A stretch of 64,000 nt of DNA. It comes from Ornithinimicrobium sp. F0845. GTDB taxonomy: Bacteria > Actinomycetota > Actinomycetes > Actinomycetales > Dermatophilaceae. The stretch's first letter is position 1, and each line of letters opens with the position of its first letter. Made by a program: the position numbers and the translations under genes. The stretch spans positions 124,001 to 188,000 of the forward strand of contig NZ_JALKAL010000004.1 of NCBI RefSeq assembly GCF_023015765.1, written 5' to 3'. The notes beneath the pieces are model-generated. The model was not told where the DNA came from and searched no databases. It was given only the letters and a program-made list of their open reading frames with translations. This document shows, piece by piece, positions 1-64,000 of the stretch.

Positions 1-534
1 TTGACCGCCGCTGAACTGGTGCGGGAAGCGCCGGGCGGCGTCGGTCGACAGACCCACCCGCTCCAGCAACTCGTCCACCCTGCTTCCTCGTGGGATGCCC
101 TGTGCGACAAGAGGCTCGGCGATGATCTCGCGAATTCGCATGCGCGGGTCGAGGGAGCTCATCGGGTCCTGGAAGACCAGCTGCAACCGCCTCCGCAGCC
201 ACCCCAGCTGCCGCGGCGACCGGTCGTGGATCGGCTGCCCCTCGATGAGGACCTCACCGGAGGTCGGCCGGTCCAGGCCGCTGATCATCCGCAGCAGCGT
301 TGACTTGCCCGACCCGGACTCCCCGACCAGACCGAACCGCTCACCAGCCAGTATGTCGAGGCTCACGTCCCGCACCGCGTGCACCACGGCCGGTGGCCGG
401 GTGAGCGAGGTGCGGGGCCGGCGGAACTCCCGGTTCACCGCGCGCAGGCTGATGGCCACCTCCCGACCGGGCGCGTCGTGCGGCGCGGTTCGACCTCCGT
501 CCAGCGCGTCCTGTGGCGTGCCGTCGTCACTCAT
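1..534 (-). CDS. Oligopeptide ABC transporter ATP-binding protein (OppF/DppF-type), 3' end outside window
   Basis: ATPase subunit that would power peptide uptake together with the four genes upstream. Translating the minus strand from the ATG at 534 gives a Walker A motif GESGSGKST at residues 71-79, a Q-loop FQDPMSSLDPR, and, at the window edge, FSGGQ (an LSGGQ-type signature). Walker B and the C-terminus lie beyond position 1. The ATG overlaps the stop of the preceding ATPase gene by 8 bases (ATGAGTGA), so the two are probably translationally coupled. As last gene of an A-B-C-D-F operon it is the expected partner of the OppD-type ATPase. Family assignment is firm; the transported substrate is unknown. 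Confidence 0.9.
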   Translation of the reverse strand, partial: MSDDGTPQDALDGGRTAPHDAPGREVAISLRAVNREFRRPRTSLTRPPAVVHAVRDVSLDILAGERFGLVGESGSGKSTLLRMISGLDRPTSGEVLIEGQPIHDRSPRQLGWLRRRLQLVFQDPMSSLDPRMRIREIIAEPLVAQGIPRGSRVDELLERVGLSTDAARRFPHQFSGGQ

Positions 535-1585
535 CGCTCTCACCCCCGACCGGGTGGAAGCAGGCGTAGCCCGCCGCGCGCTCGCCCGCCGAATGGTCGC
601 CGCGCGGCGTCCAGGGCGGCAGCGTCTCGCAGACCGAGGTGGCGAAGTCGCACCGGTTGCGGAAGACGCACCCGTCGGGGAAGCGGCCGGCGGCGGGGAC
701 GTTGCCGCGGATCGTGTCGAGCGGCTCGCGCTGGCCCCGAGCCCTGGCACGGTCCAGGTCGCTGGCCGCGACCAGCCCCTGGGTGTAGCGGTGCTGCGGG
801 TCACCCAGCACCTGGGTGACCGGACCCGCCTCGACGATGCGCCCGCCATACATCACGAGCACCCGCTCACAGACCGTGGCGACGACCGCGAGGTCGTGGG
901 TGATGAACAGCATCGCGGCGTCACGCTCCTCGACGCCGGTGACGATGAGGTCGAGCACGAGGGCCTGCACCGTGACGTCCAGGGCGGTCGTCGGCTCGTC
1001 GCAGACCAGCAGAAGCGGGTCGTTGGCCAGCGCGATCGCCGCGACCACGCGCTGACGCTGCCCGCCCGAGAGCTGGTGCGGATAGGACCTGGCCACCGCG
1101 TCGGCGTCGGGCAGCCCGACCTGGGCAAGCAGCTCGACGGCCCGGCGTGCCGCCGCGGTGCGCGAGGCCGTGCCGTGCAGGGTCATGACCTCGGCGACCT
1201 GCTTGCCGACCTTCATCGTGGGGTTGAGCGCGGTCATCGGCTCCTGGAAGACCATCGCCATCCGGTCTCCGCGCAGGTGGCTCATCCGGCGCTCGGAGGC
1301 ACCGAGCAGCTCCTTCTCCTGGCCCGCCAGGTGCACCTGGCCGGTCGCGGTCAACCCCTCCGCGAGCAGACCCATGACCGCCAGCGCGGTGAGCGACTTG
1401 CCGGAGCCGGACTCGCCGATCAGGCCGACCCGTTCGCCCCGCTGGATCGAGAAGGTGACGTCGTGCAGCAGCTGGGTCGACCCCGCGTGCACGTCGAGCC
1501 CGGCCACGGTCAGGACGGTCTCGGCGCTGCCCGACGCGCTCGGCCCGGGTTGGGGGGCGCCGCCCGCCCCTGAGTGCGTGCTCAT
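527..1585 (-). CDS. Oligopeptide ABC transporter ATP-binding protein (OppD/DppD-type)
   Basis: Cytoplasmic ATPase of a peptide importer, 352 residues. Visible motifs are Walker A GESGSGKS (57-64), Q-loop VFQEPMTALNP, signature LSGGQRQRV, Walker B LLLVCDEPTTALD and the switch His in FITHDLAVV. The C-terminal oligopeptide-type extension carries four cysteines (in GCVFRNRC, SVCETLPPW and YACFHP). In OppD-family proteins such a set can hold an iron-sulfur cluster; that is inferred here. The ATG at 1585 overlaps the stop of the upstream permease as ATGA. The long open frame on the opposite strand here is a shadow. Confidence 0.93.
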   Translation of the reverse strand: MSTHSGAGGAPQPGPSASGSAETVLTVAGLDVHAGSTQLLHDVTFSIQRGERVGLIGESGSGKSLTALAVMGLLAEGLTATGQVHLAGQEKELLGASERRMSHLRGDRMAMVFQEPMTALNPTMKVGKQVAEVMTLHGTASRTAAARRAVELLAQVGLPDADAVARSYPHQLSGGQRQRVVAAIALANDPLLLVCDEPTTALDVTVQALVLDLIVTGVEERDAAMLFITHDLAVVATVCERVLVMYGGRIVEAGPVTQVLGDPQHRYTQGLVAASDLDRARARGQREPLDTIRGNVPAAGRFPDGCVFRNRCDFATSVCETLPPWTPRGDHSAGERAAGYACFHPVGGESDE

Positions 1586-2400
1586 CGGCCCTCCAGCTTC
1601 GGGTCGAGGTAGTCGCGCAGGCCGTCGCCGAACAGGTTGAAGCCGAGCACCGCGAGCGCGATGGCCGCGCCGGGGATGATCGCCAGGTGGGGCGCGCGGT
1701 GCAGGACGTTCTGGGACTCCAGCAGCATCCGGCCCCAGGACGGCTCGCCGGTGGGGGTGCCCAGTCCCAGGTACGACAGGGCCGCCTCGGCCAGGATCGC
1801 GATGGCGAAGGAGACCGACGCCTGCACGATGACCAGCCCGACCACGTTCGGCAGGACGTGCTGCCAGGCGATCGCGAACGGGCCGCGACCGGCGACCCGG
1901 GCGGCCGCGACATACTCGGTGTTGACCACCTGCAGGGCCCCGGACCGGACGATCCGCGCGAAGGCGGGGATGGTGGCGATGCCGATCGCGACCATCGCCA
2001 CGAACGTGCCGCCGCCGTAGAGCGCGGAGAACATGATCGCCAGCAGCAGCGCCGGGAACGCGAGCAGGATGTCGTTGCCACGCATGATGAGCTGGCCGAA
2101 CCAGCCGGGGGACATCGCGGCCAGTATGCCGATCGGCACCCCGATCACCGCGGCCACCGCCACGGCGACGAGGCCGACGAACAGGGTGGTCCGGGCGCCG
2201 AGCAGGATCTGCGTGAGCACGTCGCGGGAGGAGCGGTCCGTCCCCAGCCAGTGCTCGGCGTTGGGGGTCTGCTCCTTGGGGACGGGGAGGTACTTGAACT
2301 CGTACGGCGTCCAGACGTAGGAGATCAGCGCCATCGCGACCACGAGCAGGACGAGGGCGCCGCCGATGAGCAGCGGCGCGTTGAGGCGACGGCCGCTCAC
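1582..2400 (-). CDS. Peptide ABC transporter permease (OppC/DppC-type)
   Basis: Inner-membrane permease, 272 residues from the GTG at 2400. The frame stays open upstream to an ATG at 2481, but that extra stretch is hydrophilic and is the out-of-frame reading of the mini-ORF at 2397-2474. The GTG is preceded by GAGGA at a suitable distance, overlaps the mini-ORF stop as GTGA, and is followed directly by the first membrane segment (PLLIGGALVLLVVAMALISY). The binding-protein-dependent permease core follows, ending with the family-typical region ALSYLGLGTPTGEPSWG. It pairs with the OppB-type permease to form the pore. Confidence 0.92.
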   Translation of the reverse strand: MSGRRLNAPLLIGGALVLLVVAMALISYVWTPYEFKYLPVPKEQTPNAEHWLGTDRSSRDVLTQILLGARTTLFVGLVAVAVAAVIGVPIGILAAMSPGWFGQLIMRGNDILLAFPALLLAIMFSALYGGGTFVAMVAIGIATIPAFARIVRSGALQVVNTEYVAAARVAGRGPFAIAWQHVLPNVVGLVIVQASVSFAIAILAEAALSYLGLGTPTGEPSWGRMLLESQNVLHRAPHLAIIPGAAIALAVLGFNLFGDGLRDYLDPKLEGR

Positions 2401-2474
2401 AGCGAATCCTCGATGAGCTCCGCGGACCGCTCCGGGCCTCGCAAGCTCGTGTCCTCGCCGGTCCTGTCGCTCAT
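2397..2474 (-). CDS. 25-codon overlapping mini-ORF, copy A (between oppB-type and oppC-type genes)
   Basis: A 25-residue reading frame beginning MSDRTGEDTSLRGP and ending RSAELIEDSL. Its ATG overlaps the stop of the upstream permease gene as ATGA, and its stop overlaps the GTG of the downstream permease as GTGA, so ribosomes could pass through all three. A near-identical copy lies at 35469-35546 in an unrelated operon in the same intercistronic position. Over the first 22 codons the two copies differ at only three nucleotides. The 3' end supplies the downstream ribosome binding site. I recognise no family. Whether the peptide or only the DNA/RNA matters is unknown. Confidence 0.6.
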   Translation of the reverse strand: MSDRTGEDTSLRGPERSAELIEDSL

Positions 2475-3421
2475 CGTGCACCCGTCCGCAGCCGCGGGTC
2501 GATCAGCAGGTAGAGCACGTCGACCAGGAAGTTGATGATGAGCACGGCGGCGACCAGGACCATCACCACGGTCTGCACGGTGACCAGTTCGCGCGCGGAG
2601 ACCGAGTCGAGCAGGAAGGTGCCGAGGCCGGGGATGACGAAGACCCGTTCGACGACTACCGCGCCGATGAGCAGCGTCGCCAGCTGCAGACCGAGGACGG
2701 TCACGATCGGCACCGAGGCGTTGCGCAGCCCGTGCCGGGTCAGCGCCTGCATCGGCCGCAGGCCCTTGGCCCGGGCGGTGCGCAGGTAGTCCTCGCGCAG
2801 CACGTCGAGCACCGCGGAGCGGACATAGCGGGACAGCACCGAGGCCTGCACGAGGGCCAGCGACAGCGCCGGCAGCACCAGCTTGCTGAGGAAGTCCACA
2901 GGGTCCTCCGCCGGCGGGGTCCAGCCGCCGGAGGGGAACCACCCGAACCTCTTGGAGAAGTAGGTGATGAGGATGATGCCGGCCAGGAACGCCGGGATGG
3001 CGACGCCGATCTGCGAGATCCCCGAGAGCACGACCCCGTCGGCGTGGCGGTGCCGGACCGCCATCCAGGTGCCCACCGGCAGCGCGATGAGCAGGGCCAG
3101 CACCATCGAGGTCACCACCAGCCAGGCGGTGACCGCCACGCGGTCGACGAGCTGCGGCGCGATCGGGGCCTTGCTGACCCACTCCACGCCCAGGTCGAGC
3201 GTGACCATCCCGCTGGCCCAGTCGGCATACTGCACGAGCAGGGGCCGGTTGAGGCCGAACTGTTCGCGCATCGCCTCCACGGACTCGGCGGAGGAGTTCA
3301 TGCCCAGGGCGACCCGGGCCGGGTCGCCCGGCAGCACCTGCATGAACGCGAAGACCAGCACCGAGGCCACCACGAGGCTGGCCAGCAGCACCAGGAAGCG
3401 TTGCGCCAGACGGAGGAGCAC
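2471..3421 (-). CDS. Peptide ABC transporter permease (OppB/DppB-type)
   Basis: Inner-membrane permease of 316 residues with a GTG start at 3421, 16 bases after the stop of the binding-protein gene. The N-terminal membrane segment (FLVLLASLVVASVLVFAFMQ) is followed by the family motif VLPGDPARVALG, and the central permease signature lies around LRNASVPIVTVLGLQL. The order binding protein, B permease, C permease, two ATPases is that of peptide/nickel-type importers. Its stop overlaps the start of the 25-codon mini-ORF rather than the next permease, which is unusual. Confidence 0.93.
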   Translation of the reverse strand: MLLRLAQRFLVLLASLVVASVLVFAFMQVLPGDPARVALGMNSSAESVEAMREQFGLNRPLLVQYADWASGMVTLDLGVEWVSKAPIAPQLVDRVAVTAWLVVTSMVLALLIALPVGTWMAVRHRHADGVVLSGISQIGVAIPAFLAGIILITYFSKRFGWFPSGGWTPPAEDPVDFLSKLVLPALSLALVQASVLSRYVRSAVLDVLREDYLRTARAKGLRPMQALTRHGLRNASVPIVTVLGLQLATLLIGAVVVERVFVIPGLGTFLLDSVSARELVTVQTVVMVLVAAVLIINFLVDVLYLLIDPRLRTGAR

Positions 3422-3437
3422 CGGGGTCAGGCTCCCG

Positions 3438-4982
3438 TCAGCCGCGCGCGAGGTTGGCCAGGTCGAAGGACTCGGTGATGGCGTTCTGCGGGAGGCCGGT
3501 GATGTCCGGGTCGGCCACGATCAGGTTGGGCAGCAGGAAGAGGAAGTCGGAGGCGGCGTCCTGCGAGATCAACGCGGCTGCCTCCTTCATCTTCTCGACC
3601 TGGACCTCCTCGCTGCCCGTGTCGGCCTCCTCCAGCAGCGCGCGCAGCTCGGGGGTGCCGTAGCGGATGTAGTAGTCGGGGTTGCCGAAGACGTTGCCGA
3701 GGTCGCGGGGCTCCACGTGGGCCACGATCGACATCTCGTAGTCGGCGTTGGTGAAGACGTCCTCGACCCACGCGGCCGGGAACTCCAGGTCGTCGATGGT
3801 GACGTCGAAGCCGACCTCCTCCAGCATGGTCTCCACGACCGGCGCGCACGCGGTGGCGTAGGGCAGCGTCGGGATCCGCAGCCGGACCTGCACGCCCTCG
3901 GCCTCCGCCTCGGCCATCAGCGCCTTGGCGGCCTCGACGTCATAGGGGTAGTCGCCGGTGCGGTCCTCGTACCACGGGTCGGTGGGCGGGACCATCGAGC
4001 CGATCAGGGTGCCGCGGCCGTCCCAGCAGGTGTCCAGCAGGGCCTGGTGGTCTATCGCGTGGCGCGCGGCCTGGCGCACCTTGAGGTCGTTAAACGGCTC
4101 CGTCTCGTTGTTGAAGCTCAGGACCACCTCGCCGTTGGTCGTGCCCTCGATGATCTGGAAGTCGCCGTCCTCGAACTCGCTCAGCGCCTCGGGGGCCTGC
4201 ACCGTGCCGACCACGTCGATGCCATCGGTGAGCATCGCGTTGTTCAGCGCGGTCGCGTCGGTGAAGTAGGACAGCACGACCTGGTCGAAGTAGGGCTCCT
4301 CGCCCCAGTAGTCGCTGTTGCGCTGCAGCGAGATCGAGGTGCCGCGGTTCCACTCGCCGAAGGTGTAGGGGCCGGTGCCGATCGGCCGCGTGGCGAGCTC
4401 GTCGACGCTGTTGGAGTCGAAGATCGCCCCCACGCGGGTGGTCAGGCTGTAGAGGAAGGTGTTGCTCGGCGCGGTCAGCGTGACGACCACCTCGGTGTCG
4501 CTGGAGGCCTCGACCGTGTCGATGATGTCGAACTGGCTCTTCAGGCTCACCGTCCAGTCGTTCGTGACCGCCTCGAAGGATGAGACGACGTCCTCGGCGG
4601 TGAACGTCTCGCCGTTGCTGAAGGTCACGCCCTCCTGGAGGGTGAAGGTGTAGGTCAGGCCGTCGTCGCTCACCGTGTATTCCGAGGCGAGCGCCGGCAC
4701 CATCTCACCGTTCTGGTCGATCTTGACCAGCGTCTCGTAGACGTTGTAGAGCAGGGCCTGGGGGATCGCCGCACCGTCGGTGGTGGTGAAGTCGAGGCTG
4801 GCGGGCTCGGCGACCAGGCCGATGCGCACGGTGTCCTCGCCGGCGGGGGCCGCGGTGCCGTCCGCCGTGCTGTCGCCCCCGTCGGTCGGGTCCGGGTCGT
4901 CGCTGGTGGAGCCCGCATTGCAGGCCGTCAGCAGGAAGGTGAGCGAGAGGGCGGCTGCGAACGCCCTGGTGCGTGACGTCAT
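3438..4982 (-). CDS. Extracytoplasmic solute-binding lipoprotein, family 5 (OppA/DppA-type)
   Basis: Substrate-binding protein of 514 residues that captures peptides outside the membrane. It starts with a lipoprotein signal: basic MTSRTR, a hydrophobic stretch, then the lipobox LTAC with Cys at about residue 21. An acidic Ser/Thr/Pro-rich linker follows. The mature part has family-5 hallmarks such as the region ending RPIGTGPYTFGEW, and FNNETEPFNDLKVRQAARHAID. It is first in the operon. The ligand is unknown; peptides are the usual cargo, but nickel, opines or sugars occur in this family. Confidence 0.93.
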   Translation of the reverse strand: MTSRTRAFAAALSLTFLLTACNAGSTSDDPDPTDGGDSTADGTAAPAGEDTVRIGLVAEPASLDFTTTDGAAIPQALLYNVYETLVKIDQNGEMVPALASEYTVSDDGLTYTFTLQEGVTFSNGETFTAEDVVSSFEAVTNDWTVSLKSQFDIIDTVEASSDTEVVVTLTAPSNTFLYSLTTRVGAIFDSNSVDELATRPIGTGPYTFGEWNRGTSISLQRNSDYWGEEPYFDQVVLSYFTDATALNNAMLTDGIDVVGTVQAPEALSEFEDGDFQIIEGTTNGEVVLSFNNETEPFNDLKVRQAARHAIDHQALLDTCWDGRGTLIGSMVPPTDPWYEDRTGDYPYDVEAAKALMAEAEAEGVQVRLRIPTLPYATACAPVVETMLEEVGFDVTIDDLEFPAAWVEDVFTNADYEMSIVAHVEPRDLGNVFGNPDYYIRYGTPELRALLEEADTGSEEVQVEKMKEAAALISQDAASDFLFLLPNLIVADPDITGLPQNAITESFDLANLARG

Positions 4983-5286
4983 ACGAGGAGGCCTTCCTGG
5001 GATGCCTGCGCCCGGGTCCTCGGGCGCAGCTCAAGCACTGGTCCCGGCCAACTCTGCCGCATGCCGCCCGCGCACGACCATCCGGGTGCGCAACCGATAC
5101 GGAGTCGTTATCCGATGGTCACCCACGATCCGCGAGTATGCCGACGGGTCGGGTCTCCCTGTCCGGCACCGGGATCATGGGGTCGCGACCCGGGTGCTCG
5201 ACCTCCGGGCACAGGAAAGCGTCAGCGGAGCCTGCCCCAGGCTCCGCTGACGCCTTTCCCCTGCCGGGTGCGGGACTACGCGCGGG
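4983..5286. other. Intergenic region of about 300 bp
   Basis: No gene seen. It should carry the promoter of the importer operon (minus) at the 4983 side; I could not pick a convincing -35/-10 pair. The other side holds the strong hairpin at 5216-5257. One GTATGCCG octamer is at 5136-5143. Confidence 0.5.
5216..5257 (-). terminator. Intrinsic-type terminator downstream of ABC-2 exporter operon
   Basis: A perfect 16-bp inverted repeat (GCGTCAGCGGAGCCTG at 5219-5234 and its complement at 5238-5253) with a 3-base loop. On the minus strand it is followed by TTTCC. It sits about 30 bases beyond the stop of the permease gene ending at 5287. The T-run is short, as is common in GC-rich actinobacteria. 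Confidence 0.8.
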
Positions 5287-6108
5287 TCACTTGACCTCGC
5301 GGCGCAGCACGCGCCACACCCCGATGACCAGTGGGACTCCAATCCACAGGGCCACCGATACGGCGAGCTGTCCCCACTGCTCGCCCGTCAACGCTTCCCC
5401 CGTGGTCAGGGGAGCGGTCGTCATCGTCAGGTCGATCCACTCGTAGGGCGTCGCCAGCCAGCTGACCAGGCTCATCAGGGGCAGCAGGGTCGGCAGGGCG
5501 AAGTAGGCGACGATCGCGGCCGGCGTGCTGAGGAAGGCCAGGCCGAAGGCCAGACCCTGCAGCACGTAGAGGGTCATCATCAGCGTCAGCCCGGCGATCA
5601 TCCAGCCGTCCACGCCCCAGGGCGTCTCCGCCCCGCGCAGGTCGCCCAGCAGCCGGCCGACGGCCCCCAGCGCGAGGGTCACGACGACCGCGCCCAGCCC
5701 GAGCAGGACCGTGCTCGCGATCTTGGCCGCCACGACCCGGCCGCGGCGCGGCTCCAGCGCGAAGGTGGTCATCGCGGTCCGCTGGCTCCACTCCTGGGTC
5801 GCGGAGAGGATGCCGAGCACCGGCAGGAAGATCCCGAGCGGGATCCCCGCGGCCGCGAGGTAGTTGCCGTAGCTGTGGTCGCCCTGGTCGACGAAGAGCA
5901 TGATCGTCATCGCGACGACGATGACGAGGCCCAGGATGATGAGGAACCAGCGCCCGGCCAGGGTGTCGACCTGCTTGCGGGTCTCGACCCGGACCAGCCG
6001 GCTGAACGGGACCGCCGTGATCGGGTTGTCCTGGATGGTCGGGAGGTGGAAGCCGGCGCGGGCCGGAGCGGCCTGCGGCGTGGCCTGCAGTTCGGTGGTG
6101 GTGCTCAT
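5287..6108 (-). CDS. ABC-2 type exporter permease
   Basis: Membrane subunit of an exporter, 273 residues. After a soluble N-terminus there are about six hydrophobic segments, including WFLIILGLVIVVAMTIMLFV, VVVTLALGAVGRLLG, MIAGLTLMMTLYVLQGLAFG and WGQLAVSVALWIGVPLVIGV. This is the pattern of ABC-2 permeases of the YhgE/NatB/DrrB class rather than of importers. Its ATG overlaps the ATPase stop by 4 bases. The divergent two-component system at 7148-9480 probably controls the pair, as is common for antibiotic-response exporters (inference). Confidence 0.85.
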   Translation of the reverse strand: MSTTTELQATPQAAPARAGFHLPTIQDNPITAVPFSRLVRVETRKQVDTLAGRWFLIILGLVIVVAMTIMLFVDQGDHSYGNYLAAAGIPLGIFLPVLGILSATQEWSQRTAMTTFALEPRRGRVVAAKIASTVLLGLGAVVVTLALGAVGRLLGDLRGAETPWGVDGWMIAGLTLMMTLYVLQGLAFGLAFLSTPAAIVAYFALPTLLPLMSLVSWLATPYEWIDLTMTTAPLTTGEALTGEQWGQLAVSVALWIGVPLVIGVWRVLRREVK

Positions 6109-7004
6109 GCTGCCGTCTCCTGTCGTGCGTCGTCGGAGGTGAGGGTGAGGAACATCTCCTCCAGGCCCTGGCTGTCGGCGCCACGCAGCTCGGTGAGCAT
6201 CAGGCCCGCGGAGAAGGCGATGGAGCCCACGCGGGGGGTCTCCGCCTCCACGCTGAGACCGCCGCCCGGGAGCGCGCTGACCGCGATGCCCTCGGCCACG
6301 AGTGCGGCCTCCAGCCGCTGGTCGTCGATGCTCCTGACGAGGGACCCGGAGGGGCGCAGCAGCTCCTCCTTTGTGCCGGAGGCCACGATGCGGCCGCGGC
6401 CGATCACCACGATGTCGTCGGCGATCCGCTCGATCTCGTGCAGCAGGTGCGAGGAGAGCAGCACCGTGCCGCCCTCGGCGGCGAACGTACCCAGCAGGTC
6501 CCGCATCCAGCGGATCCCGGCGGGGTCCAGCCCGTTGGCCGGCTCGTCGAGGATCAGGACCTTCGGGTCGCCGAGCAGCGCGCTGGCCAGGCCGAGGCGC
6601 TGCCGCATGCCCAGGGAGTAGTTGCGGACCCGCCGCTTGGACTCCTTCTGCGTGAGCCCGACGACCTCCAGCATCTGGTCGACGCGGCGGTTGTCGATGC
6701 CCAGGGTCATGGCGCCCAGGGCCAGCACCTCACGGCCGGTGCGGCCGGCGTGCTGGGCCGAGGCGTCGAGGAGGACCCCCACGTGCCGCCCCGGGTTGGT
6801 GAGCTGTGCGTAGGGCGTGCCGAGCACCGTCGCGGTGCCCGAGGTCGCCGGGGTGAGCCCGGTCATCACGCGCATGGTCGTGGACTTGCCCGCCCCGTTG
6901 GGACCGAGGAACCCGGTCACCCGTCCAGCCTCGGCAGTGAACGACACGTCGTCCACGGCGGTGAAGTCCCCGTACTTCGTCACGAGGTTCTGTACCTGAA
7001 TCAT
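6105..7004 (-). CDS. ABC exporter ATP-binding protein (DrrA/CcmA/NatA-type)
   Basis: ATPase of 299 residues driving the ABC-2 permease downstream. Motifs are Walker A GPNGAGKST near residue 35, signature YSLGMRQRLGLA, Walker B VLILDEPANGLDPAG and the switch region LSSHLLHEIERIADD. The C-terminal domain of about 80 residues is typical of drug-export ATPases. The ATG at 7004 is 143 bp from the divergent histidine kinase start. CAGACT lies 7 bases upstream of the ATG, which would fit a leaderless start but is weaker than the box on the other strand. Confidence 0.9.
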   Translation of the reverse strand: MIQVQNLVTKYGDFTAVDDVSFTAEAGRVTGFLGPNGAGKSTTMRVMTGLTPATSGTATVLGTPYAQLTNPGRHVGVLLDASAQHAGRTGREVLALGAMTLGIDNRRVDQMLEVVGLTQKESKRRVRNYSLGMRQRLGLASALLGDPKVLILDEPANGLDPAGIRWMRDLLGTFAAEGGTVLLSSHLLHEIERIADDIVVIGRGRIVASGTKEELLRPSGSLVRSIDDQRLEAALVAEGIAVSALPGGGLSVEAETPRVGSIAFSAGLMLTELRGADSQGLEEMFLTLTSDDARQETAA

Positions 7005-7135
7005 GCCTACCAGTCTGCGGGACCACCGCCCGGCCCCACATCAGTCCGCAGTCTGGACCTGCGTCATACCTTGGTATGCCGTCGGGCCGGCTGGTCACAG
7101 ACTTTCGCCGCTCCCTGTGGTCCTGCAGGAGGTCC

Positions 7136-7147
7136 TAGGGTCGGGGT
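7136..7147 (+). promoter_or_regulatory. Leaderless-type -10 element of the histidine kinase gene
   Basis: TAGGGT at 7136-7141, then six bases, then the GTG start at 7148. The same TAnnnT-N6-start spacing is seen before several other genes here, suggesting transcription begins at the start codon. Confidence 0.55.
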
Positions 7148-8341
7148 GTGAGACCCGGCCAGCCACCGACCACCCGTTGGGGGGAGACGTGGCGTCTGCT
7201 GGTCGCCCTGGCTGTCGGTGCGGTCGTGTGGCTCTCGTCCTGGGCCACGATCGACCTGGAGAACCGGGTCGGCCCCGAGTGGTGGCTGATGAGCGGGGAC
7301 CTGCTGCTCGGCGTGATCTCGCTCGGGCTGATGCTGCTGCGGCGCCGCTGGCCGGTGCCGATCGCGCTGGCCATCATCGTCCTCTCCTCCGTGTCGACCC
7401 TCGCAGCGGGCGCCTGCCTGATCGTCATCATCTCGGTGGCCACCCGGCGGCGCTGGCGGGAGCTGGCGATCATCACGCCGCCGTACCTGGCGACCTCGTT
7501 CGTGTGGGACCGCATGTTCACCTCACCGACCTCGGCGACGCTGACGACGACGCTGACCAACGTGACGATCCAGGTGCTGGTCCTGATCGCAGCGTTCGCC
7601 ATCGGCTACTCGATCGGGGTGCGCCGCGACAACATCGCGGCGCTGCGGGAGCGCGCCGAGGTCGCCGAGCGGGAGCAGGGTCACCGGGTCGAACAGGCGC
7701 GGGCGACCGAGCGGGCCCGGATCGCGCGCGAGATGCACGACGTGCTGGCGCACCGGATCAGCCTGATCGCGATGAACGCCGGGGCCATGACCTATCGCGA
7801 GGACCTCCCTCCGGAGCAGCTGCGGGAGATCGCGGGCACGGTCCGGGACAACGCCGACCAGGCGGTGCAGGAGCTGCGGGCGGTGCTCGGTGTGCTCCGT
7901 GGCAACGACGAGCCCGACCAGCCCCGGGGGCCCCAGCCGGACCTCGCCCAGCTCGGCGCCCTGCTTGACGACGCGCGCGCGGGCGGCACGCCGGTCGTAA
8001 CCACGCTGCGGGTCGATCCAGCCACGGTGCCGGAGCAGGTCAGCCGGCACGCCTACCGGATCATCCAGGAGGGGCTGACCAACGCCCGCAAGCACGCTCC
8101 GGGTCAGCCGGTCACCGTCTCGCTGTCCGGCTCCGCCGGCGTCGGCCTCGACCTCACCGTGGTCAACCAACCCAAGTCGTATGGCGTGACGCCCCAGGGC
8201 GACGCAGTCCGGGACAGCGGGTCCGGCATGGGCCTGCTCGGTCTGGCCGAGCGGGCCGTCCTCAGCGGCGGACAGCTGAGCTACGGCACCGACCGGTCGG
8301 GCCGCTTCGTCGTGCGCGCCTGGCTCCCGTGGACCTCCTGA
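7148..8341 (+). CDS. Sensor histidine kinase, NarL/DesK subclass (HisKA_3)
   Basis: Membrane sensor kinase of 397 residues. The first 160 or so residues hold about five hydrophobic segments (LLVALAVGAVVWLSSW, LLLGVISLGLMLL, PIALAIIVLSSVSTLAAG and IQVLVLIAAFAIGYSIG are clear), then a short helical linker and the phosphoacceptor box ERARIAREMHDVLAHRISL. The ATPase domain ends with the G-box SGMGLLGLAERA. There is almost no extracytoplasmic loop, as in intramembrane-sensing kinases. It is divergent from the exporter operon and 428 bp upstream of its likely response regulator; this gap is unusually large for such a pair. Confidence 0.92.
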   Translation: MRPGQPPTTRWGETWRLLVALAVGAVVWLSSWATIDLENRVGPEWWLMSGDLLLGVISLGLMLLRRRWPVPIALAIIVLSSVSTLAAGACLIVIISVATRRRWRELAIITPPYLATSFVWDRMFTSPTSATLTTTLTNVTIQVLVLIAAFAIGYSIGVRRDNIAALRERAEVAEREQGHRVEQARATERARIAREMHDVLAHRISLIAMNAGAMTYREDLPPEQLREIAGTVRDNADQAVQELRAVLGVLRGNDEPDQPRGPQPDLAQLGALLDDARAGGTPVVTTLRVDPATVPEQVSRHAYRIIQEGLTNARKHAPGQPVTVSLSGSAGVGLDLTVVNQPKSYGVTPQGDAVRDSGSGMGLLGLAERAVLSGGQLSYGTDRSGRFVVRAWLPWTS

Positions 8342-8478
8342 CACCATTCATCCACCACCACACACCTCGCCACGCCCCCCACCACGACCGGGCGCGTCGC
8401 GCTGTGCTCTCCCAGGCCACCGGCCGCGTCGCGCTGTGCTCGCCCCCTGGCGCCGGCCGCGTCGCGTTGCGCTTCCAG

Positions 8479-8737
8479 ACCCGACCGAGTGCGCCGCGTT
8501 GCGCTCCCACGGGGTGCAACAGGATGCGCTCAGTCGGGACGGAGGCAGGTGCCGCGCGCGAGATCACTGTGACCTGCAGATTTGGTCACGGGAATTCCGT
8601 CGCATACGACGAGAACCGCGCGACGTAAACCACTGTGCATAGCGGCGCACCCGGTCCTGCGCCCGGTCGGGGTGGGCAGCGCGACGCGGCGCGCTCCGTG
8701 GGGTCGTGGAGCGCGACGCGGCGCGCTCGGTCGGGTC
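8479..8737. repeat. Inverted pair of ~31-bp repeats around a ~200-bp core
   Basis: The complement of 8479-8509 and the sequence at 8707-8737 match at about 28 of 31 positions; both contain CGCGGCGC followed by CTCGGTCGGGTC or a one-base variant. A further direct copy is at about 8672-8703, and a diverged one follows the regulator gene at about 9487-9518. No transposase is present, so this is either a small non-autonomous element or an array of dispersed intergenic repeats. Confidence 0.6.
8569..8589. promoter_or_regulatory. Candidate operator upstream of the response regulator
   Basis: GTGACC and GGTCAC separated by 9 bases, about 180 bp before the regulator start, in the less GC-rich core of the spacer. 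Dyad symmetry is the only evidence. Confidence 0.3.
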
Positions 8738-8769
8738 TTCCTCATCGTGGGCTGGTTACCGTGGACCCC

Positions 8770-9480
8770 GTGACCAGTGAACCCTCGGGAGCCGGCGGCA
8801 CGATCTCGGTTGTGCTCGTCGACGACGACGCCCTCGTCCGCACCGGCCTCGGGCTGATCCTGGGCGGCGCCCCCGACCTGGAGGTCGTCGGCGAGGCCGG
8901 CGACGGCCGGGCCGGCATCGAGCTGATCCGCCAGGTCGCTCCCGATGTGGTGCTGATGGACATCCGGATGCCGGTGATGGACGGCCTGGCGGCGACGGCC
9001 GAGCTCCTGGCGTCCGACGACCCGCCGAAGATCATCGTGCTCACCACCTTCGACACCGACGACATGGTGATGGAGGCGCTGCGCATCGGCGCCCACGGCT
9101 TCCTGCTCAAGAGCACCCGGCCCGAGCGCCTGGTCGAGGCGATCCGGGCGGTCGTCGCCGGCGAGCCGAGCCTGTCGCCCTCGGTGACCCAGCAGCTCAT
9201 CGCCCAGGTCGCCGGCGGCGTGCGACAGGCGGCCGCGGCCACCGGCGAGGCCCGGCGCGAGCGGGCCCTGGCACTGCTGGAGGACCTCACCGACCGCGAG
9301 CGCGAGGTGGCGATAGCGATCGGGCAGGGCTGGCCGAACGCCCAGATCGCCAGCACCCTCTACATGGGTCTGCCCACGGTGAAGGCCCACGTCTCCCGCG
9401 TGCTCGACAAGCTGGGGGCCGCGAACCGCACCCAGGTCGCGCTCATCGTCCACGATGCCGGCCTGACCGAGACGTCCTGA
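8770..9480 (+). CDS. Response regulator, NarL/LuxR family
   Basis: DNA-binding partner of the kinase, 236 residues from the GTG at 8770. The receiver domain shows the acidic pair in VLVDDDALVRTGL, the phosphoacceptor Asp in VVLMDIRMPVMDG, the conserved Thr in VLTTFDTDD and the Lys in FLLKSTRPERL. The C-terminal LuxR helix-turn-helix covers LTDREREVAIAIGQG through VSRVLDKLGAANRTQV. The frame is open further upstream, but that part is repeat DNA; a GTG at 8761 is an equally possible start. Probable target: the divergent ABC-2 exporter promoter (inference from context). Confidence 0.9.
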   Translation: MTSEPSGAGGTISVVLVDDDALVRTGLGLILGGAPDLEVVGEAGDGRAGIELIRQVAPDVVLMDIRMPVMDGLAATAELLASDDPPKIIVLTTFDTDDMVMEALRIGAHGFLLKSTRPERLVEAIRAVVAGEPSLSPSVTQQLIAQVAGGVRQAAAATGEARRERALALLEDLTDREREVAIAIGQGWPNAQIASTLYMGLPTVKAHVSRVLDKLGAANRTQVALIVHDAGLTETS

Positions 9481-9486
9481 CCCCCT

Positions 9487-9545
9487 GGGAGCGCCACGCG
9501 ACGCGCTCGGTCGCCTCTGGGGTCGCAACACCACGCGCCCGGTCA
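9487..9545 (+). repeat. Copies of the dispersed ~30-bp intergenic repeat after the response regulator
   Basis: GGGAGCGCCACGCGACGCG followed by CTCGGTCG at about 9487-9515 matches the repeat units of 8672-8737. GGTCGCAACACCACGCGC and CCGGTCAC at about 9518-9544 is a second variant. The same second variant occurs on the other strand at about 49328-49400, so the family is dispersed. Confidence 0.5.
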
Positions 9546-9668
9546 CTTCTTGCTTTTCCGAGTCCCGCGAGGCACACTGTTACTGACAAGTAGGTACTGT
9601 CGGTATCGGGTAAATCCCCGAACCTGAGGATCACCGCCGATCCCGCGCGGGCATGAGGACTGAGGAAC

Positions 9669-11519
9669 ATGAGCCACTACAAGAGCAACCTCCGCGACCT
9701 GGAGTTCAACCTGTTCGAGGTCCTGAACCGGCAGGACGTCCTGGGCCAGGGCGCCTTCGGCGACTTCGACGAGGAGACCGTGCGCGACATCCTGCGCCAG
9801 GTCGCCACGCTGACCGAGAACGAGATCGGCGAGAGCCTGCTGGAGTCCGACCGCACGCCGCCGACCTTCGACCCCGCCACCGGCGAGGTGACCATGCCGG
9901 AGGCGTTCACCAAGTCCTTCCTGGCCTGGCGCGACGCGGAATGGTGGCGCCTGGAGATCAGCGAGGAGCTGGGCGGTACGCGCGCCCCGGCCTCGCTCAC
10001 CTGGTCCGTCGCCGAGATGGCGCTCGGCGCCAACCCGGCGGTGAAGATGTTCTCCGCGGGCTACACCTTCGCCGAGGTCCTGCTCAACCTGGGCACGCCC
10101 GAGCAGAAGAAGCTCGCCCAGCAGATGATCGACAACCACTGGGGCGCCACCATGGTGCTCACCGAACCGGACGCCGGCTCCGACGTCGGCGCCGGGCGCG
10201 CCAAGGCGGTCCAGGCCGACGACGGCACCTGGCACATCTCCGGCGTCAAGCGTTTCATCACCTCCGGTGAAGCCCCCTTCTACGACAACGTGATCCACTT
10301 CGTGCTGGCCCGCCCCGAGGGCGCCGGCCCCGGCACCAAGGGACTCTCGCTCTTCATCGTGCCGAAGTTCCACATCGGTGAGGAGGGCGAGCTCGGCGAG
10401 CGGAACGGTGTCCAGGTCGCCAACATCGAGCACAAGATGGGCCTGAAGGTCTCCACCACCTGCGAGCTGCGCTTCGGCGAGGACGAGGACAACCCTGCCG
10501 TCGGCACACTGCTCGGCGACGAGCACAACGGCATCGCGCAGATGTTCCACATCATCGAGTACGCCCGGATGCTCGTCGGCACCAAGGCCATCGCGACCCT
10601 GTCCACCGGCTACCTCAACGCGCTGGAGTACGCCAAGGAGCGCGTCCAGGGCGCCGACCTGGCCCAGATGGCCGACAAGGCCGCCCCACGGGTGACCATC
10701 ACCCACCACCCCGACGTGCGCCGCAGCCTGATGCTGCAGAAGTCGTATGCCGAGGGGTTGCGGGCGCTGATGCTGTTCACGGCGACCCAGCAGGACACCG
10801 TGATGATCGCCGGGGACCACCCGACCGAGGAGTCCCGGATGGCCGAGAAGGTCAACGACCTCCTTCTCCCGCTGGTCAAGGGCTGCGGCTCCGAGCGCGC
10901 CTGGGTGCTGCTGGGCACCGAGTCGCTGCAGACCTTTGGCGGCTCGGGCTTCCTGCAGGACTACCCGCTCGAGCAGTACATCCGTGACGCCAAGATCGAC
11001 TCCCTCTACGAGGGCACCACGGCCATCCAGGGCCAGGACTTCTTCTTCCGCAAGATCGTCCGTGACCAGGGCGAGGCGCTGATGCACCTGTCCGCGCAGA
11101 TGCTGGAGCTGGTCAAGGGCGGCGGCGCGGAGGACTTCCTAGCCACCGAGCGGGGCCTGCTGGGCCGGGCGCTGGAGGACGTCCAGGGCATGGTCGAGTA
11201 CCTCGTCGGTCGCGCCATGGCCGCCGACCCGCGCACCGGCGGGTCACCCGAGGCGATCTACGCCGTGGGCCTGTCGACCACCCGGTTCCTGCTGGCCGCC
11301 GGTGACGTCGTCATCGCCTGGCTGCTGCTGCGCCAGGCCGAGGTCGCCAAGGCGGCGCTCGACGCAGGCGCCACCGGCGCGGACCGGGACTTCTACCTCG
11401 GCAAGGTGGCCGCCGCGAGGTTCTTCGCGCGCGACGTCCTGCCCCGGGTCCACTCCGACCGCGGGATCATCACGCACACCGACGACTCGATCATGAGCCT
11501 GCCGGAGTCGGCCTTCTGA
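9669..11519 (+). CDS. Acyl-CoA dehydrogenase, large FadE type
   Basis: Flavoenzyme of 616 residues that would introduce the trans-2 double bond in acyl-CoA beta-oxidation. Family motifs include [13 protein letters not shown] near residue 160, [14 protein letters not shown], the region [11 protein letters not shown], and [26 protein letters not shown] with the catalytic-region [11 protein letters not shown]. The extra C-terminal domain of about 120 residues marks the long FadE5/acyl-CoA dehydrogenase C-terminal type rather than the 380-residue form. The ATG is preceded by TGAGGAAC. It is monocistronic and convergent with the hydrolase gene at 11563. Confidence 0.93.
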
Positions 11520-11562
11520 CCCAATTCTTGGGGAAGTTCGGTACGCCCCGTGCGCCGCTCCC

Positions 11563-12551
11563 TCAGCCCGTGCGTCGGTCGGCGAGGAATGCGGTGACGG
11601 TCGGCAGGTAGGCCGGCGCCAGTTGGTCGCGGCGGTCCACGCCGTCCACCGGGTCCGCGACGAACAACCCGTGGTTGGCGTGGGGGAACACGGCGTAGCC
11701 GTGCCGCACGTCGGACGGAAGGTGCACGGCATACTCCCGCAGGCTGGTCTGCGCCGGGACGAGAGTGTCGTCGGCGCCGAACAGCACCAGCACCGGGCAG
11801 CGGACTTCCGGCATCACCTGCCGGGGGTCGAAGTCGATCATGCCGCTGACGAACCGGATCGCCTCGGCCGAGTCGTAGGGCACCAGCGTGGTCTCGAACC
11901 ACGGCTTGTCGGCGTGCCGCTGCTGCTCGGCGAGGATCGCCTCGGGCGGGGTGCCGTCGCGCATCAGCTCGAAGCGGGCGTCAACCCAGGCCATCGCCTC
12001 CGCGAGCGCCTCGTCGTCGTGGCCCTCGGCGCGGAGCCACGTCGCGATCCGGTCCCGCTCCTGCTCGGCCGGCGTCGTGCCGGGGCCGGAGTGACAGACG
12101 ACGAAGTCCACCGCGTCGGGCTCGAGCGCCGCGGCGAGCAGCGCGACCCACCCGCCCTGGCTGATGCCGTAGAGGCCGACCGGCTGACCGGCGGTGCGAG
12201 GGTGGTCGCGCAGCACCCGGAGCGCGGCGAGGGTCTCGTGCGCCCGGTTCTCCAGCGTCTGCTGGGTCCAGTGGCCCGGCGAGCCGCCGCAGCCGGGCTT
12301 GTCGTGGCGCAGCACGACCGACCCGGCCTCGGCCAGCCACTCCGGCCAGCCGCCCCAGTCGAGCCGGTCGCCGTCGCCCGACCCGTCGACGAGGACGAGG
12401 CCGGGCACCGGCCCCGTGGCCCCGTGGCCGGGACCCGGACGATCGCACCCAGGTCACCCACGGCGGCCGGGACCACCGTCTCGCTCTCGGTCGGCGGGAG
12501 GTCGGGGGCGGTCGGCATACTGGCTGGTGGGGCTGTGGTCTGCTCACTCAT
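11563..12551 (-). pseudogene. Alpha/beta hydrolase gene frameshifted by an 8-bp tandem duplication
   Basis: The larger frame (11563-12408) encodes an alpha/beta hydrolase with HDKPGCGGSPG, the nucleophile elbow GISQGG, FGADDTLVP and a catalytic His in FPHANHGLF. Its natural start is the ATG at 12551, which overlaps the upstream regulator stop by 8 bases and reads MSEQTTAPPASMP through VRVPATG before the frame is lost. At 12410-12425 GGCCCCGT is present twice in tandem; removing one copy restores a continuous protein of about 326 residues. As it stands, only a GTG start at 12408 would give product, lacking about 45 N-terminal residues. A sequencing or assembly error cannot be excluded. Confidence 0.8.
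12410..12425. repeat. 8-bp tandem duplication causing frameshift
   Basis: GGCCCCGT GGCCCCGT in direct tandem. One copy less makes the hydrolase frame continuous (VRVPATGPVPGLVLVDG). The unit length is not a multiple of three, so loss or gain of a copy would switch the gene on or off. Confidence 0.85.
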
Positions 12552-13104
12552 CGGTGTTCTCCTCGGTCTCGGCGCCGACCGGGGTGCCGGCCAGCAGGAT
12601 GCGCACGAAGCGGTAGCCCTCGGGCCAGCCGGTGCGCTCGGTGAGGCGCGCGACATACGGCTCAATCACGGCGGTCAGTTCGTCGCGCACGGCGACCGCC
12701 TCCGCGGCGGTCAGGGGGAGGGTGGCGCCGCCGACGAAGCCGACGTCGCGCCACTCCTCCGGTTGCTGCCCGGCGGCAGCCTGCCAGGCCATGATGCGGT
12801 CGGCCTCGCGCTGGACGAACACCCGCTCGAGCTGCTCGGCGGCCGGACCGTGCCCGGACCAGCTCTGCTCGATGTCGGTCAGCTGCCAGGGGCGCTCCCG
12901 CCCGTCGCCGCGCGGGGCGGCCTGCTCGACGAAGCCGTACTTCGCGAGCAGCCGCAGGTGGTAGGAGCAGCTGGCCTGCGTGGATCCCAGCCGACGGGCG
13001 CACTCGGCCGCCGTCGACGGGCCCACGGTGCCGAGGAGCTCGATCAGCTCCAGTCGCAGGGGGTGGGCCATCGCGCGGATCGCGCGGGGATCGGTGATCT
13101 CCAT
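12544..13104 (-). CDS. ArsR-like winged-helix transcriptional regulator
   Basis: Regulator of 186 residues. The N-terminal winged helix includes IRAMAHPLRLELIELLGTVGPSTAAECARRLG and the recognition region STQASCSYHLRLLAKYGFVEQ, as in helix-turn-helix domains of the ArsR type. The C-terminal 100 residues are a helical region seen in actinobacterial homologues and may bind a ligand or dimerise. The ATG at 13104 follows a leaderless promoter with a 16-bp palindrome over the -10 region, suggesting autoregulation. It is translationally coupled (8-base overlap) to the frameshifted hydrolase gene. Confidence 0.88.
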   Translation of the reverse strand: MEITDPRAIRAMAHPLRLELIELLGTVGPSTAAECARRLGSTQASCSYHLRLLAKYGFVEQAAPRGDGRERPWQLTDIEQSWSGHGPAAEQLERVFVQREADRIMAWQAAAGQQPEEWRDVGFVGGATLPLTAAEAVAVRDELTAVIEPYVARLTERTGWPEGYRFVRILLAGTPVGAETEENTDE

Positions 13105-13140
13105 ACGTCAAAGATATCTTTGACACCTGTCCATTGTCAA
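13105..13140 (-). promoter_or_regulatory. Leaderless promoter with overlapping palindromic operator for the ArsR-like gene
   Basis: On the minus strand TTGACA (13140-13135) is followed 18 bases later by TATCTT (13116-13111), and the ATG begins 6 bases after that, so the transcript probably starts at the start codon. The perfect palindrome TCAAAGATATCTTTGA at 13108-13123 covers the -10 box. A related imperfect element with AAACGTTT lies just upstream at about 13138-13150. This layout fits repression by the encoded regulator. Confidence 0.7.
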
Positions 13141-13205
13141 ACGTTTCTTTGGGAGTATGTCGTGAGCGCCGGTCTGTCGGTCGCTGCAGTCGGGCGAGGG
13201 CCGGG

Positions 13206-13801
13206 TCAGTTCGCGGCAGGGGTGAGAACACGTCGCGCCCAGGCGTCGACCGCCGGGTGCAGGTCCCGCAGGAGCGTGTCGGTGGCGAGCACCGCGCCCT
13301 CGGCGGCGCGTCCGAGCAGCGAGAGACCGGGCACCGGGGCCCCTGCGGCGTCCAGCACCTCGGCGCCGGGGCCGACGCGGGCCCCGCGGTGCTCCCTGGC
13401 GGGGAGGAAGTCCTGCCTGACGGCATCCTCCTGACGGCTGCCTGCGCCGGGGAGATCCCCGCCGCGCCGGCGAGCAGGTGCGCGGCCAGGTCACCCAGCA
13501 CCTGCGGCAGCTCGTCCCCCCGCGCGGCGCGGACCACGGCGAGGGCACGGTCCACGAACCGGCCGGTGTCACCGGCGCGCGCGTGGGTGGCTCGCACCAG
13601 GTCGGCGGGCGACTTCGGCGTCATCATCCGACCGCTGCGGGAAACCAGCACGATGTGCACGTCGGACTCCGTGGCGGTCTGCCCGCGGCCGGTCGTGAGC
13701 GCCAGCGCCGCGTCGATGCCGGTCAGGCCCGCCCCGCACACCAGCACCGTGGCGCCGGGCTCCAGCTCCTCGCGTGCCAGCGGCAGCTCGCGCCCGTGGT
13801 G
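13206..13801 (-). pseudogene. Degraded FAD/NAD(P)-binding oxidoreductase fragment
   Basis: Two minus-strand frames together give the C-terminal half of an FAD/NAD(P)-binding protein. The first runs from beside the sirtuin stop (GRELPLAREELEPGATVLV, then CGAGLTGIDAALAL). The second reads DFLPAREHRGARVGPGAEVL and LSLLGRAAEGAVLATDTLL and ends at a TGA at 13208-13206. The N-terminal nucleotide-binding region is missing, and the coding potential stops abruptly at the sirtuin stop codon. The frame change lies at a 9-bp direct repeat (13416-13424 and 13430-13438) whose 14-bp period suggests a duplication. Exact family within FAD/NAD(P)-binding proteins is uncertain. Confidence 0.7.
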
Positions 13802-14581
13802 TCAGCCGGGGTCGTCGGCCACCGCGCCCACAAGCTCCGGGAGCACGTTAGCGGCCGTCCCGCGGACGACGTGGTGACACATGTCGCTGATGTCGGTCTC
13901 CACCGGATTGACCTCGATGACCGTCGCTCCCTTGGCCAGCGCCATGGCCGGGTAGCCCGCGGCCGGGAAGACGATGCCGGAGGTCCCGACGACCAGGCAG
14001 ACGTCGCCCGGCGCGAGCGCCTCGATGGCGTCCTCGGTGGTGCGGACCGCCTCCTCCGGCAGCATCTCGCCGAACCACACGACACCCGGTCGGACGTCGC
14101 CGCCGCAGGCGGCGCAGGTCTCCGGGGCGAGGCGCTCGACCGGCTCGTCGGGGAGAGCCGGCGCATCGTCATACTGCGTGTGGCAGTCCGCGCAGCGGAG
14201 CTCGGTCAGCGCGCCGTGCAGGTGGGCGGCGACCTCGGACCCGGCGCGTTCGTGCAGGTCATCGACGTTCTGCGTCACGACCGTCACCTCGCGCAGTGCG
14301 GCCAGGTCGGCGAGCGCCCGGTGGCCGGCGTTGGGCTCGACGTCGCGGACGAGCTTGATGCGCCAGGCGTACCAGGCCCAGACGAAGGGCGGGTCGTCGC
14401 GCCAGGCCTGCGGCGTCGCGAGCTGGCTGGGGTCGAAGGCCTCCCACAGCCCGGTCTGGGCGTCGCGGAAGGTCGGCACGCCGGACTCCGCGCTCATCCC
14501 CGCGCCGGTCAGCACCAGGATGCGCCGGGCGTCCCGCACTGCGGCGGCGACGGCCCGGGGCAGGTCGGCAGTCTGCGTCAC
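13802..14581 (-). CDS. cobB: Sirtuin, NAD-dependent protein deacylase (CobB/SIR2)
   Basis: Removes acyl groups from lysines using NAD, 259 residues with a GTG start at 14581 preceded by GAGAGGAGC. Visible are the NAD-binding GAGMSAESGVPTFRD, TQNVDDLHERAGS, the catalytic His in HLHGALTELRC, two zinc-binding CxxC pairs (CADC and CAACGG), VVGTSGIVFPA and the NPVETD region. The family usually has TQNVDGLH; here Asp replaces Gly. The stop codon abuts the oxidoreductase remnant. Confidence 0.93.
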   Translation of the reverse strand: MTQTADLPRAVAAAVRDARRILVLTGAGMSAESGVPTFRDAQTGLWEAFDPSQLATPQAWRDDPPFVWAWYAWRIKLVRDVEPNAGHRALADLAALREVTVVTQNVDDLHERAGSEVAAHLHGALTELRCADCHTQYDDAPALPDEPVERLAPETCAACGGDVRPGVVWFGEMLPEEAVRTTEDAIEALAPGDVCLVVGTSGIVFPAAGYPAMALAKGATVIEVNPVETDISDMCHHVVRGTAANVLPELVGAVADDPG

Positions 14582-14629
14582 GTTCCGCTCCTCTCACCAG
14601 GCGCCGACGCCAGTATGCCGTGAGGTCGG

Positions 14630-14740
14630 GTCACGCACGGCGCGTCCGGTGGGCCGTATCGCCGCCGGCCGGCGCGTCCGGCCGTATCGCCTCCGGCCCG
14701 CCTCTCCGGCAGGCGCCTCCGGTCCGGGCCCGGCCTCGCT
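14630..14740 (+). repeat. Imperfect direct repeats before the substrate-binding-type gene
   Basis: GGCGCGTCCGG with CGTATCGCC occurs twice in tandem (about 14639-14700), followed by a diverged third unit (GGCGCCTCCGG). No gene is seen here. GTATGCCG octamers flank it at 14613 and 14750. Confidence 0.5.
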
Positions 14741-14751
14741 ACGGTGCGAGT

Positions 14752-15597
14752 ATGCCGCGCACCCTCACCGACGACCTCGGACAGCCCGTCGAGCTGCCCG
14801 ACGCCCCCGTCCGGCGCGTCGTGTCACTGGTGCCCTCGCTGACGGAGGCGATCGCTGCCGCCCGGGTCGAGGCCCTCGTGGGCGCGACGGACTGGTGCAC
14901 CCACCCCGCGGACCTGGACGTGCCCCGGGTGCGCGGCACGAAGAACCCCGACCGCGCGGCGATCGCTGCCCTGGCTCCCGAACTGGTCGTGGCGGTGCAG
15001 GAGGAGAACCGCGAGCTGGACGTGCGCAGGCTGCGTGCGGCGGGGATCAAGGTCTGGGTCTCTGTGATCGAGTCGGTGCCGCAGGCGCTGACGGCGATGC
15101 GCCACCTGTTCACCGAGGTGCTCGGCTGGGGTGCTCCCGGCTGGCTGGAGCAGGTCGAGGGTCTGTGGGGGTCTCCGGAGCTGCCGCCGGTGCGGGCCTC
15201 CGTGGCCGTGCCGATCTGGCGGGACCCGTGGATGGTGGTCGGCGCCAGGACCTTCACGACCGACCTGCTGACGCGGGCCGGGCTGCGCAACGTCTATGCC
15301 GACCACGAGGAGCGCTATCCGCACGTCGAGCTCGCGGCGCTGGATGCAGCGGGGGCGGACGTCGTGCTGCTGCCGGACGAGCCCTATGAGTTCAGCGCCG
15401 GCGACGGCCCCGAGGCGTTCGCTCGCACCCCGACGCAGCTGGTCAGCGGGCGACTGCTCACGTGGTACGGCCCGTCCATGGTGCAGGCGTGGGAGGCCCT
15501 GAGCACCATTGGCCCCTCAACGCCCTCAACACCGTCGGGCCCTGAACCAGGACAGGCTCTGATTCGCCCCCGCAGCGGGCGCGCGTTCCGCACCTGA
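14752..15597 (+). CDS. Helical-backbone metal/corrinoid receptor-type protein (BtuF/TroA-like)
   Basis: 281 residues. VVSLVPSLTEAIAAA, GATDWCTHP, GTKNPDRAAIAALAPELVVAV and WRDPWMVVGARTFTTDLLTRAGLRNVY match the class III periplasmic-binding fold used for vitamin B12, iron-siderophore and metal uptake. No signal peptide or lipobox is present at the ATG (14752), so the protein appears cytoplasmic, as in orphan cobalamin-binding-like proteins. No permease or ATPase is adjacent. TACGGT ends 6 bases before the ATG (leaderless type). The last 30 residues are low complexity and may be an extension into repeat DNA. Confidence 0.75.
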   Translation: MPRTLTDDLGQPVELPDAPVRRVVSLVPSLTEAIAAARVEALVGATDWCTHPADLDVPRVRGTKNPDRAAIAALAPELVVAVQEENRELDVRRLRAAGIKVWVSVIESVPQALTAMRHLFTEVLGWGAPGWLEQVEGLWGSPELPPVRASVAVPIWRDPWMVVGARTFTTDLLTRAGLRNVYADHEERYPHVELAALDAAGADVVLLPDEPYEFSAGDGPEAFARTPTQLVSGRLLTWYGPSMVQAWEALSTIGPSTPSTPSGPEPGQALIRPRSGRAFRT

Positions 15598-15610
15598 TCG
15601 CGTCCAGTCG

Positions 15611-15706
15611 GGACGTGTACAAAACCTCCCCCAGGTTGGGCGCGACGCGTACAGAACCTCCCCTAGAATGCGTGGGAGGCGTACACGACCTCCCCAAGAA
15701 TGGGTT
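15611..15706 (+). repeat. Three tandem 32-bp repeats between convergent genes
   Basis: GTAC followed by a (G/A)ACCTCCCC-type block occurs at 15617, 15649 and 15681, an exact 32-base period; the second and third units also share AGAATG. The array runs into the stop codon of the hydrolase gene (TAA, 15707-15705). It could act as a bidirectional boundary, but no clear hairpin with T-run is visible. Confidence 0.75.
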
Positions 15707-16508
15707 AGAGCCGTCGGTCCGCCAGCACCGGGAACTCCTCGCGGAACCGTGCGACCTCGCCCGGGTCGATCTCCAGGGAGAGCACCTCCTGACCCGTGCC
15801 CGCCTCGGCCAGCACCTCGCCGCGCGGGTCGACGACCGCGCTGTAGCCGCCCATCTCCGTGCGCGCGTGCGTGCCCGCGGTGTTGCAGCCCAGCACGAAG
15901 CACTGGTTCTCGATCGCCCGTGCGCGCAGCAGCAGCCGCCAGGCCTCGACCCGCGCCGAGGGCCACGCCGCAGGCACCACGAACAGCTCGGCCCCCTCGT
16001 CGACCTGGGCCCGGTAGAGCTCGGGGAAGCGCAGGTCGTAGCACGTGGACAGCCCCGCCCGCAGCCCCTCGGCCGGCGCCGGGAGGTCGAGCACGACGAC
16101 CTCCTCGCCGGCCTCCATCAGCCGCGGCTCGCCGTTGCCGAAGCCGAACCGGTGCATCTTGCGGTAGCGCGCGATCCGCTCCCCCGTGGCGTCGAGCAGC
16201 ACCGAGGTGTTCCACAGCCCGCGCCCCTGCGGCCCCGCCTCGTCCACCGGTGCCTCGGCGATGGAGCCGGCGTGCACCACCGCCCCGATCTCCCGCGCGG
16301 CCTCGGCGACCCGGGCGACGACCTGCCCGTCGACCGTCTGGGTCCGGTCCGGCCAGCCGCGGTAGTCGAACGCCCCGGCGCTCCACATCTCCGGCAGCAC
16401 CACGAGATCGTGCCCGGCCTGGGCCCGCACCAGCTCGACCACGCGGTCGGTGCGGTCGGCGATCGGCTCGCCGTCGGCATACTCCAGCTGGATCAGGGCG
16501 ATGCGCAC
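15705..16508 (-). CDS. Carbon-nitrogen hydrolase (nitrilase superfamily, omega-amidase/NLP type)
   Basis: Cytoplasmic C-N bond hydrolase of 267 residues. The catalytic triad is visible: Glu in VVLPEMWSAG, Lys in YRKMHRFGFG and Cys in STCYDLRFPELYR. I place the start at the GTG at 16508, directly before RIALIQLEYADGEP and preceded by GAGGAGAGAGAC; the frame is open for 38 codons upstream without similarity. The substrate is probably a small omega-amide or deaminated glutathione, as in many actinobacterial members (inference). Confidence 0.9.
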   Translation of the reverse strand: MRIALIQLEYADGEPIADRTDRVVELVRAQAGHDLVVLPEMWSAGAFDYRGWPDRTQTVDGQVVARVAEAAREIGAVVHAGSIAEAPVDEAGPQGRGLWNTSVLLDATGERIARYRKMHRFGFGNGEPRLMEAGEEVVVLDLPAPAEGLRAGLSTCYDLRFPELYRAQVDEGAELFVVPAAWPSARVEAWRLLLRARAIENQCFVLGCNTAGTHARTEMGGYSAVVDPRGEVLAEAGTGQEVLSLEIDPGEVARFREEFPVLADRRL

Positions 16509-16548
16509 GTCTCTCTCCTCGGTTGGGGAACTCGGGTCCTGGGTCGCG

Positions 16549-18558
16549 CTAGCGGGCGCGGGGGTCGCTGCCCCGCCGGGCCAGCTCGGCCAGCTGCTCG
16601 TTGTATGCCGTGAGCTCGGCATCGCCGTCGCGGTCGGCCCGGCGGTCGTGCCGCGTGGCGTCGCGCTCGTCCGAGCGCAGCCAGTCCAGGGTGACCATCA
16701 TCGCCAGCACCACGGTGGGCAGCTCACCGATGCCCCAGGCGATCATGCCGGCGAGCTGCTGGTCGGCCAGCAGGTCGGGCACCCACGGCAGGTCGACGGT
16801 CTTGAAGAAGGTCGGCGCGAGCAGCCAGGTGCCGCTCATCAGGGCCAGCCCGAAGAAGGCGTGCGCGGCGAGGGTGCCGATCAGCACCATGAGGCGCAGC
16901 GGTGCCGGCCACTTCGGCGGCCCCGGGTCCTTGCCCACCAGCGCCCACACGAAGGTGTAGCCGGTGAGGAAGAAGTGGACCACCATCACGACGTGGCCGG
17001 AGTGCGTCGACAGGGACCACTCGAACCAGGCCGTGTAGTAGAACGCGATGAGCGAGCCGAAGAACATCACCGCGGCCACGAGCGGGTTGACGAAGAACGC
17101 GGCCCAGCGGCTGTGCACGATCGCCAGGATGACCTCGCGGGGGCCAAGCGTCTTGTCCGTGCGGGCCTTGAGCGCGCGCAGCGCGAGCGTGACCGGCGCG
17201 GCGGGCACCAGGAAGATCGGCACCGCCATCATCAGCGCCATGTGCATCACCATGTGCAGGCTGAACATGACCTTGCCGTACTGCCCCGGGGCGCCGCAGG
17301 TGGCGTAGATGAAGATGGCCCAGCCGATCACCCAGAGCACGGTGCGGCCGACCGGCCACGCGTCCCCGCGGCGGCGCAGTCGGCGGACCGCGGCGAGGTA
17401 GAGACCCACCGCGAGCAGGGCGGGGATCAGGAAGAGCCACATCGGCTCCCAGGCCGTGAGCAGCTTGCCCATCGTGAACGGCTCCGGCGTGGGGAAGCCG
17501 GTCAGCGGCAGCGCCGGGTCGCCGCCGGTGATGTCCTCGACCACCGGCGGAGGCGTGCGCGAGAGCGCCACGCCCAGTCCGACCGCGGCCCCCATCACGC
17601 CGAGCTCGGTGAGGGCCAGACGCGCGAAGACCCCGGGCCGGGTCGTGTCCCGCTCGAGCAGCAGCCGGCGCTGGTTGTAGCCGAACATCCCGAGCACCAG
17701 CAGGGCGACCACCTTGAGCCACAGCACCAGCCAGTATGGCGACAAGAGGTCACCCAGGTCGTCGGCCTGGAGCAGCGCGAAGAGCACGCCGGAACCACCG
17801 ACGGCCACGTAGCAGGCCAGGGCGATCGTGGAGTAGCGCCTCAGGGTGACCGGCATCGCCGTGCCGAGCACGGGCCGGAGGATGACGATCGCCAGCAGAC
17901 CGCCGACCCAGAGGGAGACGCCGATGAGGTGGATGAGCAGGCCCGTCATGCCCTGCTCGTGACCGACCAGGCTGCTGCCGTGCCCGGCGAAGCTGACGGG
18001 CCACATCGTCGCGACCGCCAGGGTGAAGGCCCACGCCAGCTGGCCGCGGGTGCGTGCCACGGCGGCGAAGGCGCACAGCAGGGCGACCATCACGAGCTCG
18101 ATCAGGATGAGCCGGGTGATCTCCAGGTCCCAGGCGCTGCGGGTCAGCTCGCCCCAGAAGCCCGGGTCGGAGAGCTGCAGGCCGGAGGACGCGGAGAAGG
18201 TGAAGACGAGCCCCGCCACGCAGGTCAGTGCCCACGCGCCGGCGCAGTATGCCGCGGCGACGGCTGCCGTGGACCGGCGCGCGGTCTGGCGTGCCTCCGG
18301 GGTGAGGAAGGCCGCCACCAGCAGCAGCCCGATGGCCAGGGCGGCAGAAAGGTCGTGCAGGACCCGGTTGACAACCAGGCCGTAGCGCACCACCGGTCCG
18401 GTGTCGCCCAGGACCAGCGGTTCCACCGCGCCGGAGATGGTGCCGATGAGCACGGCCACGACAACACCGGAGGCCACCACCATGCCGACCGGCGCCACCA
18501 GCACCCGGGAGAGCCCCGGCCGGGTGGTCGATGAGGGTCGGCTCAGATCGGTGGTCAC
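16549..18558 (-). CDS. CopD-like domain fused to CtaG (caa3-type) cytochrome oxidase assembly domain
   Basis: Polytopic membrane protein of 669 residues with a GTG start at 18558. The N-terminal half has about eight helices and the CopD-type pattern (RVLHDLSAALAIGLLL, GHGSSLVGHEQGMTGLLIHLIGVSLWVGGL). The C-terminal half matches CtaG (IYATCGAPGQYGKVMFSLHMVMHMALMMAVPIF in pieces, then HSGHVVMVVHFFLTGYTFVW). Many His and Met residues lie in helices, fitting copper handling for cytochrome oxidase. The fusion is common in actinobacteria. It is transcribed divergently from the gene at 18585, only 26 bp away. Confidence 0.9.
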   Translation of the reverse strand: MTTDLSRPSSTTRPGLSRVLVAPVGMVVASGVVVAVLIGTISGAVEPLVLGDTGPVVRYGLVVNRVLHDLSAALAIGLLLVAAFLTPEARQTARRSTAAVAAAYCAGAWALTCVAGLVFTFSASSGLQLSDPGFWGELTRSAWDLEITRLILIELVMVALLCAFAAVARTRGQLAWAFTLAVATMWPVSFAGHGSSLVGHEQGMTGLLIHLIGVSLWVGGLLAIVILRPVLGTAMPVTLRRYSTIALACYVAVGGSGVLFALLQADDLGDLLSPYWLVLWLKVVALLVLGMFGYNQRRLLLERDTTRPGVFARLALTELGVMGAAVGLGVALSRTPPPVVEDITGGDPALPLTGFPTPEPFTMGKLLTAWEPMWLFLIPALLAVGLYLAAVRRLRRRGDAWPVGRTVLWVIGWAIFIYATCGAPGQYGKVMFSLHMVMHMALMMAVPIFLVPAAPVTLALRALKARTDKTLGPREVILAIVHSRWAAFFVNPLVAAVMFFGSLIAFYYTAWFEWSLSTHSGHVVMVVHFFLTGYTFVWALVGKDPGPPKWPAPLRLMVLIGTLAAHAFFGLALMSGTWLLAPTFFKTVDLPWVPDLLADQQLAGMIAWGIGELPTVVLAMMVTLDWLRSDERDATRHDRRADRDGDAELTAYNEQLAELARRGSDPRAR

Positions 18559-18570
18559 GCTCCCATGCTA
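18559..18570 (-). promoter_or_regulatory. Leaderless -10 element of the CopD-CtaG gene (half of a divergent pair)
   Basis: On the minus strand TAGCAT (18570-18565) is followed by six bases and the GTG at 18558. It lies back-to-back, two bases away, with the plus-strand box at 18573-18578. Confidence 0.6.
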
Positions 18571-18572
18571 GG

Positions 18573-18584
18573 TACGCTGCCTGC
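18573..18584 (+). promoter_or_regulatory. Leaderless -10 element of the isomerase-family gene (half of a divergent pair)
   Basis: TACGCT at 18573-18578, six bases, then the ATG at 18585. The 26 bp between the two start codons leave no room for untranslated leaders, so both transcripts should start at their start codons. Confidence 0.6.
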
Positions 18585-19457
18585 ATGCCCCTACATCCCA
18601 CTCCCCCGCGCGACCTGGACGAGCTCGTCGAGGGCTTCCGGCAGACCGTGCAGGCCGTGATCGACCTCGGCCACGGGTGCACCCCCGAGCAGTTCGCCGA
18701 GCCGACGTCGTGCCCGGGCTGGAGCGTGCTCGACCACGTCTCGCACATCGCCGCGGTGGAGCACTACCTCGACGGCGGTGACCACCCGGATGTGGAGGTC
18801 AGCGGGCTGGAGCACGTCCGGCACGAGTTCGCCGCGTGGATGGAGCAGGGGGTCCAGGCCCGCCGGGGCACGTCCGGGCCGGAGGTGGTGGCCGAGCTGG
18901 AGACGCTGCTGCACAACCGGCTGGCGACGCTGGCCGACCCGGACCTGACCCTGGACACCGAGGTCCGTGCCCCGATGGACTCGACGATGAGGCTCAGCTC
19001 GCTGCTGAGGTTGCGGCTCACCGACATCTGGACCCACGAGCAGGACATCCGCGAGGCGCTCGGCCGTATCGGCGACCTGGACACCCCGGCCGCGGCGACC
19101 TTCGTCAATGCCTTGGTGCGGTCCTTCGGTCAGCTGATGCACGCTGTGCCGATGGCCGACGGACAGACCGTGATCCTGGAGAGCACCGGCCCGGTGACGG
19201 CCCGGATGGGCGTGCGGGTCAGCCACGACGAGACGGGGGAGGTGACCTACCACTCCCTGTTCACCGGCGAGAGCGAGAGCGGCATGGGCGAGGCGGTCCA
19301 CTCGGGCGAGGACCCCTCCACCACGATCAGCCTGTCGACCGAGGCTCTCACCCGGCGTGCGGCGGGGCGCCGCACGACCGGCGACACGACATACTCCGTG
19401 GTCGGTGACGAGGACCTGGCCGTCCGGGTTTTGGACGCCATCACCTTCACGCCCTGA
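18585..19457 (+). CDS. Maleylpyruvate isomerase family mycothiol-dependent protein
   Basis: 290 residues. The N-terminal DinB-like metal-binding region CPGWSVLDHVSHIAAVEHYLDG carries the conserved His residues. LRLTDIWTHEQDIREALGR, in the middle, is another hallmark of the mycothiol-dependent family. The C-terminal SCP2-like part includes ALTRRAAGRR. Such proteins carry out isomerisation or conjugation with mycothiol; the substrate here is not apparent. Use of mycothiol supports an actinobacterial host. Confidence 0.88.
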   Translation: MPLHPTPPRDLDELVEGFRQTVQAVIDLGHGCTPEQFAEPTSCPGWSVLDHVSHIAAVEHYLDGGDHPDVEVSGLEHVRHEFAAWMEQGVQARRGTSGPEVVAELETLLHNRLATLADPDLTLDTEVRAPMDSTMRLSSLLRLRLTDIWTHEQDIREALGRIGDLDTPAAATFVNALVRSFGQLMHAVPMADGQTVILESTGPVTARMGVRVSHDETGEVTYHSLFTGESESGMGEAVHSGEDPSTTISLSTEALTRRAAGRRTTGDTTYSVVGDEDLAVRVLDAITFTP

Positions 19458-19687
19458 GCCTCGCACCCCACCCCTCCTGGCCACCGAAATCAGCCCTGGG
19501 CGAAGCCCGCGATATCAAGTTGCTTCGGCTAAACAATCTGCGCACAATGGGTGGGTTGCCACTCCGGCGAGGGACGCCTGGGAGTGCATACCCGGGTCAA
19601 CGAAGCCACCGAGCGTGATGGAGTGACCCCTGTCTCCCGTCATGCTCACGGCCGCCCGGTTCAGAGGGACTACATGAGGAGTATGAC
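19458..19687 (+). promoter_or_regulatory. Upstream region of the acidic lipoprotein gene
   Basis: 230 bp without a gene and with more A/T than its surroundings around 19510-19550. TTGCTT (19520-19525) and CACAAT (19543-19548) are 17 bases apart and could be a sigma-A-type promoter with a leader of about 135 bases; this is weak evidence. GAGGAG near 19677 serves as ribosome binding site. Confidence 0.35.
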
Positions 19688-20248
19688 GTGAAGAAGTTCA
19701 GCCTGATTGCCGTGGCGACGACCGCCACCCTCGCCCTGAGCGCCTGTGGTGGCGAGGACGAGCCCACCGACGAGACCACGCCGGTGGAGCAGACCACCGA
19801 GGACACGGCGGCCGAGACCACCGAGGACATGGCCGAGGAGACCGGCGACATGGCCGAGGAGACCGGCGACGCCGCGGGCGAGACCGAGGAAGCTGGCAGC
19901 TTCAGCGACCCGGCCTGCCAGGAGTTCTTCACCGAGGGCGGCCCGCTGGCCGACCGCGCCGAGGCGGCCCGCGCCGCGATCGACAACGGTGAGATCGTCG
20001 ACACCATCACCATGAGCGAGGTGACCCTGCTCAAGAGCCGCATCGACGCCACCGCCGAGGAGGCCCCGGAGGACATCTCCGCGCTGCTGCTCGAGGTCAA
20101 CGCCCCGTTCGCCGAGGCCCAGGCCGCGGTCAACGAGGCGAGCGAGGACGTCATCGACCCCGAGTCCGGTGCGATCACCCTGCCGGAGATCGACACCCAG
20201 GGCTCGGCCGACGCCCAGGCCGAGCTGGAGACCGCGTGCGCGGCCTGA
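19688..20248 (+). CDS. Acidic lipoprotein of unknown function
   Basis: 186 residues with a GTG start at 19688, preceded by GAGGAGTATGAC. The signal peptide ends in the lipobox LSAC (Cys at about residue 20). A linker of about 50 residues made of Glu, Thr and Asp follows, with repeats such as DMAEETGDMAEETGD. The folded remainder has two cysteines (PACQEFF and ETACAA) that could form a disulfide. I recognise no family. A strong terminator lies 30 bases downstream, so it is monocistronic. Confidence 0.8.
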   Translation: MKKFSLIAVATTATLALSACGGEDEPTDETTPVEQTTEDTAAETTEDMAEETGDMAEETGDAAGETEEAGSFSDPACQEFFTEGGPLADRAEAARAAIDNGEIVDTITMSEVTLLKSRIDATAEEAPEDISALLLEVNAPFAEAQAAVNEASEDVIDPESGAITLPEIDTQGSADAQAELETACAA

Positions 20249-20278
20249 CCCTCAGCTGACGGTCCCCCGGACCACATG

Positions 20279-20316
20279 CGGCGCCGATCCCCTCCGGGGG
20301 TCGGCGCCGTTCTGCT
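20279..20316 (+). terminator. Intrinsic-type terminator after the acidic lipoprotein gene
   Basis: A 14-bp stem (20279-20292 with 20296-20309, one G-U pair, 3-base loop) built on CGGCGCCGA, followed by TTCTGCTGT. It is located 30 bases after the stop codon. Confidence 0.8.
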
Positions 20317-20404
20317 GTCCGCGATGCCTGCCTCGAACTGCTCCCGGGTGGGGGCCGGGTCCGAGCGTCACCGGCGACGGTGCCGCCACGAGCTCCCGTC
20401 ACGT

Positions 20405-20417
20405 TAGCCTGTCCGTC
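20405..20417 (+). promoter_or_regulatory. Leaderless-type -10 element of the first gene of the membrane-protein trio
   Basis: TAGCCT at 20405-20410 followed by seven bases and the GTG at 20418. Confidence 0.5.
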
Positions 20418-21053
20418 GTGACCGAACCCGGGGCGATCACCGCACGCGCGATGCTGGCGTTCCTGCTCGCCACGTGGCCCCGGCGCGTCGTGCTCTCGCT
20501 GGTGCTGCTGGTCCCGGTGGTGGTCGCGGCCGTCGGCGGCTTCGGACCCGCTGACCCACCGCCGCGCGAGGTCGAGCCCGGGACCGTGACAGACACCGGG
20601 GCCTACCGCGTGGTGCCGCGGTCGTTCTTCGTCTCCGAGACGGTCGACGCGGGCAGCCTCGAGGAGGGAGAGCGCTGGGTGGGTGCCCGCGTGCAGATCA
20701 CCAACCAGGGGACGCAACCGATCAGCGTCACCTTCGACGACCCGACGTTCGAGCTCCCGGCTGACGTGCCGAACGACGGCTCGCCCAACCCCTACGAGGT
20801 GCTGCGCGTCGACACCGGCGCGCGACTCGGCTCGGCGCAGCCTGGGGTGACCTACGAGGTCGCGCTGCTCTGGCGCACCACCGGGCTCCAGGACCCGCCG
20901 GCCGAGCTGACTCTGACCATGAACCAGTCCGCCTGGACGGAGTGGAACATCGAGGCGGGCTACCACACCTGGCGCGCCACCGCAGACGCCTTCTACGTCC
21001 ACCTGCCCCGCGGTGAGGCCCCGGCCTCCATCCTCGAGGAGGAGGACGAGTGA
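20418..21053 (+). CDS. Membrane-anchored extracytoplasmic domain protein 1 of 3 (DUF4352-like)
   Basis: 211 residues from the GTG at 20418. One N-terminal membrane segment (VVLSLVLLVPVVVAAVGGFG) is followed by an exposed domain of about 170 residues. EGERWVGARVQITNQGTQPISVTF and the beta-rich pattern resemble DUF4352/telokin-like immunoglobulin folds; this is fold-level similarity only. The stop overlaps the next start as GTGA. It is the first of three consecutive genes with the same architecture. Confidence 0.7.
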   Translation: MTEPGAITARAMLAFLLATWPRRVVLSLVLLVPVVVAAVGGFGPADPPPREVEPGTVTDTGAYRVVPRSFFVSETVDAGSLEEGERWVGARVQITNQGTQPISVTFDDPTFELPADVPNDGSPNPYEVLRVDTGARLGSAQPGVTYEVALLWRTTGLQDPPAELTLTMNQSAWTEWNIEAGYHTWRATADAFYVHLPRGEAPASILEEEDE

Positions 21054-21760
21054 GCGGCAGCACGAGTGAGGGAGCGCAGGACCGCACCGGCAGCACGAGT
21101 GAGGGAGCGCAGGACCGCACCGGCACGAGCGAGGGAAGTCAGGACCGCAGCAGTAGCACGAGTGAGCAGAGCCAAGGCCGCCGGGCGGGCGAGGGAGTGC
21201 ACGTGCGCCGGGGCCGGTGGGCGGCGGCCGCGATGCTGGCGGCGGCCGTCGCGGCGGGCGCGGCCGCCAACGCGATCGACGCCAACTTCCTGGCGAGCGG
21301 GTGGCACACGGTGCAGCGCGGCGAGGAGGCCTCGGACATCACGGTGGACAACTTCCAGGTCCACGTGCACGGTGCAGCGACCTCCACCCAGCTGGAGGAC
21401 CTGGAGGTGGTGACCAGCCCCGGCGCGTTCGTGGTGGTCGACCTGTCCTATGCCACCACCGACGCGTGGGACACCCCGGAGGAGGTCGTGCTCATCGACG
21501 AGGCTGGCCGCGAGTTCTCCGAGCCCAGCGGCTTCGGATCGGCCGGCAGGGTGTGGCCGGCAGGCCCGGACATCTGGTCCCGGGGGAGCCTGCTCTTCGA
21601 GGTGCCCGCCGACGTCGGCGACCTGGCCCTGGAGCTCCGACCGCAGACCCCCGACGCCCGGCTGCCGAGCAGGGTCCTGCGGGTCCCGCTGACCGTCCGC
21701 ACCAACTCAGAGCCGCTGACGCTGGAGCGGCCGAGCGTCCTGGCGGAGGGTGACCGGTGA
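21050..21760 (+). CDS. Membrane-anchored extracytoplasmic domain protein 2 of 3
   Basis: 236 residues, GTG start overlapping the previous stop. Residues 1-45 are a cytoplasmic tail of near-perfect 11-residue repeats (STSEGAQDRTG units; 33-bp DNA period at 21056, 21089 and 21122). A membrane segment (AAAAMLAAAVAAGAAANAI) and a beta-rich outer domain follow, including AFVVVDLSYATTDAWDTPEEVVLIDEAGREF in part and a LELRPQTPDARLPSRVLRVPL region near the end. Its architecture matches genes 1 and 3 of the trio. Function unknown. Confidence 0.7.
   Translation: MSGSTSEGAQDRTGSTSEGAQDRTGTSEGSQDRSSSTSEQSQGRRAGEGVHVRRGRWAAAAMLAAAVAAGAAANAIDANFLASGWHTVQRGEEASDITVDNFQVHVHGAATSTQLEDLEVVTSPGAFVVVDLSYATTDAWDTPEEVVLIDEAGREFSEPSGFGSAGRVWPAGPDIWSRGSLLFEVPADVGDLALELRPQTPDARLPSRVLRVPLTVRTNSEPLTLERPSVLAEGDR
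21056..21155 (+). repeat. In-frame 33-bp tandem repeats (11 codons)
   Basis: Units starting GGCAGCACGAGTGAGGGAG at 21056 and 21089 are identical, and a third, diverged unit begins at 21122. They encode the repeated cytoplasmic tail of the second membrane protein. Confidence 0.85.
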
Positions 21761-22311
21761 GCCGCCGGCGCGGCCGGGTCGCGACGATCGTCGCGGCCAC
21801 CGGGCTCGTGGTCTCGTTCGCCGGCTGGGGATGGTTCGTCAGTGAGCAGGGGCGCGAGGGCTGGTGGAGCCTCGGGCAGCACGTCGCGATCACACCCGAC
21901 GACCAGGGTCGAGCAGTGGTCGACTCGCTGAGCGTGCGGCTCACAGGGGCCGCGACGGTCTCGGAGGTGGAGGAGGAGCCGGCCCCCGCAGGGTTCAGCT
22001 ACCTGGTGCTGGACTTCGAGGTCTCGGCGGAGGACTCCACGGAGGCCAGCACCTGCGACGTCCAGGTGCGCGACGACCGGGGCCGACTGTTCCAGGCCGG
22101 CCAGGAGGTCCCCTACGCCGACCCCTACCTCCCGTGGCTGACCTGCGGGTCCGCCGACCACACGGAGGACCCGGTGCCGTCGCATCAGTCGATGCTGGTG
22201 CTCGTGCCGGACGACACCGGGCTGGTCTCGGTGCGGGTGGACGCACGCGAGTTCCCTCCGGCGACGTTCATCGAGCTGCCGCTGCCTCCCGACGAGGACG
22301 CGGGCCCCTGA
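21757..22311 (+). CDS. Membrane-anchored extracytoplasmic domain protein 3 of 3
   Basis: 184 residues, GTG start overlapping the previous stop as GTGA. One N-terminal membrane segment (VATIVAATGLVVSFAGWGWF) precedes an outer domain with GFSYLVLDFEVSAEDSTEAST and VQVRDDRGRLFQAGQEV, parallel to positions in genes 1 and 2. Two cysteines (STCDVQ and LTCGS) may form a disulfide. The last 44 bp overlap the 3' end of the convergent gene. Function unknown. Confidence 0.7.
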   Translation: MSRRRGRVATIVAATGLVVSFAGWGWFVSEQGREGWWSLGQHVAITPDDQGRAVVDSLSVRLTGAATVSEVEEEPAPAGFSYLVLDFEVSAEDSTEASTCDVQVRDDRGRLFQAGQEVPYADPYLPWLTCGSADHTEDPVPSHQSMLVLVPDDTGLVSVRVDAREFPPATFIELPLPPDEDAGP

Positions 22312-23623
22312 AACCCAGCTGTCCCGCCGCGCCGAACCGCGTGAGCAACCGGTCGGCGAAGACCGCGGTCAGCGCGACGGTCAGCACGAGGGTGAGCAGC
22401 TGCGCGACCCCCTCGATCGGGGCGTACACCGCCTCCCAGAAGATCTCCCTGCGCCAACCGAGCACGAGCCGCGCTACCCACCAGACGACCACGTCCAGCT
22501 GGGCCAGCAGGGTGAACAGCACGCAGTAGGCCAGGACCGGGGCGAACGCCGACCGCATCACGAGTGCGAGACCACCCACGAGCGCACCGAAGTGACCCTC
22601 GGTGTCGGAGAGTCGGCTCCAGGCCTGTCGCAGCGGCGCGTCCCCCACCCGGCCGGTGAGCGCACGCCAGCGCCCCCTCCGGACGACCGCAACCACGTCG
22701 TCCGGGCGCACCGTGTCGGCGACCTGCAGGCCGTAGACGATCACCGCGATGGTGAGCACCGAGATCGGGACCACCAGACCGGTGACCACGGCGTCGGTCA
22801 GCACGGGCACGGCACCGAACATCCAGTCGCCGAACGCCCCCAGGCTGGGCAGGTTCTCGCGCACGCGCGCCCACACGTCGGAGAGTCCCTGGGCCACCGA
22901 GCGCGTCGACCACCAGCCGCTCAGCCCGCTCAGCACGCCGGTCAGCACCCAGGCACCGAGCGTCATCCAGACCACCTCGGCATACCCGACGACGATGTGC
23001 AGGACCCCGCGGCGAGGACCTTCGACCAGGCCCCAGCGCTCGTTGCTCGCGAGGCGGGCACCCACGGCCCGGACCACCAGGGCGGTGGCGACGATGCCCA
23101 GCACGAGCCAGGACGCGATCTGCGGCAGACCACTGACGATCGTCTCGGCCCCGAGCTGTTCATAGAGCGTGCCCCGCACGTAGTTGATGAGGTCGGCACG
23201 CAGGTCACCGCGGCTCTCATACACCACGAGGAAGGGCACGAGGACGCTCCCCGCAGCGGCGATCACGCCCCAGAAGTTGGAGCGCCGGGCCTCCCGGCTG
23301 CGCACCACCAGGAGCATCCCGACCAGCGCGGCCAGGCTCGCGAGCGGGACCAGCGCGAGCGCGAGGAAGCCAGGCACGGCACCGACGAGTCCCGCGGCCA
23401 CCGCGAGCCGGGAGAGCAGCTCGTGGGCCAGCAGGCTGGCGGCGCCGATTGCGAGCAACGGCAGCCAGTGCTGCGCCAGCAGGGCTGCAGCGCCCCGCAC
23501 CAGCTGGCCCGACTCGCGCAGCCACGGCTCACCGGCCGGGTCAGGTGTGTCGTTCGCCGACCCTGCCGGCGCGGACGCGGGATCGGGCGGGGATCCCGCC
23601 TGCCGAGTCTCGTCGCCAACCAT
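22268..23623 (-). CDS. Polytopic membrane protein of unknown function
   Basis: 451 residues. After a polar N-terminus rich in Pro, Ala and Asp there are about nine hydrophobic segments, such as WLPLLAIGAASLLAHELLS, VVLVPFLVVYES-like and VLAYCVLFTLLAQLDVVVWW stretches. I recognise no family. It faces the three membrane-anchored proteins and overlaps the last of them tail-to-tail by 44 bp, so a shared function is possible but unproven. TACAGT lies 8 bases before the ATG at 23623. Confidence 0.75.
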   Translation of the reverse strand: MVGDETRQAGSPPDPASAPAGSANDTPDPAGEPWLRESGQLVRGAAALLAQHWLPLLAIGAASLLAHELLSRLAVAAGLVGAVPGFLALALVPLASLAALVGMLLVVRSREARRSNFWGVIAAAGSVLVPFLVVYESRGDLRADLINYVRGTLYEQLGAETIVSGLPQIASWLVLGIVATALVVRAVGARLASNERWGLVEGPRRGVLHIVVGYAEVVWMTLGAWVLTGVLSGLSGWWSTRSVAQGLSDVWARVRENLPSLGAFGDWMFGAVPVLTDAVVTGLVVPISVLTIAVIVYGLQVADTVRPDDVVAVVRRGRWRALTGRVGDAPLRQAWSRLSDTEGHFGALVGGLALVMRSAFAPVLAYCVLFTLLAQLDVVVWWVARLVLGWRREIFWEAVYAPIEGVAQLLTLVLTVALTAVFADRLLTRFGAAGQLGFRGPRPRREAAAAR

Positions 23624-23724
23624 CGCGCGTCACTGTAGCGACCGGGCCGCGCCGAGGTCGCATCACCAACGGTGTCGCACGCTGCGCGACGGCGACTGTC
23701 GGTCGTGGCTGTCATCCTGCCCTG

Positions 23725-24096
23725 ATGAGCACCTCCTGGACGGTCGATGATCACCTCAGGGACAAACCCGCCGCGAACGTGGTGATGTTCCACCGCTTCG
23801 TTGAGCTCGTGGGCGACTGCGGGCCGTTCGAGTTCTCCCCGAGCAAGAGCACTGTGACCTTCAAGGGGGTGCGTCGCGGGTTCGCCGGTGCCCGGCCCAC
23901 GGCCGCCGGGCTGACGGTCTACCTCGACCTGCAGCGTGAGCTCGCCGACGATCCGCGCGTTGGCAGCGTCAGTCCCTACACGAGCCGCCTCTTCGTCCAC
24001 CACCTGCGCCTGACCTCGCTGGACCAGTTCGACGCGGAGCTGGCGGGGTGGATCCGGGAGGCGTATGCCGTGGGCGCCGGCGAGCACCTGGGCTGA
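23725..24096 (+). CDS. DUF5655-type protein
   Basis: 123 residues from the ATG at 23725; the frame is open upstream without similarity. WTVDDHLRDKPAANVVMFHRF, VELVGDCGPFEFSPSKSTVTF and TSRLFVHHLRLTSLDQFD fit the DUF5655 family, whose members are often annotated as transport-associated or DNA-binding without firm evidence. CATCCT six bases before the ATG could be a weak leaderless -10 box. The recognition is from memory of the family pattern. Confidence 0.65.
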   Translation: MSTSWTVDDHLRDKPAANVVMFHRFVELVGDCGPFEFSPSKSTVTFKGVRRGFAGARPTAAGLTVYLDLQRELADDPRVGSVSPYTSRLFVHHLRLTSLDQFDAELAGWIREAYAVGAGEHLG

Positions 24097-24139
24097 GCCC
24101 GCCCCACCGTCATCGCCGACCTCGTGCGCCCGCGGGGGA

Positions 24140-24200
24140 ACGGCTCCGTCCGTCGGTCGTGGGGGCGGTCCGTCGGTCGTGGGACCGGTCAGTCGGTCAG
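24140..24200 (+). repeat. Degenerate tandem repeats at the nitroreductase stop codon
   Basis: CCGTCGGTCGTGGG recurs twice, followed by CAGTCGGTCAGTCGGT. The array begins in the last codons of the minus-strand nitroreductase gene (stop at 24191-24189) and continues past its stop. Confidence 0.55.
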
Positions 24201-25358
24201 TCGGTGGGACCGTGCCGGTGCGCTGCGTGGCCGGCCGAGTCGGAAGACGCAGTATGCCGTGCTCTCCCCTCCCAGCTGCGCCGTCACCCCCGCAGCGCTC
24301 ATGGGGCAGTCGAGAAGCTGGCTGAGCGGGTGGGCGGCCAGCCCCGCACGGGCAGCGGCCAACCAGACCCGCAGGAGTGATCGGCCCAGGTCGATCATGG
24401 CCTCGTCGGGCAGGTCGGTCGGCGCGGTGAGGGCGACGACCGTGCCGAGCGGTCGCGCAGTGGCGGTCCGGGCGAGCAGCGCGGTCAGCCGGGTGCGCCG
24501 CAGCAGACCCAGGACGCCCGGCCGCAGCGCAAGCCGGAGTCCCGCACGCTCCCAACCGGCCAGACCAAGACCGGCGTCGGACAGCCCGTCGCGCCCATAG
24601 GCAGGGTCGCGCGGGTCCAACCGCAGCCACTGCCGCAGCTCCGCCGTGGCCGGGCCGTCGAAGGTCCACCGGTCCGCAGCCCGGAGGTGCGTCTCGACGA
24701 GGTCGTGTGGCAGGACCGCGAGTCGCCCGCCACTCGCCGGCCCGGCACCACCGACCAGCCCCGCACCATCGACCGGCCCGGCACCACTCACCAGCCTCAC
24801 ACCACTCACCGTCCCCGCACCACTCACGGTCCCCGCACCACGGACCAGTCCTGCTGCCTCGGCCACCTCCGCCACCTGCTCCGCCGTGACGAACGGCTCC
24901 ACATACGCCGCCCGCGCGGTGCGACGACTGAGCAGCTCGTCGACGCTGAAGCGCGCATCGTCACCCGCCCCACCTCCTCCCGGCTCGTCACCGAGCGCGG
25001 TCAGCTCCACCCTCCCGGCCACGCGCCGCCCGCGGTCGACCTGCCAGGTGGGACGCACGGCATACTGCTCGTCGGCGGCGACGATCGAGATGGCCTCCGC
25101 GACGCATCCCAGGGAGAGCAGCAGGTCGCGGCGCGTCGGATCGCCGACCTCGAGCACCCGGTCGGCGTCCCACCCCAGCACGAGGGCGTCGGGTCCGTCG
25201 GCGCGAACCTCCCACGGCTGGGTGTTGTGCGCGCTCGGCGCCCGACCCCAGTCGGCCGCGCGCGCGAGCAGTCGCTCGGCGGGGGACGTCCCGGGGACGG
25301 GGGCTGTCCCCGGGTCGGGGGACGTGCCGGGGGCGGCGGGCGGATCCGCAGGACTCAC
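24189..25358 (-). CDS. Acg-like nitroreductase-family FMN protein, last gene of a five-gene operon
   Basis: 389 residues, GTG start overlapping the upstream stop as GTGA. ADWGRAPSAHNTQPWEVR and the later RWTFDGPATAELRQWLRLD resemble the duplicated nitroreductase fold of Acg (Rv2032) proteins, where one half lacks ordinary flavin contacts. The C-terminus AAGVTAQLGGESTAYCVFRLGRPR fits the family. A linker around residues 175-215 consists of repeated short GAGTVSG-type units, encoded by tandem repeats at about 24745-24850. Activity as a flavin store or reductase is inferred from family only. Confidence 0.75.
   Translation of the reverse strand: MSPADPPAAPGTSPDPGTAPVPGTSPAERLLARAADWGRAPSAHNTQPWEVRADGPDALVLGWDADRVLEVGDPTRRDLLLSLGCVAEAISIVAADEQYAVRPTWQVDRGRRVAGRVELTALGDEPGGGGAGDDARFSVDELLSRRTARAAYVEPFVTAEQVAEVAEAAGLVRGAGTVSGAGTVSGVRLVSGAGPVDGAGLVGGAGPASGGRLAVLPHDLVETHLRAADRWTFDGPATAELRQWLRLDPRDPAYGRDGLSDAGLGLAGWERAGLRLALRPGVLGLLRRTRLTALLARTATARPLGTVVALTAPTDLPDEAMIDLGRSLLRVWLAAARAGLAAHPLSQLLDCPMSAAGVTAQLGGESTAYCVFRLGRPRSAPARSHRLTD
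24745..24850. repeat. In-frame tandem repeats in nitroreductase linker
   Basis: About six imperfect units of 15 to 21 bases built on CACCACTCACCGTCCCCG-like blocks, encoding a Gly/Ala/Val/Ser-rich linker in the minus-strand protein. Confidence 0.7.
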
Positions 25359-26503
25359 GTCAGCTCCTTGCGGTAGAACGTCACGCCGTGCAGCGGCCGC
25401 CCGCCCATCGCGGCGAACTGCGCCGCCGAGGCCTGGTTGTCCTCACCGATAAAGGTCACGCGCAGCGACTCGTAGCCCCCGGCCCGCAGGTTGGCCAGCA
25501 GCCGGTGCGACAGGATCGACATCAGTCCCCGACCCTGCGCGTCCGGGACGGTCCCCTTGATGATGAGCTCCGCGTCCCGTCGATAGCGCCGCCGCGTCAG
25601 CAGCAACCGCACCTGGTCACGCAGCGCCATCCGCCCGCCGGTCGACTGCACGAACGCGGTGAGGTCGGGCACCACGAGCACGAACGCCGACGGCTCCCCG
25701 TCCACCGTCAGCCACAGCAGCAGCTGCTCGTCCAGCAGCCAGGCCAGCCCGTCGGTCGCGGCGGCGAGCTCCTCGGCGGTGATCGGCGTGTAGTACGGCA
25801 GCTGCGCGAAGCTCGGGTTGAGCATCGAGCGGAGTATGCCGAGCTGCCGGGTCAGTCCCCGCCGTCGCCCGTGGTGCAGCTCCACACCGTCGGGCAGCGG
25901 ATCGGCGCCGCGGGGGAACACCTCGTCGGGGTCGTGGGCCGCCAGGTCCTCGCAGATCCACGTCGCGGCGGGCCAGACGGGCATGAAGCCGGCGGCCTCC
26001 CACGCCGCGGGGTAGTGCTCCGGGTTCCACGGCGAGTCGACGAAGCCGCGCTCGGCGAAGCCGGAGGTGATGACGCCGCCGGTCTGGTTGGGCAGCAGCG
26101 AGACCGGGCCGAGCAGGGTGGTGCGGCCCGCCTCCCGGGCGACCATCTCGGAGTATGCCGTGAGTCCGGCGAGCACCTCGGGTGCGGTGAACTCGGTGGC
26201 CCCCATGAGCTGGGCGCGGGTGCCCAGCTTCTCGTCCATCCGGCTGTCGAAGTGGACCGTGGTCCTGCCGACGACCGTGCCGTGGGCGTCGCGGGCGAGC
26301 GCGACGATGACGCTGCCGTGTGCGGTGTGCGGGCCCAGCCCCTGCCACCAGGAGCGGACGGTGTCCTCCCACAGGGGGACGTAGCGGTCCCGGGGGTGCA
26401 GCCGTAGCGGCAGCTCGAGGAACTCGCGAAGGTCGGCCTTCGTGCGCGCCGGCCCCACGGACAGGCCGCCACCGGCGTCGAACGACGGTGCCGGTGCCGT
26501 CAC
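25355..26503 (-). CDS. GNAT-like acyltransferase, large (YghO-type)
   Basis: 382 residues. PLRLHPRDRYVPLWEDTVRSWW, LLGPVSLLPNQTGGVITSGFAE and the C-terminal GNAT-like stretch (IKGTVPDAQGRGLMSILSHRLL, then LRVTFIGEDNQASAAQFAAMGG) indicate an N-acyltransferase-fold protein of the large two-part type with an acetyl-CoA-binding loop (AQGRGLM). It overlaps both neighbours by 4 bases within the operon led by the PaaK-like ligase. The substrate is unknown. Confidence 0.7.
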   Translation of the reverse strand: MTAPAPSFDAGGGLSVGPARTKADLREFLELPLRLHPRDRYVPLWEDTVRSWWQGLGPHTAHGSVIVALARDAHGTVVGRTTVHFDSRMDEKLGTRAQLMGATEFTAPEVLAGLTAYSEMVAREAGRTTLLGPVSLLPNQTGGVITSGFAERGFVDSPWNPEHYPAAWEAAGFMPVWPAATWICEDLAAHDPDEVFPRGADPLPDGVELHHGRRRGLTRQLGILRSMLNPSFAQLPYYTPITAEELAAATDGLAWLLDEQLLLWLTVDGEPSAFVLVVPDLTAFVQSTGGRMALRDQVRLLLTRRRYRRDAELIIKGTVPDAQGRGLMSILSHRLLANLRAGGYESLRVTFIGEDNQASAAQFAAMGGRPLHGVTFYRKELT

Positions 26504-26997
26504 CGGAGCTGCCCGTCAACGGGCGGGCCCGTCATCGGCTCCTTCGTCGCCCGCTTGTGGCGCACGACGGGTGGCCCGACCTGCTCTTTCGCGATCGGGG
26601 TGAAGGTGTCGATGTTGCGCATGACATTGCCCTCGGCGCGCCACACCCCGTTGGTGTAGCCGTGCGGGTCTGCCGTGTAAACGCGGATCCAGCCGCCGGT
26701 CGCGTTGCGGGTGCCGTCGGTGACCCAGGCCATCAGCTCGCGGTGGGTGCCCGTGCGCGCGAAGAGCATGAGGTCGTCCATCGTGTCGAACCAGGCGATC
26801 GTGCCGAGGGTGAACGGCGGCTGCCAGTAGGTGCGGTGCCCGCGGTAGCCGCGCATCCGCTTCATCTCCGTGATCATCGTGCGGTAGCGGCCGGCATGCC
26901 GCAGCCAGGCCGCGGGGCTGGTGTAGCGCGTCCCGCCGACGAACATCACCCCCGCTTGGGCGATGTCCGGTGCCCTGCTGAAGTCCTGGGTCCTCAT
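26500..26997 (-). CDS. Alpha/beta-barrel (monooxygenase-like) protein, paralogue B
   Basis: 165 residues. MFVGGTRYTSPAAWLRHAGRY, MRGYRGHRTYWQPPFTLGTIAWF and MLFARTGTHRELMAWV align with the next gene upstream (26994-27440) at roughly half of positions. The size and pattern suggest the dimeric alpha/beta-barrel fold of antibiotic-biosynthesis monooxygenase or heme-degrading-like proteins; this is fold inference. Its C-terminal extension of about 35 residues is absent from the paralogue. The start overlaps the paralogue's stop (ATGA). Confidence 0.65.
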   Translation of the reverse strand: MRTQDFSRAPDIAQAGVMFVGGTRYTSPAAWLRHAGRYRTMITEMKRMRGYRGHRTYWQPPFTLGTIAWFDTMDDLMLFARTGTHRELMAWVTDGTRNATGGWIRVYTADPHGYTNGVWRAEGNVMRNIDTFTPIAKEQVGPPVVRHKRATKEPMTGPPVDGQLR

Positions 26998-27440
26998 CGG
27001 TCCCCCTCCCCTGACGGTCCCTCGTCCCGGTCCGAAGCCTCGGGTGCTGCGGGCACGTTGTAGAAGATGCGGATGTAGCCGCCGCTGGCGTTGCGCTCAC
27101 TCAGCACCCAGCCCATGAGCTCCCGGTGCTCACCGGTGCGGGCGAAGCGCATCAGGTCGTCCTGGGTCTCGAAGAAGCCGAGGGTGCCCAGGCTGAACGG
27201 AGGCTCGTAGTAGACGCGGTGGTAGAGGTAGCCGGGCATCCGCCGCATCTGCCGGACCAGCCGGCCCCACTGCGGCGCCAGTCGGAGCCAGGCCAGCGGC
27301 CCGGTGTAGCGGGTCGCTCCGACGAAGACCGCGCCGGCGTGCCGGGCGGCCGATGGGTCGGCCAACCTCGCACGGTCCCGCAGGCGCGCGGCCAGGTCGG
27401 CCCTCGGCATACTGCCTGCGCCTGCCACCCCCGTGCTCAC
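26994..27440 (-). CDS. Alpha/beta-barrel (monooxygenase-like) protein, paralogue A
   Basis: 148 residues with GTG start at 27440, overlapping the ligase stop as GTGA. AVFVGATRYTGPLAWLRLAP, MPGYLYHRVYYEPPFSLGTLG and LMRFARTGEHRELMGWV mirror paralogue B. Two adjacent homologous copies suggest a heterodimer or a two-step role. The frame is open upstream of 27440, but that part is a shadow of the ligase gene. Confidence 0.65.
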   Translation of the reverse strand: MSTGVAGAGSMPRADLAARLRDRARLADPSAARHAGAVFVGATRYTGPLAWLRLAPQWGRLVRQMRRMPGYLYHRVYYEPPFSLGTLGFFETQDDLMRFARTGEHRELMGWVLSERNASGGYIRIFYNVPAAPEASDRDEGPSGEGDR

Positions 27441-29080
27441 GGCGTGCCCTTCTGCAGGTAGACCCGCTTGAGCTTGGTGTTCTCCACCGCGAACGGGCCG
27501 GTGCCGAAGTCGTGCACGCGGACCTCGATGTCGCCGGTGCGGGCGGACTCCTCCAGCGACTGGGCGAAGTCGCGGCTGACCCTGGCGAGGTAGCCCACGA
27601 CCCCTTCCTGGGCGTCGCGGGCCAGCTCGGAGCGCTCGTCCGCGGTGAGCGACTCGTCCTCGCGCAGCTCGAGGTGGATCACGGGCTGACTGTCCCGGCC
27701 GCCGTCGAGCTCCTCCAGGGTGAGGGTGAAGGAGGCGAGGCGGGCCGCGCGGGCGGAGTCGGCGTACAGCCCGTTCTCGACGTCCTGGGGATAGATGTTG
27801 GCGCCCATGAACGAGATCGTGGCGTCCTTGCGGCCGTAGAGAAGGAGCAGCGGGAGCTTCATGCCCTGCGCCTGCCAGGCCCGGCGCGCGGCGGACTGCC
27901 ACTCGGGGCGGGTGCGCAGGATCGCGGCCAGGTCGTGCCAGTCCAGGATCACCCCCTCGTCGCCGATGTTGTAGCGCAGCTTAGGGCTGAGCACCGACGT
28001 CGACGTGAGGGTGCAGAGGATCTCGCCGTCGTCGGTGACCTCGAGGTAGGTCTCGAGCGGGTTGTACTGGAAGATCATCGGCGTGCGCGTCTCGTCCGGG
28101 CCGAGCACGGCCTCGCGCAGGTCGTGGTCGCGCAGCAGCTGGCGACGCAGCCACACGGTCAGCTCGGTCTCGCCGCCGATGCCGATGGTCAGGTCGGAGG
28201 CGCCGTAGCCGGAGCGCACCGTCAGGAAACGCTCCTCGCAGTAGTCGCGCAGCGCCTCGGTCATCCCCTCGCCACCGACCAGTCCGTGCATGCGGTGCCG
28301 GTCCCAGTCGAAACCCTCGTCGTCGAGCCGGTCCCGCAGGTCCTTCAGGAAGGGCGGGTAGGCGGTGATCAGGTAGGTGAAGCCGGTCCCGAAGTGGGTG
28401 ATGGTGTCCACGATCTTGTCCAGGTCGGGGCCGGTGTTCTTGACCATGGCGATCTTGGCCATCGCGATGCCGGTGTTGGTGCCGGTCGCCCACGCCCCCA
28501 TCGAGTAGGCGTTGATGACGAACAGCCGCGGCTCGTCCCTCATCATCAGTGAGGTGAAGCCGGCGACGTTCCGGTGGATGTCCTGGAGCTCCTCCCTGCC
28601 GCGGACCCAGTTGAACGGGCGACCCGAGGAGCCGGAGGACTCATCCACGAGGGTGCCGCGCAGGTCCATCTCGCCGTGCCAGCAGCGGGCCTCCTCGCCG
28701 AAGCGGGTCACGTAGGTGTCCTTGCTGGTCGGCGGGTAGTTCTCCAGGTCCCACCACCGGAAGGTCCAGTCCCGCTCCCGGAGGAACTGCTGGTAGGCCG
28801 GCACGTGCAGCGACCCGAGCTGACAGGTCATCCACGCGTGCCAGCGCGCGAAGTCGCCCATCCACGGCCGGTAGTGGGTCGCGGTCAGGCGCCACATCGC
28901 CGGGTGCACCTTGTAGAGGCTGTAGCTCTGGGTGAGGGCCCCGGTGCCTGCCCGGAGCGCAGCGCGACGGGTGACCTTCAGGGGTCTGCTCGTCCACACC
29001 CGCTCGCCCAGGCCGTAGATCGTCTGCCCCGCCCGTTGCCTCGCCCCTCGCATCGCCATGCCGTGAGTATGCCGTGCCAT
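27437..29080 (-). CDS. PaaK/CoF-like adenylate-forming ligase, first gene of a five-gene operon
   Basis: 547 residues from the ATG at 29080, preceded by GGAGGAGG; the frame is open to 29200 through repeat DNA without similarity. Adenylation motifs visible are SSGSSGRPFNWV (P-loop), SGYGASDLTIGIGGE, YNPLETYLEV, LRYNIGDEGV and LLYGRKDATISFMGANIYP. These resemble phenylacetate-CoA ligase and coenzyme F390 synthetase-type enzymes. The acyl substrate is unknown. All four following genes overlap by 4 bases, so the five products are probably made in fixed proportion. Confidence 0.85.
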   Translation of the reverse strand: MARHTHGMAMRGARQRAGQTIYGLGERVWTSRPLKVTRRAALRAGTGALTQSYSLYKVHPAMWRLTATHYRPWMGDFARWHAWMTCQLGSLHVPAYQQFLRERDWTFRWWDLENYPPTSKDTYVTRFGEEARCWHGEMDLRGTLVDESSGSSGRPFNWVRGREELQDIHRNVAGFTSLMMRDEPRLFVINAYSMGAWATGTNTGIAMAKIAMVKNTGPDLDKIVDTITHFGTGFTYLITAYPPFLKDLRDRLDDEGFDWDRHRMHGLVGGEGMTEALRDYCEERFLTVRSGYGASDLTIGIGGETELTVWLRRQLLRDHDLREAVLGPDETRTPMIFQYNPLETYLEVTDDGEILCTLTSTSVLSPKLRYNIGDEGVILDWHDLAAILRTRPEWQSAARRAWQAQGMKLPLLLLYGRKDATISFMGANIYPQDVENGLYADSARAARLASFTLTLEELDGGRDSQPVIHLELREDESLTADERSELARDAQEGVVGYLARVSRDFAQSLEESARTGDIEVRVHDFGTGPFAVENTKLKRVYLQKGTP

Positions 29081-29099
29081 GCCTCCTCCGACGCGGACC

Positions 29100-29165
29100 C
29101 GTCGGTCCTGGGTTCCGTCAGTTCTGGATTCCGTCTGTCCTGGTTCCGTCGGTCTGCTGAGGGTC
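29100..29165 (+). repeat. 15-16 bp tandem repeats upstream of the ligase gene
   Basis: TTCCGTC recurs at 29113, 29129 and 29144 with similar flanks (GTCCTGG or GTTCTGG), in the 126-bp gap between the SnoaL-like and ligase genes. Confidence 0.6.
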
Positions 29166-29206
29166 TTGCGGCTGGGTTGCGGCTGTGGCCCGGTTGCCAC
29201 CGACCG

Positions 29207-29740
29207 CTACGGGTCGTCGTAGCGCGCCGGCCGCAGGCCGGACCCGTCCGTTCGTGGACCGGACCCGTCGGCGACCAGGGTCTGGGCACCCGGCACGATG
29301 TCGGTGTTCTGCGCGGCGACGGCCCGCAAGGTGCCGTCCTTCTGGCGCCGGGTGACGAAGACGAAGATGCCCCGGCGGTCCCCGGCGTAGCCCGGCCCAC
29401 CGTCGTCGGCGTAGCCCGGCGCACCGTCGTCGGCCTCGCCCGCCCCACCGTCGCCGCCGGACGGCATACTCTGACCCTCGATCCGCCACCGGGCGTGGAC
29501 CACGGCCGTGTCCCCCAGGTCCCGCACCCGCAGCCGCTCGATGCTCATCGTGCTGCCGGGGAAGATGTGGGCGAAGCCGTAGGCGTGGTTATGCCGGATT
29601 TGCTCGCGCCTGGTCCACCAGAAGCCGACGACGTTGACGAAGTCGGCGTCGTCGGTGAAGAGCGCGGCGATGGCATCCGCGTCGCCACGGTTCCAGGCGT
29701 CGGCAAAGCGGTTGGCGACGTCCTCGGGGTTGCTCAGCAT
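29207..29740 (-). CDS. SnoaL-like (NTF2-fold) protein
   Basis: 177 residues from the ATG at 29740. PEDVANRFADAWNRGDADAIAALFTDDADFVNVVG is a typical SnoaL-like/ketosteroid-isomerase-fold opening (written here as one pattern broken at DADA), followed by HARWRIEGQ. An acidic loop of about 30 residues with repeats of GAPGYADDGGPGYAGD type interrupts the fold between two strands; it is encoded by tandem repeats at about 29390-29460. Families of this fold serve as isomerases, cyclases or hydrolases; none can be chosen. It may be co-transcribed with the ligase operon 126 bp downstream. Confidence 0.75.
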   Translation of the reverse strand: MLSNPEDVANRFADAWNRGDADAIAALFTDDADFVNVVGFWWTRREQIRHNHAYGFAHIFPGSTMSIERLRVRDLGDTAVVHARWRIEGQSMPSGGDGGAGEADDGAPGYADDGGPGYAGDRRGIFVFVTRRQKDGTLRAVAAQNTDIVPGAQTLVADGSGPRTDGSGLRPARYDDP

Positions 29741-30041
29741 CCGCAGGCCAGCCCTCGCCGCAGGTTCACCGGGGTGACGGTCGGGGTGGCCATGCCAACG
29801 ATGATGGCACCCCGATGGCGCGGCCACGCGTGCAGTTCCTTCCTGCCAAGCCAGTCCTGGTACGCCGTCCTGCCACACCGTCCCGCCACGGCTCTCTGCA
29901 CATCGCGGCCTGAGCTGAGGCGCGCCAGCCATCCACAGCCTCCGGCCGGCCACCACACCTATCCACAGGTTGGTGTCGCCTCGTTGGTGGCCGAGCGCGC
30001 TGTTCCTAATGTCGGGGGCAACCGAGTGGGAGGAGGAACTG

Positions 30042-31595
30042 ATGGCGAACCAGAGTTGGGCACAGCCCAGCGGACGACCGCCGGAGTGGGCAGTCGAAGA
30101 CGGCGCCAGGACGACCTCCTCCCACTCGGATCCACCCGAGTCCGCTGCGCCGCAGAGGCACGCCATCGGGGAGGCGTTGACGGCGATCGAGGAGTCGCTG
30201 GACGGGGTGGGCACGGCCCAGTGGCAGGACGTCCCGGAGCCCCAGGTCCGCGACCTCACCCGACGGATCGCCCGGTTGACGGCACGCCTGTCCGCCCATC
30301 AGATGGCGGCGGCGCAGGTGATGGAGAAGGCCGGCACCGCGCGACGTGCCGGCGCGACGTCCACCGGTCAGATGATGGCGAACGACTTCGGCGGAGACCG
30401 TCGCGGCTCAGAGGACCTCGTGAGGACTGCTGGCGCACTCGAGGAGTCTGGTGCCTCCGCGACCCAGGACGCCCTGGCAGCCGGTGACATCAGCCAGGAG
30501 CAGGCCAAGATCATCGGCCGGACGGTCGCCGCACTCCCCAAGTACCTCACCGATCAGGAGCGTCGCGAGGTCGAGCAGAAGCTGCTGGGCGCGGCGAGCC
30601 GGTTGTCCCTGACCGACCTTCGGCGCCGTGGCAAGCGCGCCCTCGAGGACGTCCGTCCCGACCCGGAGGCTGACGAGGGGGAGGACAAGGAGACCTCACG
30701 CCAGGAGAAGTCCGCGTGGGAGAAGACCTGCTTCTCGATGTGGGACCGCAAGGACGGCACCCACGGCTTCAACGGGATCGTCCCCGACCTCCAGGCTCAC
30801 CAACTCCGAGCGCTGCTCGATGCGGTCGTGTCCCCACGCCGCAACCACCTGGCCGACGAGCAAGACAGTGGTGCCGACAACGAGCAAGACAGTGGTGCCA
30901 ACGACGAGCAAGACTGGGGTGCCGACAACGAGCAGGACCGGAGTGCCGGCAGCCAGACTGGGGATGCGCCGCCTCCCACCACACCGGAGGAGATGACGCC
31001 CTACCCGAACCAGTTGGGCCGGGCCCTCTGCGGTCTCATCGAGCACTTCCCGACGGACGGCTTCGCTCAGGCCGGTGGATCACCGGTGTCGCTCGCCATC
31101 ACGTTTGCCTACGAGCACCTCGCGAACCAGTCCGCGAAAGTGGCCGGCACCCTGACCGACGGCCTCCGAGTGTCCGGCGGGCAGATTCGTCGTCTGGCCT
31201 GCACGCAGCAACTCATCCCGCAGGTCTTCAACGGACGCTCCGTGCCGCTCGACCAGGGGACCGCCAAACGGCTCTTCACCAAGGAGCAGCGACGGATCCT
31301 GGCCCAACGGGACCTCGGATGCGCATTTCCAGGCTGCGACCGGCCCCCGCAGTGGTGCGACGGGCATCACCTGAGGAGCTGGTCGAAGGGCGGACGTACC
31401 GACCTGGGCAACGGCGTCCTCCTCTGCTTCTTCCACCACCACGCCGTCCACGACCAGGGGTGGAGCGTGCGCCTGCACCCAGGCGACGGCATCCCCGAGT
31501 TCGCGCACCCCGAGCACACCGGTGGCCGGTGGCAACGCAACCATCGGTTCCGAGCCTCCACCGACCTCCTCCCACAGCTCGGCGCCGTCCCATAG
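30042..31595 (+). CDS. DUF222/HNH endonuclease-domain protein (13E12 type)
   Basis: 517 residues from the ATG at 30042, preceded by GGGAGGAGGAACTG. The long helical DUF222 part includes ARLSAHQMAAAQVMEKAG and ALAAGDISQEQAKIIGRTVA. The C-terminal HNH nuclease is complete: CAFPGCDRPPQWCDGHHL, WSKGGRTDLGNGVLLCFFHH. This family matches the multi-copy 13E12-repeat proteins of mycobacteria, whose biological role is unresolved. Between them, residues of DEQDSGADNEQ type are repeated four times with a 24-bp period (30858-30953). It stands alone. Confidence 0.88.
   Translation: MANQSWAQPSGRPPEWAVEDGARTTSSHSDPPESAAPQRHAIGEALTAIEESLDGVGTAQWQDVPEPQVRDLTRRIARLTARLSAHQMAAAQVMEKAGTARRAGATSTGQMMANDFGGDRRGSEDLVRTAGALEESGASATQDALAAGDISQEQAKIIGRTVAALPKYLTDQERREVEQKLLGAASRLSLTDLRRRGKRALEDVRPDPEADEGEDKETSRQEKSAWEKTCFSMWDRKDGTHGFNGIVPDLQAHQLRALLDAVVSPRRNHLADEQDSGADNEQDSGANDEQDWGADNEQDRSAGSQTGDAPPPTTPEEMTPYPNQLGRALCGLIEHFPTDGFAQAGGSPVSLAITFAYEHLANQSAKVAGTLTDGLRVSGGQIRRLACTQQLIPQVFNGRSVPLDQGTAKRLFTKEQRRILAQRDLGCAFPGCDRPPQWCDGHHLRSWSKGGRTDLGNGVLLCFFHHHAVHDQGWSVRLHPGDGIPEFAHPEHTGGRWQRNHRFRASTDLLPQLGAVP
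30858..30953 (+). repeat. Four in-frame 24-bp tandem repeats (8 codons)
   Basis: Units begin with GAGCA(A/G)GAC at 30858, 30882, 30906 and 30930, encoding an acidic Asp/Glu/Gln/Gly linker in the DUF222/HNH protein. The period is exact. Confidence 0.9.
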
Positions 31596-31658
31596 GCCTT
31601 CGTCCGCCCGACAGGTGGGCGGTGGCTGGCGCCAGCGAATAGGTGCTGCCGAGCGCGA

Positions 31659-31805
31659 GTGACTCGGCCGGTGCATGATGCGCGCGGCTCGGCCGCTGCG
31701 TGGTGCGCTGGCTCAGCCAGTGCACGGTGCGAGTGGCTCGGCCGCTGCATGGTGCGCGTGGCTCAGCCAGTGGATGCTGCGAGTGGCTCAACCAGTCGAG
31801 GTGCG
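31659..31805 (+). repeat. Six tandem ~25-bp repeats between convergent genes
   Basis: CTC(G/A)(G/A)CC recurs at 31663, 31688, 31712, 31737, 31762 and 31787 with related flanks (GTGGCTCGGCCGCTGCATGG and variants). There is no unique spacer between units, so it is not a CRISPR array. It fills the gap between the HNH gene and the stop of the VOC gene. Confidence 0.8.
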
Positions 31806-31812
31806 AGTGCCG

Positions 31813-32331
31813 TCAGCCGGCGAAGAGGCAGAACGGGTGGCCGTGCGGATCGATCATCACGCGTACGTGCTCCTGCGGCTGGTGCTGGTGCTCGGTGGCA
31901 CCGCACTCGAGCGCCCACGCCACGGAGGCCTCGATGTCGTCCACCCAGAGGTCGAGGTGGGTCATGGCCTGCTGTGGCGCCGCACCCACGGTGACCGCGG
32001 ACTGCGCGGTGGGGATGGAGGTGACCGGATCTGATGAGAGCGGCGCTGCGCCGATGCCGTCGCCCACCGACGGCCAGCCGAGCCGGCTGGGGGGTCGGCT
32101 GGGCCAGACCGGCGGCACGTAGTGCTCGTCCCACTCGAAGTTGAGGGTCATCATCAGGTGCCCCTCGGCCGGGCCGATCTGCGCCCACCCGGCTGTGGCG
32201 GGCTCGCCCTCGCGTGGCCCCTCGGAGACCCTGACCTCCACCCCCAGCAGGCGCGCATAGAACGCGGCGAGCGCCCGCGGGTCCGGCGTGCTGATCGAGA
32301 CCGACGTGGCCTGGATCCTCGGCTGTGTCAT
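31813..32331 (-). CDS. VOC-family (glyoxalase/bleomycin-resistance-fold) protein
   Basis: 172 residues from the ATG at 32331 (an in-frame start at 32358 is also possible). IQATSVSISTPDPRALAAFYA, LLGVEVRV, MTHLDLWVDDIEASVAWALECG and VRVMIDPHGHPFCLF are the two beta-alpha-beta modules of a vicinal-oxygen-chelate domain, ending with the usual DPxGHPFCL. A polar insertion of about 25 residues sits between the modules. Metal-binding His and Glu positions are plausible but the reaction is unknown. Confidence 0.85.
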   Translation of the reverse strand: MTQPRIQATSVSISTPDPRALAAFYARLLGVEVRVSEGPREGEPATAGWAQIGPAEGHLMMTLNFEWDEHYVPPVWPSRPPSRLGWPSVGDGIGAAPLSSDPVTSIPTAQSAVTVGAAPQQAMTHLDLWVDDIEASVAWALECGATEHQHQPQEHVRVMIDPHGHPFCLFAG

Positions 32332-32339
32332 GGCGATGC

Positions 32340-32450
32340 CGTCTCCTCCGTCAGTCATGGCCCGGCCAGTGCTCCCCGTCGGTCATGGCGATGTCGTCGC
32401 ATGCGTGGGTCATGGCTACGTCGTCGCGTGCGTCGGTCATGGCGCGGCCG
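32340..32450 (+). repeat. Tandem repeats between the VOC gene and the small membrane protein gene
   Basis: GTCGGTCATGGCG-type blocks recur about five times between 32357 and 32447 (GTCAGTCATGGC, GTCGGTCATGGCGATGTCG, GTGGGTCATGGCTACGTCG, GTCGGTCATGGCGCGG). The periods are roughly 20-30 bases. No gene seen. Confidence 0.6.
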
Positions 32451-32921
32451 TCAATTCCGTCCGAACCACCAGAGCGCACCGACGAACGAGGCCACCACGA
32501 CGACGGCGGTGCCGGCCACCCAGAGCCCGGTGTCCCAGTCCGCGAAGAGGGTCAGCGCCACGCCGACGACGGCGACCAGGAGGGCGACCTGCCCGGCCGT
32601 GCGGGTCGCGCGGAACTGGACCAGCCGTTCCGCGTCATCCGCCTCGTGTCCGGTGACCAGGCGGGCGGCCGGCTCAAGCCGTCGCACGACTGCGTGCAGC
32701 ACGGCGTACCCGAGGAACAGCCCGCCGCCGATGGCAGCGGCCCGAGGGTTGCCGCGGGAGAGAGCGAACAGCACCACCGCCAACGCAGCGAGCACGCACA
32801 GTCCGGTGAAGAGCCGGTCGCGCAGCCTCAGGCGGCGCCGCGCACGGGGCGAGCCACCACCGTCGCCCTCGCTCCGACTGCGCAGCGCGGGAAGCGACCT
32901 CCCACCGTCGGACCGGGCCAC
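32451..32921 (-). CDS. Small integral membrane protein of unknown function
   Basis: 156 residues, GTG start at 32921, three bases after the E2 stop. The N-terminus is basic and polar. Four hydrophobic segments follow: LFTGLCVLAALAVVLFALS, AAAIGGGLFLGYAVLHAVV, AGQVALLVAVVGVALTLF and GLWVAGTAVVVVASFVGALWW. I recognise no firm family. It is likely co-transcribed with the dehydrogenase operon, but no functional link is visible. Confidence 0.7.
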   Translation of the reverse strand: MARSDGGRSLPALRSRSEGDGGGSPRARRRLRLRDRLFTGLCVLAALAVVLFALSRGNPRAAAIGGGLFLGYAVLHAVVRRLEPAARLVTGHEADDAERLVQFRATRTAGQVALLVAVVGVALTLFADWDTGLWVAGTAVVVVASFVGALWWFGRN

Positions 32922-32924
32922 GGA

Positions 32925-34463
32925 TCAGCCCCAGACCAGGGCGCGGCTCGGGTCCTCCATCAGCGCGGCCAGGTCGGCCAGGAACCTCGAGCCGAGCTCG
33001 CCGTCGATGAGCCGGTGGTCGAAGGAGACCGCGAGCTGGGTGATCCAGCGCGGCACGATCTCCTCGGTCCCGTCGGCGGAGGTGACCACCCACGGCTGTC
33101 GGCGCACGGCGCCGAAGGCCACGATCGCCGACTCGCCCGGGTTGATGATCGGGGTGCCGGTGTCGACGCCGAAGACGCCGACGTTGGTGATCGTGATCGA
33201 CCCGCCGGACATCTCGGCAGGCTGGGTGCGGCCCGACCGGGCGGTCTCGATCAGGTTGGCCATGGCGTCGGCCAGCTGCCGCAGGTCCATCAGGTCCGCG
33301 TCCTTGATGTTCGGGACGATCAGGCCACGCGGGGTCGCGGCGGCGATGCCGAGGTTCACGTAGTTCTTCTGGACGATCTCCTGCGCGTCCTCGTCCCACA
33401 CCGCGACCATGCCGGGGTTGCGCTTGACCGCCAGGCACAGCGCCTTGGCCAGGATGAGCAGCGGCGAGATCTTCACGCCACGGAACTCGCGGTCGCTCTT
33501 GAGGCGCTCGACCAGCTCCATCGTGGCGGTGACGTCGACGGTGATGAACTCTGTGACGTGCGGCGCGGTGAACGCCGAGCCGGTCATCGCCTGTGCCGTC
33601 ATCTTGCGGACGCCCTTGACCGGGGTGCGCGTCTCCCGCTCGCCGGAGCGGTCGAACACCGGCGGGGAGTATGCCGAGGTGCCGGCTGCGTCGTCTGCGG
33701 TCCGGGGCGTCTGCGGGGCCTCCGCCGCTGGTGCGGCGGCCGCCGCCCCGGTGTGCGGTGCGGCTGCGCCGACCGCGGCAGCCGGTGCCGTCCCGCCAGC
33801 CAGGTGTGCGTCGACGTCGGCGCGGGTGATCACGCCGTCCTCACGGGTCGGGGTGACGGCCTTGAGGTCGACGCCCTTGTCCTTGGCGTACTTGCGGACC
33901 GGGGGCTTGGCCAGCGCCGGACCCTTCGGCTGCTCGGGCTCGGCCGGAGCCTCCTCGCTGGCTGCCTCGCCGGCTGCTGCGTCCCCACTGGCCGCGGACT
34001 TCCGGGCACGGCGTTGCGTGGCGCCGGCGGACGGCCCGTAGCCGACCAGGTTGGCCTCGCGCCCGGGCGCCTCCGGAGTGCTCTCACCCGGTGCTGCCTG
34101 GGTGCCGGGAGCGGCCGTGCCGGCCGTCTCGCCACCGGCAGCGGCCTCCTCGCCGTTGGCGCCGGCCTCTTCGCCGTTGGCGCCGGCCTGCGCGCCGTCG
34201 GCGCCGGTGGTCGGCTTCCCTCCGCCGTCGCCGGTGTCGATCACGATGATCGGTGAGCCCACCTCGACCGTGGTGCCCTCCTCGACCAGGATCTCGGACA
34301 CGGTGCCGGCCCACGGGATCGGCAGCTCGACCAGCGACTTGGCCGTCTCGATCTCCACGACGATGTCGTTGACCTTGACCTCGTCGCCGACCTTGACCTT
34401 CCAGGTGACGATCTCGGCCTCGACCAGGCCCTCACCGGGGTCGGGCAGGTTGAACTGGGGCAC
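32925..34463 (-). CDS. bkdC: Dihydrolipoamide acyltransferase (E2) of a 2-oxoacid dehydrogenase complex
   Basis: 512 residues, GTG start at 34463 after AAGGAG. One lipoyl domain carries the lipoylated Lys in VEIETAKSLVELP (about residue 43). A long Ala/Gly/Glu-rich linker, partly repetitive (GEEAGANGEEA), precedes the E3-binding domain (RKYAKDKGVDLKAVTPT, about 200-235). The catalytic domain ends with the active-site region SFDHRLIDGELG. It accepts acyl groups from E1alpha/E1beta encoded upstream. No E3 gene is present in the window. The E1alpha/E1beta/E2 arrangement is that of actinobacterial branched-chain complexes. Confidence 0.9.
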   Translation of the reverse strand: MPQFNLPDPGEGLVEAEIVTWKVKVGDEVKVNDIVVEIETAKSLVELPIPWAGTVSEILVEEGTTVEVGSPIIVIDTGDGGGKPTTGADGAQAGANGEEAGANGEEAAAGGETAGTAAPGTQAAPGESTPEAPGREANLVGYGPSAGATQRRARKSAASGDAAAGEAASEEAPAEPEQPKGPALAKPPVRKYAKDKGVDLKAVTPTREDGVITRADVDAHLAGGTAPAAAVGAAAPHTGAAAAAPAAEAPQTPRTADDAAGTSAYSPPVFDRSGERETRTPVKGVRKMTAQAMTGSAFTAPHVTEFITVDVTATMELVERLKSDREFRGVKISPLLILAKALCLAVKRNPGMVAVWDEDAQEIVQKNYVNLGIAAATPRGLIVPNIKDADLMDLRQLADAMANLIETARSGRTQPAEMSGGSITITNVGVFGVDTGTPIINPGESAIVAFGAVRRQPWVVTSADGTEEIVPRWITQLAVSFDHRLIDGELGSRFLADLAALMEDPSRALVWG

Positions 34464-34479
34464 GGCATACTCCTTGCGG

Positions 34480-35469
34480 TCAGTAGGCGAGCGAGCGGTC
34501 CACCGCGTCCAGGATGCGGTCCAGGTCGGGCAGGAAGACCTCTTCGTGGCGGCTGGGCGGGTAGGGGATGTTGTAGCCGCCGACGCGGATGACCGGGGCC
34601 TCGAGGTGATAGAACGCCTCGTGCTGGACGAGCGCCGCGAGCTCGGCGCCCATGCCGAGGAAGGTCTGCGCCTCGTGCGCGACCACCACGCGGCCGGTCT
34701 TCCTCGCCGACTCCAGGATGGTCGGGACGTCCAGCGGGGACAGCGAGCGCAGGTCGACGACCTCGATCGAGCGTCCCTCGGTGTCGGCGGCCTGCGCAGC
34801 GATCATGGCGGTCTTGACCATGGGGCCGTAGGCCAGCAGCGTCACGTCGGTGCCGGGGGTGCGCACCACCGCGTCGTGGAGACCGTGGGGCGCGTCCTCA
34901 CCCAGCTCGATCTCGCCGCGCTCGTGGTAGCGACGCTTGGGCTCATAGAAGACGACCGGGTCGTCGCTGGCGATCGCCTGCTGGATCATCCAGTAGGCGT
35001 CCTCGGCGCTGGAGCAGGTGACCACGCGCAGGCCAGCGGTGTGCGCGAAGTAGGCCTCGTTGGACTCGCTGTGGTGCTCCACGGCGCCGATCCCGCCGCC
35101 GTAGGGGATGCGGATGACCATCGGCAGGCGCAGGTGGCCCAGCGACCGGTAGTGCATCTTGGCGACCTGGCTGATGATCTGGTCGAATGCCGGGTACACG
35201 AAGCCGTCGAACTGGATCTCGACGACCGGACGGTAGCCGCGCAGGGCCAGGCCCACCGCGGTGCCCATGATCCCCGACTCCGCGAGCGGCGTGTCCAGGA
35301 CCCGGTCCTCCCCGAAGTCCTTCTGGAGGCCCTCGGTGATCCGGAAGACACCGCCGAGCTTGCCGATGTCCTCACCCAGCAGGACGACCTTCGGGTCGGT
35401 CTCCATGGCGGCCCGCATGCCGGCGTTGAGCGCCTTGGCGATCGTCATCTTCTGCAGTGCGGAGCTCAT
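34480..35469 (-). CDS. bkdB: 2-oxoacid dehydrogenase E1 component, beta subunit
   Basis: 329 residues from the ATG at 35469. MTIAKALNAGMRAAME, VVLLGEDIGKLGGVFRITEGL, FGEDRVLDTPLAESGIMG and EIQFDGFVYPAFDQIISQ are E1beta hallmarks. The ATG is preceded by GAGGAGG, supplied by the end of the 25-codon mini-ORF, and overlaps that ORF's stop by one base (TGATG). The alternative longer start at 35559 is a reading of the mini-ORF in another frame. It forms the heterotetramer with E1alpha. Confidence 0.92.
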   Translation of the reverse strand: MSSALQKMTIAKALNAGMRAAMETDPKVVLLGEDIGKLGGVFRITEGLQKDFGEDRVLDTPLAESGIMGTAVGLALRGYRPVVEIQFDGFVYPAFDQIISQVAKMHYRSLGHLRLPMVIRIPYGGGIGAVEHHSESNEAYFAHTAGLRVVTCSSAEDAYWMIQQAIASDDPVVFYEPKRRYHERGEIELGEDAPHGLHDAVVRTPGTDVTLLAYGPMVKTAMIAAQAADTEGRSIEVVDLRSLSPLDVPTILESARKTGRVVVAHEAQTFLGMGAELAALVQHEAFYHLEAPVIRVGGYNIPYPPSRHEEVFLPDLDRILDAVDRSLAY

Positions 35470-35546
35470 CAGTTTTCCTCCTCGATCAGCTCCGCGGACC
35501 GCTGCGGGCCTCGCAAGCTCGTGTCCTCGCGGGTCCTGTCGCTCAT
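35469..35546 (-). CDS. 25-codon overlapping mini-ORF, copy B (between E1alpha and E1beta)
   Basis: A 25-residue frame starting MSDRTREDTSLRGP and ending RSAELIEEEN. The ATG overlaps the E1alpha stop by one base (TGATG), and its own stop overlaps the E1beta ATG in the same way. It differs from copy A (2397-2474) by two amino acids in the first 22, and both keep rare codons such as AGG and TTG at the same positions. The GAGGAGGAAAAC at the end is the E1beta ribosome binding site. No known family. Confidence 0.6.
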   Translation of the reverse strand: MSDRTREDTSLRGPQRSAELIEEEN

Positions 35547-36751
35547 CAGTCCTCCTCAAAGCTGGCCTGGTAGGCCACGAACTCGGCCCGTTCCCGCTCG
35601 ATCAGCGGGTGGGGGTCGACATAGACCTTCTCGAACATGTCCTCGTGGGGTGGGTTCGGCATCTGCTGGCAGGCGGTGCGGATGCGCTGGGCTAGCTCGT
35701 CCGCCTCGGCGTCGATCGACTCGAACCAGCCGTCCTCCACCAGGCCCTCGGCCTCCAGGTGCTTGCGCAACCGGTCGATCGGGTCCTTCTTCTTCCAGAT
35801 GTCGACCTCGGCCGCGATGCGGTACTTGGTGGGGTCGTCGGAGGTGGTGTGCGCGCCCATCCGGTAGGTGAACGCCTCGATGAGCGTCGGTCCCTGCCCG
35901 CCGCGGGCCCGTTCCAGCGCGGCGCGCGTCACGGCCAGGGTGGCGAGCACGTCGTTGCCGTCGACCCGGACGCCGGGGATGCCGAAGCCGCGAGCCCGCT
36001 GGTAGGGCGGGATGATGAACTGCCGGTCGTTCGGCTCGGAGATCGCCCAGTGGTTGTTCTGGACGAAGAAGACGACCGGGGAGTGCGCGACGGAGGCGAA
36101 GACCAGCGCCTCGTTGTAGTCACCCTGGGCCGTGCCCCCGTCACCGGTGAACGCCATGACCGCGGTGTCCCGGTCGGCATCGCCGGTGCCGACCAACCCG
36201 TCCTTCTGCACTCCCATGGCATAACCGGTGGCGTGCAGCATCTGGTTGCCGATGACGATCGTGTAGAGGTGGAAGTTGTTCTCGTTGGAGTCCCAGCCCC
36301 CGTGGTTGACCCCGCGGAACATGCCCAGCAGGTTGACCGGGTCGACACCCTTGCACCAGGCGACGCCGTGCTCGCGGTAGCCCGGGAACGCGTAGTCCTG
36401 GGTGCGCATCGCCCGCCCGGCACCCACCTGGGCCGCCTCCTGACCCAGCAGCGAGGGCCACAGACCGAGCTCGCCCTGCCGCTGCAGCGCGTGACCCTCG
36501 GAGTCGACCCGGCGCACCAGCACAAGGTCACGGTAGAGGCTGCGCAGCATCTCGCCGTCGACGTCCTGGAGGTAATCGGCGTACGGGCCGTTGACCTCGG
36601 TCTGCGGGATCCGGCGCCCCTCGGCGTCGAGGAACTGGACCATCTCAGGTCCACCGTCGGTGATGTCTCTCGCGGGGGGTTCGTGGGTCGCGGGCGCGGC
36701 GGTTTCCACCGGCGCGACGACGTCGTCGCTCACTGGTTCTTGCTCCTTCAT
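35546..36751 (-). CDS. bkdA: 2-oxoacid dehydrogenase E1 component, alpha subunit (thiamine-dependent)
   Basis: Decarboxylating subunit, 401 residues if the ATG at 36751 is used. A GTG at 36733 has a better placed AAGGAG upstream and may be the true start (395 residues). The thiamine diphosphate motif is GDGGTAQGDYNEALVFAS through VVFFVQNN. FPGYREHGVAWCKG and TYRMGAHTTSDDPTKYR are E1alpha hallmarks. Substrate class (branched-chain or pyruvate) cannot be settled from sequence; actinobacteria usually use AceE for pyruvate, favouring branched-chain oxoacids. Confidence 0.92.
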   Translation of the reverse strand: MKEQEPVSDDVVAPVETAAPATHEPPARDITDGGPEMVQFLDAEGRRIPQTEVNGPYADYLQDVDGEMLRSLYRDLVLVRRVDSEGHALQRQGELGLWPSLLGQEAAQVGAGRAMRTQDYAFPGYREHGVAWCKGVDPVNLLGMFRGVNHGGWDSNENNFHLYTIVIGNQMLHATGYAMGVQKDGLVGTGDADRDTAVMAFTGDGGTAQGDYNEALVFASVAHSPVVFFVQNNHWAISEPNDRQFIIPPYQRARGFGIPGVRVDGNDVLATLAVTRAALERARGGQGPTLIEAFTYRMGAHTTSDDPTKYRIAAEVDIWKKKDPIDRLRKHLEAEGLVEDGWFESIDAEADELAQRIRTACQQMPNPPHEDMFEKVYVDPHPLIERERAEFVAYQASFEED

Positions 36752-36978
36752 AGGGCCGGCGCGCGAGCGTCGGCGCCCGTGTGCGGGGTCAGGGCCACGC
36801 TACCGCAGCGTGGGGTGCTGTATGACGCGCGGGACCGCAGGAGGGCCCGTGCACGGAACGCGGGGGCCTGGGCATGGGCCCATAGGGGGCCGGGCATGGA
36901 CCCCTAGCCTCAGCGGCCCTCGGCATCGGCCCGTAGGGGCGCCTCTGGGCCGGCTCGCCCCACGCGCCGGCTCGGCGC

Positions 36979-37881
36979 CTATGGCAGCCGCACCCGCACG
37001 GCGAGCGTGCCTCCCCACAGGTCGGGCTCGAAACCGGACTCGACAGACTCGGCATACGACGCCTCGTCGTCCGAGGCGGCGTCCTGGATCAGCAGGTTGT
37101 GCTCGGCGCCGGGCGGACCGTAAGTCGCGGTGATCGTGTAGCGGCCGAGCGGGATCCCGCCGAACGCTCCCAGCCCGTCCACCGGCACGTCGAGCGGCTC
37201 CCCGGCCGTCCCGTCGGCGAGCGGTCCGGACGGCGTGAAGTGCAGCGTCACCAGCGTGATGTCCTCCAGCCCACCGGAGCCGTAGTCCTGGTAGACGTGA
37301 CCAGCGCCTCCGTGGAACAGGTCCGGGTGGGACTCCATGGGACCCCCGATCCGCCAGACGAAGTCCCGGACCGCACCATCGTGGCTGGCGAAGGGGGTCT
37401 CGTCCACGTCCAGCTGGAACGAGTACCGCTGGCCGTCGAAGGCAACCTCGTGGGTGCCCCACATCCGCCAGGTCGTCTCCAGCAGCGACAGGTCGATGCG
37501 GTAGCTGCCGTCGGCGTCGGTCACCGCCTCCGCGGTGCTGCCGTAGAGCATTGTGTTGTTCGCCAGCACCGAGACCCCCGGCACCGGTCTGCCCTGGCTG
37601 TCGAGGACCCGGCCCTTGACGATGTACGGCTCGACCTCGCCGTCGGATCCCTCGGCCGCGACCGGGTCGCCGAGCGGCCCTCCCGCCTCGCCGTCGGCGC
37701 CCTGACCGGCAGCGCCCTCACCTGCAGCGCCCTCACCGGCGGCGGGCGCGCTCGCGGCGCCGTCCACCGGTGCGGGCGGGGCCGTCGGATCGGTGACGGC
37801 CGGGACCTCGCCCGTGCAGGCCGTGAGCAAGGTCGCTGCGAGCAGGAGTGCAGCGCCGGATCGCCAGGTTCTCGGGATCAT
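36979..37881 (-). CDS. Lipoprotein with carboxypeptidase-regulatory-like domain
   Basis: 300 residues. The signal peptide ends in the lipobox LTAC (Cys at about residue 22). A linker rich in Ala, Gly, Glu and Pro follows, with repeats of the GEGAAGEGAAGQGADGE type. YIVKGRVLDSQGRPVPGVSV and VTDADGSYRIDLSLLE form a carboxypeptidase-regulatory-like beta-sandwich; a second beta-rich part (GLEDITLVTLHFTPSG, GRYTITATYGPPG) may be another such domain. It is probably a surface-exposed binding protein; ligand unknown. Confidence 0.8.
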   Translation of the reverse strand: MIPRTWRSGAALLLAATLLTACTGEVPAVTDPTAPPAPVDGAASAPAAGEGAAGEGAAGQGADGEAGGPLGDPVAAEGSDGEVEPYIVKGRVLDSQGRPVPGVSVLANNTMLYGSTAEAVTDADGSYRIDLSLLETTWRMWGTHEVAFDGQRYSFQLDVDETPFASHDGAVRDFVWRIGGPMESHPDLFHGGAGHVYQDYGSGGLEDITLVTLHFTPSGPLADGTAGEPLDVPVDGLGAFGGIPLGRYTITATYGPPGAEHNLLIQDAASDDEASYAESVESGFEPDLWGGTLAVRVRLP

Positions 37882-37894
37882 GGCGGTGACGTTA
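37882..37894 (-). promoter_or_regulatory. Leaderless-type -10 element of the regulatory-like-domain lipoprotein gene
   Basis: On the minus strand TAACGT (37894-37889) is followed by seven bases and the ATG at 37881. Confidence 0.5.
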
Positions 37895-38039
37895 ACTTCT
37901 GGCCCCGCCCGTGGATACCTCCCGAAGGATGAAGCCCGGGGACCGCGGGGAGGACCCGTCCCACGGGATCGTCCTTCCCGGGACGTATGCCGTGCGCCAG
38001 GTCTCCCGGCACCGTGCGTGATCCGCCCTATGGTGGGGC

Positions 38040-39638
38040 ATGGCCTCCGAATTCGAGATCGACTGGCAGGACGCGGTCCCGCCGCTGGTGCTGGCCCTGG
38101 ACGTCGGGTCCACCGCGTGTCGGGGCATGGTCTACGACGCCCACGGCCGACCCGTCGGCAAGCGCGCGAAGGTCGCGCACGGCCTCACGGTGGCGCCGGA
38201 CGGCACCTCCGTGATCGACCCTGATCAGGTCGTCGCGGAGCTCACTTCCATCATCGACGTGCTCACCGAGCGCCTTGCGGGCGAGCAGATCGCTGGCGTC
38301 GGTCTGGACACCTTCGCCTCCTCACTGGTCGCCGTCGACGTCGAGGGCCACCCGCTCACGCCGTGCTTCACCTACGCGGACGGGCGGTGCAGTCGCCAGG
38401 TCGAGAGCCTCCGGGCGGAGCTCTCCGAGGCAGAGATCCAGCAGCGCACCGGGGCGCGGATCCACTCCAGCTACTGGCCCGCGCGGCTGCGCTGGCTCGC
38501 CGAGGACCAGCCCGGTGTCGTGGCCCGCACCGCGCACTACCTGTCGCTGGGCGACTACGTCCTGCGCGCCCTGACCGGAGTGCTGGCCACCGGCACCTCG
38601 ACGGCTTCGTGGACCGGACTCGTCGACCGGCGCACCGCCGACTGGTCACCGCAGGACGTCGCGGTGGCCGGCATCCGGTTGGACCAGCTCCCGCCGATCC
38701 ACCACCTGGACCAGCCCCTGGAGATCGGGCCGGACCGCGCCGCCGCGCTGGCACGACGGTGGCCGGCGCTCGCGGACGCCAGGTGGTTCGCCACGGTCGC
38801 CGACGGCTTCGCCGCCAACGTCGGCCTCGGTGCCCACGACGAGACGACGATCGGTGCCTCGTGCGCGACCTCGGGAGCCCTGCGCGTGGTGATCCGGCAG
38901 ATGCCTGATGCGCTGCCGCCGGGCCTGTGGTGCTACCGGGTCTCGCACGACCGGGCGCTGCTCGGTGGCGCGCTCAACGACGTCGGCCGCGCCCTCACCT
39001 GGGCGGACGCGACCCTACGGTCCGCCGGCGACGCTGCCGACACGGGCGACACGGGCGACGCTGCCGACACGGGCGACACGGGCGACACTGCCGGCACGGG
39101 CGGGGCTGCCGACACGGGCGACGCGGCCGACACCGGCGACGCGCTCTCCCGTGCCCTGACGGCGGAGCCGCACGACGCGACCCCACTCGTGCTGCCGTTC
39201 TTCACCGGCGAGCGCAGCACCGGGTGGGCCGCGGACGCCCGCGCAGCCTTCACCGGCGTGGGGGCCGGCTCGTCGCCGCTCGAGCTGTATCGCGGCGTCG
39301 TCGAGGGCATCGCGTTGTCCTACGCCCGGATCGCGGCCCAACTGCGGGAGGTGGCGCCCGAGCCCAATAAGCTCTACTGCGGCGGCCGGGTCACCACAGA
39401 CCGCCCAGAGCTGCTCCAGGTCATGGCCGACGCCATGGGCACCCCCGTCACCCCGGTCACCATCAAGCGCTCCACACTGCACGGCACCGCGCTGCTCGCG
39501 CTGGAGACGCTGGCGCCCGGCGTGCAGCGCGCGGACCCGGACCGCGGGCCGACGTTGAGCCCCACTCAGACCCGGGTGGCCTACTACGCCGGCCGGTCGC
39601 AGGGTTACGAGCGCCTCTACGACGCGCTGTTCGGCTGA
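38040..39638 (+). CDS. FGGY-family carbohydrate kinase (gluconokinase/xylulokinase-like)
   Basis: 532 residues. The N-terminal ATPase-type motif is LVLALDVGSTACRGMVYDA. AGVGLDTFASSLVAVD, the central TGTSTASWTGLVDRRTADW and the signature-like TIGASCATSGALRVV are family features, as is LYCGGRVTTDRPELLQVMADAMGTPV (written in parts) near the C-terminus. The closest pattern is gluconate-type FGGY kinases, but the sugar is not certain. An insertion of about 40 residues of GDTGDAADTG repeats (39026-39150) interrupts a surface loop. TATGGT lies 5 bases before the ATG. Confidence 0.88.
   Translation: MASEFEIDWQDAVPPLVLALDVGSTACRGMVYDAHGRPVGKRAKVAHGLTVAPDGTSVIDPDQVVAELTSIIDVLTERLAGEQIAGVGLDTFASSLVAVDVEGHPLTPCFTYADGRCSRQVESLRAELSEAEIQQRTGARIHSSYWPARLRWLAEDQPGVVARTAHYLSLGDYVLRALTGVLATGTSTASWTGLVDRRTADWSPQDVAVAGIRLDQLPPIHHLDQPLEIGPDRAAALARRWPALADARWFATVADGFAANVGLGAHDETTIGASCATSGALRVVIRQMPDALPPGLWCYRVSHDRALLGGALNDVGRALTWADATLRSAGDAADTGDTGDAADTGDTGDTAGTGGAADTGDAADTGDALSRALTAEPHDATPLVLPFFTGERSTGWAADARAAFTGVGAGSSPLELYRGVVEGIALSYARIAAQLREVAPEPNKLYCGGRVTTDRPELLQVMADAMGTPVTPVTIKRSTLHGTALLALETLAPGVQRADPDRGPTLSPTQTRVAYYAGRSQGYERLYDALFG
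39026..39150 (+). repeat. In-frame 9-bp-based repeats inserted in the kinase gene
   Basis: About twelve 9-base units of the GACACGGGC or GACGCTGCC type encode a (G-D-T/G-D-A)(A-D-T) stretch. FGGY kinases lack such a segment, so this is an expanded loop, in frame. Confidence 0.85.
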
Positions 39639-39679
39639 CGGGGCAACGGGATGCCGGGCCGCGCGTGCGGCCCCCAGCC

Positions 39680-39760
39680 CACGGCATACTCCCCCATCAG
39701 TCAGGGGGTCGGCCTCCCCCATCGGGCAGGAGTCGGACCGCATCAGTCAGGAGGCCGGCG
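39680..39760 (+). repeat. Short direct repeats after the kinase gene
   Basis: ATC(A/G)G(T/G)CAGG recurs at 39695, 39721 and 39742 with GG(T/C)CGG after it. It lies in the 126-bp gap between convergent genes; one GTATGCCG complement is at 39682. Confidence 0.5.
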
Positions 39761-39764
39761 CAGG

Positions 39765-40841
39765 TCAGCGGTTGCGGAACGCGGCGGCCACCTCGAGCAG
39801 CCGGTCGTTGGCCTCGGTCTCACCGATCGTGCAGCGCGCGCCCTCGCCGGGGAACGGCCGGACCGTGAGGCCCCGCTTCTGGCACGCGGCCGCGAAGTCG
39901 AGGGTGTCCTCGCCGAGCGGCATCCACACGAAGTTGGCCTCCGTGTCCGGCACCGGCCAGCCCTGCTCCCGTAGCCCCTCGAGCACCCGCTCCCGCTCTC
40001 CGACCAGCGCCTTGACCCGCACCTCAAGCTCGTCATAGGCCGCCAGGCTGGCGATCGCAGCCCGCTCGGCCAGGTCGGAGACACCGAACGGCGTCGCCGC
40101 CTTGCGCAGTGCCGTCGCGACGTCCTCCTGGGCGATGGCATACCCCACGCGCAGCCCGGCCAGGCCGTAGGCCTTCGAGAAGGTGCGCAGCACCGCGACG
40201 TTGGGGAACTCACGGTAGAGCGCGAGCGCGTCCGGGGCGTCGTCGGCCGTGTTGAACTCCAGGTAGGCCTCATCGATGACGACCAGCACGTCCCGGGGCA
40301 CCGCGGCGAGGAACTCCCGCAGCGCCGCGTCGGTGACGTGCGGCCCGGTCGGGTTGTTCGGCGTGCAGACCAGCACCAGTCGGGTGCGGTCGGTGACGGC
40401 TGCGGCCATCGCGGGCAGGTCGTGCTCGGCGGTTTCGGTCACCGGCACCTGCACCGACTCGGCCCCCGCGAGGGCGACCACGATCGGGTAGGCCTCGAAC
40501 GACCGCCAGGCGTAGACGACCTCGTCACCCGGCTCGCAGGTGATGTTGACCAACTGGGTGAGCACCCCCACGCTGCCGGTCCCGGTCGCGATGTGCGTCG
40601 CCGGCACCGCCCAGCGCTCGGCCAGCGACTCGGTGAGCGCGGCGACGGCCATGTCCGGGTAGCGGTTCATGCGGCCCGCGGCCTCGGTCACCACGTCGAG
40701 GACGGAGGGCAGCGGCGGGTACGGGTTCTCGTTCGAGGAGATCTTGTATGCCGTCAGACCCTCGACCGGCGCGGCCGGCTTGCCCGGCTTGTAGGCGGGG
40801 ACACCCTCGAGGGTCTTGCGGAGGCGGACACCATCGTTCAT
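39765..40841 (-). CDS. Histidinol-phosphate/aromatic aminotransferase (HisC/Pat type)
   Basis: PLP enzyme of 358 residues from the ATG at 40841; the frame is open to 40910 but a leaderless-type TACCCT box lies 7 bases before 40841. [44 protein letters not shown] and [11 protein letters not shown] are family hallmarks, and the PLP Lys is in [28 protein letters not shown] favours the Pat/HisC2 branch (aromatic amino acid transaminase) over the histidine-pathway enzyme. No other his genes are nearby. Confidence 0.9.
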
Positions 40842-40854
40842 GCGACCGAGGGTA
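40842..40854 (-). promoter_or_regulatory. Leaderless-type -10 element of the aminotransferase gene
   Basis: TACCCT on the minus strand (40854-40849), then seven bases, then the ATG at 40841. This supports the MNDGVRL start rather than the longer frame. Confidence 0.5.
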
Positions 40855-40929
40855 ACGCTGTCGCCCATGTCACCAGACTCGACGCCGCAAAGGTGCCCGC
40901 CGGCGGCCACCTAGTGCAACGATGGGCCC

Positions 40930-41313
40930 ATGAGTTTCCTCATCAAGGTAATCGTCAACGGTCTCGCCGTCTGGATCGCCTCGCTGCTCTTCGACGGAAT
41001 CGTGTTCGAAGAGACCAGCAGCACGACCACGAAGGTCATCACGATCCTGGCGGTCGGCCTGATCTTCGGCGTGCTCAACGCCATCATCAAGCCGATCCTG
41101 TTCGTCCTGTCCCTGCCGGTCCTCCTGCTCACCCTGGGTCTGTTCACGTTCATCCTGAACGCGTTCATGCTGTGGTTGACCGGGGTGGTCTCCGGCTGGG
41201 TCAACCTGGGCTTCGACGTGACGGACTTCTGGTGGGACGCCGTGTGGGGCGCTCTCGTGATCACCGTCGTCTCGATGATCCTCAACGCCGTGCTGCCTGA
41301 CGGCAGGGACTGA
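40930..41313 (+). CDS. Phage-holin-4-2/YvlD-family membrane protein
   Basis: 127 residues with four membrane segments (VNGLAVWIASLLFDGIVF, ITILAVGLIFGVLNAIIKPI, ILFVLSLPVLLLTLGLF, AVWGALVITVVSMILNAVL). The family signature LIFGVLNAIIKPILFVLSLP is present. Despite its Pfam name, this family is chromosomal and widespread, not phage-specific; its role is unknown. AACGAT lies six bases before the ATG. The next gene starts 5 bases after the stop. Confidence 0.88.
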   Translation: MSFLIKVIVNGLAVWIASLLFDGIVFEETSSTTTKVITILAVGLIFGVLNAIIKPILFVLSLPVLLLTLGLFTFILNAFMLWLTGVVSGWVNLGFDVTDFWWDAVWGALVITVVSMILNAVLPDGRD

Positions 41314-41318
41314 TCGCA

Positions 41319-42038
41319 TTGGCCGAGTCGAGCGAGGTCTCGATCCCGACCGCTGACGGGGCGATGCCCGCCCACCTGTGGTTCCCGGACTCCGTGGACG
41401 GCCGCGACCGGCCAGCCATCCTGGTCTTCCAGGAGATCTTCGGCGTGAGCAGCTATGTCCGCAGCCGCTGCGATGACCTCGCCGAGCTGGGGTATGCCGT
41501 GCTGGCACCGGAGTTCTACTGGCGACTGCCCCAGCGGACGGTCGACGAGGGGGCGGAGGACGTGCTGGAGCAGGGCCTGGCCCTTGCGGGGCAGCTGGAC
41601 TGGGAGACCGCCGTGCGCGACGGTGTCTCTGCCGCAGCGCACGTTGCCTCGCTGCCGCACGTGAGCAGCGTGGGCTTCGTCGGTTTCTGCTTCGGCGGCG
41701 GACTCGCGTATGCCGTCGCCGCCCAGGCGTCGAACCCTCCGGAGGCGCTGGTCTCCTACTACGGCTCCGCCCTGCCCCAATTGGTCGATGCCGAGGTCGA
41801 GGTGGAGGTGGCGAGCCTGCACCACTTCGGCACCGCCGATGCCTACATCCCACGTGATGCGGTCGAGGACATCCGCACGTGGGTGACACGCGGCGACAAC
41901 CTGGTGCGGTTCGAGCTCTACGACGGCGCGGGGCACGCCTTCGACAACCCGCACCCTATGTTCTCCCACCCGCAGGCATCCCTGGCCGCCTGGGACGTCA
42001 CGGTGGATTTCCTCGGCGAGCAGCTGCCCGTGGCGTGA
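41319..42038 (+). CDS. Dienelactone hydrolase family protein
   Basis: 239 residues with a TTG start at 41319, directly after the holin-type gene. ILVFQEIFGVSSYVRSRCDDLAE, the nucleophile elbow GFCFGGGLAYAV with Cys as nucleophile, HHFGTADAYIP with the acid and DGAGHAFDNP with the His make up the dienelactone hydrolase triad. The physiological ester is unknown. The stop overlaps the next start (GTGA). Confidence 0.88.
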   Translation: MAESSEVSIPTADGAMPAHLWFPDSVDGRDRPAILVFQEIFGVSSYVRSRCDDLAELGYAVLAPEFYWRLPQRTVDEGAEDVLEQGLALAGQLDWETAVRDGVSAAAHVASLPHVSSVGFVGFCFGGGLAYAVAAQASNPPEALVSYYGSALPQLVDAEVEVEVASLHHFGTADAYIPRDAVEDIRTWVTRGDNLVRFELYDGAGHAFDNPHPMFSHPQASLAAWDVTVDFLGEQLPVA

Positions 42039-42307
42039 GCCTGTGGCTCGAGCTGTTCCTCGCGGGGACGGTGGCCCTGGTCCTGGCCGGTGCCCTCGGC
42101 ACGCTCTGGCTCGTCGTCGACCGGCTGCGTCAACGGCCCACGTCCGGTCCGTCCGTCGACGGAGACAGCGCGCCGCCCGTCGTGCGCGGCGGCCTGGACT
42201 ACCGGGACCACCCCGGTCCGGTGGTGGAGCGACGCGGACCGGATGTCACGGAGCGCCGTTATCGTGACGCGGTCGACCGCACGAGCGGGCAGAATCCCCG
42301 CACGTGA
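42035..42307 (+). CDS. Small membrane protein with RRGPDV-type C-terminal tail
   Basis: 90 residues from the GTG at 42035, overlapping the hydrolase stop. One N-terminal membrane segment (LWLELFLAGTVALVLAGALGTLWLVV) is followed by a charged cytoplasmic tail ending in VVERRGPDVTERRYRDAV. The tail closely resembles that of the next gene (VIEERRGGPDVIERRDD), although the membrane parts differ. No family recognised. Not previously obvious because the frame is open far upstream. Confidence 0.65.
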   Translation: MSLWLELFLAGTVALVLAGALGTLWLVVDRLRQRPTSGPSVDGDSAPPVVRGGLDYRDHPGPVVERRGPDVTERRYRDAVDRTSGQNPRT

Positions 42308-42445
42308 CAGGCTCTGCGGGTGAGCGGCCTCCGTGACGCGGCTGTGATCGCCGGGAGGGGTTACCGATTCGACCGGCGACGGTCCCGCCCTCGGGTCATG
42401 CTGGAGGGAGCGCGCCGCAGGGCGTGCACGAGCAAAGGAGACTCC

Positions 42446-42691
42446 ATGGGCATCGGAATCGGCATCACGCTGCTGGTCGTCGGAGCCATCATCTCGTTCA
42501 CCGACCTCGACGAGAGCCTTGTCAACACCGACCTGCAGGTGGTGGGCTGGATCCTGATGGCCGGCGGCGCGCTGGCGCTCATCATGGGTCTGATCCAGAA
42601 CGCACAGCGCTCCAACAGCAGCCACACCGTGATCGAGGAGCGCCGTGGCGGACCGGACGTGATCGAGCGTCGCGACGACCGCGGGGTCTGA
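42446..42691 (+). CDS. DUF6458-type small membrane protein
   Basis: 81 residues from the ATG at 42446, preceded by AAAGGAG. Two membrane segments (GIGITLLVVGAIISFT and VVGWILMAGGALALIMGLI) are separated by an acidic stretch (DLDESLVNTDLQ), followed by a charged tail VIEERRGGPDVIERRDD. The GIGI...ISFTDLDES pattern matches the actinobacterial DUF6458 family, role unknown. A strong terminator follows. Confidence 0.8.
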   Translation: MGIGIGITLLVVGAIISFTDLDESLVNTDLQVVGWILMAGGALALIMGLIQNAQRSNSSHTVIEERRGGPDVIERRDDRGV

Positions 42692-42775
42692 CCGGGCGGC
42701 ACCGACCCCACCACGTCCCGGAGCACGAACTGCACGACACCGAGACCTGTCCGGGGTCTCCACCAGCAAGGACGG

Positions 42776-42810
42776 AGCCCGACCAGCGGGTGCTGGTCGG
42801 GCTTCGTGCT
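42776..42810 (+). terminator. Intrinsic-type terminator after the DUF6458 gene
   Basis: Perfect 12-bp stem AGCCCGACCAGC (42776-42787) with its complement at 42792-42803, 4-base loop, then TCGTGCT. It is about 85 bases beyond the stop. Confidence 0.75.
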
Positions 42811-42829
42811 AGGAGGGGAGGCCGCAGGG

Positions 42830-42940
42830 CTCAGCCGGCCCGCGGGCTGAGGCGGACCCTCAGCCGTGCCGGCCCGCGAGCCGAGGCGGGTCTGCTCAGC
42901 CGTGCCGACCCGCGGGCTGAGGCGGGCCCGCTCAGCCGTG
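42830..42940. repeat. Three to four tandem 36-bp repeats over the stop codon of the VWA gene
   Basis: CTCAGCCG recurs at 42830, 42859, 42895 and 42931, the last two intervals being exactly 36 bases. The final unit contains the stop codon of the minus-strand VWA gene (TGA at 42934-42932), and each unit repeats the CACGGCTGAG-type end, so the array looks like serial duplication of the gene's 3' end. Confidence 0.8.
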
Positions 42941-44602
42941 GCGCGCGGCGATCGCCTGGATAAACACCTGCCCGATGTCGCGCGGGTCCTCCGCGACGAA
43001 CGACTGGCCACCGGCCGCCCGTGCGACGCGGTCCAGTGCGGCGGAGTCGACGTCCGGGCCCATACCGATCAGGATCAGGCGCACCTCCCGCTCGGGGTCG
43101 GCCACCTCCTCGAGCTCGGCGATCAGCTGCTCCTCGCTGAGCCCACCGGTCGAGTCGTCGTTCACGCCGTCGGTGAGCAGCACGATGGAGCTGACGAAGC
43201 CCTCCTCCCACTCCTCCTGCATGTGCAGGTAGGCCGCGAGGATCGTGTCGTGCAGCCCGGTGTCACCCGTGGTGAAGTCCTCGTCCAGCCCGGCGACAGC
43301 CTCCTCCAGCACCGCGCGCTGGGTCTGGCCCTCGACGTCCTGGGAGAGCACCCGCACGGGGATCAGCTGCTCCCAGTCCTCGCCGTCGGGGCCGCGGTTG
43401 GTGGAGAACGCCCACAGGCCCACGGCGCTCTCGTCCGGGAACAGGCCCAGCCCGCGCTCGGCGGCCTGACTGGTGATCTGGATGCGGGACAGCTCCCCCG
43501 CGACCTCGTCCATCGAGCCGGAGACGTCGATGACGGCCAGCAGGCGCGAGGGCGGGTTCAGCGCGCCCCACTGTTCGTTGAGCGCGGCCACAGCCTCCTG
43601 GTCGACCGGGGTCGCGTCAGCGTCTCCGACCGAGAAGCCGCCCGCCTCGAACGCGGCCGCGGCCTCCGGGGCCAGCAGTGCCTCCTGGAGCTCCGCGACA
43701 CCGGGGGTGTCCGCGGCACCCGGCAGCACGACATACGGGAAGGAGAGCGACCCGGCACCGCCGCGGGGAGTCAGGCCGGACAGCTCGGTGTCGGTGCCGA
43801 CGGAGGCGGCGACCTGCCCCGCAGTGGTCGGAACGAAGACCGGCAGGCCCGAGGCCACCGCGCCGAGCGGGTCGGCGGTGGCGTTCTGCGCAAGGGTCAC
43901 CATCAGGCTCTCGGTCAGCGCGCGGGCCGCGTCGGAGTCGCCCAGCCCGGACTGCGCCGCCAGCAGGGTCGCCGTCGTCGCCGGGTCCGTCTCGGGGTTG
44001 CCCACGACCAGCGGCACACCGACGGTGACCAGGTCTGCCCAGGTGGGCTCCTCGGCCATGCCCTCGGTGGTCTCGGCGAAGAAGCCGTGCTCGGCGGCCA
44101 GCACGACCGGTGACGTGGCCACGACCGGCCCCGTCTCCACACTGGCCCCGGCCTCGGAGAGCGCGGCGGCGAACGCCGGCGAGCTGGGGATCCACACCTG
44201 CGCCTCGGGTGCCTGGCCGCCCGCGAAGGCCGTCACGACCTCCAGCGGGGCCTGCGCGACGACGGAGTATGTCGTGCACGGGTCGGCGGTCTCCGCGACC
44301 TCGGTCACCACGGGCGCGATGTCCGGCGCGGCCAGGACGGTGATCTCCTGGGTGTCCTCGCACTCGACGGCAGCTGGTGGCGCGGTGGCGGTCGCCGCGT
44401 CGGTGTCGGGTGGGGTGTCGGAGTCCGGCTCACCGTCCGTGGCACTGTCTTCGCCCGCGACGCCCGGCTCCTCCGTGCCGGTGTCGTCCCCCCCGAGGGC
44501 CTGGACGACCCCGAAGACGGCGAGCACGGCGACGGCGAGCGCGAGCAGGATGGCTAGCGGGCGCTTGAGGGATGTCTGTTCTTCACTGCGGTGGCGGGGC
44601 AC
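42932..44602 (-). CDS. Membrane-anchored solute-binding-like / VWA domain fusion protein
   Basis: 556 residues with a GTG start. A basic N-terminus and one membrane segment (PLAILLALAVAVLAVFGVVQAL) anchor the protein. An acidic linker is followed by a region resembling extracellular solute-binding proteins (ITVLAAPDIAPVV, VWIPSSPAF, FPYVVLPGAADTPG), about 100-330. A von Willebrand A domain follows with an intact MIDAS motif DVSGSMDE near residue 365, plus TTGDTGLHDTI and VLLTDGVNDDS. This fusion is known in actinobacteria, without an assigned role. TAGCAT lies 8 bases before the start. Confidence 0.85.
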   Translation of the reverse strand: MPRHRSEEQTSLKRPLAILLALAVAVLAVFGVVQALGGDDTGTEEPGVAGEDSATDGEPDSDTPPDTDAATATAPPAAVECEDTQEITVLAAPDIAPVVTEVAETADPCTTYSVVAQAPLEVVTAFAGGQAPEAQVWIPSSPAFAAALSEAGASVETGPVVATSPVVLAAEHGFFAETTEGMAEEPTWADLVTVGVPLVVGNPETDPATTATLLAAQSGLGDSDAARALTESLMVTLAQNATADPLGAVASGLPVFVPTTAGQVAASVGTDTELSGLTPRGGAGSLSFPYVVLPGAADTPGVAELQEALLAPEAAAAFEAGGFSVGDADATPVDQEAVAALNEQWGALNPPSRLLAVIDVSGSMDEVAGELSRIQITSQAAERGLGLFPDESAVGLWAFSTNRGPDGEDWEQLIPVRVLSQDVEGQTQRAVLEEAVAGLDEDFTTGDTGLHDTILAAYLHMQEEWEEGFVSSIVLLTDGVNDDSTGGLSEEQLIAELEEVADPEREVRLILIGMGPDVDSAALDRVARAAGGQSFVAEDPRDIGQVFIQAIAARHG

Positions 44603-44613
44603 AAGATGTCATG

Positions 44614-45411
44614 CTAGGTGACATCGGCCTCCGGAACAGTGCCGTCCTCCAGCACCAGCGGCCCGCACGCGCGGTCCGCAGCGAGGATCGCGGTGAGATG
44701 GCGCACCGCGTAGGGTGCCATCCGCTCGGCGAACTCCGCGGGCTCGACCCAGTGCACCGCGGCCAGTTCCCGGGGGTCCAGCACCGCTCGTTCGGCCAGG
44801 TCAGGCACCGTGCCGAGGTCGAAGACGAAGTGCACGGCGTCGTCCCACTGACGGTAGGGCGGCATCCAGTTGACCGCCAGGAGCGGCCCCGGGGGCAGGT
44901 CTACGCCGAGCTCCTCGCGGACCTCCCGCCGCAGCGCGACCCAGGGGGCCTCGTGCGGGTCGACGACCCCGCCGGGCAGGTCCCAGTCGGACTTGTAGGT
45001 GAGCTCGCACAGCAGCACCCGGTCCCGGTCGTCCCGGATCAGACCCTGCGCGATCACCCGCGTGCGGGGCAGCGTCGCGTTCAGCATGGCCAGGAAGGAC
45101 TCCCGCGTGCCCGGCTCCGGGTCCTGCGCCAGCCGGGCCAGCCGGGTGACGTCGACGGGCAGCCCGGCGGACGACATACTGCGTCCTCTCGCGCGGCCCT
45201 CCGGACGGAGACCGGCGCGCTGGAGCGCCACCCGGGTCTCCCGGTCACCGACCGGCACCTCCGCCTCCACGCGGCGCGCCCCGTCGGCAAAGGCGCGATC
45301 CAGGACCGGGACGACCTCCGCGGTGGACAGGACGGCCCCCTCGGGCCAGGTGAGCTCCAGGACGCCCGGGCCGACCTCCCGCAGCCCCAGGCCCGACCCG
45401 TCCGTGCTCAC
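44614..45411 (-). CDS. Nudix hydrolase with N-terminal extension
   Basis: 265 residues, GTG start at 45411. The Nudix box is complete: GGVVDPHEAPWVALRREVREELGV fits GX5EX7REUXEEXGU (shown here in abbreviated family form). It is preceded by an N-terminal region of about 100 residues that looks like part of a GNAT fold (ADGARRVEAEVPVGDRETRVALQRAGLRPEG in pieces). Nudix enzymes hydrolyse nucleoside diphosphates linked to other groups; the substrate is unknown. A leaderless -10 box precedes the start. Confidence 0.88.
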   Translation of the reverse strand: MSTDGSGLGLREVGPGVLELTWPEGAVLSTAEVVPVLDRAFADGARRVEAEVPVGDRETRVALQRAGLRPEGRARGRSMSSAGLPVDVTRLARLAQDPEPGTRESFLAMLNATLPRTRVIAQGLIRDDRDRVLLCELTYKSDWDLPGGVVDPHEAPWVALRREVREELGVDLPPGPLLAVNWMPPYRQWDDAVHFVFDLGTVPDLAERAVLDPRELAAVHWVEPAEFAERMAPYAVRHLTAILAADRACGPLVLEDGTVPEADVT

Positions 45412-45423
45412 CCCCTCACCCTA
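45412..45423 (-). promoter_or_regulatory. Leaderless -10 element of the Nudix gene
   Basis: TAGGGT on the minus strand (45423-45418), six bases, then the GTG at 45411. Confidence 0.6.
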
Positions 45424-45578
45424 TGCACGACGCGCGAGGCGAGGCTGGGCGGGCGCGCGGGAGGACGCCGGGCGAGCGCGCGGGGGCGAGCGGGCGGGGC
45501 GACGCCGGGCATGCACAAAGAGCCGCGCGGGCGGGCGCACGGAGCGCGGCCGGGAGGCGGCGCGGGGCGACCCCGGGC
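45424..45578. other. GC-rich degenerate repeat region
   Basis: About 150 bp almost free of A and T, with repeated GGCGAGCGCGCGGG and GACGCCGGGC blocks (about 45440-45510). No gene is seen. Confidence 0.5.
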
Positions 45579-45614
45579 GGGGAGGTCGGCCAGACAGGTT
45601 GAGCCGACCTCCCC
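45579..45614 (-). terminator. Hairpin downstream of the formaldehyde dehydrogenase gene
   Basis: Perfect 12-bp inverted repeat GGGGAGGTCGGC (45579-45590) and its complement (45603-45614) with a 12-base loop, about 30 bases after the stop. There is no T-run, so termination is less certain than at the other hairpins. Confidence 0.5.
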
Positions 45615-45644
45615 ACGAACCGGCCGGGTCGACCGGTGATGACG

Positions 45645-46859
45645 TCAGCCGACCATGCCGTGCGGGTCGATGACGTACTTCTTGGCGACGCCGGAGTCGA
45701 AGTCCTGGTAGGCCTGCGGGGCCTCGTCCAGGGACACCTTCGTCGCGTTGACGGCCTTGGCGATGTCGACCCGGTCGTGCAGGATCGCCATCATCAGGCC
45801 GCGGTGGTACTTCATCACCGGGCACTGTCCGGTCACGAAGTAGTGGGACTTGGCCCACCCGAGCCCCAGCCGCACGGACAGCGACCCCTCCTGGGCGGCC
45901 TCGTCCACGCCGCCGGGATCGCCGGTGACATAGAGGCCCGGGATGCCCAGGCCGCCACCGGCGCGGGTGATGTCCATGAGGGAGTTCAGGACCGCCGCGG
46001 GCTGCTCGGTGTCGGCGTGCTCCCCGTGGCCCCGGGCCTCGAAGCCCACGGCGTCCACGCCGCAGTCGACCTCCGGCACCCCGAGGATCTGCTCCAGCTG
46101 GTCCGGCACCGGTGCCTTGGACACGTCGACGGTCTCGCAGCCGAAGCTGCGGGCCTGGGCCAACCGCTCCTCGTTGAGGTCGCCGACGACAACGGCCGCG
46201 GCACCGAGCAGCTGGGCCGAGACCGCGGCGGCCAGGCCCACCGGCCCCGCCCCGGCGACATACACGGTCGACCCCACCTGGGTGCCGGCCGACACCGCCC
46301 CGTGGAAGCCTGTGGGGAAGATGTCCGAGAGCATGGTCAGGTCCATGATCTTGGCCATCGCCTGGTCGCGGTCGGGGAACCTCAGCAGGTTCCAGTCGGC
46401 GTAGGGTACCAGGACGTACTCCGCCTGGCCGCCGACCCAGCCGCCCATGTCGACGTAGCCGTAGGCGCTGCCCGGGCGGTCCGGGTTGACGTTGAGGCAG
46501 ATGCCTGTGGCGCGCTCCTTGCAGTTGCGGCACCGACCGCACGCGATGTTGAAGGGGACCGAACAGAGGTCGCCCTGCTTGATGAACTCGACGTCGGGGC
46601 CGGTCTCGATCACCTCACCGGTGATCTCGTGACCCAGGATGAGGTCCGGGGGTGCGGTCGTGCGGCCACGGACCATGTGCTGGTCAGAGCCGCAGATGTT
46701 GGTGGTGACGACCTTGAGGATGGCGCCGTGACGCACCTGGCGGCCTATGTTGTCGGGGTGGACTCCCGGTCCGTCCTTGAGCTCGAACTCGGGGTAGGGG
46801 ATGTCCTGGACCTCGGTCTTGCCCGGCTCGAGGTAGGCGATACCGCGATTGCTGGCCAT
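45645..46859 (-). CDS. fdhA: Formaldehyde dehydrogenase, glutathione-independent type (zinc MDR family)
   Basis: 404 residues. NRGIAYLEPGKTEVQDIPYPE, NICGSDQHMVRGRT, LILGHEITGEVIE, the structural-zinc cysteines in CGRCRNCKERATGICL and the NAD-binding VYVAGAGPVGLAAA are those of the Pseudomonas putida-type, tightly NAD-bound formaldehyde dismutase/dehydrogenase family. The catalytic zinc ligands Cys (NICGSD) and His-Glu (GHE) are present. It oxidises formaldehyde to formate. A single gene with its own intergenic regions on both sides. Confidence 0.92.
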   Translation of the reverse strand: MASNRGIAYLEPGKTEVQDIPYPEFELKDGPGVHPDNIGRQVRHGAILKVVTTNICGSDQHMVRGRTTAPPDLILGHEITGEVIETGPDVEFIKQGDLCSVPFNIACGRCRNCKERATGICLNVNPDRPGSAYGYVDMGGWVGGQAEYVLVPYADWNLLRFPDRDQAMAKIMDLTMLSDIFPTGFHGAVSAGTQVGSTVYVAGAGPVGLAAAVSAQLLGAAAVVVGDLNEERLAQARSFGCETVDVSKAPVPDQLEQILGVPEVDCGVDAVGFEARGHGEHADTEQPAAVLNSLMDITRAGGGLGIPGLYVTGDPGGVDEAAQEGSLSVRLGLGWAKSHYFVTGQCPVMKYHRGLMMAILHDRVDIAKAVNATKVSLDEAPQAYQDFDSGVAKKYVIDPHGMVG

Positions 46860-47029
46860 GGTTGCTCGCTAACCCGGCCACGACCCTGGCCCACTTGCCG
46901 GGACACGTGCCGCAGCCGAATATTGGGGGTCTCCTCACGCTAAGCGAGGGCCCCGCGTCCTGCATCCGGGTCGGGCACCCCCCGGAAGCGCCCTCTTGCC
47001 GGGCTCCTGGAGACGCCGCAGCCGGAGAC

Positions 47030-47563
47030 CTACTGGCGGACGGGCCTCGACCCGGGATCATCGAGCAGCCCGGTGCGCAGTGCCCATCGCTCGAAGACGA
47101 CGGTCGCGAACGGCGGGACCGCCGCAGCCAGGCCGAGCAGCGTGACCTTCGGGCTCCAGCCGAAGACGCTCCGGGTCGTCAGCACGACGACGCAGTAGAC
47201 GATGAACATCGCACCGTGCAGCGGCCCGAAGACCTGCACGCCCACCTCGGTGGTCTCGGCGACGTGCTTGAAGTACATGCCGACCAGCAGGCCGAGCCAG
47301 GTGAACGCCTCGGTGATGGCCGCGACCCGGAAGATGGTCCGGGTCACGCCGGCGTCGCGCGCCCAGTAGGTGAGGGCCGAGTCGCGGTTGCGTGCCCGCC
47401 AGTCATCGGTGGGCCGGGCCCGCTTGCGCTCGGCGAGCTGTCTGGCGGCCCTCGCCGTCCCGCCCTCAGGCGCCTCTCCCCCAGGGGCCCCTCCCCCAGG
47501 CGCCCCGACCACGGGCGCCCCTCTCCCAGGCGCACCGCCCTCAGACGCCCCGGCCTCAGACAT
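47030..47563 (-). CDS. DUF3817 membrane protein with repetitive N-terminus
   Basis: 177 residues from the ATG at 47563, which overlaps the PaaN stop by 8 bases (ATGTCTGA). Residues 1-40 are a repetitive Gly/Ala/Pro tail (GAPGRGAPVVGAPGGGAPGG). The DUF3817 core has three membrane segments, with RTIFRVAAITEAFTWLGLLVGMYFK in pieces and FGPLHGAMFIVYCVVV as the family signature. Its role is unknown. The repetitive tail is absent from ordinary family members and is encoded by a run of roughly 12-15 base repeats (47465-47545). Confidence 0.85.
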   Translation of the reverse strand: MSEAGASEGGAPGRGAPVVGAPGGGAPGGEAPEGGTARAARQLAERKRARPTDDWRARNRDSALTYWARDAGVTRTIFRVAAITEAFTWLGLLVGMYFKHVAETTEVGVQVFGPLHGAMFIVYCVVVLTTRSVFGWSPKVTLLGLAAAVPPFATVVFERWALRTGLLDDPGSRPVRQ

Positions 47564-49271
47564 GGCGCCGGCTGGTGATGATCCGGAACCGGTTGGCCAC
47601 GAAGGCGGCGTCGGTGTAGGCGGCGTTGGCCGCCGGGTTGGCACCGGTGCCGTGGAAGTCGCTGAACGCGGCGGTCTGGTTGACGAAGATCTGACCGGTC
47701 AGGTTCTCCGAGAGCGCCACGCCGGCGTCCGCGGCCGTCTCGCGCGCGTCCTCCAGCACCTGCTCGTCGGTCGAGTAGACCGAGGCGGTCATCGCCCCGT
47801 GCTCGCGGACCGTCTTGCACAGCAGGTCGAGCGAGACCTCCGTGCCGGGGGTGCGGATCAGGAAGGCGACCGGCCCGAAGCACTCCTGGGAGTATGCCGG
47901 GGCGTTGGCGGCGTCGACCCCGATCAGGGCGGGGACGCGCACCACGGCGTCGGGGTAGGTCGGGTGGGTGACCGGGCGTGAGTCCAGCAGCACCTCGCCC
48001 CCGAGCCGCTCAGCAAGGGCAGGCACGTCGGTGGCGCGCTCGCGCACGTCCGGGTTGACCGTCGCGCCAAGGATCTCCACGGCCCGGGCGTCGTCGGCGT
48101 TGAACGCAGTGATCGCCGCGGCCAGCCTCTCCGCGAACTGCTCGTAGGTCAGCTCACCCTCGTCGGTGCTGATGCCGTCAGCGGGGACGTACACGTTCTG
48201 CGGGGCGGTGCACATCTGGCCGGAGTAGAGGGAGAACGAGAAGGCCAGGTTGCCCAGGACACCCTTGAGGTTGTCGGTCGAGTCGACGACGACCGTGTTG
48301 AGGCCGGCCTTCTCGGTGTAGACCAGCTTGCCGGCAGCCCCCGCCTCGCGCTCCAGCCAGCCGCCGAAGCCGGGCCCGCCGGTGTAGTCGATGATCCGCA
48401 CCGCCGGGTGCAGCGCGAGGGTCTTGGCCAGCCCGTCCCGCCCCTCGACCGGTGCGCCCTCCGCGGCGAGCTGCACGAGCGCCCTGTCGAAGCCGGCCTC
48501 GGCCAGCACGTCACGGGCGATGGACACGGTGATCGCCAGGGGCAGCACCGCCTGCGGGTGGGGCTTGACGATGACCGGGTTTCCGGTCGCCAGCGACGCG
48601 AACAGGCCGGGGTAGGCGTTCCAGGTCGGGAAGGTGTTGCATCCGATGACCAGGGCCAGGCCGCGCGGCACGACGCGGTAGTCCTTCTGCATCCGGATCG
48701 GGTCGCCCTTGGTCGGCTTCTCCCAGGTCACCGACGCGGGGACCCGCTCCTGCTCGACGAGCGCGGCGGCGACGGCCTCCAGCGCCCGGTCCTGGGCGTG
48801 CGGCCCGCCGGCCTGGAAGGACATCACGAACGGCTGGCCGGAGGTGTGCATGACGGCGTTGGCCATCTCGTGGCTGCGCTTGTTGATCTGCTCGATGATC
48901 TCGACGCACACGGCCGCGCGGGTGCGGGCACCGGCGTCGCGCCACGCCGGGATCGCCGCCTCGGCGGCCTCCACGCCGGCCTCGACGTCCAGCTCGGGAT
49001 ACCGCACGCCCAGCGCCGGCCCGTAGGGCGAGACCTCGCTGCCGACCTCCTCCCCGGTGGTCGGCTGGTCCCCCAGCGGGGAGTATGTCGTGTTGCGAGC
49101 CTTCTCGAAGGCTGCCAGTCCGTCCTGGGCCGCGGTCTCGCCGTAGACCCGTGGGCTCGGCGACTCGGGGTAACGGCTGTAGTAGTCGCGGGTGGCCAGG
49201 GCCTGCGTCGCGGCCTCGAGCACCTCCGCGTGGGTCTCCAGGAGGGCGGCACCGGGGGCTGTCTCAGTCAC
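47556..49271 (-). CDS. paaN: Phenylacetic acid degradation protein PaaN (aldehyde dehydrogenase superfamily)
   Basis: 571 residues, GTG start at 49271. ATRDYYSRYPESPSPRVYGE, the long N-terminal domain and GLALVIGCNTFPTWNAYPGLFASLATGNPVIVKPHP in pieces fit the PaaN type, which oxidises the ring-opened semialdehyde in phenylacetyl-CoA catabolism. The catalytic Cys region (YSGQMCTAPQNVYV) is intact. No MaoC-like hydratase domain is fused, unlike E. coli PaaZ. The paaABCDE oxygenase genes are not in the window. Confidence 0.9.
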   Translation of the reverse strand: MTETAPGAALLETHAEVLEAATQALATRDYYSRYPESPSPRVYGETAAQDGLAAFEKARNTTYSPLGDQPTTGEEVGSEVSPYGPALGVRYPELDVEAGVEAAEAAIPAWRDAGARTRAAVCVEIIEQINKRSHEMANAVMHTSGQPFVMSFQAGGPHAQDRALEAVAAALVEQERVPASVTWEKPTKGDPIRMQKDYRVVPRGLALVIGCNTFPTWNAYPGLFASLATGNPVIVKPHPQAVLPLAITVSIARDVLAEAGFDRALVQLAAEGAPVEGRDGLAKTLALHPAVRIIDYTGGPGFGGWLEREAGAAGKLVYTEKAGLNTVVVDSTDNLKGVLGNLAFSFSLYSGQMCTAPQNVYVPADGISTDEGELTYEQFAERLAAAITAFNADDARAVEILGATVNPDVRERATDVPALAERLGGEVLLDSRPVTHPTYPDAVVRVPALIGVDAANAPAYSQECFGPVAFLIRTPGTEVSLDLLCKTVREHGAMTASVYSTDEQVLEDARETAADAGVALSENLTGQIFVNQTAAFSDFHGTGANPAANAAYTDAAFVANRFRIITSRRHV

Positions 49272-49283
49272 CCGACCAGCGTA
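49272..49283 (-). promoter_or_regulatory. Leaderless -10 element of paaN
   Basis: TACGCT on the minus strand (49283-49278), six bases, then the GTG at 49271. Confidence 0.6.
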
Positions 49284-49324
49284 ACCGCCGCCGCTCGCCC
49301 ATCCGTGGCCGCGGCGGTGTCCTC

Positions 49325-49405
49325 CGTGCCCACCGAGCGCGTGGTGTTGCTTCCGGCGGCCCCAGCCGGGCTTCTTCGAGCGCGTGGTATTGCGGCCGGC
49401 AGGTG
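49325..49405 (-). repeat. Two copies of the dispersed ~30-bp intergenic repeat
   Basis: The minus strand reads GCAACACCACGCGCTCGGT (about 49354-49336) and GCAATACCACGCGCTCG (about 49393-49377). Both match the second variant found after the response regulator at about 9518-9544 (GCAACACCACGCGCCCGGT). No gene is seen in this 200-bp region. Confidence 0.55.
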
Positions 49406-49427
49406 TGGTGGGCGTTCAAGCGCAGCC

Positions 49428-49472
49428 GGAATATTCCTTGACATTCATATGCACCTAGAGGAATATGAGGGT
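49428..49472 (+). promoter_or_regulatory. Leaderless promoter and operator-like dyads of the ArsR gene
   Basis: TTGACA (49438-49443), 17-base spacer, GAATAT (49461-49466), six bases, ATG at 49473. GGAATATTCC (49428-49437) is a perfect palindrome overlapping the upstream edge. TCATAT (49445-49450) and ATATGA (49463-49468) form an inverted repeat with a 12-base spacer across the promoter. This resembles autoregulated ArsR promoters. Confidence 0.65.
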
Positions 49473-49880
49473 ATGTCCCAGGACGTCTTCGAGGTGATCG
49501 CCGACGGAACGCGGCGGCGCATCCTCGACCTGTTGCGCTCCGGAGAGCGGCCGGTCGGCGAGCTCGTGGACCTGCTCGGGGTGTCCCAGCCCAGCGTCTC
49601 CAAGCACCTGAAGGTGCTGGACCGGGCGGCCCTGGTCCGGGTGCGGGTCGACGGACCACGCCGTCACTACTCCGTCGACCCGGCCGCGCTGGCCGAGGTC
49701 GAGGCGTGGCTGGCGCCGTTCCGCGAGCTGTGGGCGGACCGGCTGGACGCGCTCGAGCACCACCTGGACGGGCTTGAGAGCCGGGACGCCCGGGAGGACG
49801 CGCGGCAGGACGAGCGTGCACCGAGCGGCCAGACGGCCGGTGACACACGGCATACCCCATGCGAACGAGCAGAGCGATGA
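49473..49880 (+). CDS. ArsR-family regulator of the SRPBCC-linked type
   Basis: 135 residues from the ATG at 49473. VFEVIADGTRRRILDLLRSG and VGELVDLLGVSQPSVSKHLKVLDRAALV are the winged-helix core; RVRVDGPRRHYSVDP is the wing. No metal-binding Cys motif is visible, so this belongs to the group paired with SRPBCC/AHSA1 proteins rather than to metal sensors. The C-terminal 30 residues are polar. The stop overlaps the ATG of a 9-codon frame, then the SRPBCC gene. Confidence 0.9.
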   Translation: MSQDVFEVIADGTRRRILDLLRSGERPVGELVDLLGVSQPSVSKHLKVLDRAALVRVRVDGPRRHYSVDPAALAEVEAWLAPFRELWADRLDALEHHLDGLESRDAREDARQDERAPSGQTAGDTRHTPCERAER

Positions 49881-49919
49881 CCGAGGCTGAAGGAGCAGAG
49901 CGATGACCGAGGCGACAGA
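49868..49919 (+). repeat. 26-bp tandem duplication of the stop/start junction
   Basis: GAGCAGAGCGATGACCGAGG occurs at 49867 and again 26 bases later. Each copy contains an ATGA overlap. The upstream copy therefore starts a frame of nine codons (MTEAEGAER) whose stop overlaps the start of the SRPBCC gene. Confidence 0.85.
49877..49906 (+). CDS. 9-codon in-line frame between ArsR and SRPBCC genes
   Basis: ATG at 49877 (overlapping the ArsR stop as ATGA), nine codons reading MTEAEGAER, and a TGA at 49904-49906 overlapping the SRPBCC ATG at 49903. It arose from the 26-bp tandem duplication. It may only relay ribosomes, like the 25-codon frames elsewhere in the window. Confidence 0.4.
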   Translation: MTEAEGAER

Positions 49920-50550
49920 GGGCACGACGACGGAGGCCGAGAAGGAGGGCACGACGACGCAGACCGAGTCAGAGGGCACGACGACGCAGGGCGCGACCAC
50001 CGAGAGCCGGCTGGGCACGGTGCTGCGAGAGGGCGACACGGTAGGGCTGCGCTACGAGCGGCACCTGTCCCACCCACCCGAGAAGGTGTGGGCCGCCCTC
50101 ACCGAGAGCGAGCACCTGCACCACTGGTTCCCCGCGGACATCGTCGGCGAGCGACGGGCCGGTGCCGAGGTGCAGCTGCCGTTCTGGCCGGAGACGGCCG
50201 AGTCCGCCGCCGAGGAGCTGGAGCAGCAGGGCATTGACCTGGACGACCCCGTCCTGCCCGGACGCATCCTCGAGTGGGATCCACCGCGGCTCTTCGTCCT
50301 GGAGTGGGGCAACGCCCGGGCCGACGCGGACCTGCTCCGGTTCGAGCTGACACCCCTCGATGACGGCACGCGCCTGGTCTTCACCACCTGGCTGGGCACC
50401 AGGGGCCCGCACGGTCACGAGGGCACCGGGGCGGGCTACCAGGTCTGCCTCGGCCTGCTCGAGCAGTTGCTGGACGGTGACGCCCCGACCACGCCTGGGC
50501 CGGAGGAGGTCCAGGAGCTCGAGCGGCAGTATGCCGAGCGCCTCGCGTGA
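49903..50550 (+). CDS. SRPBCC/AHSA1-family protein
   Basis: 215 residues from the ATG at 49903. The first 35 residues repeat an EGTTT-type unit (EGTTTEAEKEGTTTQTESEG). The START-like domain follows: LRYERHLSHPPEKVWAALTESEHLHHWFPADIVGE, written in parts, is the AHSA1 opening, and GTRLVFTTWLG with GTGAGYQVCLGLLEQLLDG closes the fold. Members bind hydrophobic ligands; the paired ArsR regulator may respond to the same compounds (inference). Confidence 0.85.
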   Translation: MTEATEGTTTEAEKEGTTTQTESEGTTTQGATTESRLGTVLREGDTVGLRYERHLSHPPEKVWAALTESEHLHHWFPADIVGERRAGAEVQLPFWPETAESAAEELEQQGIDLDDPVLPGRILEWDPPRLFVLEWGNARADADLLRFELTPLDDGTRLVFTTWLGTRGPHGHEGTGAGYQVCLGLLEQLLDGDAPTTPGPEEVQELERQYAERLA

Positions 50551-50649
50551 TCGTCCCCGCCGGGCACGCGACGTCCCGACGGGCGGCATCGCGTGATCGT
50601 TGCGGCCGGGCACCCAGCGTGACGTGCACGCGACGTAGCCTGTCCCGCT

Positions 50650-51588
50650 ATGCCCGCCACTCCGCATACTGCCGCCCCACCGCCAGCCACCTCACCGTCG
50701 CCCGACGCGCGACGCAACCCCATCGGGACCCACGTGCCGGTCGGCAAGGGGCTGGTCGCGGGGGCGCTGGCGACGGCACGCGCGATGGGGTGCGAGGCCC
50801 TGCAGATCTTCGCCGGCAATCCCCGCGGCTGGGCGCTCAGTACCGGCAAGCCGGCCGAGGACGCAGCATTCCGTGAGGCGCTGGCGCGGGACGGCGTGCG
50901 GGCCTTCATCCACGCGCCCTACCTCGTCAACCTCGGCAGTCCGACGACCGCGACCTACGAGAGGTCCGTGCAGACGGTCGCGCACAACCTGGTCCGGGCC
51001 GTGCAGACCGGCTGCGAGGGAGTCGTCGTGCACACCGGGTCCTTCGTCGACCCGAGCGGTGACCGGGGGCTGTTCGACGCGTCGATGCGGCGGGTGCGCG
51101 AGGCGCTGCTGCCGATCCTGGAGACGCTCGAGCACGATGACGCGCCGTGGCTGCTGCTGGAGCCGACGGCCGGACAGGGGCGCTCGCTGTGTGCCGGGAT
51201 CGAGGACCTGCACGGCTATCTGGAGGCGCTGGACTTCCACCCCAGGGCGGGGATCTGCCTGGACACCTGCCACGTCTTCGCGGCGGGTGAGCCACTGGAC
51301 GAGGAGGGCGGGGCGACCGCCGCGGTCGACCGGATCGTCGAGATGGGCGGGCGGGGCCGGCTCCGGCTGATTCACGCCAACGACTCGATGGACGTGCGCG
51401 GCGCCTTCAAGGACCGGCACCAGCAGATCGGCGAGGGACACATCGGGACCGGCGCCTTCCGTGAGCTGTTCGTCCACCCGGAGACGGACGGCGTGCCGTT
51501 CATCCTGGAGACCCCCGGGTCGCGGGACGAGGGCAATCCGGATATCCCCCTGCTCAAGGAGCTGCGGGCGCAGGCCCGGACGGGTTGA
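50650..51588 (+). CDS. nfo: Endonuclease IV (AP endonuclease)
   Basis: DNA base-excision repair enzyme of 312 residues. IGTHVPVGKGLVAGALATARAMGCEALQIFAGNPRGW (in parts), FIHAPYLVNLGS, LLEPTAGQGRSLCAG, GICLDTCHVFAAG, LIHANDSMDVRG and RHQQIGEGHIG carry the conserved His, Asp and Glu residues of the trinuclear zinc site. The first 20 residues are a Pro/Ala-rich extension. TAGCCT lies 8 bases before the ATG. Confidence 0.92.
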   Translation: MPATPHTAAPPPATSPSPDARRNPIGTHVPVGKGLVAGALATARAMGCEALQIFAGNPRGWALSTGKPAEDAAFREALARDGVRAFIHAPYLVNLGSPTTATYERSVQTVAHNLVRAVQTGCEGVVVHTGSFVDPSGDRGLFDASMRRVREALLPILETLEHDDAPWLLLEPTAGQGRSLCAGIEDLHGYLEALDFHPRAGICLDTCHVFAAGEPLDEEGGATAAVDRIVEMGGRGRLRLIHANDSMDVRGAFKDRHQQIGEGHIGTGAFRELFVHPETDGVPFILETPGSRDEGNPDIPLLKELRAQARTG

Positions 51589-51595
51589 TGGCACG

Positions 51596-52798
51596 ATGAA
51601 CCGCATGCCGCTCACAGACGCACAGACCACCGTTGCCGTCGTCGGGGCCGGGGCCATGGGTTCGGGCATCGCGCAGGTCGCCGCCGCGGCGGGCCACGAG
51701 GTGCACCTCGTCGACGCTGCCGAGGGCGCGGCGGCCGCGGCCCGCGAGAAGCTGGCCACCACGCTCACCCGGCTTGTCGAGAAGGGGAAGCTGACCGCGG
51801 AGGAGCGTGACGGCATACTGCAGCGGATCGTCATCGGACCCGCGGCCGACGGCGACCTCAGGGAGCTCCCGCCCGTGGGCCTGGTGATCGAGGCGGTCGT
51901 GGAGAACCTCGGGGTCAAACACGACATCTTCGACACCCTGGCCGACCACCAGGACGAGTCGACGGTGCTGGCCACCAACACCTCCAGCCTCGACGTCAAC
52001 GCCATCGCCGCCAACCTGCGTGCCCCGGAACGGGTGATCGGACTCCACTTCTTCAACCCGCCCCCGCTCATGAAGCTCGTCGAGGTGGTCCGCACGACCC
52101 AGAGCTCGGGCGACGTGCTCACCGAGGCCATGGAGCTGATGAGCCGCTGGGGCAAGACACCGGTGATGTGCACGTCCACGCCCGGCTTCATCGTCAACCG
52201 GGTGGCCCGGCCGTTCTACGGGGAGGCGCAGCGCATGGTGCAGGACGGGGTCGCCGACCCGGCCACCCTGGACCTGGCGCTGCGCGAGCACGGCGGGTTC
52301 CGGATGGGGCCGTTTGAGCTGACCGACCTGATCGGTCAGGACGTCAACCTGGCCGTCGGCACGAGCGTGTGGCTACAGACCGACCGCGACCCGCGCTACG
52401 AGCCCGTGGACGCCCAGCGCCGGCTGGTCGAGGCGGGCCGGCTGGGTCGCAAGACCGGGCACGGCTGGTTCGAGTATGCCGACGGGGGCCAAGCCGTGGA
52501 CGCCACCCCGGACGAGGGCCGGGTCCGCGAGCTGGTCGGCGGGCCGGTCGAGACCGACCCGGTCGCCCGGACCATCGCCAGGCTGGTCAACGAGGGCGTC
52601 GACCTGGTCCGGCGGGGCGAGGCGAGCGCCGAGGACGTCGACACGGCGATGATGCTCGGCACCAACTACCCGAAGGGACCGCACCAGTGGCTCGCCGAGA
52701 TCGGCGCGGCCACCGTCGTGGAGCAGCTGCGAGCCCTGGACACGGCGTTCCCGGGCGGGCGCTACCGCGTCAGCCCCGCCCTCGAGGACCAGCTCTGA
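51596..52798 (+). CDS. 3-hydroxyacyl-CoA dehydrogenase (PaaH-type)
   Basis: 400 residues from the ATG at 51596 (51605 also possible), 7 bases after nfo. The NAD-binding motif is VAVVGAGAMGSGIAQVAAAAG. VLATNTSSLDVNAIAANL, the catalytic His region in RVIGLHFFNPPPLMKLVEVV and TPGFIVNRVARPFYGEAQRM are intact. The second C-terminal domain (residues 300-400) marks the two-domain PaaH/PaaC form used in phenylacetate degradation. The PaaI-type thioesterase follows directly. Confidence 0.9.
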   Translation: MNRMPLTDAQTTVAVVGAGAMGSGIAQVAAAAGHEVHLVDAAEGAAAAAREKLATTLTRLVEKGKLTAEERDGILQRIVIGPAADGDLRELPPVGLVIEAVVENLGVKHDIFDTLADHQDESTVLATNTSSLDVNAIAANLRAPERVIGLHFFNPPPLMKLVEVVRTTQSSGDVLTEAMELMSRWGKTPVMCTSTPGFIVNRVARPFYGEAQRMVQDGVADPATLDLALREHGGFRMGPFELTDLIGQDVNLAVGTSVWLQTDRDPRYEPVDAQRRLVEAGRLGRKTGHGWFEYADGGQAVDATPDEGRVRELVGGPVETDPVARTIARLVNEGVDLVRRGEASAEDVDTAMMLGTNYPKGPHQWLAEIGAATVVEQLRALDTAFPGGRYRVSPALEDQL

Positions 52799-52842
52799 AC
52801 GGCGGACCAGACCGCGGCTCCGCCCTGACGCACGTCCGGACC

Positions 52843-53241
52843 ATGTGGGCCGAGGACCGTGCTTCTGCCGGGTTGGGGATCGAGTGCCTCGAGGTCACCC
52901 ATGACGGTGACCGCGGCGCCGCGACCGCCCGGATGCCCGTCACGGCGGAGATGGTGAACGGTCACGACATCTGCCACGGCGGGCTGATCTTCACCCTGGC
53001 CGACTCGGCGTTCGCGCTGGCCTGCAACGCCGGGGGCACCCCGACGGTGGCGGCGACCTGCGACATCACCTTCGTCACGGCGGCCCGCCTCGGCGACGTG
53101 CTCGTCGCCTCGGCCCGGGAGCGAACGACATACGGCCGCAACGGAATCTGCGACGTGACCGTGACCCGGGAGGCGGACGGAGCCGTGGTCGCCGAGTTCC
53201 GCGGACGGTCCCGGTCCGTTGGTCCCCGGGCCGCCCCCTGA
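52843..53241 (+). CDS. paaI: PaaI-type hotdog thioesterase
   Basis: 132 residues from the ATG at 52843. MWAEDRASAGLGIECLEVTHDG and MVNGHDICHGGLIFTLADSAFALACN carry the hotdog fold and the catalytic region (HDICHGG with the Asp in LADSAF). The frame is open upstream to a CTG overlapping the paaH stop (52795), so the true start could be further upstream. It hydrolyses ring-hydroxylated or dead-end CoA thioesters in phenylacetate catabolism. Confidence 0.85.
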   Translation: MWAEDRASAGLGIECLEVTHDGDRGAATARMPVTAEMVNGHDICHGGLIFTLADSAFALACNAGGTPTVAATCDITFVTAARLGDVLVASARERTTYGRNGICDVTVTREADGAVVAEFRGRSRSVGPRAAP

Positions 53242-53257
53242 GCAGTGCGCTTCTGGC

Positions 53258-53269
53258 TAGACTTTCGTC
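53258..53269 (+). promoter_or_regulatory. Leaderless -10 element of the first glycosyltransferase gene
   Basis: TAGACT at 53258-53263, six bases, then the GTG at 53270. Confidence 0.6.
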
Positions 53270-55432
53270 GTGGCCGCCCCCGTGAAGGCACAACTCCCCA
53301 CACCTCCGCCCGTCGACGGGCCGGTGCTGTCCACCACGCGCCCGCAACGGATCGTCGCGCTCGCCGACGACGCCGCCGACTTCACCCGGGTCGCGGACTA
53401 CCTGCGCGGACTGACCCTGGTGGGGCACGTCGTCGCGCTCGTCTGGCGGACCGGGGAGCCCGACGAGTCGCTCGACTTCCTCGCCCTGCGACGCCGGATC
53501 CGGCCCGGGCTGGTCCGTTCGTCCGGCGCCCTCCGCCAGCTGCTGTCCACTCCCCGCGGCCACTGGCGCGGCGACCGCGACGAGCTGGTCGACGCCGTCC
53601 GCCTGGACCCGGCAGTCCTACGGTGGCTGGACCGCGCTGACGGGGTCGTGGCCTTCGGGGACAAGGCTCGGGCGGACCTCGACACGATCATCGAGGGCCG
53701 CAGCGACCGGATCACGCACACGGAGCTGCGCGGCTGGGCCGGACTGGGCCGGACCTGGACCGACTTCCAGCAGGCCGCGCAGGCCGGGGAGCTCACCTCT
53801 GCCTACGCCGAGCCGCTGGCGCGGCGGGCCGCGCTGCTGAAGGGCCCGGCGCCCGACTCGGTGCAGGCCGACCTCACCGACTACGTCACCGAGCTCACCC
53901 GGTCAGGGCATCACCAGCAGGCCGTCCTGCTGCTGCCGTTCGTCCAGTCCGAGGTCGAGGACGACGTGGAGCTCGCCCGCCGCCGAGCCCTGCTCGCCTA
54001 CACCCGGACCTCCGAGAACGGCCTCGAGGACCCCGACCTGCGGGCCAGCGCCACGTCCCTCCTGGCGGCGATCGACGAGGTCCTGGCGGCCGGCGACCTG
54101 GAGCGCACGGCCGCGCTCACCACGGTCGCGCTCGGCCTGCTCTTCCACGTGGAGCTGCACGCCGACAAGGAGTCTACGCCGCTGGTGGAGGACCCCGACG
54201 GCTACCTGCGGGACTGGCGGGCCTCGGACGTCGGGCGCGTGCTGGCCCGCTCCGGGCCGGGGCGACCCCGCGGTGCGGCTGACGCAGACCCGGACGCCGG
54301 CGGCACCGCGGACCACGACCACGACCACGACGACGAACAGCAGCGGGTCGTCGTGCTCCGCGGCTCCTACCCCCAGTTCTCCGCCCAGCTCGTCGAGGAG
54401 CTCCGGGCCCGGGCGGACACCGAGGTCGTCGTGCACGAGTGGCCGGGGCGCGGCGCGACCGTGAAGGGGCTCGGCGTGCGACCCGAGCCGGTCGAGGCAC
54501 GGCTGCGCCAGGCGATGGGCGAGGACATCGTCGACGAGGAGCTGACCGCCCTGTTCGACCAGGCTGACGCGGTCTTCATCGACTGGGCGGACCGCGGCGC
54601 CCTCGTCGCGCTGATGCACGTCCCGGACGGTGTGCGGGTCACGCTGCGCATCCACAGCATGGACGCGCTCTCCCCCTGGATCCACCTCATCGACTGGTCC
54701 CGCGTCGACCACCTGGTGTTCGTCAGCGACCACCTGCGCGACGTAGTGCGCGGCCTGCTCGGCGACCGCCTGTCCGGCACGACGCTGCACGTGCTGCCGA
54801 ACGCCGTCGACACCGCTCGGATCCCGGACGACAAGACACCGGGGCACCTGCGTCGCCTGATCATGATCGGCTGGGCCCAGCCGGTGAAGGACCCCGCGTG
54901 GGCGCTGGAGGTGCTGGCCAGGCTGCGGGCCCACGACCCCGGGTGGACCCTGGTGCTGGTGGGCCCGGACTTCGCGCCGGGGACGGTGACATCCGGCCGG
55001 GAGTATGCCGCGAGGTTCCGGGAGCGACTCGCCGCACCTGATGTCCGTGGCGGGGTGGAGTTCGTGGGTGCGACCCGTGACCTGGCACCGCACCTGCGGT
55101 CGGCCGGCTTCGTGCTGAGCAGCAGCCGGCGCGAGTCCTTCGGTCTGGGGCTGGTCGAGGGAGCGGCCTCCGGCGCCGTCCCGGTCGTCCGCAACTGGCC
55201 CATCTTCGCCCGCCTCGACGGCGCCCGTGGCCTGTTCCCCTCCGAGTGGGTCGTGGACACGGTGGAGGCCGCCGTCGAGCGGGTCCTGGCGAACGCCGAC
55301 GAGCAGGAGTGGGCCCGGTCCTCGGCGACCGCGCGGGACGAGGTGGAGCGACGGTTCCTGGCCGGCGACCCGGCCCGGGCCCTGAGTCAGCTCGTGCTCG
55401 GCGGGTCCGCCGAGGGACCGACCGGGTCCTGA
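53270..55432 (+). CDS. Glycosyltransferase, GT-B fold (GT4-type) with long N-terminal region
   Basis: 720 residues, GTG start at 53270. The first 300 residues are helical and of unknown function. A GT-B fold follows: VVLRGSYPQFSAQLVEELRA, VFVSDHLRDVV, LPNAVDTARIPDD and LIMIGWAQPVKDPAWALEVL, then the donor-binding region SSSRRESFGLGLVEGAASGAVPVV with the conserved Glu residues. A His/Asp stretch (DHDHDHDDE, about residue 345) interrupts the start of this domain. It is probably a cytoplasmic enzyme building surface polysaccharide. The last 46 bp overlap the convergent gene. Confidence 0.85.
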   Translation: MAAPVKAQLPTPPPVDGPVLSTTRPQRIVALADDAADFTRVADYLRGLTLVGHVVALVWRTGEPDESLDFLALRRRIRPGLVRSSGALRQLLSTPRGHWRGDRDELVDAVRLDPAVLRWLDRADGVVAFGDKARADLDTIIEGRSDRITHTELRGWAGLGRTWTDFQQAAQAGELTSAYAEPLARRAALLKGPAPDSVQADLTDYVTELTRSGHHQQAVLLLPFVQSEVEDDVELARRRALLAYTRTSENGLEDPDLRASATSLLAAIDEVLAAGDLERTAALTTVALGLLFHVELHADKESTPLVEDPDGYLRDWRASDVGRVLARSGPGRPRGAADADPDAGGTADHDHDHDDEQQRVVVLRGSYPQFSAQLVEELRARADTEVVVHEWPGRGATVKGLGVRPEPVEARLRQAMGEDIVDEELTALFDQADAVFIDWADRGALVALMHVPDGVRVTLRIHSMDALSPWIHLIDWSRVDHLVFVSDHLRDVVRGLLGDRLSGTTLHVLPNAVDTARIPDDKTPGHLRRLIMIGWAQPVKDPAWALEVLARLRAHDPGWTLVLVGPDFAPGTVTSGREYAARFRERLAAPDVRGGVEFVGATRDLAPHLRSAGFVLSSSRRESFGLGLVEGAASGAVPVVRNWPIFARLDGARGLFPSEWVVDTVEAAVERVLANADEQEWARSSATARDEVERRFLAGDPARALSQLVLGGSAEGPTGS

Positions 55433-56631
55433 GCCGCGATCTGGGCGAGCACCTGCACGGCCGCGCTCGTGTGCTGGACCGGTGAGCGATAGTCCAGGGG
55501 CTGCCCGGACAGCGGGCTCCCGGCCTCGACGACACCCCAGACCGGTCGACCACTTCCGCGGTAGTCGCTCCACTTCGAGGGCAGGAACGGGTTGGCCTCG
55601 AACAGCCGGCTGGTGACCGCGTCGTTGATGAGCAGTGCGTCCATGCGGGTGCTCAGCGACAGGAAATCGAGGTAGCTGACGAACGGCCGCGCGTGCACCA
55701 GGTCGGCACCGGACTCCTCGAGCCCGGCCAGGGCGGAGGTCAGTGTCTCCGGCTTGGAGGTGTAGACGTCGAGCCGCAGGTGATCGCGCAGGTCCGGCGG
55801 CAGCGCGCTGAGCCCTGCGACCACGCTGGCCATGCTGCGGTTGACGTAGAAGTTGCCGAAGTAGCCGATGTGCCGCCGGCCTGTGTCGAGGTCCGCCTCG
55901 GGCTCGGTGAGCCGGTAGAACTCCGGCGGCAGCGTCGGGTGCGGGGACACCACCGCGCGCTCCCTGACCCGGGCGGCCAGCGCCTCGTCCTCGATCCGGC
56001 TGATCATCAGGTCACGCTGGTTCTCGTTGGTGAACAGCAGCTCGTCGGCCAGTGCGTAGGGCAGGGTCTCCACCAGGGTGAACACGTTGTCGCCGGGGAG
56101 CGCGAACCCCGCCGCCCTGACCGCGGCGGTCAGCTCGTCCAGCAGCGCACCCTCCCCGACCGGGGACTGCCGCTCCTTGGCGTCCACGTAGACCGACAGC
56201 GGGTCGGAGAACTCAGCGGTCCAGCGCAGGTGCGGGCGCAGCGTCTTCAGGCGCGCCGCGAGGACGTGGCTGGGCACCCAGTGGGCACGGCTGTAGACGC
56301 GCTCGTAGCCGGGACCGTCGGCGTCCCACTCCAGCGCCCGGCCCAGCCCGGCCTCGACGAAGGTCTGCACGCCCTTCCACGAGGAGAACAGGGTCGGGGT
56401 CGGCAGTACCGCCCGGCGGCGCACCAGGTCGCCCGCGATCTGGTCCAGGGCCGCGTCGGAGTCCCGCTGGGAGGACATGTCGTTCTGTATGACGTCGACC
56501 GGGCGACCCGCCTGCCGCACCCGCTTCGCGGCGACGACCGCCGCGGTGTCGGCGAACGGCGCGAAGGCGTAGGCCACGACCAGGTCGGTGGCGGGTGCTC
56601 CCTCGCTCCCACCGGTGGGGCTGGCTGACAT
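55387..56631 (-). CDS. GT-B-like glycosyltransferase-family protein
   Basis: 414 residues. LVVAYAFAPFADTAAVVAAKRVRQAG resembles the first strand-helix of GT-B enzymes, and HIGYFGNFYVNRSMASVV begins the second Rossmann-like domain. VHARPFVSYLDFLSLSTRMDALLINDAV lies where the donor site should be, but the usual EX7E motif is not clear, so activity is uncertain. It overlaps the previous gene tail-to-tail by 46 bp and lies next to wecB. Confidence 0.7.
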   Translation of the reverse strand: MSASPTGGSEGAPATDLVVAYAFAPFADTAAVVAAKRVRQAGRPVDVIQNDMSSQRDSDAALDQIAGDLVRRRAVLPTPTLFSSWKGVQTFVEAGLGRALEWDADGPGYERVYSRAHWVPSHVLAARLKTLRPHLRWTAEFSDPLSVYVDAKERQSPVGEGALLDELTAAVRAAGFALPGDNVFTLVETLPYALADELLFTNENQRDLMISRIEDEALAARVRERAVVSPHPTLPPEFYRLTEPEADLDTGRRHIGYFGNFYVNRSMASVVAGLSALPPDLRDHLRLDVYTSKPETLTSALAGLEESGADLVHARPFVSYLDFLSLSTRMDALLINDAVTSRLFEANPFLPSKWSDYRGSGRPVWGVVEAGSPLSGQPLDYRSPVQHTSAAVQVLAQIAAQDPVGPSADPPSTS

Positions 56632-56646
56632 AGCGCAACTCTAGGG

Positions 56647-56724
56647 GTGGGTGACGCTTTCTCGGAGCGGCCGAGCCACTCTCGGGGCGGGTAGCGCTTT
56701 TCAGAGCGGCCGAGCCACGCTCGG
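56647..56724. repeat. Two tandem 39-bp repeats after the epimerase gene
   Basis: Units at 56647-56685 and 56686-56724 share GAGCGGCCGAGCCAC and the flanking GGGTGACGCTTT or GGGTAGCGCTTT. It is located in the 127-bp gap between the starts/ends of the GT gene and wecB. The period is a multiple of three but no gene is seen. Confidence 0.75.
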
Positions 56725-56758
56725 CGCGCGAACCTCATCTCGGCGTGCGCGGACCCGT

Positions 56759-57865
56759 CTAGCTCCTGGTCAGACCAAGGTGCCCGGCCAGGACCTCGGC
56801 GATACGCGGCCCGGCGTGCCCGTCCCACAGCGGCGGCACCGGCCACGTCGCCTGCCGACCCGCCGCGAGCACCTCCGCGACCGCCGCCGGCAGGGTGTCC
56901 CGCCGCACGAGCTGGTTGGTGCCGTGGGTGATCGTGACCGGTCGCTCCGTGTTCGGTCGCAGGGTGAGGCACGGCACCCCCATCACCGTGGTCTCCTCCT
57001 GCACGCCGCCGGAGTCGGTGACGACGGCGGCGGCGCCCTTGACCAGGCCCAGGAACTCGACATACCCCAGCGGGTCGATCACCGAGAGCTGCGGGTGGTC
57101 CATGAAGCCGGCCTCCTCCAGACGCCCACGGCCGCGGGGGTGCAGCGGGATCAGGACCGGCACCTGGTCGGCCACCGCGTGCACGGACTTCACCAGCTCC
57201 GCGACGTCGGCCGGGTCGTCGACGTTGCCGGGCCGGTGGAGGGTCGCCACGACATACGGCTGTGAGGCGTCGACACCGACCGCCGCGGCCACGCCCTCGG
57301 TGTCGAGGGAGTCCAGGTGCCGCAGCAGCGTGTCGATCATCGGGTTGCCGACGAAGTGGATGCTGTCGGCGGCCGCGCCCTCGTGCCCCAGGTGCGCGAT
57401 GGCATCGACACTGGTGACCAGCAGCAGGTCGGAGATCCGGTCGGTCAGGAGCCGGTTGATCTCCTCGGGCATGGTGCGGTCGAAGGAGCGCAGGCCCGCC
57501 TCGACGTGGGCCATCGGGATGCCCATCTTGACCGCGACCACCGCGGCCGCCACCGTGGAGTTCACGTCCCCGTAGACGACGACGAGGTCGGGGCGCCGGT
57601 CGGTGAACAGCTCCTCCAGCCCGATCATGATGGCCGCCGTCTGGGCGCCGTGCGCACCGGAACCGACACCCAGGTTGACGTCCGGCTCGGGGAGACCGAG
57701 CTGGCGGAAGAAGACCTCACTCATCTTCTCGTCGTAGTGCTGCCCCGTGTGCACCAGCAGTTGGGTCAGCGGGAACTCACGCAGCGCCGCGATGACCGGA
57801 GCGGCCTTGGGGAAGTTGGGGCGGGCACCGGTGATGTGCACCACCAGAGGTTGCGAGCCGGACAC
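56759..57865 (-). CDS. wecB: UDP-N-acetylglucosamine 2-epimerase (non-hydrolysing)
   Basis: 368 residues from the GTG at 57865, preceded by AAGGGA; the longer open frame upstream is not similar. HITGARPNFPKAAPVIAAL, VHTGQHYDEKMSEVFF, VYGDVNSTVAAAVVAVKMG and HVEAGLRSFDRTMPEEINR are family hallmarks, as are TLHRPGNVDD and VTDSGGVQEETTVMGVP. It interconverts UDP-GlcNAc and UDP-ManNAc, a precursor of surface glycans, consistent with the surrounding glycosyltransferases. Confidence 0.93.
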   Translation of the reverse strand: MSGSQPLVVHITGARPNFPKAAPVIAALREFPLTQLLVHTGQHYDEKMSEVFFRQLGLPEPDVNLGVGSGAHGAQTAAIMIGLEELFTDRRPDLVVVYGDVNSTVAAAVVAVKMGIPMAHVEAGLRSFDRTMPEEINRLLTDRISDLLLVTSVDAIAHLGHEGAAADSIHFVGNPMIDTLLRHLDSLDTEGVAAAVGVDASQPYVVATLHRPGNVDDPADVAELVKSVHAVADQVPVLIPLHPRGRGRLEEAGFMDHPQLSVIDPLGYVEFLGLVKGAAAVVTDSGGVQEETTVMGVPCLTLRPNTERPVTITHGTNQLVRRDTLPAAVAEVLAAGRQATWPVPPLWDGHAGPRIAEVLAGHLGLTRS

Positions 57866-58000
57866 GTGAGATCCCTTCTGCAGTCCATGGAACGTGGTCA
57901 TGCTGTCACAGGGTGTGCCTCCGGCGGGGTGCCGGGACGGACGTGGCATGCTAGGTCGGCAGAAACCGGCGGGCCTGAGGGGTCCCCGCTCCCGATCCGC

Positions 58001-58034
58001 GGCAGTTCCAGAGCGTCCAGGGCAGTTCCAGAGC
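58001..58034 (+). repeat. 20-bp tandem duplication upstream of the giant glycosyltransferase operon
   Basis: GGCAGTTCCAGAGC at 58001-58014 and 58021-58034. It lies in the 204-bp divergent promoter region between wecB and the small membrane protein, about 36 bp before the latter's start. Confidence 0.7.
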
Positions 58035-58069
58035 ATGAGTTCACGAGCACACGAAGCGAGGCGACCCGC

Positions 58070-58438
58070 ATGAAGACAGCCACGGGGAGGCCCGCAGGCC
58101 GTGGGCTGCGCCGCATCCCGACGCGGGCGGTGCTGGCCGGCCTCGGGGTGATCGGCCTGCTCACCGTCGTGGCGGCCCTGCTGTCCTGGTGGCAGGTCGT
58201 CGTCGTCGGTCTCGTCATCCTGCACCTCGGCACCGCGGTCACGGTGCTCGGTCCCTGGTCCCGCCCGAGTGCGCCGAGCAAGAAACCCATCGCCAAGATG
58301 AGCCATGAGATCCAGGACCTGGAGCGCCGGGTCGATGCCCTGGGCGCCCGCCTGGTCGCGAGCACCGAGCGCACCCGCGTCGAGCTGCTCGACGCCATGG
58401 CCGACCGCACCGGCGGGGCGGAGGACCGGCCCTCCTGA
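58070..58438 (+). CDS. Small membrane protein with C-terminal coiled coil
   Basis: 122 residues from the ATG at 58070. Two adjacent hydrophobic stretches (VLAGLGVIGLLTVVAALLSWW and VVVVGLVILHLGTAVTVLG) form one hairpin. The C-terminal part (IQDLERRVDALGARLVASTERTRVELLDAM in two blocks) has heptad character, suggesting a coiled coil. It overlaps the start of the giant glycosyltransferase by one base (TGATG) and may anchor it to the membrane (inference). No family recognised. Confidence 0.7.
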   Translation: MKTATGRPAGRGLRRIPTRAVLAGLGVIGLLTVVAALLSWWQVVVVGLVILHLGTAVTVLGPWSRPSAPSKKPIAKMSHEIQDLERRVDALGARLVASTERTRVELLDAMADRTGGAEDRPS

Positions 58439-61400
58439 TGGGTGTTCTTGACCGCCCGGACCCGCTGAGCACCGACACCTCCCAGGACCAGCCGGGTGCT
58501 GACCTTGACCAGGACCTGGTCGTCCAGCTCGCCGAGCAGCTGCGTCCCGAGAGCGTCGGGCACTACACCCAGTTCGCGATCCGCACTCGCAGCCCCCTGG
58601 CACCGCGCGTGCTGTCCGCGGCCGGGGAACGGGCAGCGCTGGCGCGGTTCACGGCGCTCTCCGGGGCTCCCGACGCGCACGTCGCGGGCCTGGAGCAGCT
58701 CGACCGCGTGGTCGCCCGGGAAGGTCTGGCCGCGCAGTCACCCGACGTGGCCACCCTCTACGCCCAGCTGCTCGTCCGGGCCGACCGTGACGAGGAGCTC
58801 GAGGCCCTGCTCGCCGACGAGCAGGTAGCCCTGAGCGACCTCGACCGGTGGTCCCTGCGGACCGACCTGCTCAACCCGCACCGGGTCAGCCCGCACCGTG
58901 CCGGCCTGGTGGAGGGGCTCACGGCCGAGGAGCTCGCCGCCGCGGAGGACCGCTGGCTGGCGGTGTTCAACGAGATCCACGCCGCCGACGGACTGGAGCC
59001 GGTGCAGCTGCGCCCGCTGCACGCCGGCGCGAATCCCTACCAGCGGCTCAGCGCACCCGTGGCCGGGCAGGTCGACGAGGGGCCAAGGCGGGTCGACGAG
59101 GAGCCGAGGCAGGTCGCCGGCGCGGTGCCGGCCGGGCAGGTCGACGGCGAGCTGGTGACGGTGGTGATGTCGGCCTTCCGCCCCGACCGAGACCTGCTGC
59201 TCGCAGTCCGCGGTGTGCTCGAGCAGACCTGGCGCAACCTGGAGCTGCTGGTCGTGGACGACGCCTCGCCCGCCGGGTTCGAGTCCCTCCTGGAGGAGGC
59301 CGAGGCCCTCGACCCGCGGGTCCGGGTCGTCCGTGCGCCCCGCAACGGGGGCACCTACGAGGCGCGCAACCTCGCCCTCAGCCTGGCGCAGGGTCGCTGG
59401 ATGACCTTCCAGGACAGCGACGACTGGACCCACCCGCGCCGGGTGGAGGTGCAGGTGCGCCACCTGTTGGAGAACCCGGACGTCCTGGCCAACCGGACGT
59501 GGACCCTGCGGGCCTACCAGGACCTCACCCTGACCTACGTCGGCTATCCCGCGGCGCGCCTCAACGCCAGCTCCCTGCTGTTCGACCGGGTCCCGGTCCA
59601 GCAGCTCGTCGGCCACTTCGACGCCGTCCGCAAGTCCGGCGACATGGAGCTGCCGTTCCGGCTGCGCGCCCTGCGCAAGGGCAGCGTGCGCGACCTGCGC
59701 CATCCCGCACCGATGGCGATCACCCAGCTCCGGTCCAACTCGCTGTCGCGCGCCGACGCGATCCCGGGCTGGTTGCGATGGGACCGGCTGGCCTACCGCG
59801 ACAGCTATATGGAGTGGCACGACCAGGTCAGCTCCCGTCGTCACCGCGCCGTGCTGCCCGGTGACGGCCGGCCGTTCCCGGTGCCGCGCCGCGCCTGGGC
59901 GCCGGACCCCCCGGGGGCGGTGACGGCCCCAGGGTGGCAGGTGGTCGTGCTCGGCGACCTGCGCAACGGTCAGCCCCGCGCCCCGCGGACCCTCGGCGTG
60001 GCCCGGGCGGCCGCCGACGCCGGGCTCTCCGTCGCCGTGGCGCACGCCGAGTCGCCCCTCCCGCTGGCCACCAAGCGGGAGTCGCTGACCAAGTCCCTGT
60101 CCCGGGACGTCCGGCTGGGCCGGGCGGGGCTGACCAACCCGCACGAGCAGGACCACGTCGATCTCCTGGTCGTGACCGAGCCCGCCAGCCTGCTGCACCT
60201 GGACGACGCGCACCTTCAGGTCGCGGAGATCCTGGTCGTGGCCGACGAGGCCACCCCCGAGGGGTGGACCGTCGAGGCCGTCGACCGTCGCTGCCAGGAC
60301 CTGTTTGACCGGCTCCCCCAGTGGGGCGGCCCGGCCCGGGTGCACCGTGGTGAGGAGCCCTCCGCGGTGCGTGCCGCCGTGCCGGACGAGCGATGGGTGG
60401 ACGCGGACCTCGCCCCGGTCAGCGGAGCCGACTGGCCGCAGACCGGACCCGCGCGGCCGGCCCGGCGAGAGCTGACAGGACAACGTCCCCTGGTGATCGG
60501 CCACCACCTGCGGGACTACGTGAGCCGCTGGCCACGTGGGCCGAAGACGCTGCGCCACGCCTACCCGGAGCACATCTGGCCGCTGTCGCCCGAGGAGATC
60601 CCGACGGACGTCACGCAGCCCCTCCCGGTCCCTCCGGCCGGCGCGCCGGTGCTCGAGGTCGAGGTGCACGCCCTCAGCGGGCTGACCGTCCCGACCGCGG
60701 TCCTCGGTCGGGACCTGCCGCCGCCGTCGTGGTGCTCCTTCCTGGGCACGGGCATGACCGCGCGGGAGTTCCTGTCCCACCTTGACGTCTGGGTCTATCA
60801 CGGCCGGTGGGACCTGCACGCAGAGATCGCCGCGCTCGAGGCGCTGGCGGCCGGTCTGCCCTGCGTGCTGCCCGCGGAGGCCGCCGAGAGCAGGCTCGAG
60901 GGCCGCGTGCGGTGCGTGGACCCGTGGCTGACGTCGAGCGCGCTGCTCGAGCTCCTCGAAGAGCCGGATGCTGCCCGCCAGACCGAGGCCCCACCCGCCC
61001 ACTCGGCCCCCCAGACCGAGTCCCCGGCCCCCTCGGCGCGGGCGACCAAGACCCCACCCGCCCACTCGGCCCGTCAGCGGCAGGACACGTGGGCCGCAAC
61101 CCTGACCGACCTCCTCCCCACGCGGGAGCTCAGCGCCGACGCCCCGGCCGGTCTGGTGCGCGCTGCGGCGACCGACGCCTTCCGGGCAGGTGACCACGCA
61201 CGCACCGCCGAGCTGCTCACCGCGCTCCTGGGCCGGCGCGAGGCGAGGTTCACCGACGTCATCCGTCTCTCCCGGACGGCTCGCAGGCTCGGGGACGCGG
61301 ACCTCCTCGACCGTGCCCAGGCCGCCCTGCTGAGTCGCACGCCGCGCAGCCCCGGACAGCTCCGCCGGGCCGTGGCCGCGCTGGAGGGGCTTCGCCCCGC

Positions 61401-63102
61401 GCACCTGGACGCGCTGCAGCAGTGGCGCACCCGGCTCGCGGATCAGGCCCCGCCGCTGAACCTCACCGGCGTCGACGCGCTGGTGCTCGACGTGCGGGTG
61501 ACGCAGGTGCTGGAGGGCGGGCTCGAGGATGAGGCGGTCGCCGCGCTGCTCGAGGTCCCCGACGGACCCAGGCGCCTCGTGCGCCGGATGACCCGGGCCC
61601 GCCAGTTCGACGACCTCGAGACGCAGCTGCCCACCTGGCCGGCGGAGGCCCTCGACCGGGTCCCCGCGATGGCCTGGCACTGGCTGGCCCGCCACGCCGC
61701 CACGCACGGGTGGACCGGTCTGGCCGCCCTCGCGGCCGCGCGCGAGGAGGGCGACGCCCCGACCGAGAGCACGCGCGAGCTGACCGCCGAGGCCGAGGAC
61801 GAGCGCACCCTCCTGGCGCAGCCGTGGGAACCCCCGGCGCGGGCGCCGGACCCGGACCCCGCCGAGCTCGACCGGCGCTCCGTCGTGTCCGTGCTGGGCC
61901 AGTCCCTCCCGCTCCGGTCCGGTGGCTACGCGACCCGGTCCCACGGCATACTCACCTCGCTGTCCGAGCGCGGCTGGGACGTGACGGCCGTGACCCGACT
62001 CGGTTTCCCCTTCGACCTGTGGTGGTCGGCCGACGACGAGCGCGAGCCCGCGCCGGTGGACGTGGTCGACGGTGTCCCCTACCACCGGCTGCTCACCGAG
62101 GGTGTGCGCGACTACCCCCGGGTGCCGCTTCCGCCCTACGTCGCCCGGGGCGCGGAGGGCATCGCGGCGCTGGCCCGGGCGGAGCGGGCCAGCCTGGTCC
62201 ACGCCTCCAGCCTGTATGACGTCGGGATGGCCGGGCTGACCGCGGCCCGGACCCTCGGGGTCCCCTTCGTCTACGAGATGCGCGGGCTCAAGCAGCTCCT
62301 CGAGGAGGCTCGGTTCCCGCTGTTCTCCGGGTCACCCCGGCGGCGCTACCTCGATCAGCTCGAGGGCACAGTGGCCCGGCACGCCGACGCCCTGCTGGTG
62401 ATCACCGAGGCGCTGGGCCGGGAGATGGTGCGGATGGGAGTCGACCCCGAGCGGATCACCGTCGTGCCGAACGGCGTCGACGCCTCGCGGTTCACCCCGC
62501 GTGAGCGCGACGAGGAGCTGGCCGAGCGCCTCGGCCTGTCGGGGCGGACGATCATCGGCTACCTCGGCGGGCTGGTGCACTACGAGGGTCTCGACCTGCT
62601 GTGCGAGGCCATCGCGCGGATGCGGGGGCGGCGCGACGACTTCCACGTCCTCGTGGTCGGGGACGGCGCCTTTGAGAAGAAGCTCCACCTGATCGTGGAG
62701 GAGCTGGGTGTCGGCGACCTGATCACCTTCACCGGCCGGGTGCCGCACGAGGAGGTCGAGGGCTATCTCAGCCTGGTCGACATCACCCCCTTCCCGCGCA
62801 AGCCGCTGCCGGTGTGCGAGATGATCTCGCCGATCAAGCCGTTCGAGTCGATGGCGATGCGCAAGACGGTCGTCGCCTCGGACGTGGCCGCGCTGACCGA
62901 GATCGTGCAGGACGGGGTCACCGGCCGGCTGTTCACCAAGGGCGACGCCGACGACCTCGCCCGGGTGCTCGAGGAGCTGCTGGACGACCCGGAGGAGCGC
63001 GCCCGGCTCGGTGCCGCGGCCCGGGAGTGGGTCGTCGCGGAACGGGACTGGCGACGGATCACCGACGCCGTGGACGGGGTCTATCGACGCCTGCTCGGGT
63101 AG
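58438..63102 (+). CDS. 1554-residue multi-domain glycosyltransferase (GT2 + GT-B-like + GT4)
   Basis: The ATG overlaps the preceding stop. Residues 1-235 are helical, unknown. A GT2 (GT-A) domain spans about 240-420: VTVVMSAFRPDRDLLLAVRG, VVDDASPAGFES and the DxD-type DSDDW. From about 500 to 850 a GT-B-like region (GDLRNGQPRAPRTLGVARAA, then HAEIAALEALAAGLPCVLP) resembles the donor half of GT4 enzymes. A Pro/Ala repeat linker (PPAHSAPQTESPAPSARA, about 850-885) and helical repeats follow. A full GT4 domain (about 1155-1554) has SGGYATRSHGIL, VPNGVDASRF and KPFESMAMRKTVVASD. It could add two or three sugars in sequence. Confidence 0.85.
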   Translation: MGVLDRPDPLSTDTSQDQPGADLDQDLVVQLAEQLRPESVGHYTQFAIRTRSPLAPRVLSAAGERAALARFTALSGAPDAHVAGLEQLDRVVAREGLAAQSPDVATLYAQLLVRADRDEELEALLADEQVALSDLDRWSLRTDLLNPHRVSPHRAGLVEGLTAEELAAAEDRWLAVFNEIHAADGLEPVQLRPLHAGANPYQRLSAPVAGQVDEGPRRVDEEPRQVAGAVPAGQVDGELVTVVMSAFRPDRDLLLAVRGVLEQTWRNLELLVVDDASPAGFESLLEEAEALDPRVRVVRAPRNGGTYEARNLALSLAQGRWMTFQDSDDWTHPRRVEVQVRHLLENPDVLANRTWTLRAYQDLTLTYVGYPAARLNASSLLFDRVPVQQLVGHFDAVRKSGDMELPFRLRALRKGSVRDLRHPAPMAITQLRSNSLSRADAIPGWLRWDRLAYRDSYMEWHDQVSSRRHRAVLPGDGRPFPVPRRAWAPDPPGAVTAPGWQVVVLGDLRNGQPRAPRTLGVARAAADAGLSVAVAHAESPLPLATKRESLTKSLSRDVRLGRAGLTNPHEQDHVDLLVVTEPASLLHLDDAHLQVAEILVVADEATPEGWTVEAVDRRCQDLFDRLPQWGGPARVHRGEEPSAVRAAVPDERWVDADLAPVSGADWPQTGPARPARRELTGQRPLVIGHHLRDYVSRWPRGPKTLRHAYPEHIWPLSPEEIPTDVTQPLPVPPAGAPVLEVEVHALSGLTVPTAVLGRDLPPPSWCSFLGTGMTAREFLSHLDVWVYHGRWDLHAEIAALEALAAGLPCVLPAEAAESRLEGRVRCVDPWLTSSALLELLEEPDAARQTEAPPAHSAPQTESPAPSARATKTPPAHSARQRQDTWAATLTDLLPTRELSADAPAGLVRAAATDAFRAGDHARTAELLTALLGRREARFTDVIRLSRTARRLGDADLLDRAQAALLSRTPRSPGQLRRAVAALEGLRPAHLDALQQWRTRLADQAPPLNLTGVDALVLDVRVTQVLEGGLEDEAVAALLEVPDGPRRLVRRMTRARQFDDLETQLPTWPAEALDRVPAMAWHWLARHAATHGWTGLAALAAAREEGDAPTESTRELTAEAEDERTLLAQPWEPPARAPDPDPAELDRRSVVSVLGQSLPLRSGGYATRSHGILTSLSERGWDVTAVTRLGFPFDLWWSADDEREPAPVDVVDGVPYHRLLTEGVRDYPRVPLPPYVARGAEGIAALARAERASLVHASSLYDVGMAGLTAARTLGVPFVYEMRGLKQLLEEARFPLFSGSPRRRYLDQLEGTVARHADALLVITEALGREMVRMGVDPERITVVPNGVDASRFTPRERDEELAERLGLSGRTIIGYLGGLVHYEGLDLLCEAIARMRGRRDDFHVLVVGDGAFEKKLHLIVEELGVGDLITFTGRVPHEEVEGYLSLVDITPFPRKPLPVCEMISPIKPFESMAMRKTVVASDVAALTEIVQDGVTGRLFTKGDADDLARVLEELLDDPEERARLGAAAREWVVAERDWRRITDAVDGVYRRLLG

Positions 63103-63151
63103 TCGTCGGTGTCGCGGTCCGGCCCCGACGCAACCGCCCAAGCGGACCGGT

Positions 63152-64000
63152 TCAGTCGCGCGGGCCGAGCACCGCCCCGTAGATCCGGGCGTAGCGCTCG
63201 TCGTTGTGCGACCAGTTGCGGTGGCCGAGCACCCACTCCCGCGCTCGCTCCGCCAGGTGCTCGCGCCGCTCCGGGTCGCCGGCCAGCCGCTCGAGCACGT
63301 CGGCCAGCGAGGTGGCGTCGCCGGTGACGAAGGTCTCACCGCGGTCGCCGTCGCCGGTGATCTCCTGCAGTGCGGGCAGGTCGGAGACGACCAGCGGGAT
63401 GCCCAGGGCCATCGCCTCGTAGGGCTTGAGCGGCGTGACCAGCCGCGCGGCGCGCTCGTTGATGCGCGGGATGACGAAGACGTCCAGCTGCGCGTAGTAC
63501 TCGCCCACCAGGTCGTGCGGGATCCGCCCGGTGAACAGCACGGCGTCACCGGCGTCGGTGTCCTTGGCGTGCTGCTCCAGCAGCTCCCGGCGGCGGCCGT
63601 CGCCCACGATCAGCGCGGTCGCCGGCACCCCTCGACGGCGCAGCTCCAGGGCGGCGTCGATGAGCAGCTCCTGGCCCTCGCGGTAGTGGTCCAGGTTGGA
63701 CACGTAGCCGAAGACGAAGCGGTCCGTCAGGCCCAGGTCCTGCGCCAGCTCCTGGTTGCGCGGGCGGGGCACGAAGGCCGTCGGGTCCATGCCGTTGGGG
63801 ACGACGTGCACGTGGTCGGGGTCGACCCCTCGCGCCACGATGTCGTCCTTCATCGACTCGCTGAGCGTGACGACCGAGGCCGCCTCGCGCTGGCACCACA
63901 CCTCGGCGGCGCGTCGGCGGTGGTAGATCTCGGCGTGCTCGGCCCAGTCCGTGTCCCGGGTCCACAACGCCTCGAAGAAGCCGCGGACCTCGTAGACCAC
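63152..64000 (-). CDS. Glycosyltransferase family 4, 5' end outside window
   Basis: 282 residues of the C-terminal part. YEVRGFFEALWTRDTDWAE, VTLSESMKDDIVARGVDPDHV, VVPNGMDPTAFVPRP and RLVTPLKPYEAMALGIPLVVSDLPAL form the GT4 core with the donor-binding EX7E-type region. It is convergent with the giant glycosyltransferase and clearly related to its C-terminal domain (shared VPNG(M/V)D, GRIPHDLVGEYY or GRVPHEEVEGYL, (T/S)PLKP(Y/F)E(A/S)MA). The start codon is beyond 64000. Confidence 0.9.
   Translation of the reverse strand: MVYEVRGFFEALWTRDTDWAEHAEIYHRRRAAEVWCQREAASVVTLSESMKDDIVARGVDPDHVHVVPNGMDPTAFVPRPRNQELAQDLGLTDRFVFGYVSNLDHYREGQELLIDAALELRRRGVPATALIVGDGRRRELLEQHAKDTDAGDAVLFTGRIPHDLVGEYYAQLDVFVIPRINERAARLVTPLKPYEAMALGIPLVVSDLPALQEITGDGDRGETFVTGDATSLADVLERLAGDPERREHLAERAREWVLGHRNWSHNDERYARIYGAVLGPRD

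Follow-up and report, generated by a model that had tools for sequence, protein, structure and literature searches.

Two copies between subunit genes

The window analysed here, a whole stretch of 64,000 nucleotides from Ornithinimicrobium sp. F0845, contains two copies of a short structured element, both on the minus strand and each inserted together with a mini-ORF between two genes of an operon. Copy 1 (positions 2411 to 2476, 66 nt; G000:C34:126411-126476), a covariance-model match of 94.9 bits with model R1, follows the gene of an oppB-type ABC permease (2471 to 3421, minus strand; best NCBIfam model NF045470, below its cut-off) and precedes that of an oppC-type ABC permease (1582 to 2400, minus strand; NCBIfam matches below family cut-offs), whose GTG start lies at 2398 to 2400. 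According to our analysis, its predicted stem1 5′ arm CGATGAGC (2469 to 2476), which is also the target, contains the oppB-type stop codon (TGA, 2471 to 2473) and the start of the mini-ORF. This arm is followed on the same strand by the 5′ strand of stem2 (2457 to 2464), consisting of GGACC, one bulged base, and GC, by the terminal loop GAGGACACGAGCTTGCGAGGCCCGGA (2431 to 2456), which forms the near-invariant core, by the 3′ strand of stem2 (2424 to 2430), and by the stem1 3′ arm GCTCATCG (2411 to 2418), the reverse complement of the target. The 25-codon mini-ORF (2397 to 2474, minus strand) shares ATGA with the oppB-type stop and GTGA with the oppC-type start.

Copy 2 (35483 to 35548, minus strand, 66 nt; G000:C34:159483-159548), which scores 88.6 bits with R1, lies between the genes of pyruvate dehydrogenase E1 alpha upstream (35546 to 36751, minus strand; NCBIfam TIGR03181, over cut-off) and E1 beta downstream (34480 to 35469, minus strand; NCBIfam NF006667 with 275.8 bits, below the cut-off of 321). 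Its 5′ arm TGATGAGC (35541 to 35548), again the target, contains the E1 alpha stop and the mini-ORF start, while the 3′ arm GCTGATCG (35483 to 35490) has one mismatch to the 5′ arm. The mini-ORF (35469 to 35546, minus strand), also of 25 codons, has TGATG overlaps at both ends. A sequence-only reading of this DNA had placed two 25-codon mini-ORFs, each with its stop codon, at these coordinates and had counted three differences in 66 positions between the copies (rows L001 and L004); we confirm both statements, together with the start/stop overlaps at both ends of each mini-ORF, and add the strand, which that reading did not give.

Distribution and placement of the element

The two copies are real, although there are more than the two that the sequence-only reading described, and some of them are in tandem. 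The genome of the window (G000) holds 10 element copies at 8 loci (BLASTN E values from 1.2e-34 to 1.2e-5), and the covariance model returns the same 10 places, so that the pair is not the isolated chance duplication that had been considered in case further copies were absent. The tandem period is about 70 to 90 bp. In the window's family, 148 genomes were sampled, and at least 50 of them have a match at E ≤ 1e-4; the search with R2 in 296 genomes of the class gave matches in family f1 only. Out-of-family matches were found in four of 347 genomes of the order: L206 and L207 seem to be genuine relatives, judged by a similar core with a stop codon nearby, and L204 and L205 are probably chance matches. 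For genus g1, 14 genomes were listed, that of the window being one of the 14, and eight of them have no element at E ≤ 1e-4. Two near-relative records with the element are titled Actinomycetales and Acidobacteria MAGs. Several copies are kept at orthologous sites across genera, namely, at KARI/ilvC, at a 4Fe-4S ferredoxin-type gene and at groES, which points to a kept function rather than a neutral passenger.

For the placement analysis, array loci were taken from the matches listed and from 60 fetched regions, leaving out six listed sites near contig starts and, for locus scoring, the duplicates L003, L008, L018 to L027, L060, L062, L068, L071, L072, L073, L079, and L087. The resulting 133 arrays (190 hits) include a few doubtful matches (L044, L053, and one in L067). 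Gene frames were assigned by a codon-position G+C rule, with no gene finder. Anchoring could be scored in 131 arrays, 110 of which have same-strand coding sequence upstream; the upstream stop falls between −6 and +18, counted from where the element starts, in 102 of these (at 0 to +7 in 89) and is TGA in 105 of the 110. The 102 anchored arrays represent 70 upstream-gene clusters, so some upstream genes recur. Among the remaining 21 arrays, 12 carry an antisense start codon in the arm, always at position 6, and the other nine have neither a same-strand gene nor an antisense start in the arm. As far as these frames indicate, the element sits at TGA-containing translation signals, that is, at stops, at ATGA/TGATG overlaps, and at antisense start codons. 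Of 129 arrays, 70 have a target repeat, scored as a word of at least 8 common to both sides; permuted data give 5.3.

One junction is now known empty, filled, and shortened. At the FHA-gene junction, 19 congener loci were compared, that of the window's genome among the 19; 16 have no insert, and a bare ATGA overlap was recognized among these in L181, L182, L185, and L187 by script and in L186 by eye. One congener copy, in G457 (L183), is intact and flanked by the target on both sides, and record L013 is likewise intact; G000 (L180) and G458 (L184) have shortened elements, in both of which an 11-codon mini-ORF still overlaps the genes on either side. Since most congeners are empty, in a comparison made without a tree, we infer a gain here rather than a loss. 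The insertions in genus g1 that have empty counterparts use the usual TGAGC-type target. The pdh site gave a model match in G000 only among 20 genomes, and its copy number differs between G000, with one copy (L001), and the near relative L014, with two in tandem.

Hairpin, arms and mini-ORF

The copies are predicted to fold into a hairpin of two stems, capped by a terminal loop that hardly varies. In alignment A3 (MAFFT; 18 sequences, 13 distinct), 13 of 15 stem pairs vary on both sides, and 93.2% of the cells are paired, against 72.4% after shuffling and 27 to 45% after sliding. In A5 (53 sequences, 44 distinct), which was aligned to the model and is hence biased towards structure, all 15 pairs vary on both sides, with 91.1% paired versus 57.6% shuffled and 30 to 40% slid. 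From the 20 copies listed, A1 took 19, leaving out the second, decayed copy of L005, and A3 and R1 took 18, leaving out both L005 copies; A5 and R2 were built without L040, L044, L047, L050, and L053 (five of 44 sources, deemed doubtful), of which L040 and L047 scored well later. Rfam 15 gave no match at gathering score in the window and, for three loci at E ≤ 10, no match overlapping the element; no known RNA family was recognized.

The reading frame behaves differently from the fold. The same nucleotide core is present without a mini-ORF in the groES copy and in L011 and L015, and in another frame in L010 and in other genera. Among 11 copies, without the frameshifted L005, codon variants are seven nonsynonymous and four synonymous, where 74% nonsynonymous are expected by chance; the comparison of synonymous and nonsynonymous change proposed earlier thus gives no sign of peptide conservation, although, with so few changes, weak selection may still act. 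Since the stems covary strongly, the core is also found where the mini-ORF is absent or the frame is a different one, and the codon variants show no sign of selection on the peptide, the conserved unit is, on sequence comparison, the two-stem hairpin and not the peptide. Of the earlier statement that DNA and not only peptide is conserved, the first half stands; conservation of the peptide is not supported, as copies lacking the ORF keep the core. A micropeptide gene (MSDRTxEDTSLRGP…) retained between subunit genes for its product is accordingly very improbable: the coding copies of the window's genome and a near relative do share a frame and a near-identical peptide, whereas the copies without the ORF or with another frame, the 7:4 codon variants, and base changes at paired, compensating positions speak against it.

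The mini-ORF nevertheless recurs in a definite geometry. In the window's genome, it is coupled to the flanking genes at six of the eight loci: four copies overlap at both ends, a tandem pair precedes nuoH, and the pyrC copy continues in frame; the groES locus is not coupled, and the tdh/kbl locus is a near miss. Because G+C-rich sequence is often open anyway, the openness test of the mini-ORF is weak. Family-wide, an unbroken relay exists at 32 of 37 start-overlapping operon junctions, compared with 26.5 expected from a length-keeping shuffle and 21.9 from random deletions of one to two bases, which argues moderately for selection on relay geometry. The earlier idea of a repeated translational relay or spacer cassette is therefore right in its geometry, which is real and recurrent and only moderately above these nulls, and does not hold for a peptide cassette. 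Copies elsewhere, proposed as a check of that idea, repeat the overlaps and are anchored in placement, although some sit at plain stops without a mini-ORF or antisense at starts.

The layout of the element is target, hairpin, target reverse complement, spacer, and target, where the spacer often contains a Shine-Dalgarno-like AGGAG. Its unusual feature is that the 3′ arm is complementary to each site's own sequence. Over 128 loci, with any relatedness between them left in the test, Watson-Crick complementarity of the arms is 0.827 versus 0.369 when permuted (0 of 2,000 permutations), and within G050 (12 loci) it is 0.906 versus 0.375 (0 of 2,000); the arms were cut at the ends of the model matches, which favours pairing with the true partner. 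The test is weak for G004, G402, G082, G073, and G419, with five loci each, where the observed value was attained in 22 to 102 of 2,000 permutations. Pairing of the 3′ arm with the downstream target copy is predicted to be feasible as well, in about half of the copies examined.

Origin of the element and relation to known repeats

We consider it probable that the element is an interspersed repeat, structured and non-autonomous, whose insertion sites are translation junctions and whose behaviour resembles that of mycobacterial interspersed repetitive units (MIRUs). On insertion, a start/stop overlap serving as target would be duplicated around a stop-free stretch, by which the upstream cistron would become coupled to the mini-ORF and the mini-ORF coupled to, or fused in frame with, the downstream cistron. 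The mini-ORF would then act as a harmless translational relay, with the peptide as a by-product, and, given AGGAG in the spacer and the pairing of the 3′ arm with the downstream target, the downstream start may open mainly for relay ribosomes. It is doubtful, though conceivable, that on insertion the element also copies the target, reverse-complemented, into its own 3′ end, producing a custom stem over the host stop/start codon; we know of no insertion mechanism that does so. If true, such target-copying insertion would by itself equip the junction with an RNA switch, since both target copies are possible pairing partners of the 3′ arm.

How the arms came to match their sites bears on two further explanations. 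The element may be a cis-acting RNA maintained by the host at gene ends, to protect mRNA 3′ ends, to serve in processing, or to regulate the downstream cistron, with selected arms and incidental mobility, a view to which we give a minor share of belief. It agrees with the ATP synthase delta gene, where synonymous Gly-Ala codon changes between G050 and G082 have their counterpart in the 3′ arm (at 21.5 bits, the copy in G082 is a degenerate one), with arms at ketol-acid reductoisomerase that compensate across genera, with stem2 at the FHA-gene junction, which reads GGACC/GGTCC in L013 versus GGATC/GATCC in L183, and with the recurrence of some upstream genes; it agrees less well with the patchy occurrence in genus g1, with the shortened forms, and with the antisense position at start codons, unlike that of a sense 3′-end RNA. 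Alternatively, and with a similarly limited chance of being correct, the complementarity would be made at the DNA level, quasi-palindrome template switching or foldback priming rewriting the 3′ arm at insertion. In favour of this, similar cores in G050 are combined with arms that differ from gene to gene and are complementary at each locus, and arms reach into host codons ahead of the stop, yet selection plus age gives the same pattern, and no before/after pair with a non-standard target was caught; those insertions in g1 for which empty sites are known have the TGAGC type. The site-matched arms are a testable case for either very strong selection on RNA at stop codons or a new mode of DNA insertion.

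As for mobilization, many short structured repeats near stop codons would suit palindromes of the REP type, mobilized by a REP-associated tyrosine transposase. This explanation is close to refuted: the Y1_Tnp transposase was found in none of 20 family genomes, whereas a control search was positive in five of 14, and the copies lie in direct tandem with target repeats. Searches of plasmid, phage, and viral-contig sequences with the element form of the window's genome and one exact core pattern gave no match in any of these sets, and carriage by them was rejected. Neither a mobilizing enzyme nor a donor molecule came to light in these searches.

The sequence-only reading knew of no described family, and we likewise found no earlier description of the element in searches of open PMC papers. 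For MIRUs, PMC12548453 cites Supply et al. (1997). The excerpted text of PMC12548453 describes MIRUs with the same coupled-ORF geometry, so a described counterpart in kind exists. As in those repeats, a dispersed repeat of about 40 to 100 bp occupies several loci (10 places at 8 loci here), an internal ORF overlaps the genes at its sides and is thereby coupled to them, insertions occupy translation junctions that are empty in relatives (the FHA-gene and pdh junctions), and tandem copy number varies (at pdh); short junctions in relatives are common to both, as far as the excerpts of PMC12548453 and PMC2734929 go. According to the excerpt of PMC4213456, the senX3-regX3 units are confined to M. 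leprae and the M. tuberculosis complex, whereas the present element belongs to another actinobacterial family, which we infer to be non-mycobacterial, and the likeness drawn here is to MIRUs as described. Putative differences from MIRUs are the two-stem hairpin with covarying site-specific arms and the positions at plain stops that lack a mini-ORF or, in antisense, at start codons. We regard the element as a structured repeat of a known kind, MIRU-like in its working, with the site-complementary 3′ arm as the unusual part. Its occurrence suggests that coupled translation junctions receive insertions outside the mycobacteria as well; about a hundred junction sites are now available for study in another actinobacterial family.

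REP/BIME elements of enterobacteria are likewise palindromic repeats near stop codons; the present element differs from them in lacking a Y1_Tnp (RAYT-type) gene in the 20 genomes, in having the target on both sides, and in entering start/stop overlaps, where its ORF is coupled. Rickettsia palindromic elements are repeat insertions inside genes that keep reading frames open. Frames stay open after insertion of the present element too, which is located at gene boundaries rather than within genes.

Structure and distribution of the repeat

According to our analysis, the two mini-ORFs described in the sequence-only reading are present, at 2397-2474 between oppB- and oppC-type permeases and at 35469-35546 between pyruvate dehydrogenase (pdh) E1 alpha and E1 beta, both on the minus strand; each comprises 25 codons plus a stop, as reported there, is coupled by overlaps to its upstream and downstream neighbours, and differs from the other at 3 of 66 bases. 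Both belong to copies of a small hairpin-forming repeat, and the search for copies beyond this pair brought the total for this genome (G000; 4.2 Mb, 59 contigs) to 10 at 8 loci. The others are tandem pairs 3' of an FtsX-type gene and 5' of nuoH, and copies at pyrB/pyrC, at the junction of an AMP-binding gene and a branched-chain permease, at groES/groEL and at a zinc-dehydrogenase/class I-II aminotransferase junction (gene families by profile match), which we take to be tdh/kbl.

The element is ordered as stem1 (8 bp, variable), GACA, stem2, the near-invariant loop GAGGACACGAG...GCGAGGCCCGGA, stem2', GCGGA and stem1'. An alignment made without any structure showed both-side change in 13 of 15 stem pairs, with 93.2% of cells paired versus 72.4% when shuffled and 27-45% when slid. 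In a covariance model-guided alignment of 53 family-wide matches, which is biased toward structure, all 15 pairs changed on both sides and 91.1% of cells were paired (57.6% shuffled, 30-40% slid). No family corresponding to the element was found in Rfam. A weak model match at L044:1440-1565 (L numbers denote single loci or records, G numbers sampled genomes) is a long near-perfect palindrome beside a second one, both probably unrelated.

At E<=1e-4, a second model, built from the family-wide matches, hit 50 of 148 genomes of the window's family; these are spread over 21 of 48 genera, with at most 22 matches in any one genome. At class level 6 of 296 genomes matched, all from this family, as were 13 of the 17 matching genomes among 347 at order level; of the remaining four order-level matches, two seem genuine and two resemble chance hits. 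Family f48 of the same order has elements of similar core at a stop codon (L206:1560-1720, tandem with a target-like repeat, and L207:1525-1600), which hints at a class broader than the window's family. Near copies also occur in MAG records titled 'Actinomycetales bacterium' and 'Acidobacteria bacterium', the latter title being suspected to be wrong.

Placement at translation signals

Searching 129 loci gave 190 model matches from 128 of them, grouped into 133 arrays of neighbouring matches, 131 with sufficient upstream sequence; gene strand and frame were called by codon-position G+C. The upstream gene was on the same strand in 110 of the 131, its stop codon lying at -6 to +18 of the element start in 102 (0 to +7 in 89) and being TGA in 105. 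In 12 of the remaining 21, a gene on the opposite strand starts within the 5' arm, its start codon always at position 6; 9 had neither a same-strand stop nor an antisense start in the arm. What element sites share is a translation signal containing TGA, whichever way it is oriented.

Certain genes carry the element at orthologous stop codons in several genera, namely those for ketol-acid reductoisomerase (L031, L035, L045, L051, L077, L144), a 4Fe-4S ferredoxin-type protein (L032, L034, L078, L084, L086, L089) and groES (L009, L012, L030), with Pfam checked on one member of each set. Some recurrent genes bear different core subtypes (L123/L147, L043/L099).

Site-matched arms and probable insertion

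The 5' arm of stem1 (the target) holds the host's stop or start signal, and the 3' arm is its reverse complement. Swapping 3' arms between loci abolishes this complementarity: over 128 loci, with orthologous loci left in and the arms cut at model-match ends, a choice favouring the true partner, 0.827 of positions were Watson-Crick paired versus 0.369 permuted (0/2000 permutations reached the observed value). Within single genomes, the values were 0.906 versus 0.375 for 12 loci of G050 with similar cores and 0.725 versus 0.473 for 10 loci of G034 (0/2000 each); G000 (8 loci) and G032 (6 loci) gave 3/2000 and 4/2000, and five-locus genomes were weaker (22 to 102/2000). In the ATP synthase delta gene of two species of one genus, synonymous Gly-Ala codon changes are mirrored in the 3' arm, the second species' copy being degenerate. 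The match of arm to site could possibly arise from selection on the RNA, from DNA template switching or from templating at insertion.

Across 20 genomes of the genus, including our own, the junction 3' of an FHA-domain gene was compared at 19 loci, and 16 of the 19 have no insert: the empty junctions carry a bare ATGA overlap in L181, L182, L185 and L187 (by script) and L186 (by eye), and TGATG or TGAATG in 11. An intact element occurs in G457 (L183), flanked on either side by the 10-base target CGATGAGCGA, and also in record L013. G000 (L180) and G458 (L184) hold two differing shorter inserts, which we read as internal deletions; each leaves a mini-ORF of 11 codons overlapping both neighbour genes. 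At the pdh junction only G000, among 20 genomes, has a model match; of 19 junctions read, 18 are empty, 6 with an overlap (L151-L156) and the others with short spacers. Since most congeners are empty, gain of the element is favoured over loss. The 5' arm region and the sequence after the element have 8 or more consecutive bases in common in 70 of 129 arrays, a count to which tandem arrays contribute, versus 5.3 permuted. No Y1_Tnp gene was found in the 20 genomes examined, and searches of plasmids, phages and viral contigs, made with this genome's form of the element or with one exact pattern of the core, gave no copy. In the near relative L013, about 29 bases 3' of the FHA-gene element are duplicated (657-700), creating a second coupled mini-ORF of 10 codons ahead of the true start.

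Peptide, proposed relay and comparison with MIRUs

Retention of the element for its peptide is unlikely, given copies that keep the core and lack the reading frame (groES, tdh-type, L011, L015), together with the codon variants among 11 coding copies: in the synonymous/nonsynonymous comparison that had been suggested, 7 were nonsynonymous and 4 synonymous, with 74% nonsynonymous expected from random single changes. The codons flagged as conserved thus seem to be kept as nucleotides.

In operons, the element probably acts as a relay by duplicating the start/stop overlap: on either side of an insert of the right length, the two overlaps would couple the upstream cistron to the mini-ORF (mostly ~24-31 codons in single copies) and the mini-ORF in turn to the downstream cistron, or leave these last two fused. 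The relay is unbroken at 32 of 37 start-overlapping junctions and at 2 of 15 junctions without start overlap. Length-keeping shuffles and random small deletions gave 26.5 and 21.9 unbroken relays, so that the effect of phase is moderate and openness alone is scarcely informative. The geometry of the translational relay proposed by the sequence-only reading is upheld, with a moderate excess over both controls; the unit is not a peptide cassette. An AGGAG-like stretch is frequent in the spacer, and at 6 of 10 junctions, judged by eye, the 3' arm and the downstream target copy form a short hairpin enclosing the next start codon, which is poor or absent in L005, L007, L014 and L016. The short form has a predicted energy of -4.4 to -14.5 kcal/mol and the long one of -23.7 to -33.5 kcal/mol; the junction may switch between the two arm pairings.

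That the repeat belongs to no described family agrees with our search of open PMC papers, which found no earlier account of it, but MIRUs (mycobacterial interspersed repetitive units) have been described with a similar working. These are reported to be apparently mobile repeats that insert at start codons and contain an ORF coupled with a spacing of -4 nt (PMC12548453), and to be units of 40-100 bp found in H37Rv at 41 locations; the intergenic region between rnc and fpg is 279-358 bp long in the M. tuberculosis complex, against 54 bp for M. leprae and 1-20 bp for the remaining species listed (PMC2734929). Judged by this description, the element appears to share the MIRU mode of working.

At pyrB/pyrC (L006, L017), the mini-ORF and pyrC share a frame, and therefore dihydroorotase may have been extended at its N-terminus by the insertion, with an alternative start inside.
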